Below, in pieces: positions 1 to 64,000 of a DNA stretch of 64,000 bases. How positions within the stretch are numbered: position 1 is the stretch's first letter; each line of letters opens with the position of its first letter. Source of the DNA: Dokdonella sp. (GTDB taxonomy: Bacteria > Pseudomonadota > Gammaproteobacteria > Xanthomonadales > Rhodanobacteraceae); NCBI RefSeq assembly GCF_019634845.1, contig NZ_JAHCAQ010000005.1, forward strand, positions 124,001 to 188,000, written 5' to 3'. A program made the position numbers and the translations under genes. The notes under the pieces are model-generated. The model did no database searches, was not told the origin of the DNA, and saw nothing but the letters and a program-made list of their open reading frames with translations.

Positions 1-625
1 TGTACTTGGACACGCCTGCGCTGCGCGGACGGTGGTTGACCGGCACCGACTGCACCTGCCAGCCGGCGCGCTGCATGAGTGCGGGCAGGTAGCGATGCAT
101 GTGGTCGAAATACGGCAGGTCGAGGAAGGCTGCGCGCTCGAACAGCTTGATGCCGCAGCCGGTGTCGGGAGTAGCGTCGCGCAGCAGGCGCGAGCGGATC
201 GCGTTGGCCCACTTCGAGGCCCAGCGCTTGCTGCCCGAATCCTGCCGCTTCACGCGCCAGCCCGCGAACAGCCTGATCGCATCGGAGGCGCCGGCGTCGC
301 GGATCGCGAGCAGGCGCGGAATGTCGGCCGGATCGTTCTGGCCATCGCCATCGAGCGTGGCGATCCACGCCCCGCGCGCGGCCTTGACGCCATTGCGGAT
401 CGCCGTGCTCTGCCCGCACTGGCGGAGGTGGCCGATCACGCGCAGTTCGGGCGTGGTGTCCTTGAGCCGGCGCAGCACGTCGCGCGAGTCGTCGCTGCTC
501 GCATCGTCGACATAGACGATTTCGAAGTCCACGCGACCACGCAGCGCAGCGACGATCTCGGCGACCAGCGGCGCGATGTTGTCGCGCTCGTTGTACACCG
601 GCACGACCACGGACAGCTCGGACAT
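1..625 (-). CDS. Family 2 glycosyltransferase (polyprenyl-phosphate sugar transferase type), 3' end outside window
   Basis: The frame opens at an ATG at 625 (MSELSVVVPVYNERDN) and stays open to the left edge, giving about 208 residues without a stop. The N-terminus is the GT-A nucleotide-binding start of family 2 enzymes (VVVPVYNE), followed by YVDDASSD and the metal-binding region LDGDGQNDP near residue 90, then a DTGCGIKLF segment. This pattern is typical of dolichol/undecaprenyl-phosphate mannosyl- or glucosyltransferases, which load a sugar onto a lipid carrier at the inner membrane for envelope glycan synthesis. Whether a membrane domain follows cannot be seen. The family is clear; the sugar is not. 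Confidence 0.85.
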   Translation of the reverse strand, partial: MSELSVVVPVYNERDNIAPLVAEIVAALRGRVDFEIVYVDDASSDDSRDVLRRLKDTTPELRVIGHLRQCGQSTAIRNGVKAARGAWIATLDGDGQNDPADIPRLLAIRDAGASDAIRLFAGWRVKRQDSGSKRWASKWANAIRSRLLRDATPDTGCGIKLFERAAFLDLPYFDHMHRYLPALMQRAGWQVQSVPVNHRPRSAGVSKY

Positions 626-749
626 CGATGCGGACTTGGACGGGAAAGGGGGCGATTATCGCAAAAGCCCGCACGCGCGGCGCCTGCCAGGCCGAGGCAC
701 GCGGTCGCAGGCGCCATGGCGCCGCCGCGGGCGCAACGCGCCGCGACGC

Positions 750-1478
750 CTACAGCGTCCCGCGCGCGGCCGTGCGCGGTCCTTCCAGCGCATTGCGCCA
801 GGCCGCCTCGATGCCGTCGAAGTCGCGATCCTCGCGCGCGAGCATGACCAGCGCGCCGTCGGCCAGCGGCACGATGCGGCCGACCAGGCCGTCACGGTGG
901 AAATCGACACAGGCATCGACCTTGCGCCCGCGCAGGTAGAGCACGCTGACCGGGCCGGCGGACGAGTCCATGACCATGTGCAGGCCATCGCTGCCGCCGA
1001 CCGAGCAGTTGGCGAGATAGGCAATGCCGCTGGGCGGCGCTGCCAGCAGGTGCAGGCCGTGGGCGTCGAATGCCGCCTCGATTCTCGCTTCGGGCAGCGG
1101 CTGGCGGGCCTGCAATGCGGCCGCTTCGTGCTCCGCGGTCACGTGCGCGGTGGCCTGTGCCGGCAGCGAATGGGCATCGCGCCACTGCACGATGCCCAGC
1201 GCCAGGGCCAGCGCCGCCGCGGCCGCCAGCGCCAGCCACCGCGGTGCACGCCGGCGCCGCAGCGGCGCCGCAGCAGCGGCGCGACGCTGCGCCGCGATCA
1301 GCTGCGCGGCGAGGTCGACCGGCACCGGAACCGCCAGCGCAGCCGCGAGCGCCTGGCCGAAACCGGCATCGAAGCCGAAGGCACGCGCGCAGTCACTGCA
1401 TGTCTGCAGGTGCTCCCAGACCAGCGCATCGCAGTCGGCGGCGGCCTGCAGTTGCCGCCGTACATCAAGGCAGTCCAT
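750..1478 (-). CDS. Putative anti-sigma factor with N-terminal zinc-finger-like motif and one membrane segment
   Basis: The 242-residue protein starts 14 bases inside the upstream ECF sigma factor gene, so the two are translationally coupled. Residues ~23-31 contain an H-x3-C-x2-C arrangement (EHLQTCSDC), the layout of zinc-containing anti-sigma domains. Arg-rich residues (~76-83) precede one hydrophobic segment (~84-97) that would anchor it in the inner membrane, leaving a ~140-residue C-terminal domain outside. It resembles DUF3379-type anti-sigma proteins of Lysobacterales. It probably sequesters the sigma factor until an envelope signal arrives. The role is inferred from position and the motif; the signal is unknown. 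Confidence 0.72.
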   Translation of the reverse strand: MDCLDVRRQLQAAADCDALVWEHLQTCSDCARAFGFDAGFGQALAAALAVPVPVDLAAQLIAAQRRAAAAAPLRRRRAPRWLALAAAAALALALGIVQWRDAHSLPAQATAHVTAEHEAAALQARQPLPEARIEAAFDAHGLHLLAAPPSGIAYLANCSVGGSDGLHMVMDSSAGPVSVLYLRGRKVDACVDFHRDGLVGRIVPLADGALVMLAREDRDFDGIEAAWRNALEGPRTAARGTL

Positions 1479-2031
1479 CGTTGTCCTCCTGCGTGGCGCC
1501 TTCGAGCATCGCCTTGAGGCGTTGCCGCGCGCGGAACACCTGCGTCATCACGGCGGTTTCGGTGCTGCCGAGCTGGCGTGCGATCTCGGCTAGCGAGAAG
1601 CCGCCGAGCACCTGCAGCACGAGTGGCTCGCGGTACTTGGGCTCGAGCCTGGCGATCGCGGCGCGCAGCGCGGCCTGATCGTGCCGAGCTTCCGGTCCGG
1701 GGCCGGCATCGAGCAGGTCGAGATCGTCGATATCGACGCTCGGCATCGGCTTGCGCTCGTAAAGGCGCGCGTGTTCGCGGCGCAGGATCGTCAGCAGCCA
1801 GGCCTTGGCCGCAGCGCCATCGCGCAGGCTGTCGAGGGCGCGCCAGGCGCGCAGGAAGGTTTCCTGCACGAGATCCTGGGCCAGCGCCTCCTGGCCGCAC
1901 AGCCAGTAGGCGTGGCGATAGAGTTCGGCCGAATGCGTGTGCACGAGTTGTTCGAATTGCGCCTGGTGTCGACCCAACGCAGTCGCAGACCGGCCAGTCG
2001 CGCCCGGGCTTGCATTCTCGCGCCTGCTCAT
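1465..2031 (-). CDS. RNA polymerase sigma factor, ECF subfamily (RpoE-like)
   Basis: The 188-residue protein has region 2 at about residues 24-95 (ELYRHAYWLCGQEALAQDLV, then ETFLRAWRALDSL) and a region 4 helix-turn-helix at about 125-180 (KYREPLVLQVLGGFSLAEIA followed by RQLGSTETAVMTQVFRARQR). It would direct RNA polymerase to an envelope or stress regulon. Its 3' end overlaps the next gene, a probable membrane anti-sigma factor, as expected for a coupled ECF pair. The ~25 N-terminal residues are variable, so the start could be internal. No autoregulatory promoter was recognised upstream. Confidence 0.92.
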   Translation of the reverse strand: MSRRENASPGATGRSATALGRHQAQFEQLVHTHSAELYRHAYWLCGQEALAQDLVQETFLRAWRALDSLRDGAAAKAWLLTILRREHARLYERKPMPSVDIDDLDLLDAGPGPEARHDQAALRAAIARLEPKYREPLVLQVLGGFSLAEIARQLGSTETAVMTQVFRARQRLKAMLEGATQEDNDGLP

Positions 2032-2158
2032 TGCCCGCCCCCCTGTGCGTCACGCGTCTGGCCACCATCGGGCGGCGAGGACACACAGACCCGCGCCGGC
2101 AGCGGCAGTTCAGTGCCGCGTGGCCGTCGACCCTGCGCCGCAGGCGCTGCCGGCGCCG

Positions 2159-3031
2159 TCAGCGGATGCGGCCGAGAATGCCGTCGAGTTCGTCGAGGCT
2201 GTGGTAATGGATGACGAGCTTGCCGCGGCCGTTGCGCGCGTGCGCAAGCTGCACGCGCGTCGCGAGCCGCTCGGCCAGCTCGCGTTCGAGGGCGTCGATG
2301 TTGGGATCGCGGCGCGCTGCCGGCGCCGTGCTCTTGCCGGCCGCTGGCGCCGCGACGCGACGCGCGGCCTCCTCCAGCTCGCGCACGCTCCAGTCCTGTT
2401 CGGCGGCCTGCCGCGCCAGCGCGATCGCGCGCGCCGCGGGCTCGACCGCAGCGAGCGCGCGTGCATGGCCCATCTGCAACTGGCCACGATCGAGCAGGTC
2501 GCGGATCGGCGCCGGCAGTTCGAGCAGGCGCAGCAGGTTGGTGACGCTGGCGCGCGAACGGCCGATCGCATCGGCCGCATGCTGGTGGGTGAGGCCGAAC
2601 TCGCCGATGAGGCGCTCGATCGCCTTGGCCTCCTCGAGCGGCGAGAGATCCTCGCGCTGGATGTTCTCGATCAGCGCCATCGCCACCACGGCCTGCTCGG
2701 GCACGGCCTTGACCAGCGCCGGCACTTCCTGCAGCCCAGCCTTGCGCGCGGCGCGCCAGCGGCGTTCGCCGGCGATGAGCTCGTAGCGGCCCTTGCCGGT
2801 CTCGCGCACCACGATGGGCTGGATCAGGCCCTGTGCCTTGATCGAGGCCGCCAGTTCGTCGAGCGCGCCTTCGTCGAAGTGCACGCGCGGCTGGAACTTG
2901 CCGGGCACGATCGCGGCGATCGCGAGCGTGCGCAGCTCGCCCTCGGTCTCGCCGCCCGCGGCGGGAGCACCGTCGCCGAGCAGCTCGTCGAGGCTGCGTC
3001 CGAGTCCGAGACCGCGTTTCCTGCTTGCCAT
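2159..3031 (-). CDS. parB: Chromosome partitioning protein ParB
   Basis: ParB binds parS sites near the replication origin and acts with the ParA ATPase to segregate the chromosome. The 290-residue protein begins MASRKRGLGLGRSLDELLGD; I chose this ATG at 3031 over an upstream in-frame start because the motif is the family's N-terminus. Box I with the CTP-binding GERRWRAAR motif lies at ~90-100, the ALIENIQREDLSPLEEA segment follows, and a helix-turn-helix (LTHQHAADAIGRSRASVTNL) comes next. The C-terminal dimerisation region ends the protein. It lies 25 bases downstream of parA in the order rsmG-parA-parB. No parS consensus was spotted in this window. Confidence 0.96.
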   Translation of the reverse strand: MASRKRGLGLGRSLDELLGDGAPAAGGETEGELRTLAIAAIVPGKFQPRVHFDEGALDELAASIKAQGLIQPIVVRETGKGRYELIAGERRWRAARKAGLQEVPALVKAVPEQAVVAMALIENIQREDLSPLEEAKAIERLIGEFGLTHQHAADAIGRSRASVTNLLRLLELPAPIRDLLDRGQLQMGHARALAAVEPAARAIALARQAAEQDWSVRELEEAARRVAAPAAGKSTAPAARRDPNIDALERELAERLATRVQLAHARNGRGKLVIHYHSLDELDGILGRIR

Positions 3032-3056
3032 GATCGGTAGCTTCCGTGGGGCGCGC

Positions 3057-3833
3057 TCAGGGCGCGGGCGCGGCACTGACGCGACGCATCATCTCGCCGG
3101 CCAGGCTCTGGTAGGCGAGCGCGCCGCGCGATTCGGGATCGTACAGGTTGATCGGCTTGCCGTGGCTCGGTGCCTCGGCCAGGCGCACGTTGCGCGGAAT
3201 GATCGAGCGCAGCACCTTGTCGCCGAAGTGCTTGGTGAGCTGCAGCGAGACTTCGTTGCCGAGGTTGTTGCGGGTGTCGTACATCGTGCGCAACAGGCCA
3301 TCGACCTCGAGGCCGGGGTTGAGCCGCATACGTACGGCCTTGATCGTCTTGAGCAGGTCGGTGAGGCCTTCCAGCGCGAAATACTCGCACTGCACCGGAA
3401 TCAACACGCCATGCGCGGCGGTCAGTGCATTGATCGTGAGCAGGTTGAGCGTGGGTGGGCAGTCGATCAGTACCACGTCGTAGCGCTCGCCCAGTCGCGC
3501 CAGGTGTTCCTTCAGGCGCGACTCGCGCGCCAGCGCGTCCATGAGCTTGAGCTCGGCGGCGGTGAGGTCGGCGTTGGCCGGCAACAGGTCGAAGCCCGCC
3601 TCGGTGGTGACGATCGCCTTGTCGATCGGTGCCTCGTCGAGCAGCACCTCGCAGCCGCTGGGGCTGACGTCGCGCTTGTCGATGCCGGCCGCCATGGTCG
3701 CATTGGCCTGCGGGTCGAAATCCACCAGCAGCACGCGCCGCGACGGGCTGACCAAGGCCGCGGCGAGATTGACCGCCGTGGTGGTCTTGCCCACGCCGCC
3801 CTTCTGGTTGGCGATCGCGATGATGCGCGTCAT
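3057..3833 (-). CDS. parA: Chromosome partitioning ATPase ParA (Soj)
   Basis: The 258-residue protein carries the deviant Walker A box [15 protein letters not shown] at residues ~11-25, the A' motif [12 protein letters not shown] and the Walker B segment [18 protein letters not shown]. It lacks an N-terminal DNA-binding extension, so it is the short chromosomal Soj type. It dimerises on ATP, binds DNA nonspecifically and is displaced by ParB. Its ATG overlaps the end of rsmG (ATGA at 3830-3833), so the two are probably translationally coupled. Confidence 0.96.
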
Positions 3834-4498
3834 GACTGGATCCGGGTTGCGGGAGCGCCGGCCGGCTGGCCGGAGCCGGCAATTATCACCACGCAGCGCT
3901 CGGCGTCCAAACCCGGCACGCTGAGCGCCTGCACGGCCTGCACCACGAAGGGTGCCGGCAGCGCGCCCAGTTCCTCGTCACCGACACGGCCCTTGAGTGC
4001 GAGCCAGCGACCACCCGGCGCGAGCAGGTGCCCGCCCCAGGCCAGCATGTCGGCAAGGCTGGCGAACGCGCGCGCGGTCACGCAGTCGTACTGCCCGGAC
4101 AGCGCTTCGACGCGGCCCTCGACCACCTGCACGTTGGCCAGCCCGAGCTCGCGCACGGCGGCGCGCAGGAAGCGCGTCTTCTTGCCATTGGAGTCGACCA
4201 GCGTCACCTGCCGCTGCGGCGCGGCGATCGCGAGCGGAATGCCGGGCAGCCCCGGCCCGGTGCCGAGATCGACCAACGTGTGACCACACACCCACGGCGC
4301 CACCGCCAGCGAATCGAGCAGGTGGCGCGTGACCATCGCGGCAGGCTCGCGCACGGCCGACAGGTTGTAGGTGGCATTCCAGCGCGCGAGCAGCGCCACG
4401 TAGTCGAGCAGGCGCTCGATCGCGGCGGGCGGCAGGTCGCAATGCAGTTCGGCCAGCCCCGCGACGAGGCGCTGCCGCAGTGGCTCGCGGTCGGTCAT
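3830..4498 (-). CDS. rsmG: 16S rRNA (guanine-527-N7)-methyltransferase RsmG
   Basis: RsmG methylates N7 of G527 in 16S rRNA using S-adenosylmethionine. The 222-residue form starts at [11 protein letters not shown] (4498); an in-frame upstream start would add 17 residues with no family resemblance. Diagnostic segments are [14 protein letters not shown], the binding motif [17 protein letters not shown] (~68-84) and [12 protein letters not shown]. In many gammaproteobacteria the gene follows mnmG (gidA); here the upstream neighbour is instead an SPFH protein gene and then divergent hemB. It is co-directional and overlapping with parA. Confidence 0.95.
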
Positions 4499-4561
4499 GG
4501 ACGGGGCGCAGCACTCGGGCCGCGCAGTATCGACCGCGCGCGCGGGCAAAATCCAGCGTCG

Positions 4562-5014
4562 TCAGTGCAGGTCGACGCGGGCGACGAACACGCCGCGTTC
4601 ACGCAGGCGCGCATTGAGCGCCTGGCGCGTCCAGCGCGCACGCGCATCGACCGCAAGCGGAAAGTCGGCGCTGGCAACGAGCGCGCGGGTGTGCTCGCGC
4701 AGCACGCCGGCCAGGTCATCGAGCAGGCCATCGGCGCGTTCGACATCGAGCACCTGGTAGTACAGCGTCGCGCGCAGGCTGGCGCCGTCGCGTTCGAGGC
4801 CGTCCACGGCCAGCGTGGCGCCGGCCAGATCGATCTTGCGCGCGATGCGCTCGACCAGCGGCAGCACGAAGTGGGTGCCCGGACCGACGCGACGCATGTG
4901 GCCACCGAGGCGGCGCAGCGCGTAGACCTGCCCTTCGGGGATGCGCAGGACCGAACTCGCGGCCAAGGCCACGACTGCGGCAATGCACAACATCCAGAGC
5001 AAGGGCAGCAACAT
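4562..5014 (-). CDS. Small SPFH/band 7-like membrane-anchored protein
   Basis: The 150-residue protein has one N-terminal membrane segment (residues ~1-22, LLWMLCIAAVVALAASSVLR) followed by IPEGQVYALRRLGG and VGPGTHFVLPLVERIARKID, which match the start of the SPFH/stomatin/prohibitin domain. The rest (TLYYQVLDVERADG, then WTRQALNARLRERGVF) follows the SPFH fold, but the protein stops where full-length relatives continue into a coiled coil. It could be a minimal SPFH scaffold or protease-associated subunit. It sits 63 bases upstream of rsmG and diverges from hemB. The family call is moderate and the function unknown. Confidence 0.68.
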   Translation of the reverse strand: MLLPLLWMLCIAAVVALAASSVLRIPEGQVYALRRLGGHMRRVGPGTHFVLPLVERIARKIDLAGATLAVDGLERDGASLRATLYYQVLDVERADGLLDDLAGVLREHTRALVASADFPLAVDARARWTRQALNARLRERGVFVARVDLH

Positions 5015-5103
5015 ATCCTGATTACATGCGCGAACAATGAGTTAAATGACAAACTTCAGGTGCCCAATGGAACCACAGCAACGCCGACATAACAAGTATT
5101 TAA

Positions 5104-6234
<1,131 letters not shown>

Positions 6235-6413
6235 AGCGCGGCAGCGTCCGCAGCACGGCCGCGCCGGATGCGCTGCCGCAACCGCGACAGGGAGCGAACC
6301 CAAGCGGCATGGCGGGGCAGCGGCGCGGCGCAGGCCCGACGTCATGCGGCAATCCAGCGCACGGTCGCAGCGACGACCGGCGATCGAGGCCCCATCGCAA
6401 CCCCGACGATTCC

Positions 6414-7250
6414 ATGACCCCGGCATCCACGACTTCCCGCCTCGCCCTGTTCGGCCAACCGGTGGCGCACTCGTTGTCGCCGCGCATCCATGCCGCGTTC
6501 GGCGCGCAGCTCAACATCGCCGTCGACTACCGCGCGATCGAAGCCGGGCACGCGGAGTTTCCGGCGGCATTGGCCGACTTCGCCCGCGCGGGCGGCATCG
6601 GCGCCAACGTGACACTGCCGCTCAAGCTCGACGCCTTCGCGCTGTGCACGAGCACGAGCGACCGCGCGCGTCGCGCCGGCAGCGTCAACACGCTCATCCT
6701 CGATGGCAGCAGTTGGCGCGGTGACAGCACCGACGGCGCGGGCTTGCTGCGCGACCTGCGCCAGCGCCACGGTTTCGATCCGACCGGCCGGCGCGTGCTG
6801 CTGCTCGGCGCCGGCGGCGCTGCGCGCGCCGTGGCCGCCGCGTTGATCGAGGTTGGCGTGCACGATCTCATGATCGTCAATCGAACGCGCGTGCGCACGA
6901 TGGAACTGACGCGCAGCCTGGCCAGCGACTGCGTGTTTTCCTGCGATCTTGCCAAGGTCGAGCTGCTGGACGACCAGTACGACCTCGTCATCAACGCGAC
7001 CTCGATCGGCCACGGCGGCACTACGGTCGCGCTGCCGCCGCGCCTGCTGGCGCGCGATGCACTGTGCTACGACCTGTCCTATGGCCGCATCGCGCAGCCG
7101 TTCATCGACTGGGCGCGCGCCGCCGGCGCGGCCAACGTGTGCGACGGCATCGGCATGCTGGTGGAACAGGCGGCCGAAGCCTTCGAACTGTGGCATGGCG
7201 TGCGGCCCGCCACCGCCGCGATCCACGCGATGGTCGCCACCCCGGCATGA
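6414..7250 (+). CDS. aroE: Shikimate dehydrogenase (NADP+)
   Basis: AroE reduces 3-dehydroshikimate to shikimate in aromatic amino-acid synthesis. The 278-residue protein starts [20 protein letters not shown]; the SLSPRIH motif follows at ~21-27. The catalytic lysine is in [11 protein letters not shown] and the partner aspartate in [11 protein letters not shown]. The NADP-binding loop is [12 protein letters not shown], followed by NRT (IVNRTRVR), which indicates NADP preference. The C-terminus has [18 protein letters not shown]. Its stop overlaps the start of the next gene (ATGA). Confidence 0.96.
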
Positions 7251-7507
7251 ATTGCCGCGCCGGCTGCGGCGCCTGCTGCATCGCGCCCTCGATCTCCTCG
7301 CCGATACCGGGCATGCCGGCTGGCAAGCCGGCTGGCGTGCCCTGCGTGCAACTGCAGCACGACTTCAGCTGCGCGATCTTCGGCTCGCCCCTGCGCCCGG
7401 CCGTATGCGCGGCGCTGCGACCGACTCCATCGATGTGCGGCGCCAGCCGCGCTCAGGCACTGGCGACGCTGGCTGCGCTCGAGGTCGCCACCGCGCCGCC
7501 GCGCTGA
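7247..7507 (+). CDS. YkgJ-family cysteine cluster protein (small)
   Basis: The 86-residue protein starts with an ATG that overlaps the aroE stop by four bases. The N-terminus [17 protein letters not shown] and later cysteines (VPCVQL, FSCAIF, VCAAL, SMCG) form the YkgJ/UPF0153 pattern, thought to bind zinc or an iron-sulfur cluster. No enzymatic role is established for these proteins. Its overlap with aroE suggests cotranslation but not a shared pathway. The family call rests on the cysteine pattern and length. Confidence 0.78.
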
Positions 7508-7583
7508 TGCAGCGGCGCGCGCCCGGCTGGTCGCCACCGCGGCCAGCGCGCACAATCGCGTCGACGCAAGGCGGGCGGACACG

Positions 7584-8264
7584 ATGGATCACGCATTCTG
7601 GTTGCAGCGCTGGCGCGAGGGCCGGATCGGCTTTCACCGCAACGAGGTCATGCCGCTGCTGCAGCGGCACTGGGACTCGCTTGCGCTGGCGCGCGGCAGT
7701 CGCGTGCTGGTACCGCTGTGCGGCAAGTCACTCGACATGATCTGGCTCGCCGCACAGGGATACCGCGTGCTCGGCGTCGAGCTGTCAGCGTTGGCGATCG
7801 CGCAGTTCGCGAGTGACAACGCGCTGGCGATGCAGGTGCATGCGTCGCCGCTGGGCAGGCACCACGTCGCCGGCGCCATCGAGATCATCGAGGGCGACGC
7901 CTTCGCGCTCGATGCGGCGACGCTGGCCGACTGCCAGGGCGTGTACGACCGCGCCGCGCTGATCGCGCTGCCGCCGGACTTGCGCGAAAGGTATGTCGAC
8001 GAGCTCCATGGCCGCCTGCCGACCGACTGTCGCGGCCTGCTGATCACGCTCGAATACCCGCAGGCCGAGAAGCAAGGCCCGCCGTTCTCGGTCGAGGAGG
8101 TCGAGGTGCGCACGAGCTTCGGTCCGCGCTGGGACGTCGCGCTCGTCGAGCGGCGCGACATCCTCGCGCACGAGCCTGCGTTCGCGGCCGAAGGTGTCAG
8201 CGCACTCTCGACGGCGGTGTACCGCCTGCAGCGCAAGGACGGCGACCGGGCCGGCGCCCGCTAG
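7584..8264 (+). CDS. tpm: Thiopurine S-methyltransferase (TPMT family)
   Basis: The 226-residue protein matches bacterial TPMT throughout: FWLQRWREGRIGFHRNEVMP at the N-terminus, the S-adenosylmethionine site LVPLCGKSLDMIWLAAQGY (~42-61), then GVELSALAIAQF, and the acidic YDRAALIALPPDLRERYV region. TPMTs methylate aromatic thiols and, in some bacteria, tellurite or selenite. The physiological substrate here is unknown. Upstream spacing of 76 bases leaves room for its own promoter. Confidence 0.93.
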   Translation: MDHAFWLQRWREGRIGFHRNEVMPLLQRHWDSLALARGSRVLVPLCGKSLDMIWLAAQGYRVLGVELSALAIAQFASDNALAMQVHASPLGRHHVAGAIEIIEGDAFALDAATLADCQGVYDRAALIALPPDLRERYVDELHGRLPTDCRGLLITLEYPQAEKQGPPFSVEEVEVRTSFGPRWDVALVERRDILAHEPAFAAEGVSALSTAVYRLQRKDGDRAGAR

Positions 8265-8406
8265 CGACCGCCCGCGGGCGGTGCCTGCCGGGACGCCACG
8301 CCCCGGCGTCGCGCCGGTGGTCTTCGCTCGCCATCGGCGTAGCATGGCTGGCTTGCACGCGGCGCCGGCGTGCCACTGCCAGTCAACATCGCACGGAGGA
8401 TCGACC

Positions 8407-8874
8407 ATGCAACCACGCCTCGACTACAAACAGGCGTCTCCCGCAGCGTTCAAGGCGCTGCTGCACACCGAGCAACAGGTGCATGCCTCCAGCCTCGAGG
8501 CGTCGCTGATCGAACTGGTCAAGACGCGCGCCTCACAGATCAATGGCTGCGCCTACTGCCTCGACATGCACACCAAGGACGCGCGTGCGCAAGGCGAGAG
8601 CGAACAGCGCCTGTATCTGCTCAACGCCTGGCGCGAAGCACCGTTCTACAGCGATCGCGAGCGCGCCGCGCTGGCCTGGACCGAAGCCGTCACCGAAATC
8701 TCGGTGCACGGCGTCAGCGATGGACTCTACGAACAGGTGCGCGAGCATTTCGACGAGCAGGCCATTGTCGACCTGACCCTGGCCGTGATCGCGATCAACG
8801 GCTGGAACCGCATGGCGATCGCGTTCCGCTCCAAGGTCGGCGACTATGTGAGTCCGCACGGCAAGGCACGCTGA
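8407..8874 (+). CDS. Carboxymuconolactone decarboxylase/AhpD-family protein
   Basis: The 155-residue protein starts at 8407 behind a GGAGGA ribosome-binding site (8396-8401). The AhpD core is clear: LIELVKTRASQINGCAYCLD with the redox C-x2-C pair and the following MH at ~50-60. Relatives act as alkylhydroperoxidase partners or peroxidase-like proteins that protect against organic peroxides. No AhpC-type peroxiredoxin is adjacent; the next gene is an alcohol dehydrogenase. The fold is sure, the substrate unknown. Confidence 0.9.
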   Translation: MQPRLDYKQASPAAFKALLHTEQQVHASSLEASLIELVKTRASQINGCAYCLDMHTKDARAQGESEQRLYLLNAWREAPFYSDRERAALAWTEAVTEISVHGVSDGLYEQVREHFDEQAIVDLTLAVIAINGWNRMAIAFRSKVGDYVSPHGKAR

Positions 8875-8914
8875 AGGCGCCCTCGCCCTGCCCCACCACC
8901 CCGAGGGTCCGAAC

Positions 8915-9967
8915 ATGAGCATCAAGGCCTATGGCGCACACGCCGCCGACCGCGCGCTCGAAGCACTCGACATCGAGCGGCGCGCGCCCGGCGCGCGCGA
9001 CGTGCAGATCGACATCGACTGGTGCGGGGTGTGCCACTCCGACCTGCACACGGTGCGCTCGGAATGGCCCGGCACGCTCTACCCGTGCGTCCCCGGCCAC
9101 GAGATCGTCGGCCGTGTCAGCGCGGTCGGCAGCGCGGTCAGTCGCCACCGCGTCGGCGACGTGGTCGGCGTCGGTTGCCTTGTCGGCAGTTGCCGACAAT
9201 GCGCGTCCTGCGAAGCCGATCTCGAGCAGTACTGCGAGCGCGGCTTCGTCGGCACCTACAACGGCGCCAGCGCCGATCCACCCGGTCATACGCTCGGTGG
9301 TTATTCGCAGCGCATCGTGGTCGACGAACACTTCGTGCTGCGCGTGGGACATGCCACGCAGCGGCTCGCCGGGGTCGCACCGTTGCTGTGCGCCGGCATC
9401 ACCACCTGGTCGCCGCTGCGGCATTGGCAGGCCGGCCCCGGCAAGACGGTCGGCGTGGCCGGCATCGGCGGCCTCGGCCACATGGGCATCAAGCTCGCCC
9501 ATGCGCTGGGTGCGCACGTGATCGCCTTCACCAGCAGCAGCGCCAAGCGCGAGGATGCGATCGCGCTCGGCGCCGACGAGGTCGTGGTCACGCGCGATGC
9601 CGCGCAGATGAAGGCGCAGCGCGGCCGCTGCGATCTCATCCTCGACACGATCGCCGCGCCGCACGACCTGAACGCCAACCTGTCGCTGCTCAAGCGCGAC
9701 GGCACGCTCGTGCTGCTCGGCGTACCCGCCCAACCGCACCCGACGCCGAACGTGGGCAATCTCGTGTTCCACCGCCGCGCACTGGCCGGTTCGCTGATCG
9801 GCGGCCTCGCGCAGACGCAGGAAATGCTCGACTTCTGCGCCGCGCACGACATCGTCGCCGACGTCGAGCTGATCCGCGCGCAGGACATCAACCAGGCTTA
9901 CGAACGCATGCTGCGCAGCGACGTCAAGTATCGCTTCGTGATCGACTGCCAGAGCCTTGCCGGCTGA
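8915..9967 (+). CDS. Zinc-dependent NAD(P) alcohol dehydrogenase, cinnamyl-alcohol dehydrogenase (YahK-like) type
   Basis: The 350-residue medium-chain dehydrogenase has the catalytic zinc ligands in CGVCHSDLH (~37) and GHEIVG (~62), the structural zinc site C-x2-C-x2-C-x7-C (CRQCASCEADLEQYC, ~93-107) and the Rossmann loop GIGGLGHMGIKLA. This architecture matches bacterial CAD-type aldehyde reductases that reduce a broad range of aldehydes with NADPH. It lies 40 bases after the AhpD-like gene, so the two could be one detoxification transcript; that link is inference. Confidence 0.94.
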   Translation: MSIKAYGAHAADRALEALDIERRAPGARDVQIDIDWCGVCHSDLHTVRSEWPGTLYPCVPGHEIVGRVSAVGSAVSRHRVGDVVGVGCLVGSCRQCASCEADLEQYCERGFVGTYNGASADPPGHTLGGYSQRIVVDEHFVLRVGHATQRLAGVAPLLCAGITTWSPLRHWQAGPGKTVGVAGIGGLGHMGIKLAHALGAHVIAFTSSSAKREDAIALGADEVVVTRDAAQMKAQRGRCDLILDTIAAPHDLNANLSLLKRDGTLVLLGVPAQPHPTPNVGNLVFHRRALAGSLIGGLAQTQEMLDFCAAHDIVADVELIRAQDINQAYERMLRSDVKYRFVIDCQSLAG

Positions 9968-10086
9968 GTGCATGCGCGGCGTTCGCGCCGCGCCACGCTC
10001 GATGATGCAGCGTGACGGACGCTGACGCTGCCCGCCTGCAGCGCAAGTGGCCGGCAGCGCTGTCTTGCGGCTCGCGCCGCCAGCGC

Positions 10087-10860
10087 TCATCGACCAGCCT
10101 TTCGTTTCCCTTTGGCCTCGAAGTACTTCGCCAGCCGCATGAAGCGGAAGAACGCGTAGTTCATGGCCAGGTTGTAGCCGACGGTGCCGCGCAGGAAGTA
10201 GCGGCGCAATACATAGGCTTTCACGAACGATGCCGGGAATTCGACGAACAACCGGGCACGCGGGATGCGCCGCTCGTGGGCCAGCAAGTCCGCAACCAGT
10301 TGGTCGGAGTAGCCGTTGTACTTCTCCAGTTGCCTTGCAAAGCTGCGCACGGAAAAGTGATGGACGTGGCCCTTGAGCCGCGCCGTCGCCACGGGTCCGG
10401 CAAGATGCACGGTGTCGTGCACCGCAGACTCCGAAAAGCCGCAACGGCGCCGGTCGTAGAGCCGGACATAGTCATGGTGATGCGCGCCGACGCGCGGGAC
10501 GTCGTCGCCAGGGCAGACATCGACGATGCGCAGGTAATACGCATCCGCCCGCGACCCGGCCACGAGCAGGCGGGCAATCTCCTCGCGCAACGCGGGAGAG
10601 ACGACCTCGTCAGCGTCGAGATTGAGCACCCAGTCGAACGCGCACTGTCGTTCGCCGAACCGCTTCTGGGGACCGTACCCCGCCCAGTCCTTGTGCACGA
10701 CCCGCGCACCCAGCGCGCGTGCCACCTCGACCGTGGCATCGGAAGATCCCGAATCCACGACGACGATGTCGGCGGACAAGCCTTTGACCGATGCGATCGT
10801 GCGACCGATTCGATCAGCCTCGTCGCGCGCGATGATGAACACCGAAAGATCCGTCTTCAT
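10087..10860 (-). CDS. WaaE/KdtX-like family 2 glycosyltransferase
   Basis: The 257-residue form starts MKTDLSVFIIARDEADRIG (10860), a better match than the in-frame upstream extension. It has VVVDSGSSDATVEVA at ~37-51 and the metal-binding LNLDADEVVSP, then the lipopolysaccharide-core branch signature HDYVRLYDRR...FSESAVHDTVHL and HHFSVRSFARQLEKYNGYSD. Relatives add glucose or another sugar to the heptose core of lipopolysaccharide at the cytoplasmic face of the inner membrane. It stands alone, convergent with the dehydrogenase gene. The sugar specificity is not predictable here. Confidence 0.88.
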   Translation of the reverse strand: MKTDLSVFIIARDEADRIGRTIASVKGLSADIVVVDSGSSDATVEVARALGARVVHKDWAGYGPQKRFGERQCAFDWVLNLDADEVVSPALREEIARLLVAGSRADAYYLRIVDVCPGDDVPRVGAHHHDYVRLYDRRRCGFSESAVHDTVHLAGPVATARLKGHVHHFSVRSFARQLEKYNGYSDQLVADLLAHERRIPRARLFVEFPASFVKAYVLRRYFLRGTVGYNLAMNYAFFRFMRLAKYFEAKGKRKAGR

Positions 10861-11285
10861 GCAACATCCGGTGGAGAAGAACCGCAGGCGGTCGCGGCTT
10901 GCTTCGCGGCAACCTGGCCGCGCCCCCGTACGGGCGATCTGATCCGGCATCAATCACCGCCACCCGCTCCGTCGGCGGCGCAACATTCGCGCCATCCTTG
11001 CCGCTAGCTTGCCCGTTCGACACGACCAGCAAAGCGGCGCGATTGCCGCGACGAAGGCCACCGGACAATCTCCGAAGCGACCGCACACGACAAGCCCGGA
11101 TCGCGAGGCAGTTCGTCTTGCGCAAGGCGGCCGAAGTTCCCGCGGCGGCCCTCGCGGGAGAGGTGCCGCCGGGCTTCGCCCAACCCGATTGGCGCGGAAG
11201 CCCGCAAGCTGGGCGCGACTGTACGTTTGCTGCAGGGACACGCCCGGGAAGTCGACTGGACAAGGCCGACTACGACCCCGGGCTT
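10861..11285. other. Intergenic stretch between glycosyltransferase and IS remnant
   Basis: The open frames here lack codon structure and homology I can recognise. The stretch leads into the IS4 remnant at 11286. I looked for a second IS inverted repeat here and did not find one, so the 5' part of that element appears deleted or unrecognisable. Confidence 0.5.
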
Positions 11286-11484
11286 TGCTCGGCGGCTGCC
11301 GGCCCGGTCCGCGCCATCGCTTGCGCACCCTGAACACCGCACTCCACGCGATCGCCCGCAGTCCATGTCGCATCCAACTCGCTCGCGGCTACCCGCAACC
11401 GCCAGGAACCAAACCACATCTGCACTGCGCCTATCGATTCAGTTGTTGAGGGCCGGGAATGGCCACGTTAAGTTGCCGGCATTG
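11286..11484 (+). mobile_element. Remnant of an IS4-family element: 3' end of transposase plus terminal repeat
   Basis: In one forward frame the translation ends RHRLRTLNTALHAIARSPC ... KPHLHCAYRFSC at 11449. The transposase of the element at 45871-47266 ends RHRLRTLGAALDAIARNRC ... KPHLHCAYRFSC, so this is a diverged copy of its last ~55 codons. Similarity continues past the stop (TTGAGGGCCGGGAATGG) to a repeat end at 11484. Recognisable identity begins abruptly near 11286; the upstream ~1.2 kb of the element is missing. The fragment is non-functional. Confidence 0.82.
11468..11484 (+). repeat. Degenerate IS4 terminal inverted repeat
   Basis: TTAAGTTGCCGGCATTG matches the element end TTAAGTTGCGAGCATTG seen at 47249-47265 in 15 of 17 positions, and marks the outer edge of the 11-kb remnant. 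Confidence 0.75.
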
Positions 11485-11526
11485 CCCCGTTCTTCCTTCA
11501 ATTTTTTCAAAATGTGAACTACGACC

Positions 11527-11555
11527 TTGACTACGCCCCCCCCGATACCTACTGT
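11527..11555 (+). promoter_or_regulatory. Possible sigma-70 promoter for the secreted protein at 11615
   Basis: TTGACT (11527-11532) is followed after exactly 17 bases by TACTGT (11550-11555). The -10 match is weak. It lies between the IS remnant and the gene, 60 bases before the ATG, which has a strong AAGGAGA ribosome-binding site at 11604-11610. Confidence 0.35.
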
Positions 11556-11614
11556 GCCGCGGCCGCTGCATCTGCAGCGGTGGCATTTATCGACGCGATG
11601 AATAAGGAGATACC

Positions 11615-12304
11615 ATGATCGCTTTGAGAAACCTTGCAACTACCATGCTTGTGGGCCTGTCGCTGGGTAGCACGGCATGGGCCGCTGGGTGCGGCTATAT
11701 TCCGTATGGTCAAGGTCCTACACCTGATAGCAAAAGCATCGTAACGAACGAATCTAGCGATAACTCTGCAGTGTATCGCTGGAGCTATGGAAACACATGG
11801 GTTTTGGAATACACATTCTATGATCCAAACGCAGCTTCTAGACTCGCAACAGCGGAAGACTATGTTGAGACCTCTTCGCCGCCGTCATCCATAGGGAACG
11901 GAACCGTACATCCCGACAAATCTATTTGTGACCCGCCTCAAGAGCTTCCGACTATTAAGGTAATCCCGTTCCAAGGAGGATACTCTCAGTATGTCGTCGC
12001 TACGAGCCATGTGCCTACCGGCGGTAGCGGCGGCGGGCAGGGCTGGGTCAACATATTTCGCAAACCAAATATTTTCCGCGGCGATAAGCAATCAGATGAA
12101 AATCTCACTTGCGGGAATAGCAGCGACCTAGAACGTGGGTTGGCTGCAAGGCAAACTATCGCACAGAGTATCGGAAACCCAGCCAATCGGCGAGGAATAT
12201 ACAATATTCAATACGCTCCAGGGACAAGTCAACGGTGGACTGTCACAGACCCGTTTATGACGGATATGGGGTTAGTTCCGGCCGGATCCTGTGAAGGTCC
12301 GTAA
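11615..12304 (+). CDS. Orphan secreted protein, lower GC, distant paralogue of the 45.3-kb protein
   Basis: I do not recognise a family. The 229-residue product has a Sec signal peptide (residues 1-23, ending STAWA^A) and then a cysteine-poor exported domain with WSYGNTWVLEYTFYD (~56-70), C-D-P-P-x2-L-P-T (105-113), GGSGGGQGW (136-144) and CGNSSD (166-171). Three of these motifs recur in the same order in the protein at 45301-45813. Codon and base use are visibly less GC-rich than the neighbours, suggesting transfer. It has AAGGAGA upstream of the ATG. It follows an IS4 terminal repeat by 130 bases. Its location would be periplasmic or extracellular. Confidence 0.8.
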   Translation: MIALRNLATTMLVGLSLGSTAWAAGCGYIPYGQGPTPDSKSIVTNESSDNSAVYRWSYGNTWVLEYTFYDPNAASRLATAEDYVETSSPPSSIGNGTVHPDKSICDPPQELPTIKVIPFQGGYSQYVVATSHVPTGGSGGGQGWVNIFRKPNIFRGDKQSDENLTCGNSSDLERGLAARQTIAQSIGNPANRRGIYNIQYAPGTSQRWTVTDPFMTDMGLVPAGSCEGP

Positions 12305-12321
12305 AGAACGTATCTATAAAG

Positions 12322-12357
12322 CGCCGGCAGTTGCCAAAATCTTCAGTGCTGCCGGCG
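12322..12357 (+). terminator. Stem-loop after the 11.6-kb gene, terminator-like
   Basis: CGCCGGCAG (12322-12330) and CTGCCGGCG (12349-12357) form a perfect 9-bp stem with an 18-base loop, 17 bases after the stop. There is no U-tract, so it may stabilise the 3' end instead of terminating intrinsically. Confidence 0.45.
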
Positions 12358-12489
12358 TTCACCCGTTTATGCTTGGGCGGACGACTTTAGACTTCACCAC
12401 TCCATGAACGGTGTTTCATACGAAAGATTCGAGCGGCGATGACGCTCATTCCAAATATCTGCACTTGGATCTCAAAGGGGCATATCGGG

Positions 12490-13389
12490 ATGAGAATCGT
12501 GGTTGTCTTTTTGTTTGTGTTGGTCGCGTTTGGCGCGGGATTTATGTTGTTGACCCGTTCTCCTGACGAGCCCGCATCAGAAGCCCCAACCAGTCTAGCC
12601 TTGATGCGCGATGAGGCCGCTAGCAAGAAACTGATCGATCGGAACGAAGTGCCAGGCGACGGTCGACCGAAAACCAAGTTTAAACCAAGCGAGAGCGCCA
12701 ATTCCGAGGATCGTGGTTTCGATGCGACGATCCAATCCTGGACTGCAATGGATCTCTGTGATGATCCATCACTCTCGAAGCAGTTCTCAACCCGAGAACT
12801 GATAGAGCATTACAAGGCGTCAGCGGCCGGGAAAGAGAGCGTGGTTTCCACGACGGAGTTGTTGCGCGCAAGACTCTGTGGCTCCTGGAATGGCGCTGGT
12901 GCAGCTCATGATCGGGAAGACGTTTTTGACTTTTTGTCGAAGAATTCGATTGCGTTTCAAGATACCGCAGTGTTCGTCGATCTCCTTGAGAACAGGTCTG
13001 ATCCTGCGGTCTCTCACGGGGATATTACGGATTTCGTAGTAGATAAAATCAGAAACATTAATAGCAAATATGAATTCTTGGAGACGATGACACTTCTGAA
13101 TCAGACATCTGCGCCGGCAATCGGATTGGCGCGGTTTGGCTACCCCTCGGGGATACAAAAAGACGCCGCGGACTATGCGGCAATGGTCGCTGCTTGCAGA
13201 ATATTCGGCGGGTGCTCGCAATATGATGCGTTTTCGGTGCGATTGTGCTTTTTGGTTTGCGACCACCCGATGAGCGCGGAAGAGTATGCGCGTGCATCAA
13301 TCGCCCCGCGGGAATCCGATGTCTTCGAGAGGGCTGTTGACGCAATCGTTGCGGCGAGGGTCAGCCGTGGCGACGCAGCGCACCCCTGA
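12490..13389 (+). CDS. Orphan membrane-anchored protein, lower GC
   Basis: I do not recognise a family. The 299-residue form starts MRIVVVFLFVLVAFGAGFML, an uncleaved anchor, and the remainder would face the periplasm. A flexible Ser/Glu/Lys-rich stretch (~30-75) precedes a mostly helical region with several cysteines (DLCDD, RLCGSW, AACRIFGGCSQY, FLVCDHP) that could form disulfides. A 17-residue longer start at 12439 is possible but would put charged sequence before the anchor. Base composition matches the 11.6-kb gene and not the surrounding chromosome, so the two may have arrived together. Confidence 0.72.
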   Translation: MRIVVVFLFVLVAFGAGFMLLTRSPDEPASEAPTSLALMRDEAASKKLIDRNEVPGDGRPKTKFKPSESANSEDRGFDATIQSWTAMDLCDDPSLSKQFSTRELIEHYKASAAGKESVVSTTELLRARLCGSWNGAGAAHDREDVFDFLSKNSIAFQDTAVFVDLLENRSDPAVSHGDITDFVVDKIRNINSKYEFLETMTLLNQTSAPAIGLARFGYPSGIQKDAADYAAMVAACRIFGGCSQYDAFSVRLCFLVCDHPMSAEEYARASIAPRESDVFERAVDAIVAARVSRGDAAHP

Positions 13390-13465
13390 AAGTGTTGTTT
13401 CGCCTCTCTCGCGTTTCTCGTGTCAGATTTTCAGATGCTGCTCGATCAGCGGAATACGGCCAGAT

Positions 13466-14041
13466 TCATCGACCCGCCACGGGACCGGCCGCAGGAACCT
13501 GGGCGCCTGCTTCGGCCGCGAGGTACTCGTTCTTGAGCTTCACGTAATGGCGCGCCGAGTAGTACAGGCGCTCGATCTCGGCCGGGTCCAGCTTGCGCAC
13601 GCAGCGCGCGGGGTTGCCGAGCCACAGCTCGCCTTCGCCGACGTCCTTGCCGGGTGGCACGAGCGCGCCGGCGCCGATGATCGCGTGGCGGCCGATCACG
13701 GCGCCGTCCATCAGCGTCGCGTGCATGCCGATGAGGCAGGCGTCGCCGACGGTGCAGGCGTGCAGGATCGCGCCGTGGCCGACCGTGACGTCGGCGCCGA
13801 CCAGTAGCGGGAAGCCGCCCGGCGTGTACGGCCCGTCGTGGGTCACGTGCAGGATTGCGCCGTCCTGGATGCTGGTGCGCGCGCCGATGCGGATGTAGTG
13901 CACATCGCCGCGCACGACGGCGCCGGGCCACAGCGAGGCGTCTTCGCCGATCTCGACGTCGCCGATGACCTGCGCGGCCGGGTCGACGTAGACGCCGCCG
14001 GCCAGTCGCGGCACGGCGTTCCTGTATGCACGGATGCTCAT
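13466..14041 (-). CDS. Gamma-class carbonic anhydrase family protein
   Basis: The 191-residue protein is a left-handed beta-helix of hexapeptide repeats (IGDVEIGEDASLWPGAVVRG, then IRIGARTSIQDGAILHV). Metal-site histidines of the gamma-carbonic anhydrase/YrdA family are visible in RGDVHYIRIG, HVTHDGPYT and VGHGAILHACTVGD. Relatives form trimers binding zinc or iron; many bacterial members have weak or undetected carbonic anhydrase activity. It lies divergently from the oligopeptidase gene, 111 bases away. Confidence 0.93.
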   Translation of the reverse strand: MSIRAYRNAVPRLAGGVYVDPAAQVIGDVEIGEDASLWPGAVVRGDVHYIRIGARTSIQDGAILHVTHDGPYTPGGFPLLVGADVTVGHGAILHACTVGDACLIGMHATLMDGAVIGRHAIIGAGALVPPGKDVGEGELWLGNPARCVRKLDPAEIERLYYSARHYVKLKNEYLAAEAGAQVPAAGPVAGR

Positions 14042-14152
14042 GGCGGCATGATGCGGCAAGGCGACGGCGCGGCGCCAGCGCGCCGCGGGCCGCTTGATTT
14101 TGCCGTGCGGCCGCGCCACGTTGGGCGATTGCCTCGAAGGACGCCGCCCGCG

Positions 14153-16192
14153 ATGAATGTCGACAACCCGCTTCTGGCCGATGCCGGCCTGCCCCGCTTT
14201 TCCGCGATCAGACCCGAGCACGTGGAGCCGGCCGTGGAGGCGGTGCTCGCCGATTACCGCACGCGCATCGAGGCGATGCTGGCCAGCACGGCACCACGCG
14301 ACTTCGCTGGCGTGCTCGGTCTGGGCGAAGCGCTTGAGGATCGGCTCAACCGCATGTGGGCGCCGGTGTCGCACCTGCACGGCGTGGCCGATTCGGAGGC
14401 GTTGCGCAAGGCCTACGCCGCGGCGCAGGAGCGCATCGTCGAATTCGGCAGCGAGCTGGGCCAGAACCGCGCGCTGTACGCGGCGGTGGCGGCGGTGGCG
14501 CAGCGCAGCGACAGCGCCAGCCTGCCGGAGGCGGCACGCGCGCTGATCGAGCACGAGCTGCGCGACTTCAGGCTGTCGGGCGTCGCGCTCGAGGAACCGG
14601 CGCGCTCGCGCTTCCGCGAGATCGCGAGCGAGCTGGCGCGGCTGGCCACCGAGTTCGAGGAAGCCGTGCTCGATGCCACCGACGCGTGGAGCGAGGCGCT
14701 CGGCGACGAAGCGCAACTGGCCGGCATCCCCGCATCGGGGCGCGCCGTGCTGCGCAGCGCCGCCGAGGAAAAATCGCAGGACGGCTGGCTCGTCACGCTC
14801 AAGCAGCCCAGCGTGCAGGCCGTGCTGACTTACGCCGACGATCAAGCTCTGCGCGAGCGCGTCTACCGCGCCTATCACACGCGCGCCTCCGAACAGGGGC
14901 CCAACGCGGGCGAGTTCGACAACTCGGCGCGCATCGAGCAGATCCTCGCGCTGCGCCACGAGGCGGCGCAACTGCTCGGCTTCCACGATGCGGCCGAGGA
15001 ATCGCTGGCGACCAAGATGGCGCCATCGCCCGCGGCGGTGCTGGCCTTCCTGCACGATCTGGCCGCGCGCGCCAAGCCCGTCGCAGTGCGCGAGCTGGCC
15101 GAACTGCGCGCGTTCGCGCGCGACGAACTGGGCCTGGCCGACCTGCAGCCCTGGGACGTGGCCTATGCCGCGGAGAAGCTGCGCGAGCGCAAGTACGCGC
15201 TGCGCGAAGAGGAGCTCAAGCCGTATTTCGCGCTCGATGCCGTGATCGACGGCCTGTTCGCGATCACCACGCGGCTGTTCGGTGTGCGCCTGCAACGGCG
15301 CGACGACGTCGATGTCTGGCATCCGGACGTGCGCTATTACGATCTGGTCGCTGCCGACGGCCAGGTGTTCGCCGGGGCCTACGTCGACCTGTATGCGCGC
15401 AGCGGCAAGCGTGGCGGCGCATGGATGGACGTGTGCCGCAACCGCTGGCGCGACGGCACTCACCTGCAGCGGCCGGTGGCTTTCCTGACCTGCAACTTCG
15501 CGCCGCCGACCGCCACGACGCCGTCATTGCTCACCCACGACGACGTGCTCACGCTGTTCCACGAGTTCGGCCATGGCCTGCACCACCTGCTCACCGAGGT
15601 CGACCTGCCCGGAGTCGGCGGCATCAACGGGGTGGAATGGGACGCGGTGGAGTTGCCGAGCCAGTTCATGGAAAACTTCGGCTGGCAGCGCGAGGCACTC
15701 GACCTGTTCGCGCGCCACTGGCAGACCGGCGAGCGCCTGCCCGACGAACTGTTCGCGCGCATGCAGGCGGCGCGGCACTTCCATGCCGGCCTGTTCCTCG
15801 TGCGCCAGCTCGAGTTCGGCCTGTTCGACCTGCGCATCCATCGCGAATACGACCCCGCACGCGGCGCGCGCGCGATGGCCATCCTCGGCGAGGTGCGCGA
15901 CGAGGTCGCAGTGATCCAGCCGCCGCCGTGGCAACGCTTCCCGCACGCATTCACGCACATCTTCGCCGGCGGCTACGGTGCCGGCTACTACAGCTACCTG
16001 TGGGCCGAGGTGCTGTCGGCCGACGCGTTCGCGCGGTTCGAGGAAGATGGCGTGTTCGACGCCGCCACCGGCGCCGCCTACCGGCAGGCGATCCTCGCGG
16101 TCGGTGCCTCGCGCCCGGCGCTCGAGAGCTTCGTCGCGTTTCGCGGTCGCGAGCCGCGGCCCGAGGCACTGCTGCGCAGCTACGGGCTGTAG
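14153..16192 (+). CDS. prlC: Oligopeptidase A, M3 family zinc metallopeptidase
   Basis: The 679-residue protein starts MNVDNPLLADAGLPRFSAI. The zinc-binding motif HEFGHGLHHLL lies at ~470, with the downstream ligand in VEWDAVELPSQFMENF. The late segment FAGGYGAGYYSYLWAEVLSAD is typical of the M3 family. Oligopeptidase A degrades short cytoplasmic peptides, including cleaved signal peptides. Length equals the E. coli protein. Its neighbour downstream is a tricorn-like protease, so two peptide-degrading enzymes are adjacent; they would act in different compartments. Confidence 0.95.
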   Translation: MNVDNPLLADAGLPRFSAIRPEHVEPAVEAVLADYRTRIEAMLASTAPRDFAGVLGLGEALEDRLNRMWAPVSHLHGVADSEALRKAYAAAQERIVEFGSELGQNRALYAAVAAVAQRSDSASLPEAARALIEHELRDFRLSGVALEEPARSRFREIASELARLATEFEEAVLDATDAWSEALGDEAQLAGIPASGRAVLRSAAEEKSQDGWLVTLKQPSVQAVLTYADDQALRERVYRAYHTRASEQGPNAGEFDNSARIEQILALRHEAAQLLGFHDAAEESLATKMAPSPAAVLAFLHDLAARAKPVAVRELAELRAFARDELGLADLQPWDVAYAAEKLRERKYALREEELKPYFALDAVIDGLFAITTRLFGVRLQRRDDVDVWHPDVRYYDLVAADGQVFAGAYVDLYARSGKRGGAWMDVCRNRWRDGTHLQRPVAFLTCNFAPPTATTPSLLTHDDVLTLFHEFGHGLHHLLTEVDLPGVGGINGVEWDAVELPSQFMENFGWQREALDLFARHWQTGERLPDELFARMQAARHFHAGLFLVRQLEFGLFDLRIHREYDPARGARAMAILGEVRDEVAVIQPPPWQRFPHAFTHIFAGGYGAGYYSYLWAEVLSADAFARFEEDGVFDAATGAAYRQAILAVGASRPALESFVAFRGREPRPEALLRSYGL

Positions 16193-16353
16193 CGCGCGCC
16201 GGCGACGGGTGCTTGGGCGATCACGCCGGGTGCGCCCAGCGTGAGCACTGGCGCACATCGGCACCGGCATGCGCGGCCGACCATGACCACCGACCCTTGC
16301 CGGCGCCGCGTCGCTGCGGAAAGCTGGCGCGGGGTTTGCCATTGGAGATTGCG

Positions 16354-19300
16354 ATGCGCGACGTGCTGCGGCCGCTGCTGGCTGCTGGTGTATTCCTTGC
16401 GGCCAGCGCCAGTGCGGCGCCGGGCTACTACCGCGAACCGGCCTTGCATGGCGACACGCTCGTGTTCGTCGCCGAGGGCGACCTGTGGCGCGTCGCTGCC
16501 AGCGGTGGACGCGCGCAGCGCCTGACCACGCATCCGGCGCTCGAGTCGCAGCCGGTCATTTCGCCCGATGGCGCCTCGGTCGCCTTCGTCGCGAACTACG
16601 ACGGCGCGCCCGACGTCTACGAAATGCCGCTGGCCGGCGGCGAGCCGCGCCGCTTGACCTTCGACGGCAGCCGCGTTTGGTTGTCGCCCTACACGGCCAA
16701 GGGCGAGATCGTCTACGCCAGCGAGTATCTGGTCGGTCCTGGCATGAGCCGTGCGCTGCGCAGCGTCGATCCGCGCACCGGCGCGGCCCGCGACTGGCCA
16801 CTGGCCGACGCGCGCGAGCTCGTCCTCGATGCCGACGGTGGCACGGCGTGGTTCACGCGCTTCGGGCTCGAAGTCTCGGGCGACCATGCGGTCGGCTACC
16901 GCGGCGGCGCGATGGCTCAGCTGTGGCGCTGGGAGACGGCCGACCGGGCCGAAGCCACGCGCGTGGCGGCAGGGCTCAACGCCAACATTAGCCAGCCGAT
17001 GTGGTGGCAGGGCAAGGTCTATGCGGTGAGCGATGCCAACGGCCGCGCCAACCTCTACCTCGTCGATGGCGGCCCGGTGCAGGCGTTGACCACGCACCGC
17101 GACGCCCACGTGCGCGGCGCACGGCTCGACGGCGGGCGCATCGTCTACCAGCTCGGTGCCGACATCTATCTCTACGACACCGCCAGCGCCAGCGAGCACC
17201 GGCTCGCGATCGAGCTCGACTCGGACTTCGTGCAGCGCCGCGAGCGCTTCATCGGCGAACCGCTCAAATACCTGACCGGCATGGAAGTCGACACCAAAGG
17301 CGAGCGCGTGGCGCTGAGCGCACGCGGCCAGGTCGCGCTGGCCGGCACCGAGGCGCTGCGGCGGATCGCGCTGGCGGTGCCCGCGCATGCACGGGCGCGG
17401 GCGGCGGTGCCGGCGAGTGACGGCAAATCGGTGTTCGCGATCGTCGACGTCGATGGCCGCAGCGAAATCCAGCGCTTCGCAGCCGACGGCTCGCCTGCCG
17501 GGCAGGTGCTGCTCGGTGACGAAGGCACGCATCGCTGGCAGCTGTGGCCATCGCCCGACGGCCGTTGGCTCGCCCACGCCGACAAGCGCGCGCGGCTGTC
17601 GCTGATCGACCTGCGCGGCGGCGGCAACCGTGTGCTCGACGAATCGCCCTACGGTGATGACGAGGCCTACACCGACGTGGTCTGGTCGGCCGATGGCCGC
17701 TACCTGGCCTGGTCGCGCCCCGACAGCACGCAGCAGCGCGCGCAACTGTTCGTGGCCGAGGCGGCCAGCCTGCGCCACGCGGTGGTGACGAGCGATCGCT
17801 ACGAATCCTCGAGCCCGGCCTTCGCGCCCGACGGCCACTGGCTCTACTTCCTCTCCGATCGCCGCTTCGTGCCGACGCCGGGCGCGCCGTGGGGCGATCG
17901 CAACATGGGCGCACTGTTCGACAAGCGCAGCCAGATCTTCGCGTTGGCGCTGCAGGACGGACTGCGTTTCCCGTTCCAACCCCTCGACGAGCTGGCGCCC
18001 GCGACCGACGCCGCCGACGCCAGCGCGGCCAAGCCGGCCGAGCACGGCAAGAGCCAGCGCAAGGACAAGGCGGCGCCCGCCATGGCGCTGCCCGCGATCG
18101 AGTTCGACGGCCTCGCCGCGCGCCTGCACGAAGTCGGCGTCGAGGCCGGCAACTTCCGCAACCTCGGCGTGACGGCCGATCGCCTGTACGTGCTCGACGC
18201 GGCCGCGGGCAGCTTCGACAAGGCGCAACTGCAGACGGTCGAGATCAAGCCGCGCCAGCGCAAGGTCGAGACCTTCATGGCCAACGTGCGCGACTATCGC
18301 CTGGCCGCCAATGGCAAGCGTCTGCTGGTGGCAACCGCTGGCAAGGACGTGGTCGGCGAGGTGCTGCTGCTCGATGTCGGCGCCAAGGCGCCGGCCGAGC
18401 TGGACCGGTCGCGCGTGCAACTGGAGCCGTGGCAGCTCGTCGTCGATCCGGTCGAGGAATGGCGGCAGATGTTCGACGACGCCTGGCGCATGCACCGCCA
18501 GTTCTCGTTCGATCCAAAGATGCGTGGCGCCGACTGGAACGCGGTGCGGGCCCGCCTGTTGCCGCTGGTGGCGCGCGTCACCGATCGCCACGAGCTCGAC
18601 GATCTGCTCGGCCAGATGAGCGCCGAGCTCGGCATCCTGCATTCGCAGGTGCGCGGCGGCGAGTACCGCAACGACCCGGCCGCGCCCGCGCCCGCCTGGC
18701 TCGGCGCCCGCCTGGCTGCGGCCGGCGATGGCGTGCGCATCGAACACATCTACCGCACCGATGCCGAGCTGCCGAGCCAGCGCGCACCACTGCAGCAGCC
18801 CGCGGTGAATGCGCGCGAGGGCGACCGCATCATCGCCGTCAACGGCCGTCCGGTGACGACGCCGGGCCAGGTGGCGCTGGCACTGCGTGCGCAGGCCGGG
18901 CAACAGGTGTTGCTCGAGCTGCGCCGGGACGCGCGCACGCTGCGCACGGTGGTGCGCCCGGTCGATGCCGCGAAGGATGCGCAGCTGCGTTACGGCGACT
19001 GGGTGCGCGGCAACCTCGCCCGCGTCGAACGGGCCGGCGGCGGCCGGCTCGGCTACCTGCACCTGTACGCGATGGGACCGAACGACGTCGCCAACTTCGC
19101 GCGCGAGTTCTACGCCCAGGTCGAACGCGACGGCCTCATCATCGACGTGCGCCGCAACCGCGGCGGCAACATCGACAGCTGGATCATCGAAAAGCTGCTG
19201 CGCCGCGTGTGGGAGTTCTGGCAGCCACCGCACGGCGCGCCCACCACGAACATGCAGCAGACCTTCCGCGGCCAGCTCGTCGTGCTCGCCGACGAATTCA

Positions 19301-19665
19301 CCTACTCCGATGGCGAAACCTTCACCGCGGCCGTCAGGGCGCTCAAGCTCGCGCCGGTCATCGGCAGGCACACGGCCGGCGCCGGCGTGTGGCTGTCCGA
19401 TCGCAATCGCCTGGCCGACAACGGTCTGGCGCGCGTGGCCGAAACGGGCCAGTTCGACCTCAGCGGCCGCTGGCTGGTCGAGGGCAGCGGCGTGGCGCCC
19501 GAGATCGACGTCGAGAACCTGCCCTGGGCGACCGGCCACGGCGGCGACGCCCAGCTCGACGCGGCGATCGCGAACCTGCAGCAGCGCCTCGCCGCGCAGC
19601 CGGTGCCGGCGCTGCGCGCGCAACCGGTGACGCCGGTGGGCGTGCCCGCCTCGGACGGGCGCTGA
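16354..19665 (+). CDS. Tricorn-like S41 protease with signal peptide
   Basis: The 1103-residue protein starts MRDVLRPLLAAGVFLAASAS, a Sec signal peptide (cleavage near residue 23), so it should be periplasmic. Two WD-like beta-propellers follow (~25-680, with repeats such as QPVISPDGASVAFVANYDG and SSPAFAPDGHWLYFLSD), interrupted by a low-complexity K/A-rich linker near 560-580. The core domain has candidate catalytic His763 (ELGILHSQV), a PDZ-like segment (~790-880, REGDRIIAVNGRPV) and catalytic Ser985 in DEFTYSDGETF. Tricorn-type enzymes degrade peptides threaded through the propellers. It lies 161 bases after prlC. Confidence 0.93.
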   Translation: MRDVLRPLLAAGVFLAASASAAPGYYREPALHGDTLVFVAEGDLWRVAASGGRAQRLTTHPALESQPVISPDGASVAFVANYDGAPDVYEMPLAGGEPRRLTFDGSRVWLSPYTAKGEIVYASEYLVGPGMSRALRSVDPRTGAARDWPLADARELVLDADGGTAWFTRFGLEVSGDHAVGYRGGAMAQLWRWETADRAEATRVAAGLNANISQPMWWQGKVYAVSDANGRANLYLVDGGPVQALTTHRDAHVRGARLDGGRIVYQLGADIYLYDTASASEHRLAIELDSDFVQRRERFIGEPLKYLTGMEVDTKGERVALSARGQVALAGTEALRRIALAVPAHARARAAVPASDGKSVFAIVDVDGRSEIQRFAADGSPAGQVLLGDEGTHRWQLWPSPDGRWLAHADKRARLSLIDLRGGGNRVLDESPYGDDEAYTDVVWSADGRYLAWSRPDSTQQRAQLFVAEAASLRHAVVTSDRYESSSPAFAPDGHWLYFLSDRRFVPTPGAPWGDRNMGALFDKRSQIFALALQDGLRFPFQPLDELAPATDAADASAAKPAEHGKSQRKDKAAPAMALPAIEFDGLAARLHEVGVEAGNFRNLGVTADRLYVLDAAAGSFDKAQLQTVEIKPRQRKVETFMANVRDYRLAANGKRLLVATAGKDVVGEVLLLDVGAKAPAELDRSRVQLEPWQLVVDPVEEWRQMFDDAWRMHRQFSFDPKMRGADWNAVRARLLPLVARVTDRHELDDLLGQMSAELGILHSQVRGGEYRNDPAAPAPAWLGARLAAAGDGVRIEHIYRTDAELPSQRAPLQQPAVNAREGDRIIAVNGRPVTTPGQVALALRAQAGQQVLLELRRDARTLRTVVRPVDAAKDAQLRYGDWVRGNLARVERAGGGRLGYLHLYAMGPNDVANFAREFYAQVERDGLIIDVRRNRGGNIDSWIIEKLLRRVWEFWQPPHGAPTTNMQQTFRGQLVVLADEFTYSDGETFTAAVRALKLAPVIGRHTAGAGVWLSDRNRLADNGLARVAETGQFDLSGRWLVEGSGVAPEIDVENLPWATGHGGDAQLDAAIANLQQRLAAQPVPALRAQPVTPVGVPASDGR

Positions 19666-19667
19666 GC

Positions 19668-20357
19668 ATGCTCACGCACCATCACGAACAACACCGCAGC
19701 GCCCGTGTCGGCTGGCTGCGCGCAGCCGTGCTCGGCGCCAACGACGGCATCGTGTCCACCGCGAGCCTCATCGCGGGATTCGCCGCCGCCGGCGCCGAGC
19801 GCCATGCGATCCTGCTGGCCGGCATCGCCGGGCTCGTGTCGGGCGCGCTGTCGATGGCCGCGGGCGAATACGTGTCGGTGAGCTCGCAGGCCGACACCGA
19901 AGATGCCGACCTTGCGCTCGAGCGTCATGCGCTCGCGACCGCACCGCAGGACGAACTCGAGGAACTCACTGAAATCTACCGCCAGCGTGGGCTCGAAGCC
20001 ACGCTGGCGCGTCGCGTCGCCGAGCAACTCACGGCGCACGATGCGCTCGGCGCGCACGCGCGCGACGAGATCGGCATCACCCAGGAGCTGCGCGCGCGGC
20101 CGCTGCAAGCCGCGCTGGCGTCGGCCGCGGCATTCGCCAGCGGCGCCGCCCTGCCGCTGCTCGTGAGCGTGATCGCCAGCCGCGATCGGCTGCTGGCGGC
20201 GGTGCTGGCCTGCTCGCTCATCGCGCTGGCCGCGCTCGGCGCAGCGGCGGCGCGCGCCGGCGGCGCGCCGATGCTGCGCGGTGCCGTGCGCGTGGTGTTC
20301 TGGAGCGCGCTGGCGATGGCGGCGACGGCCTGGATCGGGCGCCTGTTCGGCAGCTGA
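19668..20357 (+). CDS. VIT1/CCC1-family metal transporter
   Basis: The 229-residue membrane protein has the family start WLRAAVLGANDGIVSTASLI (~15-34), then GALSMAAGEYVSVSSQADTE, an acidic cytosolic loop, and paired C-terminal membrane helices. VIT1/CCC1 proteins export iron or manganese from the cytosol. The predicted helices number five. The start codon lies two bases after the tricorn gene's stop, so the two are probably cotranscribed, although no functional link is evident. Confidence 0.93.
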   Translation: MLTHHHEQHRSARVGWLRAAVLGANDGIVSTASLIAGFAAAGAERHAILLAGIAGLVSGALSMAAGEYVSVSSQADTEDADLALERHALATAPQDELEELTEIYRQRGLEATLARRVAEQLTAHDALGAHARDEIGITQELRARPLQAALASAAAFASGAALPLLVSVIASRDRLLAAVLACSLIALAALGAAAARAGGAPMLRGAVRVVFWSALAMAATAWIGRLFGS

Positions 20358-20397
20358 GAGACGCCGGCATTGGCCGAGGTCGGCCGGTTGGCGGCGC

Positions 20398-22917
20398 CTA
20401 GGCGGCGCCGCCGGCCTGGGCGAGTTCGGCCTGCTTTTCGGGCGTGAGTTTGAGGATGCCGTGACGGATCTCGCGGCTGAGGATCACGCGCGCGTCGCGC
20501 ACCACGTCGGCAAGCGCCACATCGAAGTCGAGCTTGCCGCCTTCGCCCACGCGCACCACACCGCGCTCGCGCAGCTTCTGGATGAAACCGCGGAATAGGC
20601 TCTTGTCGAAGAACTCGGGTGCGTTGAGCTCCTGCAGCAGCGACAGCCGCTGCGCGCTGAGCGTGCACAAGGTCTCGAGCTCGCCGGCGCTGAGCGTGCC
20701 CGGTCCATGCCTGACCAGCAGCGCGAGCGCGATGTAGTAGCGCTCGATCGCCGGCAGCAGGTTGTCGGCCAGCACGCGCAGGCGGAACGCGGCATCGGTC
20801 TGGCCGGGGCCGCGGCTGACGATGCGGCCGTCGGCGCTGGCATGCAGCAGTTCGCGCTCGACGAGGAAGTCGATGGTCTGCTGCAGGCGCGCGCAGAAGC
20901 CGTCGCTGTCCCACGGCAGGAAGAATTCGGCCTGCACGAACGGATAGATGATGCGACCCAGGCGCAGGATCGAGCTGCGCCCCATGCGGCGGTTGTTGAG
21001 GAAACAGCAGGCGATCCAGGCCGCCGCCACGAACAGGTGGGTGACGTTGTTGCGGAAGTAGCTCAGCAGCACGCCGGGCTTTTCGTCGACGGCCAGCACG
21101 TCGCCGAGCGGATGCGCGACGCGGCGAATCCACTGCATGTCCTGGCCGTGGCCGATGATCTGCGCGGCCGACTGGCTGGTGACGGTCACGCGCTCGGAAT
21201 ACGGCAGCGCCTGCAGCAGGTCACGCGACAACTCGATCTGCGCCACGAGATCGGCCTCGGCCATCGCGTGCTTGGGCGTGGCCAGCATGGTGATGGCAAG
21301 CAGGTTGACCGGATTGACGTCGGTGGCGCGGTTGATGTTGACGAGGATGCGCTCGCCGAGCACGTCGACCGCTTGCTTGAGCCAGGTCGGCTTGGCCTCG
21401 GGATCGGCGATCGCGTCGCGCCAGTTGGCATCGACGCCGTCGAGCAGCGGGGTGAGGAACACGGCCTCGCCGAAATTGACGCTGACCGTGCCGTAGTTGC
21501 GGCGCAGCGCGCCGAGATTGCGGATCAGCCCGCCCCAGGATTCCTTCTCCTTGGGTTTGCCCGACAGCTCGCCGATGTAGGAGTCGCCCTCCATGATCTT
21601 CTCGTAACCGATGTAGACCGGCTGGAACACCACCGGGCGATCGGGCTGGCGCAGGACGCTGCGCAGCGTCATCGACAGCAGGCCGCCGCGCGGGCTCAGC
21701 ATGCGGCCGGTGCGCGAGCGCGTGCCTTCGATGAAGTACATGAGCGAGATGCCGCGCGCGATGAGCTGGCTCATGTATTCGCGGAACACGCTCGAATACA
21801 GCGGATCGCTGAAGCTGCGGCGCAGGAAGAAGGCGCCGCCACGCCGCAGCAGCGGGCCGATCAGCGGCAGGTTGAGGTTGACCCCGGCCGCGATATGCGG
21901 CACGGCCAGGCCGTTGCGATACAGCAGGTACGGCAGCAGCGCATCGTCGGTGGTGCTGCGGTGGCACGGCACGAAGATCACCTCGTGGCCACTGGCGACT
22001 TCGCGCAGTTTGTCGAAGTGGTGCAGATGCACGCCACGGTAGATCTTCTCCCACAGCGCGGTGAGCAGGAACGAGGCCGAGCGCACCACCAGGTGCGACT
22101 GGTCGGCGGCGATCTCCCAGGCGAAGGCGCGCGCCTTGGCCGTCGCCACTTCCGCGTCGACACCGTCGCGCCCGGCGTGGGTCCTGATCGCCTCCTGCAC
22201 CGGCGCGGCGTTGATGACGCCGTCGATCAGCGTGCGCCGATGCGACAGGTCGGGACCGATGACGGCGGCGCGCTCGCGGCGGAAATGCACGCGCAGCAGT
22301 CGTTGCAGCTTGCGCACGCCGCGCTCGGCGCTGGCACTGCTGGCGACCACTTCGCGCAGGCTGACCGGCGCGGCGAATTCGACCAGGGTGTCGCGGCCGT
22401 TGAGCGCGAGCGCGAGCAGGCGCCGGAAGCGGCCGACCACGACCCAGTTTTCCGAGAACAACACCGAGAACCAGCCCGACTCGCGCTGCGGCGCGCGACC
22501 CACGAAGATCGACACCGGCACGAGGCGCACGTCACGCTCGGGATCGGCGCGGACCACCTCGGCCAGCAGACTCAGCGTCTCCGAGCGCGTCGGGTGCGGC
22601 GGCCGACCGAACAGGCGTGGCCGCCGCGACAAGGTGACCACCGCGCGACGACGCTTGATCGGCAGGCGACCTTCGACCGCATAGGGCGAAGGCAGGCCCG
22701 CTTCCTTGCACGCGCGTTCGAGGATCAGCGTGTCGGACAGGCCGTAGCGCTCGATCACGTAGACCGTGGGACGCTCATCCTCGGGCAGCAGCGCGCGCAC
22801 GTCCTCGGGCGCACGCTGGATGCGTACCCATGGTCGCAACAGGGCCCCGAACAGCCGCAACCAGGCCGGCGCCTGCGCGGCGGCGGGCGCGGCCGCCGCG
22901 GTCGAAGGTTCATTCAT
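20398..22917 (-). CDS. plsB: Glycerol-3-phosphate 1-O-acyltransferase PlsB
   Basis: PlsB transfers acyl groups from acyl-ACP or acyl-CoA to sn-glycerol-3-phosphate, the first step of phospholipid synthesis, at the inner membrane. The 839-residue length is normal for proteobacterial PlsB. The acyltransferase H-x4-D motif reads VPCHRSTTDD (His319, Asp324), where many homologues have HRSHMD. Further blocks are GAFFLRRSF, MYFIEGTRSRTGR and VFQPVYIGYEKIMEG. It is convergent with the VIT1-like gene; a strong hairpin separates its start from the lipoprotein gene upstream. Confidence 0.96.
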   Translation of the reverse strand: MNEPSTAAAAPAAAQAPAWLRLFGALLRPWVRIQRAPEDVRALLPEDERPTVYVIERYGLSDTLILERACKEAGLPSPYAVEGRLPIKRRRAVVTLSRRPRLFGRPPHPTRSETLSLLAEVVRADPERDVRLVPVSIFVGRAPQRESGWFSVLFSENWVVVGRFRRLLALALNGRDTLVEFAAPVSLREVVASSASAERGVRKLQRLLRVHFRRERAAVIGPDLSHRRTLIDGVINAAPVQEAIRTHAGRDGVDAEVATAKARAFAWEIAADQSHLVVRSASFLLTALWEKIYRGVHLHHFDKLREVASGHEVIFVPCHRSTTDDALLPYLLYRNGLAVPHIAAGVNLNLPLIGPLLRRGGAFFLRRSFSDPLYSSVFREYMSQLIARGISLMYFIEGTRSRTGRMLSPRGGLLSMTLRSVLRQPDRPVVFQPVYIGYEKIMEGDSYIGELSGKPKEKESWGGLIRNLGALRRNYGTVSVNFGEAVFLTPLLDGVDANWRDAIADPEAKPTWLKQAVDVLGERILVNINRATDVNPVNLLAITMLATPKHAMAEADLVAQIELSRDLLQALPYSERVTVTSQSAAQIIGHGQDMQWIRRVAHPLGDVLAVDEKPGVLLSYFRNNVTHLFVAAAWIACCFLNNRRMGRSSILRLGRIIYPFVQAEFFLPWDSDGFCARLQQTIDFLVERELLHASADGRIVSRGPGQTDAAFRLRVLADNLLPAIERYYIALALLVRHGPGTLSAGELETLCTLSAQRLSLLQELNAPEFFDKSLFRGFIQKLRERGVVRVGEGGKLDFDVALADVVRDARVILSREIRHGILKLTPEKQAELAQAGGAA

Positions 22918-22947
22918 GCGCGCAGTCTAGCGGCTGTGTCCGCAAAC

Positions 22948-22980
22948 GACAGCGGCCGACCACCAGGGCCGGCCGCTGTC
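22948..22980 (-). terminator. Strong hairpin between the lipoprotein gene and plsB
   Basis: GACAGCGGCC (22948-22957) and GGCCGCTGTC (22971-22980) form a perfect 10-bp stem with a 13-base loop, 31 bases past the stop of the lipoprotein gene. Only three U residues follow on the minus strand, so it is a plausible but weak intrinsic terminator insulating plsB. Confidence 0.55.
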
Positions 22981-23011
22981 GGTGTCCGCGTGCGCCGCAC
23001 GCGGCCGCGGA

Positions 23012-23950
23012 TCAGTCCTTGGACGGTGCCTTGGCGGCACCCTCGGCGGCCTGCACCGCGCCGTTGCCGGCGCCATTGCTGGCCAGCGCCTTCTCGTTGA
23101 GCTTGTCGATGGTGTCCTTGCCGTACCAGCGGCCATCGACCTGGACCATTTCGGCCTCGCCCGTCAGCGGCGTGCCGAGCAGCGTGTAGCTGAGCTTGAG
23201 CTTGGCGTTCTTGCCGTCGTTGGACACCACTTCGGCCTTGATCGAATCGAGCGTGTCGTCGAGCGACAGGCCATACACCTTGAGCGCATCCTTGAACGAA
23301 CCGAACACGGCCCGGCCCTTCGCCATGCCTTCGTCGTAGCTGAGTGCACGGGCCTCGTCGAGCGTCTTGAGGTTGAGGTCACGCGCGCCCTTGACCGCGA
23401 TCGCGAGGACCTGCTTGACCTTGTCCGGATCGGTGAAGCGCGTGTCGGTGACCCACTTGCCGAGCGCGTTGACGGCGGCCAGCGCCTGCGTCTTGGCCTC
23501 CTCGGACATGTCCTTGTTCTGCTGGATCGTGCTCTGCAGCCAGCCCGTGCCCATCGCCACGTACATCGGCACCTGCTGCTGGTACTGCGCGTCAAAGGCG
23601 CTGAGCTGCGGCTCGATCTCGGCGAACAGCGTCTTCTCGGCGTCGGGCGCGGTCAGCTTGCCGATCGTTTCGGCGAACTTGGCGCGATCCTCGTCGCTGA
23701 TCGGCTCCTGGTCCTTGCCCCAGTCAGCCTTGATGCGGGCGTACTCGGCCGGCGGCAGCGCATTCTTCATGAGGCCGTCGAAGTCGCCGTTCTTGAGCGA
23801 CTTGACGGTCGCCATCAGCACGGCATCGGGGGAATTGGCCTGCGCACCCTGCACCGCCGGCGCCGCAGCGTCCTGCGACTGCTGTTGGCAACCGATCGTG
23901 AAGGCAAGCAGGGCGCCCAGCAGGGCGGTGCGAAGCAGGGACTTGGACAT
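23012..23950 (-). CDS. Lipoprotein of unknown function
   Basis: The 312-residue product starts MSKSLLRTALLGALLAFTIG with lipobox TIGC (Cys21), so it should be a diacylated lipoprotein; the residues after Cys are QQQ, which does not signal inner-membrane retention. The mature part is helical and charged (DAVLMATVKSLKNGDFDGLM, WGKDQEPISDEDRAKFAETI) and ends in an Ala/Lys-rich tail. I do not recognise a family beyond conserved lipoproteins of Lysobacterales. It lies downstream of a candidate small RNA unit that ends in a terminator, so it probably has its own promoter in 23951-24053. Confidence 0.85.
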   Translation of the reverse strand: MSKSLLRTALLGALLAFTIGCQQQSQDAAAPAVQGAQANSPDAVLMATVKSLKNGDFDGLMKNALPPAEYARIKADWGKDQEPISDEDRAKFAETIGKLTAPDAEKTLFAEIEPQLSAFDAQYQQQVPMYVAMGTGWLQSTIQQNKDMSEEAKTQALAAVNALGKWVTDTRFTDPDKVKQVLAIAVKGARDLNLKTLDEARALSYDEGMAKGRAVFGSFKDALKVYGLSLDDTLDSIKAEVVSNDGKNAKLKLSYTLLGTPLTGEAEMVQVDGRWYGKDTIDKLNEKALASNGAGNGAVQAAEGAAKAPSKD

Positions 23951-24053
23951 GAACGTACCCAGGATTGTTGGTGGAAACAGGAGCGGCACTCTAGCAGGTC
24001 GCGGGTGAACCGCAGTGGCAGCCGGGCGCAGCGGTGCGCGCTGCGACGCACAT

Positions 24054-24085
24054 AAAAAAACCCGGCGGATGGGAATCGGCCGGGT
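24054..24085 (-). terminator. Intrinsic terminator of the candidate small RNA
   Basis: On the minus strand, CCCGGC and GCCGGG form a 6-bp stem (24061-24066 with 24079-24084; outer A/T pair possible) with a 12-base loop, followed directly by seven U residues (24054-24060). It would end transcripts coming from the promoter at 24204-24232 or from the phosphatase gene. Confidence 0.85.
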
Positions 24086-24197
24086 CAAGTCCGGCAATGC
24101 CGGAGGGGGATGTCTGGCGTCTCGCCAACGGGGCGTGGACCCACTCGTCGGAAAAACGTCAGCGCTATTCTAGTTAGCGGTTATTTGTAATGCAATA
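24054..24197 (-). ncRNA. Candidate ~144-nt small RNA with C-rich single-stranded segment
   Basis: A near-consensus sigma-70 promoter (24204-24232) and an intrinsic terminator (24054-24085) bracket this stretch, and no convincing ORF lies between. The predicted start is about 24197. On the minus strand the RNA can fold CGCTA/TAGCG near its 5' end, TGGCG/CGCCA in the middle, a perfect TCCGGC-AAT-GCCGGA hairpin (24090-24104) and the terminator. The segment CCCCCTCC (complement of 24102-24109) partly overlaps the third stem and is complementary to Shine-Dalgarno sequences. C-rich loops are known from the Xanthomonas sRNA sX13; homology to it is not shown. It could alternatively be a leader of the lipoprotein gene. 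Confidence 0.6.
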
Positions 24198-24203
24198 CAT
24201 CAA

Positions 24204-24232
24204 ATTGTATCGTGTAACGCATTGATTGTCAA
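24204..24232 (-). promoter_or_regulatory. Near-consensus sigma-70 promoter for the small RNA
   Basis: On the minus strand, TTGACA (24227-24232) and TACAAT (24204-24209) are separated by exactly 17 bases. The -35 box overlaps the stop codon of the phosphatase gene. This is the best promoter match I found in the window and sits in a locally AT-rich patch. Confidence 0.8.
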
Positions 24233-25134
24233 TGCATGTTGCTGTACTTCAATGCGCGCCGCTGCTCGGGCGGCAGCTTCCAGTCGTTGCCGAACAGGAC
24301 CGCTTCCCAGGCGCCATAGGTCGGGTTGGGCAGCACGAACCAGCGCTCGCCCACCCAGCCCAGATACGGCGCCACGGCGGCGCGATGCCCGGCCGGCGTG
24401 TTGTCGCGCACATCGACGAAATCACCGAGCTGGTCGCCGAACTGCATCAGCACGCGGTAGTGCTGTGCGACCAGGCGGCGCCGGCAGCCCTTGTCGCTGC
24501 CGCTGGGCTCGCAGCCGGGCACGACCGTGCCGAGCGCCAGCACCACATCCTCGCCGGCGGCCAGCGGAAAGCCCTGCTCGCGCAGGTTGGCGATGGTGGC
24601 GTCGGTGACATCGTGACTGCGGTTGGTGACGTAGAACACGGTGACGCCGCGGCTGGCCGCATGGCGCGTGAACTCGAGCGCGCCCGGCAGCGGCTTGGCG
24701 GCCTTCTCCTCGCACCATTGCCGCCACGACGCGCTCTCGTAACCCTTGCCTTCGCGCATGCGGCGCACCGCATAGGGCGTGTTGTCGAGGACGGTCTCGT
24801 CGATGTCGAGGATGATCGCGGGCTTGAGTCCGCGCAGCGGACCCGTGCGCTCCTCGTGCGGCAGCGCATCCCAGCTCCGGTCGGCGAGTGCGTGGTCGAG
24901 GCGGTCGGTGGCGTTGCGGTAGACCTCACGGTAGATGAGGTCGTGCTCGACCGACGTCTGGGTCCAGGCCACCGCATTGAGATTGTCATCGGGCGCCGGG
25001 CCCGCCGCGACCGATGCCGGTGGCGGTGCCGTCACCGGCGCCGCGACGACGGCGGGCTTCTTCGCCACCGGCGCGGCGCAGGCGCCGAGCAGGGCGGCAA
25101 CGAGGATGAGGCCAGGCAGGGGCAGCAGTTTCAT
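24229..25134 (-). CDS. HAD-family acid phosphatase, lipoprotein e(P4)/class C type
   Basis: The 301-residue product starts MKLLPLPGLILVAALLGACA; lipobox LGAC makes it a lipoprotein, probably outer-membrane. A Pro/Ala-rich linker (~22-50) precedes the HAD phosphatase domain with the nucleophile motif ILDIDETVLDNTPY (~109-122), VTNRSHDVT as motif II, and FVDVRDN near the C-terminus. Class C acid phosphatases such as Haemophilus e(P4) hydrolyse nucleotide monophosphates at the cell surface for nucleoside or NAD uptake. It contains an insertion with GCEPSGSDKGCRRR that may form a disulfide. The start was set by the signal peptide. Confidence 0.9.
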   Translation of the reverse strand: MKLLPLPGLILVAALLGACAAPVAKKPAVVAAPVTAPPPASVAAGPAPDDNLNAVAWTQTSVEHDLIYREVYRNATDRLDHALADRSWDALPHEERTGPLRGLKPAIILDIDETVLDNTPYAVRRMREGKGYESASWRQWCEEKAAKPLPGALEFTRHAASRGVTVFYVTNRSHDVTDATIANLREQGFPLAAGEDVVLALGTVVPGCEPSGSDKGCRRRLVAQHYRVLMQFGDQLGDFVDVRDNTPAGHRAAVAPYLGWVGERWFVLPNPTYGAWEAVLFGNDWKLPPEQRRALKYSNMH

Positions 25135-25300
25135 CGCATCTCCACCGATGGTGCGCGGTGCGGACGGCGGACGGCGCTGCGCGCGCCCGCGCAACCCGCC
25201 GCCCGCGGGACTGGATTGGCCATCATACGCAAAGCGGGCGCCGCTGGCGCCGTGCGCCGCGGACGCGGCGCAGTGGGCCGGCAATCCGCCCGGCCGTCAT

Positions 25301-25879
25301 TCAGGGCGCGTCGATGCGGATCGCCGCGTCGTCGTAGCCTTGGTAGCGCACGCGCGTGGTGCTGGCGCGGCCCAGCATCGTGGCGGTCGATTCGACCTGC
25401 AGCGGCAGACCGCTGGCGAGCGAAACCCAGGCCTTGGCGGCAGCCTTCACGGGGCGACTGACGGTGTAGGCATACACGCGCGCCGGCTCGCCATCGAGGC
25501 TGTCGTCACCGACGAGCTGCACCTGCATGCCCGCCGCGATGTCGTCGACGAAGGTCGGATCACGATATTGCGCGATCAGCTTGCCCACGCCCGGCACCGG
25601 CAGCGGCTGCAACTGGCCGCCGCCGAGATCCATGTACATGGTGTCGCCGATCACGACACTGACGTTGCCGTTGGCGTCGATGCGGTAGCGGTCGGGCGCG
25701 ACGAAGCTCATCTGCGAGAGCTGCTTGCCCTTCTTCACGTCGGTCACGGTGGCGCGAAAGCTCTTGGCCGCGAGGAACTTGACGAATGCGCTGCGCAATT
25801 CGTCGCTCGCCGCAGCCGGTGCCAGCGCGGGCACCAGCAGCAGCACCATCAGGGTCGCGGCCTTGAAAAAACCAGTCAT
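25301..25879 (-). CDS. LolA-like outer-membrane lipoprotein-sorting domain protein
   Basis: The 192-residue form starts MTGFFKAATLMVLLLVPALA, a Sec signal peptide with cleavage after APAAA. The mature part follows the LolA/LolB beta-sheet pattern (FRATVTDVKKGKQLSQMSFV, then APDRYRIDANGNVSVVIGDT) and then GMQVQLVGDD and SLASGLPLQVES. LolA proteins carry lipoproteins through the periplasm, but this branch is usually a stand-alone protein of unknown cargo, not the canonical LolA beside ftsK. Nearby lipoprotein genes are suggestive only. Confidence 0.75.
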   Translation of the reverse strand: MTGFFKAATLMVLLLVPALAPAAASDELRSAFVKFLAAKSFRATVTDVKKGKQLSQMSFVAPDRYRIDANGNVSVVIGDTMYMDLGGGQLQPLPVPGVGKLIAQYRDPTFVDDIAAGMQVQLVGDDSLDGEPARVYAYTVSRPVKAAAKAWVSLASGLPLQVESTATMLGRASTTRVRYQGYDDAAIRIDAP

Positions 25880-25999
25880 CGTCTGCTCCTGTATCGGGGT
25901 CATTGATCGCGTCACAGCGCCACGCCGACGCGGCACCTGTACGATGCCACACCGGCGTCAGCCCACAGAACGCAAAAGCGCCTGCCTTCAGGACAATCC

Positions 26000-26983
26000 A
26001 TGGACCGCTACGAACGCATCCTGACCCTGCACCGCACGCTCAAGTCGGCGCGCTATCCCGTGCCGTTCGCCCAGCTCAAGGACGAACTGGGCTGCTCGCG
26101 TGCGACCGTGTACCGCGACATCGCCTTCCTGCGCGACGCGCTCGGCGCGCCGATCGAGGGCGGCGAGGGCGAACAGGCCGCGTTCCGCTATGCCGCCGGC
26201 GAGGGCGACCGCTTCGAACTGCCGGGCCTGTGGCTGTCGAGCGAGGAACTGGCCGCGCTGCTCGCGCTCAACGAACTGCTCGGGCGCAGTGACCCTGGAG
26301 TGCTGGCCGGCGCGCTGGCGCCCTTCCGCGCCCGCATCGAACGCCTGCTGTCGGATCACAGCAGCGGCAAGAGCCTGCCGGTCGAGCGCATCCGCGTGCT
26401 GGCGAGCGGCTCGCGCCGCCTCGACCAGCATGTGTTCCGCACGGTTGCCAGCGCCGTGCTGGCGCGCCAGCGCCTGCGCTTCGGCTACCGCGCGCGCTCG
26501 ACCGATGCGAGCACCGAGCGCGTGGTGTCGCCGCAGCGGTTGGCCCACTATCGCGACAACTGGTATCTCGATGCCTGGGACCACAGCCGTGACGCGCTGC
26601 GCAGCTTTGCGCTCGATCGCATCCAGGCGCCACTGGCGCTGGGCGAGGCCGCGCTCGATCGCGGTGCCGAGGAACTCGACGCGCATCTGGCCGCCAGTTA
26701 CGGCATCTTCTCGGGCGCACCCAAGGCCTGGGCCACGCTGCGCTTCTCCCCGCACGCGGCGCGCTGGGTCGCCGACGAACACTGGCATTCGCAGCAGCAG
26801 GGCACGCGCCTGCCCGACGGCCGCTACGAACTCAAACTGCCCTATTCCAATTCGCGCGAGCTGCTGATGGACGTGCTGCGCTACGGGGCCGATGCCGAGG
26901 TGGTGGCGCCGGTGCCGCTGCGCGAGGAGATGAAGATCATGCTGCAATTGGCGCTGGGTGCCTATCAGGAGCCACGGCCATGA
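26000..26983 (+). CDS. WYL-domain transcriptional regulator (YafY family)
   Basis: The 327-residue protein has an N-terminal winged helix (residues ~5-60, DRYERILTLHRTLKSARYPV, LGCSRATVYRDIAFLRDALG) and a WYL ligand-binding domain (~140-215) with RQRLRFGYRARSTD and YRDNWYLDAWDHSRDALRSF. WYL domains sense nucleic acid or nucleotide ligands in DNA-damage and defence regulators, while many simple HTH-WYL proteins are metabolic repressors. Its stop overlaps the patatin start (ATGA at 26980). No operator was recognised. Confidence 0.92.
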   Translation: MDRYERILTLHRTLKSARYPVPFAQLKDELGCSRATVYRDIAFLRDALGAPIEGGEGEQAAFRYAAGEGDRFELPGLWLSSEELAALLALNELLGRSDPGVLAGALAPFRARIERLLSDHSSGKSLPVERIRVLASGSRRLDQHVFRTVASAVLARQRLRFGYRARSTDASTERVVSPQRLAHYRDNWYLDAWDHSRDALRSFALDRIQAPLALGEAALDRGAEELDAHLAASYGIFSGAPKAWATLRFSPHAARWVADEHWHSQQQGTRLPDGRYELKLPYSNSRELLMDVLRYGADAEVVAPVPLREEMKIMLQLALGAYQEPRP

Positions 26984-27960
26984 CCGCCACCATGGCGCCG
27001 GCGGCGCCGCGGCGCATCTCGCTCGTGCTCGGCTCGGGTGGCGCGCGCGGTTACGCCCATATCGGCGTGATCGAGGAGCTGCGCGCGCAGGGCTACACGA
27101 TCGAGGCCATCGCCGGCAGTTCGATGGGAGCGCTGGTCGGCGGCGTCTACGCCGCCGGCAAGCTCGAGGCCTACCGCGACTTCGTCAGCCCGCTGCAGCG
27201 GCTCGACGTGCTGCGGCTGGTCGACTGGAGCTGGCGCGGCGGCGGCCTCATCAAGGGTGACCGCATCGGCCTCGAGCTGCGCAAGCTGGTTGGCGATGTG
27301 CGCATCGAGGACCTGCCCGTGCGCTACACCGCGGTCGCGGTCGACCTCGACGCACATCGCGAGGTGTGGTTCTCGCGCGGTTGCCTGTTCGACGCGATCC
27401 GCGCCTCGATCGCGATTCCGACCGTGTTCCGGCCGCACCGCTACGAAGGTCGCCTGCTGGTCGATGGCGGCCTGCTCAATCCGCTGCCGGTGTCACCGAC
27501 GCTGCGCGACCTCACCGAGGCCACCATCGCCGTCGACGTCAACGCGCCGGCCGAATCGCTCGACGATGCGCTGCCGCCTGCGGCGGCGAGTGGCGCCGCG
27601 TCGGCTGCGGCCACCACTGCCGCCAGCAATGGCGACGCCGGCCACGAGGCGGGCCATGGCCCGCGCAAGCGCCGCTTTGCGGCCCTGCTCGATGCATTCG
27701 CCGAACGCCACGAGAAACGCGCCGCCGAACACGATCCCGGCGTCATCGAGCTGTTCGCGCGCTCGCTCGACGTGATGCAGGCCACGATGACGCGGCTCAA
27801 GCTCGCTGCCCAGCCGCCCGACCTGCTGATCACGATTCCGCGCAATGCGAGCGCGTTCTACGAGTTCTATCGCGCCAGCGAGCTCATCGAACTTGGCCGC
27901 CTGCGCACGCGCGAAGCGCTCGCACGCTGGCAGCCACCGTCGGTGCGCTGGCGCGGCTGA
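26980..27960 (+). CDS. Patatin-like phospholipase (RssA-like)
   Basis: The 326-residue protein carries the oxyanion loop GSGGARGYAHIGVIEEL (~17-33), the nucleophile elbow G-S-S-M-G (Ser ~48) and the catalytic Asp in DGGLLNPLPVSP. It resembles E. coli RssA and cytoplasmic patatin-like lipases. An Ala-rich low-complexity insert (~200-225) splits the C-terminal half. Coupled translation with the WYL regulator suggests joint control. The lipid substrate is unknown. Confidence 0.92.
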   Translation: MTATMAPAAPRRISLVLGSGGARGYAHIGVIEELRAQGYTIEAIAGSSMGALVGGVYAAGKLEAYRDFVSPLQRLDVLRLVDWSWRGGGLIKGDRIGLELRKLVGDVRIEDLPVRYTAVAVDLDAHREVWFSRGCLFDAIRASIAIPTVFRPHRYEGRLLVDGGLLNPLPVSPTLRDLTEATIAVDVNAPAESLDDALPPAAASGAASAAATTAASNGDAGHEAGHGPRKRRFAALLDAFAERHEKRAAEHDPGVIELFARSLDVMQATMTRLKLAAQPPDLLITIPRNASAFYEFYRASELIELGRLRTREALARWQPPSVRWRG

Positions 27961-27969
27961 GCGTATAGC

Positions 27970-28758
27970 TCAGGCTGCGAACAGGCGCGCCAGCTCGGCG
28001 CCCGGATCGGGCGCGCGCATGAAGGCCTCGCCGACGAGGAAGGCATCGATGCCGGCCGCACGCAGCATGGCCACGTCGGCCGGCGCGTGAATGCCGCTCT
28101 CGGCCACCAAGAGGCGCCCGGCAGCAACGCGCGGCCGCAGGCGCAGGCTCGTCTCCAGTGAAGTCTCGAACGTGCGCAGGTTGCGGTTGTTGACGCCGAT
28201 CAGCCGCACCGGCAGGTCGAGTGCACGCTCGAGCTCGGCCTCGTCGTGGACCTCGACCAGCACATCGAGGCCGAGCTCGCTGGCCAACAGCGTGAGTTCG
28301 AGCAGCGCGGCATCGTCCAGCGCGGCGACGATCAGCAGGATCGCGTCGGCGCCGATCGCGCGCGCCTCGTGGACCTGATAGGGATCGATCGTGAAGTCCT
28401 TGCGCAGCACCGGCAGCGCGCAGGCCGCGCGCGCCTGCTGCAGGCAGGCCTCGCTGCCGTGGAAGAAATCGGCATCGGTGAGCACCGACAGGCAAGCCGC
28501 GCCGGCGCGCGCATAGCTCGCGGCGATCGCGGCCGGATCGAAGTCGGCGCGGATCACGCCCTTGGAAGGGCTGGCCTTCTTGACCTCGGCGATCACGCCG
28601 GCGTGGCCGCCGGCGATCCTCGCCTCGAGCGCGTCGGCAAAGCCGCGCGTGGGCGGCAGGTCGGCGCAGCGCGCGGCCAGTTCGGCCAGCGGCAGGCGCG
28701 CGCAGCGTTCGGCGATTTCTTCGGCCTTGCGGGCGAGGATGCGGTGCAGGATGTCCAT
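27970..28758 (-). CDS. trpC: Indole-3-glycerol-phosphate synthase
   Basis: TrpC closes the ring of 1-(2-carboxyphenylamino)-deoxyribulose phosphate to indole-3-glycerol phosphate. The 262-residue, monofunctional protein starts [18 protein letters not shown] and has [19 protein letters not shown] (~55-73), the catalytic Lys in [31 protein letters not shown] and LLVAESGI. It lies 38 bases after trpD in trpG-trpD-trpC order. No fused TrpF domain is present. Confidence 0.97.
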
Positions 28759-28796
28759 GCTTGGCGCGGGTCGGGATCGGTTTGTGGCAGGTCGTT

Positions 28797-29840
28797 TCAG
28801 GCACCGCCGCGGGCGGCCAGCGCCTGGGTGGTGGCGACGAAGGCGTCAAGGCGGGCGCGGGCGGTACCACTGGCGATCGCCGCGCGGGCGCGCTCGATGC
28901 CGGCGCCGATCGAGTCCACCACGTCGGCCGCGTACAGCGCGGCGCCGGCGTTGAGCGTGACGATGTCGTGAGCGATGCCGCCGCCACCGCCGAGCGCGGC
29001 CAGCAGCATCGCGCGCGATTCCTGCGCGTCGGCCACGCGCAGGTTGCGGCTCGACGCCATCGTGAGGCCGAAATCCTCGGGCTCGATGTCGTATTCGCGC
29101 ACCTGGCCATCGCGCAGTTCGCCGACCTTGGTCGCCGCACCGAGCGAGATTTCGTCCATGCCGTCGCGGCCCCACACCACGAGCGCGCGCCGCGCGCCCA
29201 GCCGCTGCAGCGCACGCACCTGGATGCCGACCAGGTCGGGGTGGAACACGCCCATGAGGATGTTGGGCGCGCCGGCCGGATTGGTCAGCGGGCCGAGGAT
29301 GTTGAAGATCGTGCGCACGGCCAGTTCACGCCGCACCGGCGCCACCGCCTTCATCGCCGGATGGTGGTTGGGCGCGAACATGAAACCGATGCCGACCTCG
29401 GCGAAACACTGCGCCACCTGGGCTGGCGCGAGGTCAATCGCGGCACCGAGCGCCTCGAGCACATCGGCACTGCCCGACTTCGACGACACGCTGCGGTTGC
29501 CGTGCTTGGCCACCTTGGCGCCGGCGGCCGCCGCGACGAACATCGACGCGGTGGAGATGTTGAAGGTGTGCGCGCCATCGCCGCCGGTGCCGACGATGTC
29601 GAGGAAATGCGCAGGCGTGCCGACATCGACGCGGGCCGACAGCTCGCGCATCACCTGCGCCGCGCCGGCGATCTCGCCGATCGTCTCCTTCTTGACGCGC
29701 AGGCCGGTCAGGATCGCCGCGACGAGCGTCGGTGACACTTCGCCGCGCATGATCTGGCGCATGAGGCCGACCATCTCGTCGTGGAAGATTTCGCGGTGTT
29801 CGATCGTGCGCTGCAGCGCTTCCTGCGGGGTGATCGTCAT
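28797..29840 (-). CDS. trpD: Anthranilate phosphoribosyltransferase
   Basis: TrpD joins anthranilate to PRPP. The 347-residue protein starts [20 protein letters not shown] and has the PRPP-binding glycine-rich loop [19 protein letters not shown] (~80-98), [21 protein letters not shown] and [12 protein letters not shown]. Three bases separate it from the trpG stop. The TrpG glutaminase is encoded separately. Confidence 0.97.
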
Positions 29841-29843
29841 GGC

Positions 29844-30440
29844 TCAGGCGGCCCTCGCCAGACCCTGCGCGAGGAAATTGCGCAGCAGGGCATGGCCGTG
29901 TTCGGTAAGGATCGACTCGGGGTGGAACTGCACGCCCTCGATCGGCAGGCTGCGATGGCGCAGACCCATGATCTCCTCGCGCGAGCCGTCGGCGCGCTCG
30001 GTCCAGGCGGTGACCTCGAGGCAATCGGGCAGGCTCGACGGCTCGACCACGAGCGAGTGGTAGCGCGTGGCCTGGAACGGATCGGGCAAACCGGCGAACA
30101 CGCCGACGCCGCGATGGCGGATCGGCGAGGTCTTGCCGTGCATGATCTCGCCCGCGCGCACCACGCGCCCGCCAAAGACCTGGCCGATCGCCTGATGCCC
30201 CAGGCACACGCCGAGCACGGGCACGCCGGGCAGCGGCTCGCGCAGCAGGTCGAGCGACACGCCAGCCTCGTCGGGCGTGCCCGGTCCCGGCGAGATGACG
30301 ATCGCCGAGGGCCGCAGCGCGCTGATGGCGGCGCGGTCCAGCGCGTCGTTGCGCACCACGCGCACCTCTTCGCCAAGCTCGCCGAAGTACTGCACGAGAT
30401 TGAAGGTGAACGAGTCGTAGTTGTCGATCATCAGCAGCAT
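29844..30440 (-). CDS. trpG: Anthranilate synthase component II (glutamine amidotransferase)
   Basis: TrpG supplies ammonia from glutamine to TrpE. The 198-residue class I amidotransferase starts [20 protein letters not shown] and contains the oxyanion motif [11 protein letters not shown], the nucleophile Cys in [15 protein letters not shown] (~79) and the His-Glu pair in [14 protein letters not shown]. It leads the trpG-trpD-trpC transcript. Its partner trpE is 1.4 kb away on the same strand, separated by two genes on the opposite strand. Confidence 0.97.
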
Positions 30441-30800
30441 GGATCCGGCAACCTGTTGAAGTGGGTTGGTTTCATGGGGATTGTGCGCGCAGCGTGCCGG
30501 CGCTCGCCGGTGCCTGGCCGCGCCCGGCGCCAGTGGCCGGGCACTGGCGAGCCGCCCGAGCCGACCGGCGCCCGAACGCATCGCGAGCACGCCCATCAGC
30601 GCAAGCCTAGGGGTGATGGGCGTATCGGGCAAGCGCGCCAGGCCGGCGTTGGGGAGCGCCGCGCAGGCGCGGCGCGCCGGCGCTGGCCAAACGCCAGGGG
30701 ATGCCGGCGCCTGATCTCGACTCGGCACTGGAGCGGGCTTTCTGCGGCGGCCGCGCGACACAGCTTGCAGGCGCACCGCAAGCGGTCCACACTGAGCCAT
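30441..30800. other. Divergent intergenic region between trpG and the ArsR gene
   Basis: No gene was recognised in these 360 bases. The one clear structure is a perfect 8-bp inverted repeat, CGCCAGTG (30528-30535) and CACTGGCG (30542-30549), around the loop GCCGGG. No Trp-rich leader peptide precedes trpG, so classical attenuation is not apparent. Both the trpGDC promoter and the ArsR promoter should lie here. Confidence 0.55.
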
Positions 30801-31166
30801 ATGGTTCAGTATTCCCCGTCCCGCTTCAGCGCCTCCTTCGCCGCGCTCGCCGATGCCACGCGGCGCGGCGTTCTCGCCCAGCTCGCCAACGGCGACGCCT
30901 CCATCAGCGACCTCGCCGATCGCTTCGACATGACCCTCACGGGCATGAAGAAGCATGTCGGCGTGCTTGAGCTGGCTGGCCTCGTCAGCACCGAAAAGGT
31001 CGGCCGCGTGCGTACCTGCCGTCTGGGTCCATGTCGACTCGACGAGGAACTGGCGTGGCTCGCGCGCTACCGCCGGATGTGGGACGCGCGCTTCGAAGCC
31101 CTCGACGGTGTCATCGACGTCCTGCAACGCAAGGAGAAGGCCCGTGGTCGCCAGAAAAGACGGTGA
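30801..31166 (+). CDS. ArsR-family winged-helix transcriptional regulator
   Basis: The 121-residue protein starts [20 protein letters not shown] and has the ArsR layout: [20 protein letters not shown], recognition helix region [20 protein letters not shown] (~40-59) and the wing [16 protein letters not shown]. No metal-binding cysteine pair typical of ArsR/SmtB sensors is seen, so it belongs to the branch paired with SRPBCC proteins. It overlaps the next gene by 23 bases and likely controls it. Confidence 0.92.
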
Positions 31167-31641
31167 ATCCGCACGCACGGTGGTGCGGAAAACGTCACCG
31201 CGCGAGGTTGTCGTCACGCGCACGTTCAACGCGCCGGCGCGACTCGTGTTCGAGGCGTGGTCCAGGCCCGAGCTGTTCCGGCAGTGGTGGCTGCCGCGCT
31301 CGATGGGCATGACACTGCGCTCGTGCGAGATGGACGTGCGCAGCGGCGGCAAGTACCGCCTCGTATTCGGTGACGATGCGGCCACCGCGATGGCGTTTTT
31401 CGGCACCTATCTCGAAGTGGTGCCCGAACGGCGCATCGTGTGGACCAACGAGGAGGGGGGTGAGGCGGGATCGGTCACCGCCGTGACACTCGAAGAGCGC
31501 GATGGGCGAACGCTGCTGATCCTGCGCGAGCTGTATCCGAGCGCAGCCGCACTCGACGCCGCGGGCACCGGCGCGCAGGACGCGATGACCGAAACCTTCG
31601 TGCAGCTCGACACGCTGCTCGCCGAGTTGGCCGCGCGCTGA
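31144..31641 (+). CDS. SRPBCC/AHSA1-domain protein
   Basis: The 165-residue protein starts at a GTG (31144) inside the ArsR gene; the START-like domain begins at [20 protein letters not shown] and includes [15 protein letters not shown], the family's signature tryptophan pair, and [17 protein letters not shown]. The C-terminus [20 protein letters not shown] is the long closing helix over the hydrophobic cavity. Ligand and role are unknown; the pairing with an ArsR regulator is common in bacteria. The GTG start is inferred from the overlap, as no in-frame ATG precedes the domain closely. Confidence 0.88.
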
Positions 31642-31819
31642 CCCGCTCACGGCCGGGTCAGGCGGCTGGCGCGAAGTGGCGGGCCTGGGCCACCGCCCGC
31701 AGCCACCACGTGGCGGCGCGGCGCAGTCGCGCGCGGTGGTCGCCGCCCCGCCGCCCGGCCGCGGATGCCAGGCGCTGCGGGCGAACGTCAGTGCAGCGTC
31801 GTCGCGCAGGCGGGGCGCT

Positions 31820-33292
31820 TCACAGGCCGCTCGCGGCCTGCGCCACCGCGCGGAACAGCGCGCGCCCCTTGTTCATCGTCTCCTCCCATTCCTTGGTCGG
31901 ATCGGAGTCGTGCACGACGCCGGCGCCGGCCTGGACATGAAGACGGCCGTCATGGATCACCGCGGTGCGGATCGCGATCGCGGTGTCGGCATCGCCGTTC
32001 CAGCCGATGTAGCCGATCGCGCCGGCATAGATGTTGCGGCGTGCCGGCTCGAGCTCCTGGATGATCTGGATCGCGCGGATCTTGGGCGCGCCGCTGACCG
32101 TGCCGGCCGGGAACGTGGCCTTGAGCACGTCCATGTACGACAGGCCGTCGCGCAGCTCGCCTTCGACCTGGCTCACGATGTGCATGACGTGCGAGTAGCG
32201 CTCGATGACGAAGCTCTCGGTCAGGCGCACGCTGCCGGTCTTGCTGACGCGGCCGACGTCGTTGCGGCCCAGATCGATCAGCATGAGGTGTTCGGCGCGC
32301 TCCTTGGCATCGGCCAGCAGCTCGCGTTCGAGGGCCACGTCCTCCTCGGGCGTGGCGCCGCGCCGGCGCGTGCCGGCGATCGGCCGCACCACCACGCGCC
32401 CTTCCTTGAGCCGCACGAGGATCTCGGGTGACGAACCCACGATCTGGGTGGCGCCGAGGTCGACGAAGTACATGTAGGGCGACGGATTGAGCGCGCGCAA
32501 GGCGCGATACACGTCGACCGGGCGCGCGCGGAATGGCACCGACAGGCGCTGCGAGGGCACCACCTGGAAGATGTCGCCAGCGCGGATGTAGTCCTTGGCG
32601 CGGGCGACGATCGCCTCAAACTGCTCGCGCGTGAAGCTCGACTGGAAATCGGTCTCGATCAGGGCGCGCGGATCGAGCACGTCGGGATAGGTCGAGGCGC
32701 CATGACGAACCCGGAACACGAGTTCGTCCAGCCGCCGGCACGCGCGCGCATAGGCGTGCGTCTCGCGCGGATCGGCCTGCACGATGAGGTAGAGCCGTCC
32801 CTTGAGGTTGTCGAACACGGCCACTTCCTCGCTGCGCATGAGCAGCGCATCGGGCGTGCCGAGCTCGTCGTGCTGGGTCGAGGCGAGCCGCGGCTCGATC
32901 CAGCCCACGGTCTCGAAACCGAAGTAGCCGACCAGACCGCCGCAGAACGCCGGCAGGCCAGCGACCGGGGCGACCCGGTGGCTGGCGCGGATCGCCTCGA
33001 TCTCGGCCAGCGGATCGAGCACCTCGCGCGACTCGATCACCTCGCCCAGTTCCTCGACACTGAGCGTGTGGCCACGCAACGAGTACACGCGCCGGCATGG
33101 CAGGCCGATGATCGAATGGCGACCCCAGTTCTCGCCACCCTCGACCGACTCGAACAGGTAGGAATACGGCCCGTCGGCGAGCTTGAGGTAGACCGACAGC
33201 GGCGTGTCGAGGTCGGACAACACCTCGCGCACGACCGGGATGCGGTTGTAACCCTGCGCGGCGAGCGCATCGAACTGCTGGCGGCTGATCAC
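31820..33292 (-). CDS. trpE: Anthranilate synthase component I
   Basis: TrpE converts chorismate and ammonia to anthranilate. I start it at the GTG at 33292 (ISRQQFDALAAQGYNRIPVV), giving 490 residues and matching the family start; another GTG at 33325 would add 11 residues. The Trp feedback site is visible in SVYLKLADGPYSYLFESVEG. Catalytic blocks are GDIFQVVPSQR, PIAGTRRRG, DLGRNDVGRVS, TFPAGTVSGAPK and GAGVVHDSDP. It is separated from trpGDC by the ArsR/SRPBCC pair, which runs convergently toward it. Confidence 0.96.
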   Translation of the reverse strand: MISRQQFDALAAQGYNRIPVVREVLSDLDTPLSVYLKLADGPYSYLFESVEGGENWGRHSIIGLPCRRVYSLRGHTLSVEELGEVIESREVLDPLAEIEAIRASHRVAPVAGLPAFCGGLVGYFGFETVGWIEPRLASTQHDELGTPDALLMRSEEVAVFDNLKGRLYLIVQADPRETHAYARACRRLDELVFRVRHGASTYPDVLDPRALIETDFQSSFTREQFEAIVARAKDYIRAGDIFQVVPSQRLSVPFRARPVDVYRALRALNPSPYMYFVDLGATQIVGSSPEILVRLKEGRVVVRPIAGTRRRGATPEEDVALERELLADAKERAEHLMLIDLGRNDVGRVSKTGSVRLTESFVIERYSHVMHIVSQVEGELRDGLSYMDVLKATFPAGTVSGAPKIRAIQIIQELEPARRNIYAGAIGYIGWNGDADTAIAIRTAVIHDGRLHVQAGAGVVHDSDPTKEWEETMNKGRALFRAVAQAASGL

Positions 33293-33388
33293 GGGACGGC
33301 ATCCGGCAACGGCGTGGCCGGCCACGATAGCAGGCGATCCCGCAACGCAACAATCCGCCCCCGCGCCTGTGGCGCGCGACGCAGGCGC

Positions 33389-34426
33389 TCAGGTTCCGTC
33401 GAAGTCGTCGGCAAAGACCACGTCATCAAGCACCGGCGCAGCCGGCAGACGCACGATGTCGTAATCCATCGCAGTGGTGGCACGGCCCCAGTACAGCTCG
33501 ACCTCGCGCGGCGAGGTGCCGACCAGCGGATGCGGCTCCACGTCATCCTCGTTCGGGGTGTTGGTCAGCGCGATCGGTGCAGCCCAATTCACCGCGTCGG
33601 GCGAGCGGCGCACGGCGAGATCGAAGCCGTTGCCGTTCTGGCGGATCCAGAACAGCGCGAACGCGCCGTCCGCGAGCACGACGGGCAGCGAGTCGTGGTT
33701 GTTGCCGCTGGCGGCAAACTCCTGCGCTGGCGCGCTCCAGTCGTAGGGATCGTGAGTGGTCTTGACGTAGATCTTGAGCGCACTGCTGCCGACCTGATAG
33801 CTGGCCAGATACAGTCCGTCGCGCTCGCGCCTGGCGACACGCGGCAACTGGCTGCCGGTGGCAATCGGCGTGCGCAGCAGGTCCCAGCTGGCGCCGCCGT
33901 CAGTGGACTGCGCGAGGTAACTGCCGCCGCCGATGCGCTGGTAGCTCAGCGTGAGCGTGCCATCGGCATGCATGATCGCGTGGGGATTGATCTCGCCGCC
34001 TGTGCTCCAGCCCAGATCGAGCGCGCCCTGTTCGCTGAACGCGATGCCGTCACTGCTGGTGGCGCGCCAGATGCGGAAACTCGAATTGGTGCTGCCGCCC
34101 TTGAGATAGAGCAGCAAGTACCGGGCGGGGCCCAGTTGCAGCAATGCCGGATGGCGTTCGTTGGCGCTGCTGGCGATGATCGCCGCTGGTGTGCTCCAGC
34201 TCGTGCCGCCATCGGTCGAGCGCGTCAGCCACAGGTCGCCGTACAGGGTTGCGTTGTCGAGGCGCTCGAACACCACGATGCGCGCACCGTCATCACTGGA
34301 GCGGATGACCGCGGGCTGGTAGTCGATCTGCGGGCCGCTGGTCACGGCCGAGGTGGCGAGGCACCACGCCGGCAGCGCGCAGCCCAGCGCGAGGATGGCG
34401 GAAGCGATGATGCGCTGACGGGTCAT
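33389..34426 (-). CDS. Secreted BNR/Asp-box (sialidase-fold) protein with C-terminal FADDFD tag
   Basis: The 345-residue product starts MTRQRIIASAILALGCALPA, a signal peptide ending near residue 24. Asp boxes STDGGTSW (~69) and STDGGASW (~180) and the propeller pattern point to a six-bladed sialidase-like fold, but I do not see the arginine triad of true sialidases. It ends VLDDVVFADDFDGT, the same C-terminal pattern as three other secreted proteins in this window. It likely binds or cleaves a carbohydrate outside the cell; function is unassigned. It is upstream-adjacent in position to the PdsS kinase gene and co-oriented. Confidence 0.85.
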   Translation of the reverse strand: MTRQRIIASAILALGCALPAWCLATSAVTSGPQIDYQPAVIRSSDDGARIVVFERLDNATLYGDLWLTRSTDGGTSWSTPAAIIASSANERHPALLQLGPARYLLLYLKGGSTNSSFRIWRATSSDGIAFSEQGALDLGWSTGGEINPHAIMHADGTLTLSYQRIGGGSYLAQSTDGGASWDLLRTPIATGSQLPRVARRERDGLYLASYQVGSSALKIYVKTTHDPYDWSAPAQEFAASGNNHDSLPVVLADGAFALFWIRQNGNGFDLAVRRSPDAVNWAAPIALTNTPNEDDVEPHPLVGTSPREVELYWGRATTAMDYDIVRLPAAPVLDDVVFADDFDGT

Positions 34427-34582
34427 GCCGGTTGCCTGCCCTGGGCCTGGTTGTGGACGGTGATGATGAGGCCTACGCGAAACGGCGGCAAAATCCCGCA
34501 ACGATCGGTGCAGGCCTGGACATGGGTGCGGCGTTGCGGAACCGTGCGCGAGCCGGGCGGCAGCGCTCCGCTGCGGCAGCCG

Positions 34583-36610
34583 TCAGCGCGTCGCGCCGGG
34601 TGCCAGCGGCCGCCGCGGCATGCCGACTAGGTTCAGCACGAATTCCACGCCATCGCCCTCGGCGCGGTTGCTGGCGCTGGCATGGCCGCGATGCAACTCG
34701 GCGACGAGGCGCACCACGTACAGGCCCAGGCCCAGGTGCGGCGTGGCGCCACCCGGCGTGGCGCGGTCACGTAGCGACACCAGCGAATCGAATACGCGCT
34801 CGTGCATCGCTGCCGGCAGTGGCGGGCCGGCATTGGCCACGCGGATGCAGGCCGCGCCGTCGCTGCCCGCCTCCAGCGTGAGCGCGATCCAACCGCCGGG
34901 CGGCGTGAACGAGCAGGCATTGTCGAACAGCTTGTCGAGCGCCTGCGCGATCAGCTCGGGAGCGCCATGGAACGGCAGCGCCGCGGCGGGCAACTGCAGG
35001 CGCAGTTCGCGCGGTGCCGCCAGCGGCCGGTAACCGTCGCCGCAGCCTGCCACCAGCGCGCGCAGGTCGAAGTCCTCGGCCTCGGCCGCGGCGATCGCGC
35101 GCTCGACACGGCTGGCCTCGCTCATTGCGCGCACGATCGCGCCGAGCCGATCGGCGCCGTCACGCGCGCGGACGAGGTAAGGCCGCGCCGGCGCCGGCAC
35201 GCCCTGATGTTCGAGGTTGTCGAGCGAGGACTTGACGATCGCCAGCGGCGTGTTGAGCTCGTGCGAGAGCTTGGAGGCAAGCGTGCGCAGGTAGTCGGTG
35301 GAGGCGCCGATCTCGTCGAGCAGCTTGCGGAAGCTGCGTGCGAGATCGCCGAGCTCGTCGCGCGAGTCGATCAGCGGCATCGGCGCGTCGAGTCGACCGC
35401 CCGCGCGCAGCGCCTGCTCGGCGGCGTTGCGCAGGCGCCGCAAGCGCCACGACAGCAAGGCGCCGAACAGCAGCAGGATTGCGGCGGCCACCGCGAATGC
35501 GACCAGCGTTGCGCTGACCAGGCCTGCCAGCGCGCGGTTGGCGAGCAGCGGCAGCGTCGGGTTGGCCTGCTCCAACAGCAGCGCAGCGTGCGCGCGCGGC
35601 CCCGCATCGAGCGGCACCGCAGCCACCAGCACCACCGCGCCGGCGTATTCGGCCGGACGCCAGCCTGTCGCGGCGATGCCCGACAGCGCCTGCCAGACTT
35701 CGCCCGCGTCAAGTCGCGGCCGCCGCCCAGCCAGTGGCTGCGCCGCATCGGCCGATGCGGCGAAGAAGTGCCGATACAGCCATGCGGCAAAGCCGCCGGC
35801 GCGCTGCGCGGATGGAAACTCATCCGCGCGCAGCTCGCCCGCGTCGGCGAGCACCCAGCCGTCGACCAGCACCACGCGGGCGCGCGTGTGCGCCGGCAGC
35901 AACGACTGCAGGTTGTGCGCGAGTGCGGCGTCATCGCCGACGAGCTGGCGCAGTTCGGGCGTATCCGACCCCGGCTGCGCCGAGTCGTGGACCGCGATAC
36001 CCAGTCGCGTCGGCGCGAACGGGCGCGCGATGCGCAGCTCGATGCGATAACCCGAACCATCGTCCTGCAATGCCCCTTGCAGTTGCTCGGGCAACTCGGG
36101 CGCAGCGCCCTGCGCCACTGCCACGAAGCTGCCCGGTGCGGCGCCGATGAGCCGATAGCGCGCGGTGCGGCCATCCTTGCCGAGCACGAGCGTGACGTGG
36201 TCGCCGCTGGCGCTGCGCGGATCGGCCGGATCGAAGCGTGCGCGCGTGGCGTCGCGGACCTGCGCCAGCAGATACAGATCGCCGTCGCGGCGTGCCAGCG
36301 TCACGCGCAGCTTGTTTGCGTCGGTGGCCGGACCCATCGCCTGCGCGTAGGGCCGCAACGCGCTCCAGTCGTCATCGTAGCCATCGATCAGCAGCGGCTC
36401 GCGCGCAGTCTGCACATAGGCCACCTCGCCGGCCGGCAACTGCAGGCCGCGTGCCTGCATCGCCTTGGCCAGCAGGTGCGCCGTGGTCAGCCAGGCCTGC
36501 TGCTGGCCCTCGCGCAGGAGCTGCTCGGTGAGGCGCACGAACTGCCAGCCCGCCCACGGCAGGGCCAGCGTGCACAGCGCGGCGAGCAGCAGTTTCAGGC
36601 GCAGCGACAT
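34583..36610 (-). CDS. pdsS: Sensor histidine kinase, PdsS type (proteobacterial dedicated sortase system)
   Basis: The 675-residue kinase starts MSLRLKLLLAALCTLALPWA, with the first membrane helix at ~5-25, a large periplasmic region to ~295, a second helix (ALAGLVSATLVAFAVAAAIL), HAMP-like linker, and a HisKA domain with the phosphorylated His in LASKLSHELNTPLAIVKSSL. The ATPase domain has FDNACSFTPPGGW (N box) and HLGLGLYVVRLVAELHRG (G2 box). The N-terminus and partner match the dedicated-sortase histidine kinase family (TIGR03785) as I remember it. The pairing with pdsR, 148 bases upstream, is clear; a sortase is not in this window. Confidence 0.82.
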   Translation of the reverse strand: MSLRLKLLLAALCTLALPWAGWQFVRLTEQLLREGQQQAWLTTAHLLAKAMQARGLQLPAGEVAYVQTAREPLLIDGYDDDWSALRPYAQAMGPATDANKLRVTLARRDGDLYLLAQVRDATRARFDPADPRSASGDHVTLVLGKDGRTARYRLIGAAPGSFVAVAQGAAPELPEQLQGALQDDGSGYRIELRIARPFAPTRLGIAVHDSAQPGSDTPELRQLVGDDAALAHNLQSLLPAHTRARVVLVDGWVLADAGELRADEFPSAQRAGGFAAWLYRHFFAASADAAQPLAGRRPRLDAGEVWQALSGIAATGWRPAEYAGAVVLVAAVPLDAGPRAHAALLLEQANPTLPLLANRALAGLVSATLVAFAVAAAILLLFGALLSWRLRRLRNAAEQALRAGGRLDAPMPLIDSRDELGDLARSFRKLLDEIGASTDYLRTLASKLSHELNTPLAIVKSSLDNLEHQGVPAPARPYLVRARDGADRLGAIVRAMSEASRVERAIAAAEAEDFDLRALVAGCGDGYRPLAAPRELRLQLPAAALPFHGAPELIAQALDKLFDNACSFTPPGGWIALTLEAGSDGAACIRVANAGPPLPAAMHERVFDSLVSLRDRATPGGATPHLGLGLYVVRLVAELHRGHASASNRAEGDGVEFVLNLVGMPRRPLAPGATR

Positions 36611-36758
36611 GGCGCCGGCACTCGGCAGTGACCCGCCGTCGATCGGCCGGCGGCGCGGCTGGAGGCGCGACGGCCATGCGCTCGCGCAACGGCCGCCGCG
36701 GTGCGCGAGCGCCGGTCGGCGCGAGCGCATCGCCGGTGTGCGATGGCGCCTGGCGATC

Positions 36759-37451
36759 TCAAGGGTTGCGCCACCGATACCCGGCGCCGTGTACGGTGTC
36801 GATCGCATCGAAGGCGCGGTCGATGGCGATGAACTTCTTGCGAATGCGCTTGATGTGCGAGGTGATGGTGGCGTCGTCGACGACGACCTGTGCATCGCGC
36901 ATGAGCTGGTCGCGGCTCTTCACGTGGCCGGGGAAGCGCACCAGCGTGTGCACCATCCAGAACTCGGTGACCGTGAGCGGCACGTCGACGCCATTCCAGC
37001 TCACGCGCATGCGTTCGGTCTCGAGCTTGAGCGGGCCCTGCTCGATCACGCTGTCGGCGCTCACCGGCTGACGCAACGCGTCGACCCGGCGCAGCAACGC
37101 GTGGATGCGCGCGGCGAGCTGGTGCAGCGACACGTCCTTGGCGAGATAGTCGTCGGCGCCCAGGCGCAAGCCCGAAATGACGTCGAAATCCGAGTCGCGT
37201 GCGGTGAGGAACAGGATCGGCAGCGTGGCCGCCTGGGCGCGCAGCGTGCGGCACAGCTCGAAGCCGCCCTCGAGCTCGTCACCGAGCCCGACGTCGATGA
37301 TGACGAGATCGGGCAGGCGCTGGGCAAACGCGGTCTGCGCCTCGGGCCGCGAGGCATAGCCGCGCACTTCAAAGCCCAGCCGCGTCAGCGCCTCGACGTA
37401 GTTGGCACGGATCAGCGGTTCATCCTCGACGATGGCGATGTGGCGTGGCAT
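36759..37451 (-). CDS. pdsR: Response regulator, PdsR type (proteobacterial dedicated sortase system)
   Basis: The 230-residue OmpR/PhoB-type regulator starts MPRHIAIVEDEPLIRANYVE. The receiver domain has the acidic pair EDE, phosphorylated Asp in VIIDVGLGDE (~52), LFLTARDSDFDVISGL and Lys in YLAKDVS. The winged-helix output domain ends VDDATITSHIKRIRKKFIAI ... HGAGYRWRNP. The receiver and the segment TVTEFWMVHTLVRFPGHVKS agree with the dedicated-sortase regulator family (TIGR03787) from memory. It precedes pdsS; two tiny ORFs diverge from it. Confidence 0.87.
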   Translation of the reverse strand: MPRHIAIVEDEPLIRANYVEALTRLGFEVRGYASRPEAQTAFAQRLPDLVIIDVGLGDELEGGFELCRTLRAQAATLPILFLTARDSDFDVISGLRLGADDYLAKDVSLHQLAARIHALLRRVDALRQPVSADSVIEQGPLKLETERMRVSWNGVDVPLTVTEFWMVHTLVRFPGHVKSRDQLMRDAQVVVDDATITSHIKRIRKKFIAIDRAFDAIDTVHGAGYRWRNP

Positions 37452-37623
37452 GACGGGTTCCGTGGTGGTTGCGGCCAGCTTACCGGCGGCGCGCGGCGGC
37501 GCAATGGCGCCACCTGCAACGCCCGCAAAATGCCACAACTCGTCGGCGCCAGCGCCGCCGCGCGCCGCCGGCAGGGCCGGCCGCGGCGGTGTAGTTGCAC
37601 CGTGCCGAACAGCGGAGCGCCAC

Positions 37624-37737
37624 ATGCACGCCAACCCACCCGATCCAAACGCCGAACTTCATGGCCGCGAGAGCCTGCGCGTGGTCGTCGCGATCGGCGC
37701 CCTGCTGCTCGGTTTCCTCGCTGCATTGCAGCCTTGA
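37624..37737 (+). CDS. Small single-span membrane protein (37 residues)
   Basis: The ORF encodes a polar N-terminus (MHANPPDPNAELHGRESLR) and one hydrophobic segment (VVVAIGALLLGFLAAL). I do not recognise it. Support comes from context: it diverges from pdsR, is followed 13 bases later by a second small ORF, and a strong plus-strand terminator ends the unit. It could be a PdsR-controlled small membrane protein; that is inference. Confidence 0.42.
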   Translation: MHANPPDPNAELHGRESLRVVVAIGALLLGFLAALQP

Positions 37738-37750
37738 TGATGGAGTCGCC

Positions 37751-37930
37751 ATGAACTTGCTGCTGGATCCACTGCGCTCATTCACGACCACCGCGTCCGA
37801 CGACGATGCCACGGCGTTGTGGCTCGGTGCCGAAGCGATGATCGCGCCATCGTGGTGGCGCGAGCTGAGCAGCGACGCCGCGCCGCCAGCGGCCGAGCGC
37901 GCCGTCGATGCCGACTGGCAGGTGATCTGA
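37751..37930 (+). CDS. Small hypothetical protein (59 residues)
   Basis: The ORF starts MNLLLDPLRSFTTTASDDDA and ends DADWQVI, with an amphipathic N-terminus and two adjacent tryptophans (PSWWREL). No family was recognised and no membrane segment is present. The intrinsic terminator starting 45 bases after its stop shows a plus-strand transcript ends here, which favours a real gene. The ORF could still be fortuitous. Confidence 0.42.
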   Translation: MNLLLDPLRSFTTTASDDDATALWLGAEAMIAPSWWRELSSDAAPPAAERAVDADWQVI

Positions 37931-37974
37931 TCCGCGGCGCGGACGCTGTTGCATCCGCGCCCTTCGCGCGAGGC

Positions 37975-38024
37975 CCGCGCCGGGCGCTCCCCTCCCTCCT
38001 CTCGCCCCGGCGCGGTTTTTTTTT
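37975..38024 (+). terminator. Strong intrinsic terminator after the small ORFs
   Basis: CCGCGCCGGGCG (37975-37986) pairs with CGCCCCGGCGCGG (38003-38015) with a single bulge, and nine T residues follow (38016-38024). It is oriented on the plus strand, while rpe runs on the minus strand beyond it. Confidence 0.85.
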
Positions 38025-38036
38025 GCGCGGCGCGGC

Positions 38037-38711
38037 TCAGCCGCCGCTGATCGCGGCCTGCATGCGCGCAATGATGGCGGCGTAGTCAGCGGCGCCGAAG
38101 ATCGCCGAGCCGGCGACGAAGGTGTCGGCGCCGGCCTGCGCGATCTGGGCGATGTTGTCGGCCTTGACGCCACCGTCGATCTCGAGCCGGATCGCGCGAC
38201 CACTGGCATCGATGCGACGACGCGCCTCGCGCAGCTTGTCGAGTGCACCGGGAATGAAGCCCTGACCACCGAAACCCGGATTGACCGACATGATGAGCAC
38301 GAGGTCGAGCTTGTCGAGCACGTGGTCGAGCCACGTCAACGGCGTGGCCGGATTGAACACCAGGCCCGCCTGGCAACCGTGATCCTTGATCAGGCCGATC
38401 GTGCGATCGACGTGCTCGCTGGCCTCGGGATGAAAGCTGATGAGGCTGGCACCGGCCTGGGCGAAGTCGGGCACGATGCGGTCGACGGGCTTGACCATCA
38501 GGTGCACGTCGATCGGCGCGCTCACGCCATGCTTGCGCAGCGCCGCGCACACCAGCGGCCCGATCGTGAGGTTGGGCACGTAGTGGTTGTCCATCACGTC
38601 GAAGTGGATCCACTGCGCGCCGGCGGCGATGACGGCATCGACCTCGGCGCCGAGGCGGGCGAAATCGGCGGACAGGATCGAGGGAGCGATGATCGGGCTT
38701 TGCTTGGCCAT
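38037..38711 (-). CDS. rpe: Ribulose-phosphate 3-epimerase
   Basis: Rpe interconverts ribulose 5-phosphate and xylulose 5-phosphate. The 224-residue TIM barrel starts [20 protein letters not shown] (38711). Family blocks are [20 protein letters not shown] (metal-binding His and catalytic Asp), [24 protein letters not shown] and [11 protein letters not shown] with the second catalytic Asp. It lies 46 bases downstream of djlA on the same strand. Confidence 0.97.
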
Positions 38712-38757
38712 GGCGAGATACCTGCGGGAGGCGCGGGCGGGATTGGGGTGGTGGCAG

Positions 38758-39576
38758 TCAGCGCTGGCCGCGCTGTTCGCGGACGCGCTCATAGGCGGCG
38801 TTGATTTCGCGCGCGCGTTCCTCGGAGCGGCGGCGCACCTCATCGGGCGCGTCCACCAGTTTGTCTGGATGGTGCTGGCTCATCAGCTTGCGATAGGCCC
38901 GCTTGACCGCCGCGTCGTCGGCGTCGTTGGCCACGCCGAGCACGGCGTAGGGATCGACTTCGGAGGGTCGCCGAGGCGGGGGCGGCGGCGCTTCCTGCCA
39001 CGGGCCACGCTCGCGCGGCCGCGCGGTGCGCTCGTACTGCGCGCGATGCCAGGCCGGCCCGTAACCCTTCATCGCCGACAGCGCGGTGAGCTCGTATTCG
39101 GTGACGCCCAGTGCCGCGCACAGCTTCTGCACGAGCGCGAGCTTGGGCTGCACCACGAGGCCCTCGGCGTAGACGAGATCGAGCAGGAGGTCGAGCACGA
39201 TGAAGGCATTGTCGCGCCGGCCACGGCACCAGTTCCTGAGTTCGGCCAGCGGCACCGTATTGTTGAATTCGGGCTGCTTGCCGACCGTGAAGCGCGCCAT
39301 CGCCACGCGGCGCGCCTCGGCATCGAGGTTGAGGCGCCCCATCAGCGCTTCGGCGGCGACGATCTCGGGCTCGGAGACGCGCCCGTCGGATTTGGCCAGG
39401 GCACCGGCGTAGGCGAACAGCGGGCCGACGAAGTCGAGGTCGAAGCGGGGCGGCCGCAGGCGCTCGCTGGCCTGGTCGTAGATGTGGCCGAGCACGCCAC
39501 CGAGCACGAGTCCGACCGGGTTGCGCCACAGCAGCACGCCGATGATGGCGCCGACGATCTTGCCGACGATCCTCAC
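38758..39576 (-). CDS. djlA: DjlA-type co-chaperone (TerB plus J domain)
   Basis: The 272-residue protein probably starts at the GTG at 39576 ([20 protein letters not shown]), which gives the N-terminal membrane segment typical of DjlA. A TerB-like helical domain (~45-160, [20 protein letters not shown]) and a Pro-rich linker ([11 protein letters not shown]) lead to the C-terminal J domain (~205-272) with the essential HPD in [10 protein letters not shown]. DjlA stimulates DnaK at the inner membrane and affects capsule signalling in E. coli. Confidence 0.92.
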
Positions 39577-39705
39577 CGCGCGGCCTCGCGGCGCGCGGTG
39601 CGGCAGGCAGGGACGTGGTGGCAGGCGGCGCTGGACACGGGAGCGAGACGTCGCGGCGGTGAAGCCGCACATTCTAGCAAGGCCTTCCGCCGCGCCGGGC
39701 ATCGC

Positions 39706-39711
39706 TACAAT
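39706..39711 (+). promoter_or_regulatory. Candidate -10 box for purC
   Basis: TACAAT lies 28 bases before the chosen purC GTG, in the same relative position as the TACAAT before hemB. No clear -35 hexamer is present. The in-frame ATG overlapping it at 39710 would then lie before the transcription start, which argues for the GTG. Confidence 0.45.
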
Positions 39712-39739
39712 GGCGGCCTTTCGCCAGCGGGAACAGCGC

Positions 39740-40636
39740 GTGCCGACCGTACTCGTGGAATCCAATCTGCCCGGCCTCGAACTCGTCCACCGCGGCAAGG
39801 TGCGCGATGTCTACGCACTGTCGGCGCAGGAGCTGCTGATCGTCGCCAGCGACCGGCTCAGTGCGTTCGACGTGGTGCTGCCCGACCCGATCCCCGGCAA
39901 GGGCGAGATGCTGTGCCAGATCTCCAATTTCTGGTTCGCGCGCACCAGCCAGCTCATTGCCAACCATCTGACCGGACGCAGCGTGGCCAGCGCGCTGCCG
40001 GCCGGCGTGGATGCCGCCCTGTACGAACGACGCAGCGTGATCACCAAGCGCCTGCGCGTGTTGCCGGTGGAGGCGATCGCACGCGGCTACCTCATCGGCT
40101 CGGGCTGGAAGGACTACCAGGCCACCGGTGCGGTGTGCGGCATCCGCCTGCCGGCTGGATTGCGCCAGGCCGAGCGCCTGCCGCAGCCGATCTTCACGCC
40201 CTCGACCAAGGCCGCGGTCGGCGCGCACGACCAGAACGTGGGCTTCGATGAGGTGGTTGCGCTGATCGGCGGCGAGCTTGCCGAACAGGTGCGCGCGGCG
40301 ACGCTGGCGATCTACGACTTCGCGGCAGCCCATGCCGCCGGCCGCGGCATCCTCATCGCCGATACCAAGTTCGAGTTCGGCCTCGACGCCGAAGGCCGGC
40401 TGCACGTCGTCGACGAGATGCTCACGCCCGATTCGTCGCGCTTCTGGCCGGCCGACGAGTATCGCGTGGGCAGCAGCCCACCGAGCTACGACAAGCAGTT
40501 CGTGCGCGACTACCTGGAAACGCTGGACTGGAACAAGAGCGCGCCGGGGCCGCATGTTCCGCCCGCGATCATCGCCGCGACCGCGGCGAAATACGCCGAG
40601 GCACTGCGTCGCCTGGCCGACATCCAGCTCGACTGA
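39740..40636 (+). CDS. purC: Phosphoribosylaminoimidazole-succinocarboxamide synthase
   Basis: PurC joins aspartate to CAIR in purine synthesis. The protein from the GTG at 39740 has 298 residues ([20 protein letters not shown]), the longer SAICAR-synthase type found in Lysobacterales and eukaryotes, not the ~237-residue E. coli type. Blocks seen are [45 protein letters not shown] and [13 protein letters not shown]. An in-frame ATG at 39710 would add ten residues but overlaps the -10 box. A bidirectional terminator follows. Confidence 0.95.
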
Positions 40637-40672
40637 GCCGCGCGCCTCGCACCGCAGCGCGGCCTGCCGGGC

Positions 40673-40706
40673 AAAAAAAAGCGCGCCACCGGGGCGCGCT
40701 TTTTCG
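40673..40706. terminator. Bidirectional intrinsic terminator between purC and the lipase-like gene
   Basis: GCGCGCC (40681-40687) and GGCGCGC (40693-40699) form a 7-bp stem with a five-base loop. Eight A residues precede it and five T residues follow, so it can end convergent transcripts from both sides. Confidence 0.9.
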
Positions 40707-40725
40707 TTTGCCTGGAGCACGTGGC

Positions 40726-42876
40726 TCAGGGTGTCGGTACCGGCTTGAGCACGGTCGGATTGTTGACCACGAGCGCGGCGCCATTGCTGACCACGAAGCT
40801 CGCCATCTCGCCCTGCATCTCGACCGTCGCATACGGATAGCTGGTGGGGTCGAGCAGCGAACCATGCACGCCCTGCACGAAACGGGCGGCGGCATGGATG
40901 CCATCGGCGCTCGGCGCGATCGAATGATCGATGGCCGGCAGCGCGAGTGCGGCGATCAGCGGCTCGGTGCCCGACAGCGGCCCACTGGCGACGCGGTTGG
41001 GAATGACCTGGTCGGGCAGCACGTCGCCGCCACCGATCACTTCGTGCAACAGGATGTTCTTGCGGTAAGGCAGCGTGCCGGCGGCCTGCGGCGCGATCAG
41101 CGTGCCGTTGCCGGCGAAGTTGATCGGGTCGCCCGAATCGACCACGGTCTGCGCGGCCAGCATGAAGCTGTCGTAGGCCGGCGTCCCCGCCACCACGCCC
41201 GCACCAGCGAGGCCGGCGCGGATCACGGGACCGAAGGTCGGCGAGCCGTCGAGCAGGCGCGCGATGCCGCCACCGGGCACGCTCAGCACGGCGGTCTTGA
41301 TCGACGGGTCGACCGCCATCACCACGGTGCCGACGATGCTGCCGAGCGACTGGCCGACGAAGCGCGGATTGCTGCCGTCGACGTTGGGCAGCGTGCCGGC
41401 TGCGTGGGCGAGCTGCATCACGTCGGCCACGCCCTGGCGCAGGTTGTCGCGCGAGGTGAGCAGGCTGGCGAGGTTGATGAAATGGCTGCCCGAGCTGTCG
41501 ATCGTGCCGTCGGGACCGGCGGCGCCGGTGGTGTTGTTCTGCACGTCGAGGTTGAAGGTGCGCTCATGCGCGCCGAGCGCCGCGAACGGCGACGAGCTGC
41601 CCATGTAGAACGGGTTGCTCGTGCTGGTGATGCCGTGCAGCGGCAGGTCGATTGCGACCACCGCAAAACCCTGGGCCGCCAGCGTACCCGCGATCGCGAA
41701 CATGTCGGTGCGATTGCGCGTGATGCCGTGCTGGAAAATCACCACCGGCCAACCCGCGGCGGGCTTGGTCTTGCCCGACGCCGCGTTGGGCAAGGTCAGC
41801 AGCAGCGGCACGACCTCGGCCGACTTGGCGACCGGGATCGGGTTGCAGGCGGTCAGGTTGGTCGAGGTCGGATCGAGGCCAAACCCGGCGCACTGCTGGA
41901 TGTAGGCACCCGGCGCGGCGTTCCAGTTCTTGGTCAGCGGCGCCAGCGGATCGGCCTGGGTCGGTGCGGCCAGGTAGTACGGCAGCTTGATCGTGCCGAC
42001 GTAGATGTCGGCGATCGGCGGCAGGCCCAGGCCAAGGCTGGCCAGCGTCATGCCGGTCGACGCGGTGTGCGTTTCGGCGGCGGGCGAAGCCTGGGTGATC
42101 GCGGCCACGGCCTGCAGCGTCGGCGTGATGCTCTGCGTCGTCGCCGTCCACGACATCGCGATCGAGCCGGCCGCAATGCCGGCGCCCTGCGCCGCGGCTT
42201 CCTGCGCGTTGACGAGCTGGCGCAGCGGTTCGAGCTGGCAGGCGGTCGCGTCGGGCAGTGCCGGCGAGGTCGAATGACCGCCCGCGCACAGCGCGCGCTT
42301 GCCGGTGGCCAGCAGGTAGGTGAACGATCCGCGCACGTTGCCGCCGGCCGCGTCCTTGACGCCGGTGGTGACCACGGCCATGTACGAAGTGCGCTGCTTG
42401 AGCGCCTTGGTCGGCACGATCGCCATCGTCTTGCCCGTGCTGTCGGAGGCCGCCAGCGTGGCCACGAACTCGGCCGGCGAGGCCAGTTCGCGCACGACGC
42501 CGGTCACGGCGCCGGCCGGACCGCTCAGCGTGACTTCGTACAGGTGCACGTTGCCGGCCAGCGAGGCCGCATCGATCGGCGCCGAGAAGGTCATCGACCA
42601 CGGCGCGCTGGTGCTGAAGCCGTCCTGCGCATTCATGGCCTGCTTGGGCATCGCGTCGGGCGCGCCAGCCGCCACCGGGATGTTGAGCGTGAGATCGGTG
42701 GTGCCCGCGAACAGCAGATTGTTCGGGAACGGGATCACGCTGTGGCTCGGATCGAAGCCCACCACGGTGTGCGGCGCGACCGGTGCCCGGTAATCGTACG
42801 CATGCGCGCTCGGGGCGGCCAACGTACCCAATGCCAACGCGGCGGCGGCCGCAAGTGTGATCAATCGAAGCTGCAT
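40726..42876 (-). CDS. Secreted alpha/beta hydrolase, Pla-1/VolA-like extracellular lipase type
   Basis: The 716-residue protein has a signal peptide (MQLRLITLAAAAALALGTLA, cleavage after SAHA). A first domain (~27-180) has the Ig-like pattern FDPSHSVIPFPNNLLFAG and PWSMTFSAPIDAASL found in Pla-1/cef and VolA-type lipases. The hydrolase domain follows with WPVVIFQHGITRNRTDMFAI (oxyanion His-Gly), the nucleophile elbow FVGQSLGSIVG and a late VHGSLLDP candidate His. It has no lipobox, so it is probably released. It may hydrolyse lipids or esters; the substrate is inferred only from the family. Confidence 0.85.
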   Translation of the reverse strand: MQLRLITLAAAAALALGTLAAPSAHAYDYRAPVAPHTVVGFDPSHSVIPFPNNLLFAGTTDLTLNIPVAAGAPDAMPKQAMNAQDGFSTSAPWSMTFSAPIDAASLAGNVHLYEVTLSGPAGAVTGVVRELASPAEFVATLAASDSTGKTMAIVPTKALKQRTSYMAVVTTGVKDAAGGNVRGSFTYLLATGKRALCAGGHSTSPALPDATACQLEPLRQLVNAQEAAAQGAGIAAGSIAMSWTATTQSITPTLQAVAAITQASPAAETHTASTGMTLASLGLGLPPIADIYVGTIKLPYYLAAPTQADPLAPLTKNWNAAPGAYIQQCAGFGLDPTSTNLTACNPIPVAKSAEVVPLLLTLPNAASGKTKPAAGWPVVIFQHGITRNRTDMFAIAGTLAAQGFAVVAIDLPLHGITSTSNPFYMGSSSPFAALGAHERTFNLDVQNNTTGAAGPDGTIDSSGSHFINLASLLTSRDNLRQGVADVMQLAHAAGTLPNVDGSNPRFVGQSLGSIVGTVVMAVDPSIKTAVLSVPGGGIARLLDGSPTFGPVIRAGLAGAGVVAGTPAYDSFMLAAQTVVDSGDPINFAGNGTLIAPQAAGTLPYRKNILLHEVIGGGDVLPDQVIPNRVASGPLSGTEPLIAALALPAIDHSIAPSADGIHAAARFVQGVHGSLLDPTSYPYATVEMQGEMASFVVSNGAALVVNNPTVLKPVPTP

Positions 42877-43099
42877 GACAAGCCCCTTCTGGCTGCGTCC
42901 CGAATGCGAAGAAAGTGTGAAAACCGGGCCATCTTAGGCGCTCCAATCAAGGCTTGGCAACGCTGCACTGCGGCGAAATGCGGTGGCGTATGGTGCGCCG
43001 CTGCCGACACCGGTCCGCAGCCGTGCGCAGCGCGCGCAAAAACCGTGTCCCGCTGCGCGTGCGCGCCGGCGCCGGCAGCGGCCTTCCGGCGACCGCCAC

Positions 43100-43960
43100 T
43101 CACGGCAGGCGCGGCCAGCTCGCTGCCGCCGGCTCGAACGGGCGGGGTGCCCAGCCGAAATCACGCGCGGCCGGACCATTGTCGGCAACGAGGTCCTCGC
43201 GCAGGCGCGCGATGCTGGCCGCATGCAGCGCGCCCCAGCCCATCGCGCGCGCGATGCCGGCGATCGCGCGCGAGCCGAGCACGGCCACCGGCAACGGGAT
43301 CGGCAGGCAGGCCACCTCGAGCGAACAGCAGGTGCGCTCGATCATCTGCGCGCAGTCGAGGCGTTCGCCACCACCGACGGCGTAGACGCCGGCAGCCGGT
43401 GGCGTCAGCAGGGCCAGGCAGGCCTGCGCCAGATCATCGGCATGCACGGGCTGGCGCAGGCCACTGGCGCCATGCAGGCGCGGATACATGCGCCAGCGCC
43501 GCGCAAAGCGCGCGATGCGCGCCAGTGAGCGGTCGCGGCCGCTGCCATAGATGAGGGTCGGCCGCAGGATCACGGCGCGCGCACCACGCTGCGCGGCGCT
43601 GGCAAGCAGCTGCTGTTCGCTGGCCACCAGGCGCGCGGCAAGCTCGCGCTCGAGCGGATCGGGCGAAGTGCGCTTGCTGACGGCGCTCATCGATCCGAGC
43701 GCGACCACGGGACCGGCGCCGGTCGCGGCGTCCGCATACCAGCGCGCGAACGCATCGAGCGGGCCACAGCTGATGGTCGCCTCGCTGCCCGGCGGCACCG
43801 GCAACGGCTGGTCGAGAGCGGCCTGCAACCACTGCCCGTCGGGCAGCGCCGGCTGCGCGCGACGACTCACGGCAAGGACGCGCAGGCCCGCTGCGGACAG
43901 GCGCGGCAGCAGGAACTGACCGACCATGCCACTGGCACCGAAGACCAGGCAGGTCGTCAT
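43100..43960 (-). CDS. NAD-dependent epimerase/dehydratase family protein
   Basis: The 286-residue extended short-chain dehydrogenase-like protein starts MTTCLVFGASGMVGQFLLPR with the Rossmann motif GASGMVG (~8-14). VALGSMSAVSKR occupies the position of the catalytic Ser, but the usual Y-x3-K is not evident; ILRPTLIYGSGRD follows. It may therefore be an atypical nucleotide-sugar or isoprenoid-modifying reductase, or a regulatory NmrA-like protein. It lies four bases after the small membrane protein gene upstream. Confidence 0.82.
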   Translation of the reverse strand: MTTCLVFGASGMVGQFLLPRLSAAGLRVLAVSRRAQPALPDGQWLQAALDQPLPVPPGSEATISCGPLDAFARWYADAATGAGPVVALGSMSAVSKRTSPDPLERELAARLVASEQQLLASAAQRGARAVILRPTLIYGSGRDRSLARIARFARRWRMYPRLHGASGLRQPVHADDLAQACLALLTPPAAGVYAVGGGERLDCAQMIERTCCSLEVACLPIPLPVAVLGSRAIAGIARAMGWGALHAASIARLREDLVADNGPAARDFGWAPRPFEPAAASWPRLP

Positions 43961-43964
43961 CGCG

Positions 43965-44531
43965 TCACGGTGCGGGTGCGGTGTGCGCGGCCTCGGTTGT
44001 CAGCCCATCGGTCGCCGCCTCGGTCGGATCGGCCAGCGCCGCGCAGGCGGCATCGAGCGCCGCTGCGGCGCGCTGCAGCGGTGATTTCTGCACGGCCGCG
44101 CGCGCCGCGAACAACGGCTTGCGCGCCTTGTCGATGTGGCCGAGCGCGCTGGCCATGGTCGCTGCATCGGCGCCGATCAGCAATTCGAGCGGTTGCAGGC
44201 ACTGCTGCACGGCGAGGTCGTAGGCGCGATTGCACTTGCGGTAGTCCTCGATCTGCGTGCCGAGTTCGCGCAGGTGCGCCAGCGCGATCTGCACCGCCGG
44301 CGATTCGCTCGACGGCGCCAGCACGGCTGCGGCCGGCATCGCCGCCGGCATCGGATCGGGTGGCGGATTGGCCACGCGCTCGGCATGCATCGTGTCGAGC
44401 TCGTTTTCCAGATCCATCTTCTCGTACAGCAGTTCGTTGGCGCGTGCCTGTTCGCCGCGCCACGCGCGCACGAACCACAAGGCAGCCGCGATCGCGAGCA
44501 GCGCCACCAGCCAGCCGAGCCATTGCATCAT
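43965..44531 (-). CDS. Membrane-anchored protein of unknown function with coiled-coil start
   Basis: The 188-residue form starts MMQWLGWLVALLAIAAALWF behind a GGAGG ribosome-binding site. One N-terminal membrane helix (~4-21) is followed by a short coiled-coil region (EQARANELLYEKMDLENELD) and an Ala-rich helical domain with a few cysteines (KCNRAYDLAVQQC). No family was recognised. Only four bases separate it from the epimerase gene, so they are likely one operon. Confidence 0.78.
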   Translation of the reverse strand: MMQWLGWLVALLAIAAALWFVRAWRGEQARANELLYEKMDLENELDTMHAERVANPPPDPMPAAMPAAAVLAPSSESPAVQIALAHLRELGTQIEDYRKCNRAYDLAVQQCLQPLELLIGADAATMASALGHIDKARKPLFAARAAVQKSPLQRAAAALDAACAALADPTEAATDGLTTEAAHTAPAP

Positions 44532-44692
44532 GCATCTCCTCCCCACTGCGAGCGCGGGCATGATCGCACGGCTGGCGCCGCCCCGCGCAATGCCGGCAAT
44601 CGCACCGCCGCGGCCACGCCCACCACCCGGCACCCACCGTCACACGCCGGCACAGGCATAATCGGCGTTTCAGCCTGCCGAGGAACCACGCC

Positions 44693-45196
44693 ATGCGTCT
44701 CGCCCTTGCCCTGTCCCTGCTGCTCGCCGCCCCCGCCTTTGCGCACGACGAGGCCGGCCACCACGACCACGGCGCCAAGTCCGAGATGGCGCCGATCGCG
44801 CCGGTGCAGACCACCGCCGAGGGCGCCGTGTATGGCGCCAGCCTGCCGGCCACGCCGCCGGCGCCGCTGAGCCTGGACGACGTCGTGGCGAAACCGGCGG
44901 CGCTGATCGGCAAGAGCGGCGCGTTCAGCGGACGCATCACCCAGGTGTGCCAGATGCAGGGGTGCTGGCTCGTACTCAGCGCCAGCAACGGCGAGTTCGC
45001 GCGCGTCATCATGCACGATCACGCCTTCGGCGTGCCCAAGGACGCCAAGGGCGACGCCGTGGTCTACGGCACGCTCAGCGAAAAGACCTTGTCGGCGCAG
45101 GAGCAGGAGCACCTGAAGAAGGATGGCGCCAAGGCGGCGGCTGCGCGCGAGCTGCAGATCGACGCGACCTCGGTGCTGATCCGCAGCGCGGGTTGA
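44693..45196 (+). CDS. Secreted DUF4920-like protein
   Basis: The 167-residue product has a signal peptide (MRLALALSLLLAAPAFA), then a His-rich segment (HDEAGHHDHGAK) that could bind metal, and a small domain with FSGRITQVCQMQGCWLVLSA and GDAVVYGTLSEKTLS. The C-x4-C in a QVCQMQGCW motif is typical of DUF4920 proteins, whose function is unknown. It would be periplasmic. It diverges from the membrane protein gene at 44531. Confidence 0.8.
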   Translation: MRLALALSLLLAAPAFAHDEAGHHDHGAKSEMAPIAPVQTTAEGAVYGASLPATPPAPLSLDDVVAKPAALIGKSGAFSGRITQVCQMQGCWLVLSASNGEFARVIMHDHAFGVPKDAKGDAVVYGTLSEKTLSAQEQEHLKKDGAKAAAARELQIDATSVLIRSAG

Positions 45197-45300
45197 GACG
45201 ACGATCCGGCGAACGAACACCAGTCGTGCGCACTGCCACGGAATTGGAGCGCCAGCTGCGGCGCCCCAACCCCCTCACTGCCAAAGGCAGCTGTAGAAAA

Positions 45301-45813
45301 TCAACTCTCTGAAGAGTTGCATATCGCGTTCGGATGCGGGCCTTGACCTTGGTTGGTGATCGGTGGGCTCCAATCCCCTGGAGGAGCCCAAGTACCATCG
45401 GGTTTCGGAAACGTCCGGCGGCGATATTCAACCTTTTGCCACCACCCACCTTGAGATCCCCCTATCGGATCCTGGTAGATGATTACGTTGGAAACGCTCG
45501 GCGGGAAGTCCAACGGATTTGGTGGCGGAGCAGGCGGCGGAAAGACCGGAACAGTTGGTAGCGTCGGTGGCTGGCACTCACTTTGTTGTACCCCTTGGAC
45601 AGGGTCGACGTTCCTACCTCCCGAGGTCACATACAAATCCATGTCGATGGCTCGAGTTTCCCTGATTTGCACGCCATCAGATCGGACATAGGTGAATTGA
45701 ATCGTGCCGTAACTGGGGGTTGCTCGCCTATGGTCCAACGTTGCGGCAGCCAGCCATGTAGCGGGCACCAATGTGAGGACGCACATCGCGCTGGCAAGAA
45801 GTTTCCGTGACAT
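45301..45813 (-). CDS. Orphan secreted protein beside IS4, distant paralogue of the 11.6-kb protein
   Basis: I do not recognise a family. The 170-residue form starts MSRKLLASAMCVLTLVPATW, a Sec signal peptide ending near residue 24; an ATG five codons upstream is possible. It has FTYVRSDGVQ (~40), C-Q-P-P-T-L-P-T (80-87), a Pro-rich stretch, GGSQGGWW (118-125) and ends CNSSES. The Cys-Pro-Pro/LPT, GGS-GG-W and Cys-Asn-Ser-Ser motifs recur in order in the protein at 11615. Base use is less GC-rich than the neighbours. The start lies 57 bases from the inverted repeat at 45871. Confidence 0.75.
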   Translation of the reverse strand: MSRKLLASAMCVLTLVPATWLAAATLDHRRATPSYGTIQFTYVRSDGVQIRETRAIDMDLYVTSGGRNVDPVQGVQQSECQPPTLPTVPVFPPPAPPPNPLDFPPSVSNVIIYQDPIGGSQGGWWQKVEYRRRTFPKPDGTWAPPGDWSPPITNQGQGPHPNAICNSSES

Positions 45814-45858
45814 TTTCGCTCCAGTCATACCTAGTCTCGACGCGAGGCGGATAGATCG

Positions 45859-45870
45859 TAGCCCCCCAAT
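45859..45870. repeat. Probable target-site duplication, left copy
   Basis: TAGCCCCCCAAT directly abuts the IS4 element; the right flank at 47267-47278 reads TAGCCCCCCCAT, one mismatch in twelve. A 10-13 bp duplication is normal for IS4-family insertions. The run of C lowers its specificity. Confidence 0.6.
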
Positions 45871-45887
45871 CAATGCTCGCAACTTAA
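45871..45887. repeat. IS4 terminal inverted repeat, transposase 3' side
   Basis: CAATGCTCGCAACTTAA is identical to the inverse of the repeat at 47249-47265 and resembles the degenerate copy at 11468-11484. Confidence 0.88.
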
Positions 45888-45905
45888 CGCGTCCATCCCC
45901 GGCCC

Positions 45906-47162
45906 TCAACAACTGAATCGATAGGCGCAGTGCAGATGCGGCTTGGTTCGTGGCGGCCGCGGGTAGGCGCGACCGAGGTGGATGCGGCATCGGTTGCGCG
46001 CGATCGCGTCAAGCGCGGCGCCGAGGGTGCGCAGGCGATGGCGCAGACCGAGCAGGCAGCCGGCGAGGATCGGCTTGAGCGCGCCCAGGGCATAGGTTCG
46101 ATTGGGGCGGCTGGTGGCAACGACCTCGGGCTCGATGGCCGCCGCATCGTGCGCGGTGGCGAGCAAGGTGTGCAGGTTGTCGGCGACGATCTTGGCGGCG
46201 AAGTCCTGCTGCAAGGCGAGGTGAGTGAGGCCGCTGACGGCCTCCAGTCGCAGTCGGTGTTTGATGCGTTTGAAGGCTTCCTCGATGCGCCAGCAGCGAT
46301 GGTAGAGTGCGCCGAACGCGTGCGCGGGGTAGCGCTGCACATCGAGCAGCGAGGTCATCAGGATGCGGATGGAGCCGCTGGGCGTCACATCGCGAATCAG
46401 GCGCACGGTGGTGGGCAGCTCCTCCAGCTCATGGGACAGGCGATCGGCCGGGCGCGGCGGCTCCAGCCGCACCAAGCGCCTCGCTCTTGCCGCTGCGCAG
46501 GAAGGCGCGCACGCAGGCGTAACCGCTCGCGTCCACGCGCATGCAGAAGTGGCGCCCACGCTGGCGCAGGGAGGCAACCACGGTATTGCCGATCAGACCG
46601 CGATCGAGCACGAGCAGATCGTCCGCCTCCGTCGCATCCAGCGCCTCGAAGAGCATCTGCCGCTCGCAGCCGTCGGCGCCATGCAGGGCGGCGTGCAAGG
46701 TCAGCTCCGCGCCGGGCAGATACAAACCGAAGGCGTAGCGATCGGCCTCCAGCGCGGCGCCCTTGCGGGTCGACACGCGCAGACGCGATTCGTCGGCGGC
46801 GACCACCCGCAAGCCGTGCCAGCGATGGGCGTCGATACACGGCTGCGCCAGGCGCAGCAGGTGCGCACTGAGCGTGTCGAACACCGTGGCGGAGAAGCCG
46901 CGACGCACCTTGGCAAACGCCTGGCGCGTCGCCCCGTGCACGCGCACTGGCGCGCCGCCGATTTGCGCGAACAACGAATCCAGCTGCGTCTGCACGCGCG
47001 CACATGCCGCTGAGCATGAGCGCCAGTACGCGCGGCAGCGTCAGCTTGCGCCGGCGCGTGAAGGCGGCGGGAGCGAGTCGGTGGGAAGCCAGCAGGTCGC
47101 CGTCGTGGAGGGCGGCGGAGAACTCAGAAAGAATCGCGGCAGGAGCGAGTGTTCGAGTTCAT
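45906..47162 (-). pseudogene. IS4-family DDE transposase, frameshifted
   Basis: The transposase is read in at least three pieces: a first frame up to MLSGMCAR (near 47000), a second from VQTQLDSLFAQIGG to CVRAFLRSGKSEA (near 46480), and a third from LVRLEPPRPADRLSHEL to the stop at 45906. The first break looks like a one-base loss at ~46995-47000 and the second a one-base gain at ~46474. DDE residues are visible in VVAADESRLRV, LLVLDRGLIGN and RIEEAFKRIKHRL; the IS4 YREK signature has Cys where Arg is expected (YHRCWRIEE). The N-terminal start near 47162 is also out of frame. Confidence 0.85.
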
Positions 47163-47248
47163 ATTATTTAGTTATATCAACATGTTACGTGTAGCAGGTG
47201 TACGCCACGGGGTATCGGAAAGCAACATCCTGATGAGCCAAGATGGGC

Positions 47249-47265
47249 TTAAGTTGCGAGCATTG
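47249..47265. repeat. IS4 terminal inverted repeat, transposase 5' side
   Basis: TTAAGTTGCGAGCATTG is the exact inverse complement of the repeat at 45871-45887. Confidence 0.88.
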
Positions 47266-47266
47266 C

Positions 47267-47278
47267 TAGCCCCCCCAT
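47267..47278. repeat. Probable target-site duplication, right copy
   Basis: TAGCCCCCCCAT lies one base outside the right inverted repeat and matches the left flank at 45859-45870 in 11 of 12 positions. The remaining ~120 bases to the lpdA stop hold no gene I can see. Confidence 0.6.
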
Positions 47279-47401
47279 GCCACGTCAATAATCAACACGG
47301 TCACCTCCCCATCGACATCGTAATGGCGTGGTACCTGCGAAAACTGTGTGAAGAGCTATCGGGCAGTCCACGCATCAACCAACGACGACGACCAGGCGGA
47401 A

Positions 47402-49159
<1,758 letters not shown>

Positions 49160-49478
49160 GCTGGGTTCCTGCTGCGGGCGAGCCGACCGGGCTGGCAACG
49201 GTTCGCGGACGGGACGGGTGATGGACGGCGGCACGCGTGCCGCGATCGCGTCATTCTGCGCAATCGCAGGCGGCGGCGCAAAGCGAGCCGCGCGCGACGC
49301 GGCTCCGGGTGCTGGCCACGGCTGCTCGCGGTTGCCAACCCCGTCACGTTCGCGGCGCGTACCACGCACGCCCAAGCCCGTTCGCACGTCACGCCATGGT
49401 GGCGAGGCCAGGGTGCACACTCGCCGTACCGGATGGCGCCCGACGCCGTCCCTTGCATGCGCCACGGGGAGCACGACG
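49160..49478. other. Divergent promoter region between lpdA and the Asp-box protein gene
   Basis: No gene was recognised in these 319 bases. They must contain both promoters, but I cannot point to clear -35/-10 pairs. A GGGGAG ribosome-binding site (49467-49472) precedes the plus-strand gene. Confidence 0.5.
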
Positions 49479-52337
49479 ATGAAACCACGCACCTTCATTC
49501 TGGCGGCAGCCGCCGCCGTCTGCAGCGGCCCGCTGCTGGCCGGCAGCGGCACCTGGACCTCGGAAGGGCCGTATGGCGGCATCGTCTATCGCCTGTACGT
49601 GAGCCCGGCCGCCCCGGGCACGCTCTACGCGGGAACCCGCGGCGGCATCTTCCGCAGCAACGATGGCGGCGTGAGCTGGGTGCGCAAGGAGGCCGGCCTG
49701 AGCGGCAGTCTCGGCGTCGCCGGCATCTCGCTCGCGATCGACGCCGAGGCAGCCAACACGCTGTGGCTGGTCGACGGTGTCGGTCGCGTCAATCGCAGCA
49801 GCGACGGCGGCGACAACTGGGCGTTGACCGGCTACAGCCGGCCCGCATACGACGTCAACCAGATCGTCGATGCGCCGGGCGGCACGGGCAGGCTCTACCT
49901 CGTCACCGAGACCAGTGGTGTGCTCGTGAGCAACGACAGCGGGGCCAGCTTCACCGCCAGCGGTAGCGGCCTGCCGGCCGGCGTGCCGCTCGCGCACCTC
50001 GCGATCGATGCGGCCAATCCGCTGCGCATGCTCGCCGGCACACGCGGATACGATGCCACCGACCCGCTGCACACCGAGTCGATCTATCTCAGTACCGATG
50101 GCGGCGCGAGCTGGACCGGCACGCTCGGCAGTGCGTCGTACTACATGGGTGTCACCGACATCAGTTTCGGCGCCGGCGGCAAGGTCTATGCGGCGGTCGA
50201 TGATGCGCTGTACCGCAGCGACGATGGTGGCGCGAGCTGGACCGGGCCGCTGCTCGGGCCGCCCTACAACAACAGCATCATGGCGGTGCGCGCCGATCCG
50301 GCCACGCCCAACACGGTCTTCATCGGTGGCTACAAGGGCCTGGCCAGGTCCACCGACGGCGGCGTCAGCAGCACGCCGCTCACGACCGGCCTCATCGTGA
50401 CGGCCGGCATGCCGGCGTCGGTGAACCGCATCGTCATGCATCCAAACTATCCCGCCGCCGCACAACTGTGGCTGGGCACCGAGGAAGCGGGCATCTACTT
50501 CAGTGCCAGCGCCGGCGCCAGCTGGACTGCGCGCAGCGATGGCTTGGCGGCCACCAACATCCGTGCGTTGGCGATGTTCCACGATGCGGCCACCCACCGC
50601 ATGTTCGCCGGGTATGGCGACGCGTTCCGACCTTCGCCAGCGCTGTTCCGCGGCAACAACGCCGGCCCCGGCACGCCATTCTCGTCATGGGCGCCTTCCA
50701 ACACCAATCTCGGTGCCTACCAGATCCGTTCGATCACGATCGACCCGACCACCCGCAGCGGCGGCATCGGCAGCACGCGCCTGTATGCGACCGGGCGCGC
50801 CGGGCCCTATCCGGACCTCGATGCAAGGGACGGCGGCATCTACCGCAGCCTCGATGGCGGCGGCACCTGGACCACGATCGATGTGGGCTTGCCCGTGAGC
50901 GGCAACCCGCCGGCGGCCAATGTCGGCACCGTGCGCAATCTCGTGCTCGATCCGCGTTCGTGCGCGGCGCCGCCCCCTTCTGGCCCGTGCGCAAGCGGGC
51001 CGCTGCAGACGCTGTATGCGACCTCCAACGGCAAGCACGATGGCGCAACCGGCACCGACAGCTTCCGCGTCCTAAAGAGCGGCAACGGCGGCGACTCGTG
51101 GCTCAGCAGCGACACCGGCATCCCGCAGCCGATCGACGCCGCGACCCCGCAGCGGCAGTCCGTGCTCGTGGTGCCGATCGTGATCAACCCGCTCAATCCG
51201 CAGGAACTGTACGTCGGCACCAGCGCCAACTACGACGCGACCGCCTTGGCCGCACCCACGATCCAAAGTGGTGTATTCAGGAGCACTGACGGCGGCGCCA
51301 ACTGGGTGTTCCGCAGCAACGGTCTGCCGCGTCGCGCCGGCTCGAGCCATACCGCGCTCGACGTGCTGAGCCTGGCGATCAACCCGGCCAACCCGCTCGA
51401 ACTGTGGTGCTCGGTGGTCGACCTCAGCGTGGGCGGCGCGGCGAGCGGCGGCATCTACCACACGGTCGATGGCGGCGCGAACTGGAGCAGCGCAAGCAAC
51501 GGCATCAGCGCCACCGACATTCGCGCACTTCTCGTCGACCCGTCACAACCGAACGTGCTCTATGCCTCGGGCGCCGGCAGCGACGCCAATCCGGGCAGCG
51601 TGTACAAGAGCAGCAACGGCGGCGCCACCTGGCATTCGATCAGCATCGGTTTGCCGGCCGACGCCGCGACCGCGCTGCAGGTCGACCCGGTCGATCCGAG
51701 CGTGCTCTACGCCGGCTCCACCAGTGGCGTGTGGAGCATCACCCAGTTGCCCGACAGCGATGCCGATGGCGTCCCCGACGCGGTTGAACAGGCGGCGCCC
51801 AACGGCGGTGACGGCAACGCCGACGGCATCGCCGATGCGCTGCAGCCGGGCGTGGGCTCGCTGACCAGCGCCAGCGCCGACGGCAACGCCCAACCGGCGA
51901 CGCTGCAGCCGTATTTCACCGTTTCGATCACCCCACTGGCGGGCCAATGCAGCCAGGCGATGGACGTGCAATCGGTGTATGCGGCCTATCACGGGCGTGA
52001 CGTGTCGAGCTATGGCGACGACTACGTCTACCCGCGCCAGCTCGCGCGCTTCGAGATCCAGGACTGCCAAAGCGCGAAGGTGAAACTCAAGTTCCATGGC
52101 GCGAGCTTCGGCAGCGGCTTTGGCATGCGCTACTTCGGCCCGGCGATCCCGGGCGATCCGGCCACGCTGGGCTGGCATGACTTCAGTGTCCGCGCCAATC
52201 GGATCGCCGCCGACACCTGGGAGCTCACGCTCGACAATGGCCAGTTCGGCAGCTATCGCCCGGCCAGCGCCAACGCGATCCTGTTCGAAGGTGGCCCGGC
52301 GCGCAGCGAAGGCATCTTCCGCGACGGCTTCGACTGA
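49479..52337 (+). CDS. Large secreted Asp-box (sortilin/VPS10-like) beta-propeller protein with C-terminal FRDGFD tag
   Basis: The 952-residue product has a signal peptide (MKPRTFILAAAAAVCSGPLL, cleavage near LLA). About eleven Asp boxes of type S-x-D-x-G-x2-W follow (SNDGGVSW, STDGGASW, SDDGGASW, SLDGGGTW, STDGGANW, TVDGGANW and variants), building one or two propellers to ~residue 755. A calcium-binding thrombospondin type 3-like stretch (DSDADGVPDAVEQ, then GDGNADGIADAL) leads to a C-terminal domain with a Cys pair (AGQCSQ, IQDCQS) and the final EGIFRDGFD. Such proteins are surface or extracellular glycan-binding modules; no catalytic residues are assigned. Confidence 0.9.
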   Translation: MKPRTFILAAAAAVCSGPLLAGSGTWTSEGPYGGIVYRLYVSPAAPGTLYAGTRGGIFRSNDGGVSWVRKEAGLSGSLGVAGISLAIDAEAANTLWLVDGVGRVNRSSDGGDNWALTGYSRPAYDVNQIVDAPGGTGRLYLVTETSGVLVSNDSGASFTASGSGLPAGVPLAHLAIDAANPLRMLAGTRGYDATDPLHTESIYLSTDGGASWTGTLGSASYYMGVTDISFGAGGKVYAAVDDALYRSDDGGASWTGPLLGPPYNNSIMAVRADPATPNTVFIGGYKGLARSTDGGVSSTPLTTGLIVTAGMPASVNRIVMHPNYPAAAQLWLGTEEAGIYFSASAGASWTARSDGLAATNIRALAMFHDAATHRMFAGYGDAFRPSPALFRGNNAGPGTPFSSWAPSNTNLGAYQIRSITIDPTTRSGGIGSTRLYATGRAGPYPDLDARDGGIYRSLDGGGTWTTIDVGLPVSGNPPAANVGTVRNLVLDPRSCAAPPPSGPCASGPLQTLYATSNGKHDGATGTDSFRVLKSGNGGDSWLSSDTGIPQPIDAATPQRQSVLVVPIVINPLNPQELYVGTSANYDATALAAPTIQSGVFRSTDGGANWVFRSNGLPRRAGSSHTALDVLSLAINPANPLELWCSVVDLSVGGAASGGIYHTVDGGANWSSASNGISATDIRALLVDPSQPNVLYASGAGSDANPGSVYKSSNGGATWHSISIGLPADAATALQVDPVDPSVLYAGSTSGVWSITQLPDSDADGVPDAVEQAAPNGGDGNADGIADALQPGVGSLTSASADGNAQPATLQPYFTVSITPLAGQCSQAMDVQSVYAAYHGRDVSSYGDDYVYPRQLARFEIQDCQSAKVKLKFHGASFGSGFGMRYFGPAIPGDPATLGWHDFSVRANRIAADTWELTLDNGQFGSYRPASANAILFEGGPARSEGIFRDGFD

Positions 52338-52374
52338 GCCCGCAGCGCGGCGGGCCGTCAGCGGGTCGCCGCGC

Positions 52375-53871
52375 TCAGGGTGACGGCGCCGCGCCCGCGC
52401 CGCTGGCGGGCGGCGGCGGCAAGGTTTGCGCGATGCGCTCGCGCAGATAGGCATGGAACGGATTGCAGCCGAGGCGGCTGAACTGGTCGGCCGCCACCAC
52501 CAGCGCGCCGCGTTCGCCGCGCAGGCGCAGCGTGCCGAGCCGGATGCCGAAATCCTCGTCCATGCGCGGCTCCATGCCATACAGTGGATCGTCGCAGGCG
52601 AACGGCAGCGCCACATGCGACAACGAGTACACCTCGGGCGGAAACGCGAGCTGCAGCGGACGTACGACGGCGTCGCGCGCACCGGCGTCGTAGCGGCGCT
52701 CGACCAGCGCCAGGGTCGCCGGATCGGCATTGCCGAGCACATCGACGCGATAGGTCTGCGGGCGGTCATCGTGCAACACGTCGAGCGCGTTGGCGGCGTC
52801 GACCTTGAACATGTCGGCGAGCAGGCTCGCGCGATTGATGTCGAACAGGACCAGCGCGCTGCCGTTGGCCGGCAGCATCTCGAACAGCGAGTGCACCACG
52901 GCATGGCTGCTGACCGTGCCGTCGAGCACCGACTGGAACCCGAGGATCGGCGGCAGGCGCTGGTTGCGGCCGCTGCTGGCCAGCGCGAGCAGACGTGCCT
53001 GCAGGCGCGTGGTCAACAGGTACGACTGCACCGCGCCATTGACCGGAAACGAGTTGTACTTGAACGGGTTGAACTCGGGCAGGATGTCGAGCCAGCGCGA
53101 TTTCTCGAAGTATTCGATGCCGCCGAACAGCGGCAACCAGCGCGACAGGCCGGCGTACGGACGCAGGCCGATCATCGGCGAGACCAGCACGAGCTGCTGC
53201 GGTCGTGGCAGTGCGTCGCCATCCGCATCGAGGGCATCGAGCGTGTAGTCGAGGGCGAGCGCGCCGCCATTGGAATAACCCAGGATGTGCAGCGGCCGGT
53301 CCGGTCCCACGCGGGCGCGCAGCTCGCGCATGGCCAGCGCCACCACGGCACGCCAGTCCTGCCAGCGCACGTCGAGCAAGCCGGACGGGATCGTGCCGTG
53401 ACCGGGCAGGCGCGGCGCGATCACGGCGAAGCCGGCCTGCTCGTACAGCGTGGCCAGCCCGCGCACGCTGTAGGGCGCATCGGTGAGTCCGTGCAACAGC
53501 AGCACGCCGCCGCGCGGCGCGGGCGGCGTGGATTCGAACGAGCGGTTCCAGTCGCGCGCCGCGGCCGCTGGGCCGATGTGGCTGTCGACCTCGTAGCGCA
53601 ACCGACCCGATACCGGCGCCGCGGCGAGCGCACTGCGCAGCTCATCGAACAGACGTTGTTCGCGCGCGAGGTAGTCCGCCCAGCGGGCCTGCGCCGGCAA
53701 TGAATCGGCATGCACCTCGGCCGCCAGCACGAGTCGGTGCCAAGGCATGAGCTCGGGCTTGCCGCGTGCCTCGAAGGCGCGCCCGAGCAGGATGCCAAGC
53801 GCCACCACGACGAGTGCCAACAGCAGCCACGCGAGGCGCCGCAGCCAGCGCGGCAGGGAGAGTCGGATCAT
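52375..53871 (-). CDS. Membrane-anchored alpha/beta hydrolase
   Basis: The 498-residue protein starts MIRLSLPRWLRRLAWLLLAL with a membrane anchor (~13-30), leaving the hydrolase outside. The fold signature is GGVLLLHGLTDAPYSVRGLA (oxyanion His-Gly), PRLPGHGTIPSG, and the nucleophile elbow LHILGYSNGGALALDY (Ser ~198). A candidate acid/His pair lies in DPATLAL and LSHVALPFACDDPLYG. It resembles monoacylglycerol lipase or carboxylesterase-like proteins. It is convergent with the Asp-box gene and divergent from the beta-helix gene. Substrate unknown. Confidence 0.87.
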   Translation of the reverse strand: MIRLSLPRWLRRLAWLLLALVVVALGILLGRAFEARGKPELMPWHRLVLAAEVHADSLPAQARWADYLAREQRLFDELRSALAAAPVSGRLRYEVDSHIGPAAAARDWNRSFESTPPAPRGGVLLLHGLTDAPYSVRGLATLYEQAGFAVIAPRLPGHGTIPSGLLDVRWQDWRAVVALAMRELRARVGPDRPLHILGYSNGGALALDYTLDALDADGDALPRPQQLVLVSPMIGLRPYAGLSRWLPLFGGIEYFEKSRWLDILPEFNPFKYNSFPVNGAVQSYLLTTRLQARLLALASSGRNQRLPPILGFQSVLDGTVSSHAVVHSLFEMLPANGSALVLFDINRASLLADMFKVDAANALDVLHDDRPQTYRVDVLGNADPATLALVERRYDAGARDAVVRPLQLAFPPEVYSLSHVALPFACDDPLYGMEPRMDEDFGIRLGTLRLRGERGALVVAADQFSRLGCNPFHAYLRERIAQTLPPPPASGAGAAPSP

Positions 53872-53981
53872 GGTGCCATCCTAACCGGGATGCGTGGCCC
53901 GGCGTCGCGCGAACTGCGACCCACCCGCGCGACGAGCACGCACGGCGATGGCATGATCGGCCAACCTGCCGGAGAGCCGCC

Positions 53982-55166
53982 ATGCCCGCGCGCTGCCACT
54001 GCTGTCTGCCCCTGCTGCTGGCTGGCCTTGCCGCCACAACACACGCGGCCACGCGGCAGGTCGGCCCCGGCCAGCCCTACGCGACGCCCTGCGCCGCGGT
54101 TGCCGCGGCCGGCGATGGCGACACGATCCTGGTCGATGCGGCCGGCAACTATGCCGGCGATGTCTGCACCTGGAGCCGCAATGGCCTCACCCTGCGCGGC
54201 ATCAACGGCCGCCCGCACATCGCTGCCAACGGCCAGCACGCGCAGGGCAAGGCGATCTGGGTCATCGTCGGCAACGACACCACGATCGAGAACGTGGAGA
54301 TGTCGGGTTGCCATGTGCCCGACGAGAATGGCGCTGCAATCCGCCAGGAAGGTCGCAACCTGACGCTGCGCCAGGTGTATTTCCACCACAACGAAAACGG
54401 CATCCTGACCAGCGCCGACAGCGCCAGCACGATCACGATCGAGTACAGCGAGTTCGCCCACAACGGTTTTGGCGACGGCTATACGCACAACCTCTACATC
54501 GGCCGAGTCGGCCGGCTCGTGTTCCGCCACAACTGGTCGCACCATGCCGAGGTCGGCCACCTGCTCAAGTCGCGCGCGATCCGCAACGACATCCTCTACA
54601 ACCGCCTCACTGGCGAGACCGGCAGCAGCGACAGCTATGAGCTCACGCTGCCCAACGGCGGGCTCGCGTTCGTGATCGGCAACCTGATCGAGCAGCCGGC
54701 GACGAGCCAGAACGGCGCGATGCTCGACTACCTGAGCGAAGGTGCGGGCGGCAATACCGACCATCGCCTGTTCGTGGTGAACAACACCTTCGTCAACGAC
54801 CGCGGCGCCGGCACCTTCCTGCAGCTGGCCAACGGGGCCAGCCAGCCGGCGCTGGCGCGCAACAACATCTTCCATGGCAACGGCACGATCAGTTCGCGCG
54901 GCGACACCGTGCTCGACCACAACTACGCGGGTAACGCGGCGTTGTTCCTCGATGCGGCCAACTACGACTACCGCCTGCTGCCGAGCGCGAGCGCGGTGAT
55001 CGACGCCGGCATCGATCCGGGCAGTGGCGCCGGCGAGCCACTGTCGCCGACGCGCATCTACGTGCATCCGGGCGCCGGCGCGCCACGCGCCGTGAACGGC
55101 GTCATCGACATCGGCGCCTACGAATTCGCCGCTGATGCGATCTTTGCCGACGGCTTCGACGGCTGA
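53982..55166 (+). CDS. Secreted right-handed beta-helix protein with C-terminal FADGFD tag
   Basis: The 394-residue product has a GGAGAG ribosome-binding site and a signal peptide (MPARCHCCLPLLLAGLAATT, cleavage after THA). The mature protein shows parallel beta-helix rungs of pectate-lyase type (NGLTLRGINGRPHIAANG, DTTIENVEMSGCHV, NLTLRQVYFHHNENGIL) and a terminal GVIDIGAYEFAA. It ends DAIFADGFDG. Beta-helix proteins often bind or cleave polysaccharides; catalytic residues are not identifiable here. The neighbouring gene at 55257-56675 has the same architecture, convergently placed. Confidence 0.88.
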   Translation: MPARCHCCLPLLLAGLAATTHAATRQVGPGQPYATPCAAVAAAGDGDTILVDAAGNYAGDVCTWSRNGLTLRGINGRPHIAANGQHAQGKAIWVIVGNDTTIENVEMSGCHVPDENGAAIRQEGRNLTLRQVYFHHNENGILTSADSASTITIEYSEFAHNGFGDGYTHNLYIGRVGRLVFRHNWSHHAEVGHLLKSRAIRNDILYNRLTGETGSSDSYELTLPNGGLAFVIGNLIEQPATSQNGAMLDYLSEGAGGNTDHRLFVVNNTFVNDRGAGTFLQLANGASQPALARNNIFHGNGTISSRGDTVLDHNYAGNAALFLDAANYDYRLLPSASAVIDAGIDPGSGAGEPLSPTRIYVHPGAGAPRAVNGVIDIGAYEFAADAIFADGFDG

Positions 55167-55256
55167 ACGCCGGCGCCAAGAACGGCCTGCGGCCATCGCG
55201 GCAGCATGCCGGCGCCCGCGCCGGGCCGGCCTGCCGCGGTGCCTGATCCGCCAGGC

Positions 55257-56675
55257 TCAGCCCGGACCGGCGGCGTCGAAGCCGTTGGCGAAGATGAGGT
55301 CGCCACGATACTCGTAGGCGCCGATGTCGAAGCCGGCGCCCTGCGGGCGCGGCGTGCCCTCGACATCGAGCGCGGGCGCCAGCGTGGCGCTGCCGGCGTC
55401 GATCGCCGCCGCCGCGGCGCGCAGATGCAGGTCGAACGGCGGGGCGATGAACAGACTCGTCGCGGTGGCGGCGTTGAACTGGATGTTGTGATCGATGACG
55501 AGCCCGTCGCCATCGAGTGAAAAGTCGGCAGCGAGGTTGTTGCGCACCACGACGTTGCTGCTGCGGCGGCCGTCCTTGTGGTCATGCACCATGATCCACG
55601 GCGGCCCCGGGGTGCCGGCCGCGAGGTCGATGACGGTGTTGTTGACGATGCGCGAGTCGCGCATGCCGTAGAAGCTGATTCCGTGCCAATGGTCGGTGAC
55701 GACCACGTTGTTCTCGACGATCCAACCGCGGAAGAAGCCGTCGTAGCAACCGATGCCCTGCATTTCGCTGCGCAGCGGATTGGACGGATCGGTCGCGTTG
55801 ATGAACACGTTGCCGCGCAACACCACCCCGACGACTTCGCCGGTGCCGACGCCACCGGCGCCATACGACCAGCTCTGGAAACCGTCGTCGTGGTTGGCGT
55901 CGAACTCGTCGCCGATGAGATTGTTCTGCACGCGGTTGTACTCGAACACGCCGCGATCGCCGAGCCCACGCAGGCCGTCGGCGGAGAAGCCATCGACGAG
56001 ATTGCGCCGCACCACGCCGTCCTCGCCGCCGACCGAGATGCCGAAACGCACGTTGCGCACGCGGCTGTCGGACAGGCTCACGCGATCACCCTCGATCGCG
56101 ACGCCGCTCGAGGCGAGGTTGACCCATTCGTTTGGACCCCACGCCGAGGCATCGGCGACCGAGAACACGTCGAGATTCGACATGGTCACGTCCCAGCTCG
56201 GGCCGAACCACGAATGGTTGGCCACCTCGACGATCGTCATCGGCTCATAGTTGCCGCCAAACGAAGGGCTCACGGCGAGACCGCGGATGATCCAGTTCTG
56301 CGCCGAGCGCACCAGCAGGCTGCGCAGCTGCGGGATATGGCCAGGCTCGGCAGCGAGCGTGATCGGCGCGCTGTTGTAGGCGTGCTGGATCGACACGTCG
56401 CCGTGGTAGCCATTGCGCAGGTAGATCGTGTCGCCCGCCCGTACCGGTGCGCCGGCATGCACCGTCACCAGTGTCATGCCCGGCTGATAGGGATAGTCGG
56501 GCCAGTCGCGCGTCTCGATGAGTCCCGCGTCGAACACGTGCGCGAGCGAGCGCCACGGATGCGCGGCACTGCCATCGCCGCTGCTGTCGCTGCCAGTGAC
56601 CGGATCGACGTGGAAGGCCGCGCCGTGCGCAGCCGAACCCACCAGCAGCAAGACCCACCACCAAGCCCAACGCAT
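55257..56675 (-). CDS. Secreted right-handed beta-helix protein with C-terminal FANGFD tag
   Basis: The 472-residue form starts MRWAWWWVLLLVGSAAHGAA, a signal peptide ending near AHGA. The mature N-terminus has FHVDPVTGSDSSGDGSAAHP, the dockerin-free DUF1565-like opening of beta-helix enzymes, then many right-handed rungs (NWIIRGLAVSPSFGGNYEP, GWIVENNVVVTDHWHGISFY, DSRIVNNTVIDLAAG). It ends with FDIGAYEYRGDLIFANGFDA and seven more residues. The tag is therefore internal by a few residues. Similar architecture to the 54-kb protein suggests related roles. Confidence 0.87.
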   Translation of the reverse strand: MRWAWWWVLLLVGSAAHGAAFHVDPVTGSDSSGDGSAAHPWRSLAHVFDAGLIETRDWPDYPYQPGMTLVTVHAGAPVRAGDTIYLRNGYHGDVSIQHAYNSAPITLAAEPGHIPQLRSLLVRSAQNWIIRGLAVSPSFGGNYEPMTIVEVANHSWFGPSWDVTMSNLDVFSVADASAWGPNEWVNLASSGVAIEGDRVSLSDSRVRNVRFGISVGGEDGVVRRNLVDGFSADGLRGLGDRGVFEYNRVQNNLIGDEFDANHDDGFQSWSYGAGGVGTGEVVGVVLRGNVFINATDPSNPLRSEMQGIGCYDGFFRGWIVENNVVVTDHWHGISFYGMRDSRIVNNTVIDLAAGTPGPPWIMVHDHKDGRRSSNVVVRNNLAADFSLDGDGLVIDHNIQFNAATATSLFIAPPFDLHLRAAAAAIDAGSATLAPALDVEGTPRPQGAGFDIGAYEYRGDLIFANGFDAAGPG

Positions 56676-56791
56676 ACGACCTCCGCCAGCAACGTCCGCA
56701 ACGCGAACGATTACAGCACTGCGGGTGGCGGGCAATGGTGACGCCGGTCACGCCGCTGCGCAGCGCGCAGCAGCCGGCGCCGCTCAGGCGC

Positions 56792-57598
56792 CTAGCCGCA
56801 CTTGGAATAGCCGCAGTTGAGGCAGGTCTCGCAGCCGTCCATGACGATGACGGCCGCGGTGTTGCACTTGTGGCAGCTCGTGGCACCGGCGGGAAATGCG
56901 CTGCTGCTGGTGGTGGCGGCGTCGCCGGCATCGGCATCGCGGCGGGCGGCTTCGCCGCCGGCGCCTGCGAGGTCGGCGCTGATCGCGCCGCCGGCTTCGT
57001 CTACCCGGCGTTTTTCAGGCTTTTTTTTTGTGCGCGCCTCGTAGGCCGCACGCTTTTCGGCGATGAGCTTCTTCTGGTTCTCGTCGAGCTCGGGATCGTG
57101 CAGCAGCCCGATCATCTTGAGGTGCTGCTCGATGACGTTGCCGAGTTCGGCCACGATCGAGGGCATGTACACGCCGCCCGCCTTGAAGTAGCCGCCACGC
57201 GGATCGAACACGGCCTTGAGTTCCTCCACCAGGAAAGTCACGTCACCACCCTTGCGGAACACCGCACTCATGATGCGGGTAAGCGCGACGATCCACTGGA
57301 AGTGGTCCATGTTCTTGGAATTGATGAAGATCTCGAACGGCCGGCGCAGCTCGTACTCGGTGCCGGCATTGAGCACGATGTCGTTGATCGTCACGTACAA
57401 CGCATGCTCGAACAGCGGCGACTTGATCTTGTAGGTGGCGCCGATCAGCGTCTCGGGGCGCTCGACCTTCTCGTGCATCTGGATGACTTCGGCACCGGCA
57501 TCGGTCGTCGTGCCGGCCGTCGCGGCCGGCGCCATGGTCGGAGCGGTGTCGTCAGGCTTGACGACGGTATAGGCCTTGATCTTCTTGGTGATCTTCAT
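56792..57598 (-). CDS. nrdJb: B12-dependent ribonucleotide reductase, C-terminal subunit NrdJb
   Basis: The 268-residue protein starts MKITKKIKAYTVVKPDDTAP and carries the TSCPD-type region (LYVTINDIVLNAGTEYELRR, WIVALTRIMSAVFRKGGDVT) and a terminal zinc ribbon with C-x2-C ... C-x2-CGYSKC (CHKCNTAAVIV, CETCLNCGYSKCG). This is the C-terminal part of class II reductases, encoded separately here as in Pseudomonas NrdJb. A charged linker (KKKPEKRRVDEAGG) connects the halves. It lies downstream of nrdJa but separated by two H1-like genes. Confidence 0.9.
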   Translation of the reverse strand: MKITKKIKAYTVVKPDDTAPTMAPAATAGTTTDAGAEVIQMHEKVERPETLIGATYKIKSPLFEHALYVTINDIVLNAGTEYELRRPFEIFINSKNMDHFQWIVALTRIMSAVFRKGGDVTFLVEELKAVFDPRGGYFKAGGVYMPSIVAELGNVIEQHLKMIGLLHDPELDENQKKLIAEKRAAYEARTKKKPEKRRVDEAGGAISADLAGAGGEAARRDADAGDAATTSSSAFPAGATSCHKCNTAAVIVMDGCETCLNCGYSKCG

Positions 57599-57682
57599 CG
57601 GTTTCGACTCGGAATACGTGACCGGCGGCGGACGCACGCTGGCGTCGGCCGGGGTCGGGTTGCTGGTCCGGTGCTGCGCCAG

Positions 57683-58030
57683 TCAGCGCGTGCTGCGCCG
57701 CGTGACCGCCTTCTTTGCGACCTTCTTGACGGCCTTCTTGACGGCCTTCTTCGCCGCCTTCTTCGCCACCGGCTTGCTGGCGGTCGCCTTGTTCGCGGCC
57801 TTCGTCACCGCCTGCTTCGCCGTCGACTTCTTGGCGGCGGCCTTCTTTGCGGCCTTGCGGGGCGGCTTGCCGGCCGCCGCCTCGAGCTCGGCCTTGCTCT
57901 TGTGCCGCAGATCGGCGGCATGCGCGCGCTGATAGGTCTGGATGTCCTTGAACGTGCCATCGGCGTTGCGGACGGCATAGAGCTTCTTGCCGGCACTGCT
58001 GTACATCGTGGTGCGTCTGCGGGTAGCCAT
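57683..58030 (-). CDS. Histone H1-like DNA-binding protein with conserved N-terminal domain
   Basis: The 115-residue protein has an ordered N-terminus (MATRRRTTMYSSAGKKLYAV, then RNADGTFKDIQTYQRAHAAD) and a Lys/Ala repeat tail from ~residue 58 (AAKKAAAKKSTAKQ, AAKKAVKKAVKKVAKKAV). Such KA-rich tails resemble eukaryotic H1 and Bordetella BpH1/AlgP-type proteins that coat and compact DNA. The N-terminal segment is probably the family-specific part. It sits between nrdJb and the second H1-like gene on the same strand. Confidence 0.85.
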   Translation of the reverse strand: MATRRRTTMYSSAGKKLYAVRNADGTFKDIQTYQRAHAADLRHKSKAELEAAAGKPPRKAAKKAAAKKSTAKQAVTKAANKATASKPVAKKAAKKAVKKAVKKVAKKAVTRRSTR

Positions 58031-58102
58031 GGTTGCTCCGGGCTGCGGGTTCGAGGCGTCGGCCAGCCGCTTCCGAGGCTGGCCGATCGCATCCAGCAGG
58101 AT

Positions 58103-58729
58103 TCAGCGGCGGCGCGCCGCCTTCCTGGCGGTTTTCTTCACGGCCTTCTTCGCCGCGGGCTTCTTGACGACCTTCCGGGCGGGCTTGGCGGCAGCCTTCT
58201 TGATCGCCTTCTTCGCCGGCTTCCTGGCGACGGCTTTCTTGGCGGGCTTCTTCGCCACCTTGCTGGCCGGCTTCTTCGCCACGGCCTTCTTGACGGCCTT
58301 CTTCACCGCCTTCTTCACGGCCTTCTTCGCCGCAGCGGCCTTCCTGACGACCTTCTTGACCGCCTTCTTCACTGCACGCCGGTCCGCCTTGGCCTTGGCC
58401 TTGACCTTGCCGGCCGCCTTCTTGGCCTTGGTGGCGGCCTTCTTCGTTGCGCGCTTGGCGCTGGCTACGGCCTTCTTCTCGCTGGCCTCGGCCTTGCTGG
58501 CGAGCTGCTTGACCTTGGCCACCACGCCCTGCACGCGGCGTGCGGCTTGCTTCTTCACCGTGACGGCGGTGTCGGCGGCCTTCTTCACGGTGCTTTCCAC
58601 CGCCTGTCTGGCGTCGCTGACGACGTTGCCGACCGATGTCGCCGCCGCGCTTGCGGCGTCGCTGATCGCACCACCGATCTGCGCCGCACCTTCCTTCAAA
58701 CTGTCGAACGAACCGCCTTCACTGTGCAT
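58103..58729 (-). CDS. Histone H1-like Lys/Ala-rich protein
   Basis: The 208-residue protein starts MHSEGGSFDSLKEGAAQIGG, with an amphipathic N-terminal region (~10-60, AISDAASAAATSVGNVVSDA) and a long tail of AKKAVKKAVKKAV-type repeats ending KKTARKAARRR. Helical N-terminus plus basic tail suggests a DNA-compacting or RNA-binding protein. Tandem with another H1-like gene, 72 bases apart. The repeats make its length prone to change between strains. Confidence 0.83.
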   Translation of the reverse strand: MHSEGGSFDSLKEGAAQIGGAISDAASAAATSVGNVVSDARQAVESTVKKAADTAVTVKKQAARRVQGVVAKVKQLASKAEASEKKAVASAKRATKKAATKAKKAAGKVKAKAKADRRAVKKAVKKVVRKAAAAKKAVKKAVKKAVKKAVAKKPASKVAKKPAKKAVARKPAKKAIKKAAAKPARKVVKKPAAKKAVKKTARKAARRR

Positions 58730-58885
58730 GGTCGAATCCCCTCTCCGAGTTTTGGCTGACTGTGGACGAACGGACTGGTCGAAAATGACTTGACGCGACA
58801 CCACTGCGGCTCGTCGGCCGGCAGGCAGGGATTGCAGTGACTCCCGTCCACCGGCACCTGCCGCGTCTCTGTCCGGACGCGGCCC

Positions 58886-61033
58886 TCAGAACTTGCCGTA
58901 GTAGCCTTCCTTCAACGCATCGAACAGATTGGCCGCGGTGTGCGTTTCGCCATCGTACTCGATCTCTTCATTGCCCTTTGCTTCCACCACCGAACCGTCC
59001 TCGAGCTCGAAGCGGTAGGTGGTGTTGGCCAGATCATGCTCCTTGACCAGCACTCCTTGGAAGGCCGCCGGGTTGAAGCGGAACGTGGTGCACCCCTTGA
59101 GGCCCTGCTGCCAGGCGTAGCGGTAGATGTCCTTGAAGTCTTCGTAGGGGTAGTCGGTGGGCACGTTGGCGGTCTTGGAGATCGAGGAATCGACCCAGCG
59201 CTGGGCGGCGGCCTGGATGTCCACGTGCTGGCGTGGGCCGATGTCGTCGGCCGCCACGAAGTAGTCGGGCAGCTTCTCGCCGGGCTCGTGCGAACCGGGC
59301 ATGGCCTTGCCGTTGATGAGCTCGCGGTAGGCGAGCAGCTCGTAGCTGTAGACCTCGACCTTTTCCTTGGACTTCTTGCCCTCGCGGATCACGTTGCGGC
59401 TGTAGTGGTGCGCGAATGAAGGCTCGATGCCATTGGAGGCGTTGTTGGCCAGCGACAGCGAGATCGTGCCGGTCGGCGCGATCGAGGAATGGTGGGTGAA
59501 ACGCGCCCCGACCTCGGCCAGCTCGGCCACCAGTTCGGGCGCCACCTCGGCCACGCGCTGCATGTAGCGGCTGTAGCGCGCGTGCAGCACCCGACCGGGG
59601 ATCGTCGCGCCGACCTGCCAGCCGTCGGCGGCCATTTCGGGCCGCCGGCGCAACATTTCGCCGGTGACCGTGAACTCCTGCGCCAGCACCGGCGCCGGCC
59701 CCTTCTCCTTGGCCAGCGAGAGCGCCACTTCCCAGCCAGCCAGCGCCATCTCGCGGGCCACGTCCTCGGTGAACTGGCAGGCTTCGGCGCTGCCGTAGCG
59801 CTGCTTGAGCATCGTCAGCGTGCTGCCCAGGCCGAGGAACCCCATGCCGTGGCGGCGCTTGCCGAGGATCTCGGCACGCTGCTGCTCGAGCGGCAGGCCA
59901 TTGATCTCGACCACGTTGTCGAGCATGCGCGTGAACACGCGCACGACTTCCTTGTATTCGTCCCAGTCGAAGCGCGCCTTGGGCCCGAACGGATCGCGCA
60001 CGAAGGTGGTCAGGTTGACCGAGCCGAGCAGGCAGGAACCATAGGGCGGCAACGGCTGTTCGCCGCAGGGGTTGGTGGCGCGGATGTTCTCGCACCACCA
60101 GTTGTTGTTCATCTCGTTGACGCGGTCGATGAGGATGAAGCCGGGCTCGGCGTAGTCGTACGTCGAGACCATGATCATGTCCCACAGGTGGCGCGCCCGC
60201 ACGTGGCCGTAGATCCTGCAGGCGACCAGGCCATCGTCGCGCGTGACGTAGTTCTTGTGGGTCGGCCAGTCGCGCCATACCACCGTGGCGGCGTCGGTGA
60301 GGTCGACCTCGTGCTGCTCCTTCACGTGCACCGGGAACACCAGCGGCCAGTCGGCATCGCGCTCGACCGCCTCCATGAAGCCGTCGGTGATGAGCAGCGA
60401 GAGGTTGAATTGCCGCAGGCGGCCGTTTTCGCGCTTGGCCTTGATGAACTCGCGCACGTCGGGATGCGAGACATCGAAGGTTCCCATTTGCGCGCCGCGT
60501 CTGCCGCCTGCGGACGAAACCGTGAAACACATCTTGTCGTAGATGTCCATGAACGACAGCGGCCCGGACGTGTAGGCGCCCGCGCCCGACACATAGGCGC
60601 CGCGCGGACGCAGCGTCGAAAACTCGTAGCCGATGCCACAGCCGGCCTTGAGCGTGAGGCCGGCCTCGTGGACCTTGCCGAGGATGTCGTCCATCGAGTC
60701 CTCGATGGTGCCCGACACCGTGCAGTTGATCGTCGAGGTCTTGGGCTTGTGCTCCTGCGCGCCCGCGTTGGACGTGATGCGCCCGGCCGGGATCGCGCCG
60801 CGCCGCAGCGCCCACAGGAAGCGCTCGTACCAGTAGCTGCGCTTGTCGGGCGTGGCCTCGACCTCGGCCAACGCACGGGCGATGCGCTGGTAGCTGTGGT
60901 CGATGTCGGCATCGACCGGCTCGCCCTGCTTGGACTTGAGCCGGTATTTCTTGTCCCAGATGTCCCAGGACGCCGGCTGCATCGGAATCTGTACCGCGCC
61001 GCGCGCGAGTTGCTCAAGGCGGACCGTGCTCAT
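58886..61033 (-). CDS. nrdJa: B12-dependent (class II) ribonucleotide reductase catalytic subunit NrdJa
   Basis: NrdJ makes deoxyribonucleotides using adenosylcobalamin. The 715-residue protein starts MSTVRLEQLARGAVQIPMQP. The active-site cysteines lie in TSTINCTVSGTIEDSMDDI and in RATNPCGEQPLPPYGS, which also contains the radical Cys; further landmarks are GAQMGTFDVSHPDVREFI and SIAPTGTISLSLANNASNGI. The C-terminal TSCPD/zinc region is encoded separately at 56792-57598. An NrdR-box-like dyad lies ~110 bases upstream. No cobalamin riboswitch was seen. Confidence 0.95.
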   Translation of the reverse strand: MSTVRLEQLARGAVQIPMQPASWDIWDKKYRLKSKQGEPVDADIDHSYQRIARALAEVEATPDKRSYWYERFLWALRRGAIPAGRITSNAGAQEHKPKTSTINCTVSGTIEDSMDDILGKVHEAGLTLKAGCGIGYEFSTLRPRGAYVSGAGAYTSGPLSFMDIYDKMCFTVSSAGGRRGAQMGTFDVSHPDVREFIKAKRENGRLRQFNLSLLITDGFMEAVERDADWPLVFPVHVKEQHEVDLTDAATVVWRDWPTHKNYVTRDDGLVACRIYGHVRARHLWDMIMVSTYDYAEPGFILIDRVNEMNNNWWCENIRATNPCGEQPLPPYGSCLLGSVNLTTFVRDPFGPKARFDWDEYKEVVRVFTRMLDNVVEINGLPLEQQRAEILGKRRHGMGFLGLGSTLTMLKQRYGSAEACQFTEDVAREMALAGWEVALSLAKEKGPAPVLAQEFTVTGEMLRRRPEMAADGWQVGATIPGRVLHARYSRYMQRVAEVAPELVAELAEVGARFTHHSSIAPTGTISLSLANNASNGIEPSFAHHYSRNVIREGKKSKEKVEVYSYELLAYRELINGKAMPGSHEPGEKLPDYFVAADDIGPRQHVDIQAAAQRWVDSSISKTANVPTDYPYEDFKDIYRYAWQQGLKGCTTFRFNPAAFQGVLVKEHDLANTTYRFELEDGSVVEAKGNEEIEYDGETHTAANLFDALKEGYYGKF

Positions 61034-61144
61034 GGATCTCGTTGTTCTCCCTTGCTGGCACAGCCGGTCCAACCGCACTGCGCTGTGTACCTTCGACGCA
61101 CCACCTCTCCCAAGGCGGACACGTACGTTCCCCTTCAATGGGAT

Positions 61145-61190
61145 CACAAGCAGTAGTTGCAGCCAGCGCGTGCAACCACAACATCTTGTG
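61145..61190 (-). promoter_or_regulatory. Candidate tandem NrdR boxes upstream of nrdJa
   Basis: CACAACATCTTGTG (61177-61190) is a dyad with perfect CACAA/TTGTG arms, close to known NrdR boxes. A weaker copy, CAAGCAGTAGTTG (61147-61159), lies about three helical turns away, the spacing expected for tandem NrdR sites. NrdR represses ribonucleotide reductase genes when dATP is high. The second site is weak, so this is tentative. Confidence 0.45.
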
Positions 61191-61369
61191 ACGCCGACGT
61201 GTGACAGTACGCCGAACGCGGCTCGCCTGTAAAGCCTGTCCGCTACCGCAATGCAGCAGTCGGCGCCCGCCAAGCTGAACGCCGGTTGCAGCAGGCGCCG
61301 CGCCGGAGGCGCCGCCGGCGCACTCGAACCCGTCGCGTGTGGTCTGTAACGTTCCGTCTACCCGCTTCG

Positions 61370-62797
61370 ATGGATGCCCTTGCCATGTCGTCATCCCGCC
61401 TCGCCTCGCTGCGCCGCGCCGTTCTCCTGCTGCTGCCCCTGGGTCTGGGCCTGGCCCTCGGCATCGTGCTGGCCAGCCACGGCGCAACGCGCGAAGCCCG
61501 CGCAGCGCCGCCGCCGATCGTCGACGGCACGCCGCTGCCGTCGTTGGCGCCGATGCTCGAGCACGTCACGCCGGCCGTGGTCAACATCGCCTCGCAGACG
61601 CGCGTGGCCGTGCGCAATCCCTACTTCGACGATCCGGTGTTCCGCCGCTTCTTCGGCGTGCCCGACATGCCGCGCGAGCGCGTGCAGCAATCACTGGGCT
61701 CGGGCGTCATCGTCGACGCCGCCAAGGGCTATGTGCTCACCAACAACCACGTGGTCGAAGGCGCCGACGCGATCACGGTGACGCTGGCCGACGGTCGCGC
61801 GCTCAAGGGCAAGGTGCTCGGCACCGACCCCGACACCGATCTGGCCGTGCTGCAGATCGCCGCCGACAAGCTCGTCGCGCTGCCGATCGCCGATTCCTCG
61901 ACGCTGCGCGTGGGTGACTTCGTGGCCGCGGTCGGCGAGCCGTTCGGGCTCGGCCAGACCGTCACCCACGGCATGATCTCGGCGCTGGGCCGCACCGGCC
62001 TGCGCGGTGCCGGCTACCAGAACTTCATCCAGACCGATGCGCCGATCAATCCCGGCAACTCGGGCGGCCCGCTGGTCAACCTGCGCGGCCAGCTGGTCGG
62101 CATCAATTCGATGATCTACTCGCCCTCGGGCGGCAACGTCGGCATCGGCTTCGCCATCCCGTCCAATCTCGCCGTCGACGTGATGCGCCAACTGGTCACC
62201 ACCGGCACGGTCAAGCGCGGCGCGCTCGGCGTCGATGCCCAGGACGTGACGCCCGAGCTGGCACGCCTGCTCGGCCTCAAGGAACCGCGCGGCGCCGTGA
62301 TCACGCGCGTGCGCGCCGGCTCGCCTGCCGCCGGCGCCGGCCTGCGCGCCGGCGACGTGATCGTGTCGCTGGCCGGCAAGCCGGTCGCCAACGAACAGGA
62401 CCTGCACAACATCGAAGGGCTGACCGCGCTCGGTACCGACGTCGAAGTCGGCGTGCAGCGCGATGGCGCCGCACTCAGCGTCAGCACCACGCTCAAGGCA
62501 CCGGTGCTGCAGCTCATCCGCGGCGACGGGCTCGATCCGCGCCTGAGCGGGGTGCAGTTCGGCGAACTCGACGACAGCCTGCGCCGGCAAGGCGTCGGCG
62601 GCGTGAGCGTGCAGGCCATCAGCGACGCCAGTCGTGCGTTCGCGGCCGGCTTGCGCAAGGGCGACGTCATCGTCGCGGTCAATCGCCGCGACCTGGCCGG
62701 CAGCGAGGACTTCCGGCGCCAGCTGGCGCAGCGCCCGCGCCAGCTCATGTTGACCTTGTTGCGCGGCGAGGAGGCGTTCTACCTGCTGCTGCAATAA
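61370..62797 (+). CDS. degQ: DegQ/DegP-type periplasmic serine protease
   Basis: The 475-residue form starts MDALAMSSSRLASLRRAVLL; an ATG five codons later is also possible. The signal anchor or peptide spans ~15-38. The trypsin-like triad is His127 (LTNNHVVEGAD), Asp157 (DPDTDLAVLQI) and Ser231 (NPGNSGGPLVNL). Two PDZ domains follow (~285-370 and ~400-475). DegQ-type proteases degrade or chaperone misfolded envelope proteins. It diverges from nrdJa across a 336-base region that I searched for other genes without success. Confidence 0.94.
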   Translation: MDALAMSSSRLASLRRAVLLLLPLGLGLALGIVLASHGATREARAAPPPIVDGTPLPSLAPMLEHVTPAVVNIASQTRVAVRNPYFDDPVFRRFFGVPDMPRERVQQSLGSGVIVDAAKGYVLTNNHVVEGADAITVTLADGRALKGKVLGTDPDTDLAVLQIAADKLVALPIADSSTLRVGDFVAAVGEPFGLGQTVTHGMISALGRTGLRGAGYQNFIQTDAPINPGNSGGPLVNLRGQLVGINSMIYSPSGGNVGIGFAIPSNLAVDVMRQLVTTGTVKRGALGVDAQDVTPELARLLGLKEPRGAVITRVRAGSPAAGAGLRAGDVIVSLAGKPVANEQDLHNIEGLTALGTDVEVGVQRDGAALSVSTTLKAPVLQLIRGDGLDPRLSGVQFGELDDSLRRQGVGGVSVQAISDASRAFAAGLRKGDVIVAVNRRDLAGSEDFRRQLAQRPRQLMLTLLRGEEAFYLLLQ

Positions 62798-62880
62798 GCA
62801 GGGCGTGAGCGCGTCTTCAGGTGCCGCTGCGGGGCGCGTGCTAAGGTGCGCGCCTTGCGATTCGGGTCTGGTTGATTGGC

Positions 62881-64000
62881 ATGAAAGCGATCGTGTTGCG
62901 TGGCTGCCTGTGGGCAGCCGCTGTGTTGATGTTCGTCCATGGCGCGGGCGTGGCCGCCGCCGATCAGTTGGTCTGGCGCGGCGACCACGCCACCGGCCGC
63001 GCCATCATGGACGATTTGGCCAAGGAGTACGCCAGGCAGAAGCTCGGCACGATCAGCCTGCAGCCGTTCAGCACGCTGTCGGGGCTCGACGCCGTGGCGC
63101 AGGGCAGCGCCGACTTCGCCACCTCGGCGCGTGGCAAGTACGCGCGCCGGACCGAAGAGGCCGGCCTCGATTTCACGCCGGTGGTGCTCGATGGCGCGGT
63201 GCTGATCACCCACCCGCAGAACCCGGTGCGCAGCCTCACGCTCAAGCAGATCCACGACATCTACTTTGGCCGCATCACCAACTGGCAGGATGTGGGCGGC
63301 CCGGACAAACCGATCAACCTGTACTCGATCGCCAGTCCGCTCGACGGCGTGGAGTACTCGTTGCGCGCGCTGGTGTACCGCAACGGCAACCAGCCGGTGG
63401 CCGCGCCGCGCCTGTACATCAACACGGCCAAGCTCGAGGAGGCGATCACGCTCGATCCGGCCGGATTGGGCCTGTCGACGCTGGCCAATACGCGCGGCAA
63501 CACCAAGGTGCGCGCACTGGCGATCGAAGGCGTCAGTGCCTCCACGCAGAGCGTGGCCGACGGCAGCTATCCGTTGTTCATCACGCTGTACATGGTCACG
63601 CGCGCCGATTCGCCGCACCACGACGCGGTCGGACGCTTCGCCGCGTTCCTGCAGACGCCGGCGGCCAAGGCGATCCTGCGCAAGCACGACCTCATTCCGT
63701 ATGCCGATGCGGGCGACGTGGTCGCACGTGACCAGGCCCGCATGGCCCTGATCGACGAGCGCATCGGCCGCGAAACCGTCGCTGCCTCCGCCGCGGCGCC
63801 AGCCGACAGCCAGCCGATGTCGGCGCCACGTGCGGTGCTGGCGGCGAAGGTGGCGACCGCGCCGGCCGCCGACTCGACCGAGGCCGCGCGCGCCAACCTC
63901 GCCCGCGCCGAAGCCGCCAAGGCACAACAGCAGGCCGAGCCGCCCGCAGCCAAACCCGCCCCGCGCGACAAGGCGGCAGCCAAGCCCAAGCCGCGTTCGT
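62881..64000 (+). CDS. PstS-like phosphate-binding protein, 3' end outside window
   Basis: At least 373 residues are visible from MKAIVLRGCLWAAAVLMFVH; the signal peptide ends near GVAAA. The periplasmic-binding-protein domain of PstS type shows SLQPFSTLSGLDAVAQGSAD, FGRITNWQDVGG (typical of PstS), LGLSTLANTRGN and FAAFLQTPAAKAIL. After ~residue 300 an Ala/Lys/Pro-rich tail begins (AAKAQQQAEPPAAKPAPRDK) and continues past the edge. Relatives bind phosphate or act in phosphate-linked surface attachment. Neighbouring transport genes are not visible. Confidence 0.85.
   Translation, partial: MKAIVLRGCLWAAAVLMFVHGAGVAAADQLVWRGDHATGRAIMDDLAKEYARQKLGTISLQPFSTLSGLDAVAQGSADFATSARGKYARRTEEAGLDFTPVVLDGAVLITHPQNPVRSLTLKQIHDIYFGRITNWQDVGGPDKPINLYSIASPLDGVEYSLRALVYRNGNQPVAAPRLYINTAKLEEAITLDPAGLGLSTLANTRGNTKVRALAIEGVSASTQSVADGSYPLFITLYMVTRADSPHHDAVGRFAAFLQTPAAKAILRKHDLIPYADAGDVVARDQARMALIDERIGRETVAASAAAPADSQPMSAPRAVLAAKVATAPAADSTEAARANLARAEAAKAQQQAEPPAAKPAPRDKAAAKPKPRS

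What the first reader, a model, noticed from the sequence alone, without database searches (positions are those of the whole stretch)
33389..56675. Shared C-terminal tag [IV]-F-x-[DN]-[GD]-F-D on four secreted proteins
Four unrelated exported proteins end in nearly the same short tag: VVFADDFDGT (33389-34426), GIFRDGFD (49479-52337), AIFADGFDG (53982-55166) and LIFANGFDAAGPG (55257-56675). Their folds differ (BNR, Asp-box propeller, two beta-helices), so the tag is not explained by a shared domain. It lies at or within a few residues of the C-terminus, is acidic-aromatic and follows varied linkers, as expected for a sorting, anchoring or secretion signal. I do not recall a named sorting family with this exact motif. 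No membrane helix or basic tail follows it, unlike LPXTG, PEP-CTERM or GlyGly-CTERM.
Basis: partly seen in the sequence, partly recalled or inferred. Interest (0 to 1): 0.78.

Follow-up and report, generated by a model that had tools for sequence, protein, structure and literature searches.

The report
Address tag for bacterial protein export
Dozens of unrelated exported proteins in these bacteria end in the same seven-letter tag, which occurs mainly in species that carry a particular second protein-export machine, so the tag may be the address label that this machine (or a partner of it) reads.

Summary
The tag D-x-[IL]-F-x-[DN]-G-F-[DE] plus 0-6 residues ends the four window proteins and 59 of 78 motif-bearing ORFs of this genome (79 pattern hits, reversed control 1). 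In a 274-genome class sample no genome outside Lysobacterales exceeds 3 hits; inside the order it is patchy. It has dialects: IFxDRFE in part of family f10, a few FADSFE ends in f7, FxHGFE ends in G064. It also occurs behind signal peptides, in linkers and in tandem. No membrane helix follows, so it is not an LPXTG, PEP-CTERM or GlyGly-CTERM signal. In 200 Lysobacterales genomes it co-occurs with a second type II secretion system (T2SS-B, with a PDZ-bearing GspC): 92 of 105 genomes with at least 3 tags have it, against 9 of 95 others. Of those 9, three carry other dialects, four show none above control, two were not tested. Best reading: an address peptide by which T2SS-B or a partner recognises cargo; release versus surface anchoring is open. 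The link is correlative and rests mainly on families f1 and f2; in f8 it is weak. If right, the unsolved question of how T2SS picks cargo becomes directly testable.

The parts
33389..34426 (-). Exported BNR-repeat protein ending VVFADDFDGT
   Evidence: PF13088, 7.3e-14
33398..33418 (-). Tag VFADDFD of the BNR protein, 2 residues (GT) before the stop
   Evidence: G000:C23:157399-157417 -
49479..52337 (+). Exported Asp-box propeller protein ending GIFRDGFD
   Evidence: PF15902, 2.2e-19
52314..52334 (+). Tag IFRDGFD at the extreme C-terminus
53982..55166 (+). Exported beta-helix protein ending AIFADGFDG
   Evidence: PF13229, 3.7e-8; weak choice_anch_Q, below its cut-off
55140..55160 (+). Tag IFADGFD, one residue before the stop
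55257..56675 (-). Exported beta-helix protein ending LIFANGFDAAGPG
   Evidence: PF13229, 1.9e-6
55275..55295 (-). Tag IFANGFD, five residues before the stop
55308..55433 (-). Choice-of-anchor Q domain just before the tag
   Evidence: NF041518, 7.2e-12, over cut-off; residues 415-456

Best explanation
The tag is an uncleaved linear address peptide on Sec-exported, folded proteins. Proposed steps: (1) the protein crosses the inner membrane by its signal peptide and folds in the periplasm; (2) the exposed tag, usually the tail, is recognised by the second type II secretion system of these bacteria (T2SS-B: GspC with a PDZ domain, GspD, GspE, and GspF where tested); (3) the protein is carried to the outside, released or held on the surface.
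For: 200 Lysobacterales genomes: 105 have >=3 tags (G or R form), 92 of them with T2SS-B; of the 95 with fewer, 9 have it. Without 8 partial GspD matches that I counted as B the first figure is 84 of 105. Inside single families: f1 5 of 5 B+ tagged, 0 of 29 B-; f2 1 of 1 against 0 of 34; in f1 and f2 the tagged genera are exactly the B+ genera (4 of 15 and 1 of 12; product of the two chances 6e-5, two families picked after the fact). GspD tree of 40: each of the 13 tag-positive genomes sampled has one GspD in clade B, support 0.995; the extra GspDs of G074 and G095 that I fetched fall in clade A. Prediction test on 7 B+ genomes with <3 tags: three carry other dialects, namely G006 1 FADSFE among 2 hits, G017 3 FADSFE and 1 LFSDGFE among 7, G064 6 FxHGFE among 7. 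Choice-of-anchor Q proteins: 9 of 14 readable ends in B+ genomes carry the tag, 0 of 8 in B- genomes (my count). The 59 tagged proteins are hydrolases, propellers and beta-helices of exported kinds; choice_anch_Q in 10 of 59.
Against: Correlation only; GspD was a chosen candidate, not the winner of an unbiased scan, and no phylogenetic correction was made beyond family and genus. Four f8 genomes with GspD-B (G082, G127, G156, G176) show no tag above control; G089 and G197 (1 and 2 tags) were not tested for other dialects. In f8 there is little association: 2 of 6 B+ and 6 of 28 B- have >=3 hits. In G064 the dialect search gave 7 hits against 6 for the reversed control, so only the content (6 of 7 FxHGFE) is telling. 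Thirteen genomes with >=3 hits lack GspD-B, among them G123 (59), G182 (34), G188 (13), G168 (10), G048 (10); six are f8 genomes with 3-7 hits. GspE-B is missing from all 13 too, but gspD and gspE are neighbours, so one assembly gap cannot be told from true absence. Nine f2 genomes with an intermediate GspD were counted as B-; counting them as B+ would double the tag-poor B+ class to 18. No pseudopilin or gspL/M was recognised in the B loci. 19 of 78 motif ORFs are not C-terminal. An ECF sigma family also correlates (rho 0.58).
Confidence: 0.6

Rival explanations
1. The tag is a surface-retention signal: T2SS-B or the other T2SS carries the protein out by other features, and the tag binds a surface receptor inherited together with T2SS-B.
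For: Choice-of-anchor Q proteins end in membrane-anchor tails (IPTL-CTERM-like, by eye) in 4 of 14 readable B+ and 2 of 8 readable B- cases (my count). In a Wenzhouxiangella strain no proteolytic activity was found in the medium and the authors infer outer-membrane anchoring (PMC7691419, passages). Tandem tags fit binding.
Against: No receptor candidate found or searched for beyond the families named here; the co-distribution found is with secretion genes.
Confidence: 0.21
2. The tag is a ligand for the TPR part (periplasmic by topology, by eye) of membrane Ser/Thr kinases paired with ECF sigma factors, reporting on export of the regulon's proteins.
For: Kinase and/or sigma genes occur in 22 of the loci fetched around tagged genes, directly adjacent in L040, L082, L088, L128, L188 (4 sigma and 4 kinase genes checked by NCBIfam), and beside the own T2SS-B locus. 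TIGR02999 counts correlate with G-tag counts, rho 0.58 over 200 genomes. PknS-EcfK of Xanthomonas citri is a precedent for such a pair driving a secretion system (PMC13147305, abstract).
Against: Dissociable: G117 has 11 tags and 2 weak matches (best E 6.6e-5), G005 12 tags and 4 matches; 16 genomes with 0-1 G tags have >=11 matches, of which the 11 in f10 carry 7 or more R tags. Adjacency not tested against a matched background.
Confidence: 0.08
3. Shared ancestry only: tag and T2SS-B were both present early and both lost in the same lineages without working together.
For: Clade-wise pattern; the Fisher test ignores phylogeny; four f8 genomes keep T2SS-B without a tag found.
Against: Joint presence and absence by genus within f1 and f2; consistent dialects over unrelated proteins; other dialects found in 3 of 7 B+ genomes tested.
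Confidence: 0.08
4. The tag is a structural cap or remnant, for example the first strand of a jelly-roll domain (which starts with similar letters), with no sorting role.
For: Domains that look like jelly rolls start FFCDDFE, LFCDDFE or IFADGFETGDTSAW (L239, L251, L080; fold by eye).
Against: The tag follows unrelated folds, often as the last residues, and was not seen at the ends of choice-of-anchor Q proteins of T2SS-B-negative genomes (0 of 8 readable).
Confidence: 0.03

Closest known systems
GlyGly-CTERM / rhombosortase, PEP-CTERM / exosortase, LPXTG / sortase, MYXO-CTERM, IPTL-CTERM
   Same: Short C-terminal tag on many unrelated exported proteins of one genome, sporadic distribution, approached through co-distribution with a partner.
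   Different: No membrane helix, no basic tail; occurs also near the N-terminus and in linkers; goes with a T2SS subclass. For GlyGly-CTERM the authors found no evidence that rhombosortase marks a T2SS subclass (PMC3237569, passages).
Type II secretion substrates (Out, Eps, Xps systems)
   Same: Sec-exported hydrolases; LapA-, ExeM- and pectate-lyase-like members among the 59.
   Different: Described T2SS signals are composite or carried by a fold (Pel3, PMC7949064 abstract; VesB Ig fold needing the EpsC PDZ, PMC12369372 abstract); a conserved signal is stated to be unidentified (PMC11981180, passage).
Type IX secretion C-terminal domains
   Same: C-terminal targeting of large secreted proteins across the outer membrane.
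   Different: T9SS uses a folded domain of about 80 residues (recalled); here 7-9 residues.
Type I secretion C-terminal signals
   Same: Uncleaved signal at the extreme C-terminus (recalled).
   Different: Type I substrates lack Sec signal peptides (recalled); these have them.
Xanthomonas Xcs T2SS
   Same: One of the two GspDs of G023 is sister to clade B; naming it Xcs is recalled, not tested.
   Different: The nine f2 genomes with this intermediate GspD have no G tag and at most one R hit.

Membership tests
GlyGly-CTERM, PEP-CTERM, LPXTG, MYXO-CTERM | Motif followed by a transmembrane helix and a basic tail | tested here: not met
   59 terminal tags are followed by 0-6 residues; no such family among the 25 of 84 NCBIfam families shown at E up to 10
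T2SS substrate | Sec or Tat signal peptide | tested here: met
   Rough rule only: 43 of 56 loose, 29 of 56 strict, against 112 and 51 of 288 untagged
T2SS substrate | Export lost when gsp genes are removed | not testable with these tools
   needs an experiment
Type II secretion system (T2SS-B) | GspC, secretin GspD with N0, GspF | tested here: met
   PF11356 with a PDZ family over cut-off in 5 of 5 GspC tested; GspD and GspF tested for one locus, L361 (PF00263, PF03958, PF21305; PF00482)
Type II secretion system (T2SS-B) | Own pseudopilins GspG-K and GspL/M | tested here: inconclusive
   Not recognised by eye in the 15 B loci listed; the rest of the genomes not searched; the clade-A locus L360 has G, H, K, L-like and M
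Type IX secretion substrate | C-terminal sorting domain model | tested here: inconclusive
   No T9SS sorting-domain model among the 25 families shown; T9SS machinery not searched
Type I secretion substrate | No Sec signal peptide | tested here: not met
   all four window proteins start with one by eye

The most novel reading that the evidence does not exclude
The tag is a linear, transplantable address for a type II secretion system, read by GspC-B's PDZ domain or GspD-B's periplasmic domains, and the G, R, S and H dialects are natural, lineage-specific tag-reader codes.
Probability: 0.4. Interest if true: 0.93.

Novelty: new variant of a known kind. Interest (0 to 1): 0.84.

Why it matters
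How T2SS chooses its cargo is an open question: a 2025 paper states that no conserved signal has been identified (PMC11981180, passage). A seven-residue tag on about 60 proteins of one genome, with dialects and a matching secretion subclass, would turn that into simple delete, graft and swap experiments. It would also help to predict surface proteins across much of a bacterial order and could serve as an export tag for harmless engineered cargo.

Tried and rejected
DNA-level repeat or uptake sequence: rejected, codons vary while the peptide is kept. Chance: rejected (control; in the class sample of 274 genomes, 3 of them Lysobacterales, no genome outside the order has more than 3 hits, reversed control up to 2). 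ECF sigma / kinase as the partner: correlated but dissociable. Other T2SS (clade A): present with and without the tag, so rejected as the partner. Search for GspC-B/GspD-B residues that follow the R dialect: the R genomes sampled form one clade with the mixed genome G163 nested in it, so clade-specific residues prove nothing; the G051 GspC reading was out of frame. Further dialects in four f8 genomes: not found. Structure of a tagged protein: tool switched off. Literature: the letters of the tag gave four unrelated papers and 18 papers, of which the 10 shown look like matches inside ordinary words (none opened); the listings showed no paper on this tag. The library lacks most subscription journals.

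Full report
1. Observation. All four proteins and tags are present at the stated places. In the whole genome (3.26 Mb, 27 contigs, 90% complete) the tag pattern has 79 hits and 1 for the reversed control. I fetched the DNA around them. After merging ORFs with identical ends, 78 ORFs carry the motif; in 59 it lies 0-6 residues from the stop. Counts over these 59: Asp at -2 in 51; position 1 I 49, L 7, V 3; F 59; any; D 35, N 24; G 56, D 3; F 59; D 43, E 16. Codons vary. The 59 proteins match 46 Pfam families at E up to 1e-4, 25 shown (beta-helix 6, subtilase 5, then one or two each, such as GH44, M14, M28, endonuclease I, pectate lyase); choice_anch_Q in 10 of 59 at E up to 0.001. I found no NCBIfam model of the tag: at E up to 10 the most frequent family is choice_anch_Q with 14 of 59, and none of the 25 shown of 84 is a short tag model.

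2. Not strictly terminal. 19 of 78 ORFs have the motif further in; three of these are 16-20 aa from the end. Some sit right behind a signal peptide (L062, L075, L252, by eye) or between domains; tandem copies end single proteins in L081, L082 and L083. No helix or basic tail follows the terminal tags. So it behaves like a ligand peptide rather than a cleaved anchor.

3. Distribution. In 200 Lysobacterales genomes the form IFx[DN]GF[DE] reaches 80 per genome, and 97 genomes have none. In 274 genomes of the class (3 of them Lysobacterales) no genome outside the order exceeds 3, reversed control up to 2. Named carriers include Dokdonella, Tahibacter, Marinicella and Pseudofulvimonas.

4. Dialects. 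Choice-of-anchor Q proteins of family f10, genus g24 end in forms such as IFRDRFEEP and IFNDRFEQP. The R form reaches 45 in G037 (with 1 G), 25 in G139 (f10, g63), and at most 5 outside f10. f10 is probably Wenzhouxiangellaceae (recalled). G163 is mixed (31 G, 7 R). Ends in G114 include FEDSFE, FKDTFE and FQDHFE.

5. A matching secretion system. Of 47 genomes that I chose (22 tagged with G or R form, 25 not), all 22 tagged have two GspD over the cut-off; by my reading of the rows 6 of the 25 others have two or more, 17 have one, 2 have none. A tree of 40 GspD (26 from 13 tagged genomes, 14 from others) gives two deep clades; each of the 13 tagged genomes has one member in clade B (support 0.995), together with G006 and G064; one GspD of G023 is its sister. 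The B loci hold gspC, gspD, gspE and in several cases gspF, in most between genes that I recognised by eye as rho, trxA, rhlB and ftsE, ftsX, rpoH. GspC-B has T2SSC and PDZ domains in 5 of 5 tested. A clade-B GspD profile gives best E-values of 1e-200 or less in 93 of 200 genomes; 8 more have partial clade-B-like matches, most at contig ends, that I counted as B; nine f2 genomes are intermediate (1e-135 to 1e-170) and were counted as B-negative. (G156 at 3.9e-201 is the weakest of the 93.) Concordance with tag >=3: 92 both, 13 tag only, 9 B only, 86 neither; without the 8 partial matches 84, 21, 9, 86. No genome was dropped, incomplete ones included. The contrast comes from f1 (5 of 5 against 0 of 29) and f2 (1 of 1 against 0 of 34); in f8 it is weak (2 of 6 against 6 of 28); f4, f9, f10 and f12 have almost only B+ genomes.

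6. Prediction test. Nine genomes had B but under 3 tags; seven were searched for [..]FxxxF[DE]-stop. Hits and reversed control: G006 2 and 0 (1 FADSFE), G017 7 and 1 (3 FADSFE, 1 LFSDGFE), G064 7 and 6 (6 FxHGFE; DLIFKHGFE, DLIFLHGFE and DLIFAHGFE read in long ORFs). G064's sister genomes G143 (9 and 4) and G167 (13 and 6) show a mixture. Ten T2SS-B-negative genomes in the same search had 0-4 hits; of 8 read, 7 lie in ORFs under 60 aa. G082 4 and 1, G127 4 and 4, G156 1 and 2, G176 1 and 0: no dialect seen. Of the 13 tag-only genomes none has GspE-B either, but that is the neighbouring gene.

7. Mechanism. Shown: the tag, its dialects and its co-distribution. Inferred: T2SS-B reads the tag after Sec export and folding. 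The PDZ domain of GspC-B is a natural candidate reader because PDZ domains bind peptide tails (recalled) and EpsC's PDZ is needed for one substrate in Vibrio (PMC12369372, abstract). Whether cargo is released or stays on the surface is open; PMC7691419 (passages) favours the surface for a Wenzhouxiangella. Kinase and ECF sigma genes near tagged genes suggest regulation, with PknS-EcfK as a precedent (PMC13147305, abstract).

8. Novelty. I found no description of the tag in the searches named under Tried and rejected and no NCBIfam model. It works like a C-terminal sorting signal, so I file it as a new variant of that kind; the defining features of the named CTERM kinds were tested and not met. 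If the T2SS-B link is proved it would be a first linear T2SS address and could be called categorically new.

Noticed in passing
22 loci fetched around tagged genes, e.g. L040, L082, L088, L128, L188: Membrane Ser/Thr kinases with TPR-like C-terminal parts and TIGR02999 ECF sigma factors lie near or beside tagged genes; no matched background was computed.
   Followed up: partly
L081, L082, L083: Two tags in tandem, 10-12 residues apart, at the end of single proteins.
   Followed up: no
L239, L251, L080: Domains that look like jelly rolls (by eye) start with tag-like letters (FFCDDFE, LFCDDFE, IFADGFETGDTSAW); the tag may descend from such a strand.
   Followed up: no
L260, L262, L270, L276 (B+) and L273, L277 (B-): Proteins found with the choice-of-anchor Q model end in IPTL-CTERM-like membrane tails instead of the tag, in B+ as well as B- genomes.
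   Followed up: partly
G019 (family f9, genus g30): A complete-looking genome with no GspD or GspE match at all and no G tag, inside a family where 30 of 33 have T2SS-B.
   Followed up: no
f2 genomes G023, G040, G047, G081, G086, G131, G061, G175, G155: Carry an intermediate GspD (E 1e-135 to 1e-170) but no G tag and at most one R hit; possibly Xcs (recalled).
   Followed up: no
window 45906-46574: Transposase piece (DDE_Tnp_1) in the tagged-gene region.
   Followed up: no
L336 (G000:C6:18000-37900): Own T2SS-B locus has a kinase, a sigma gene and a tagged gene within about 8 kb upstream.
   Followed up: partly
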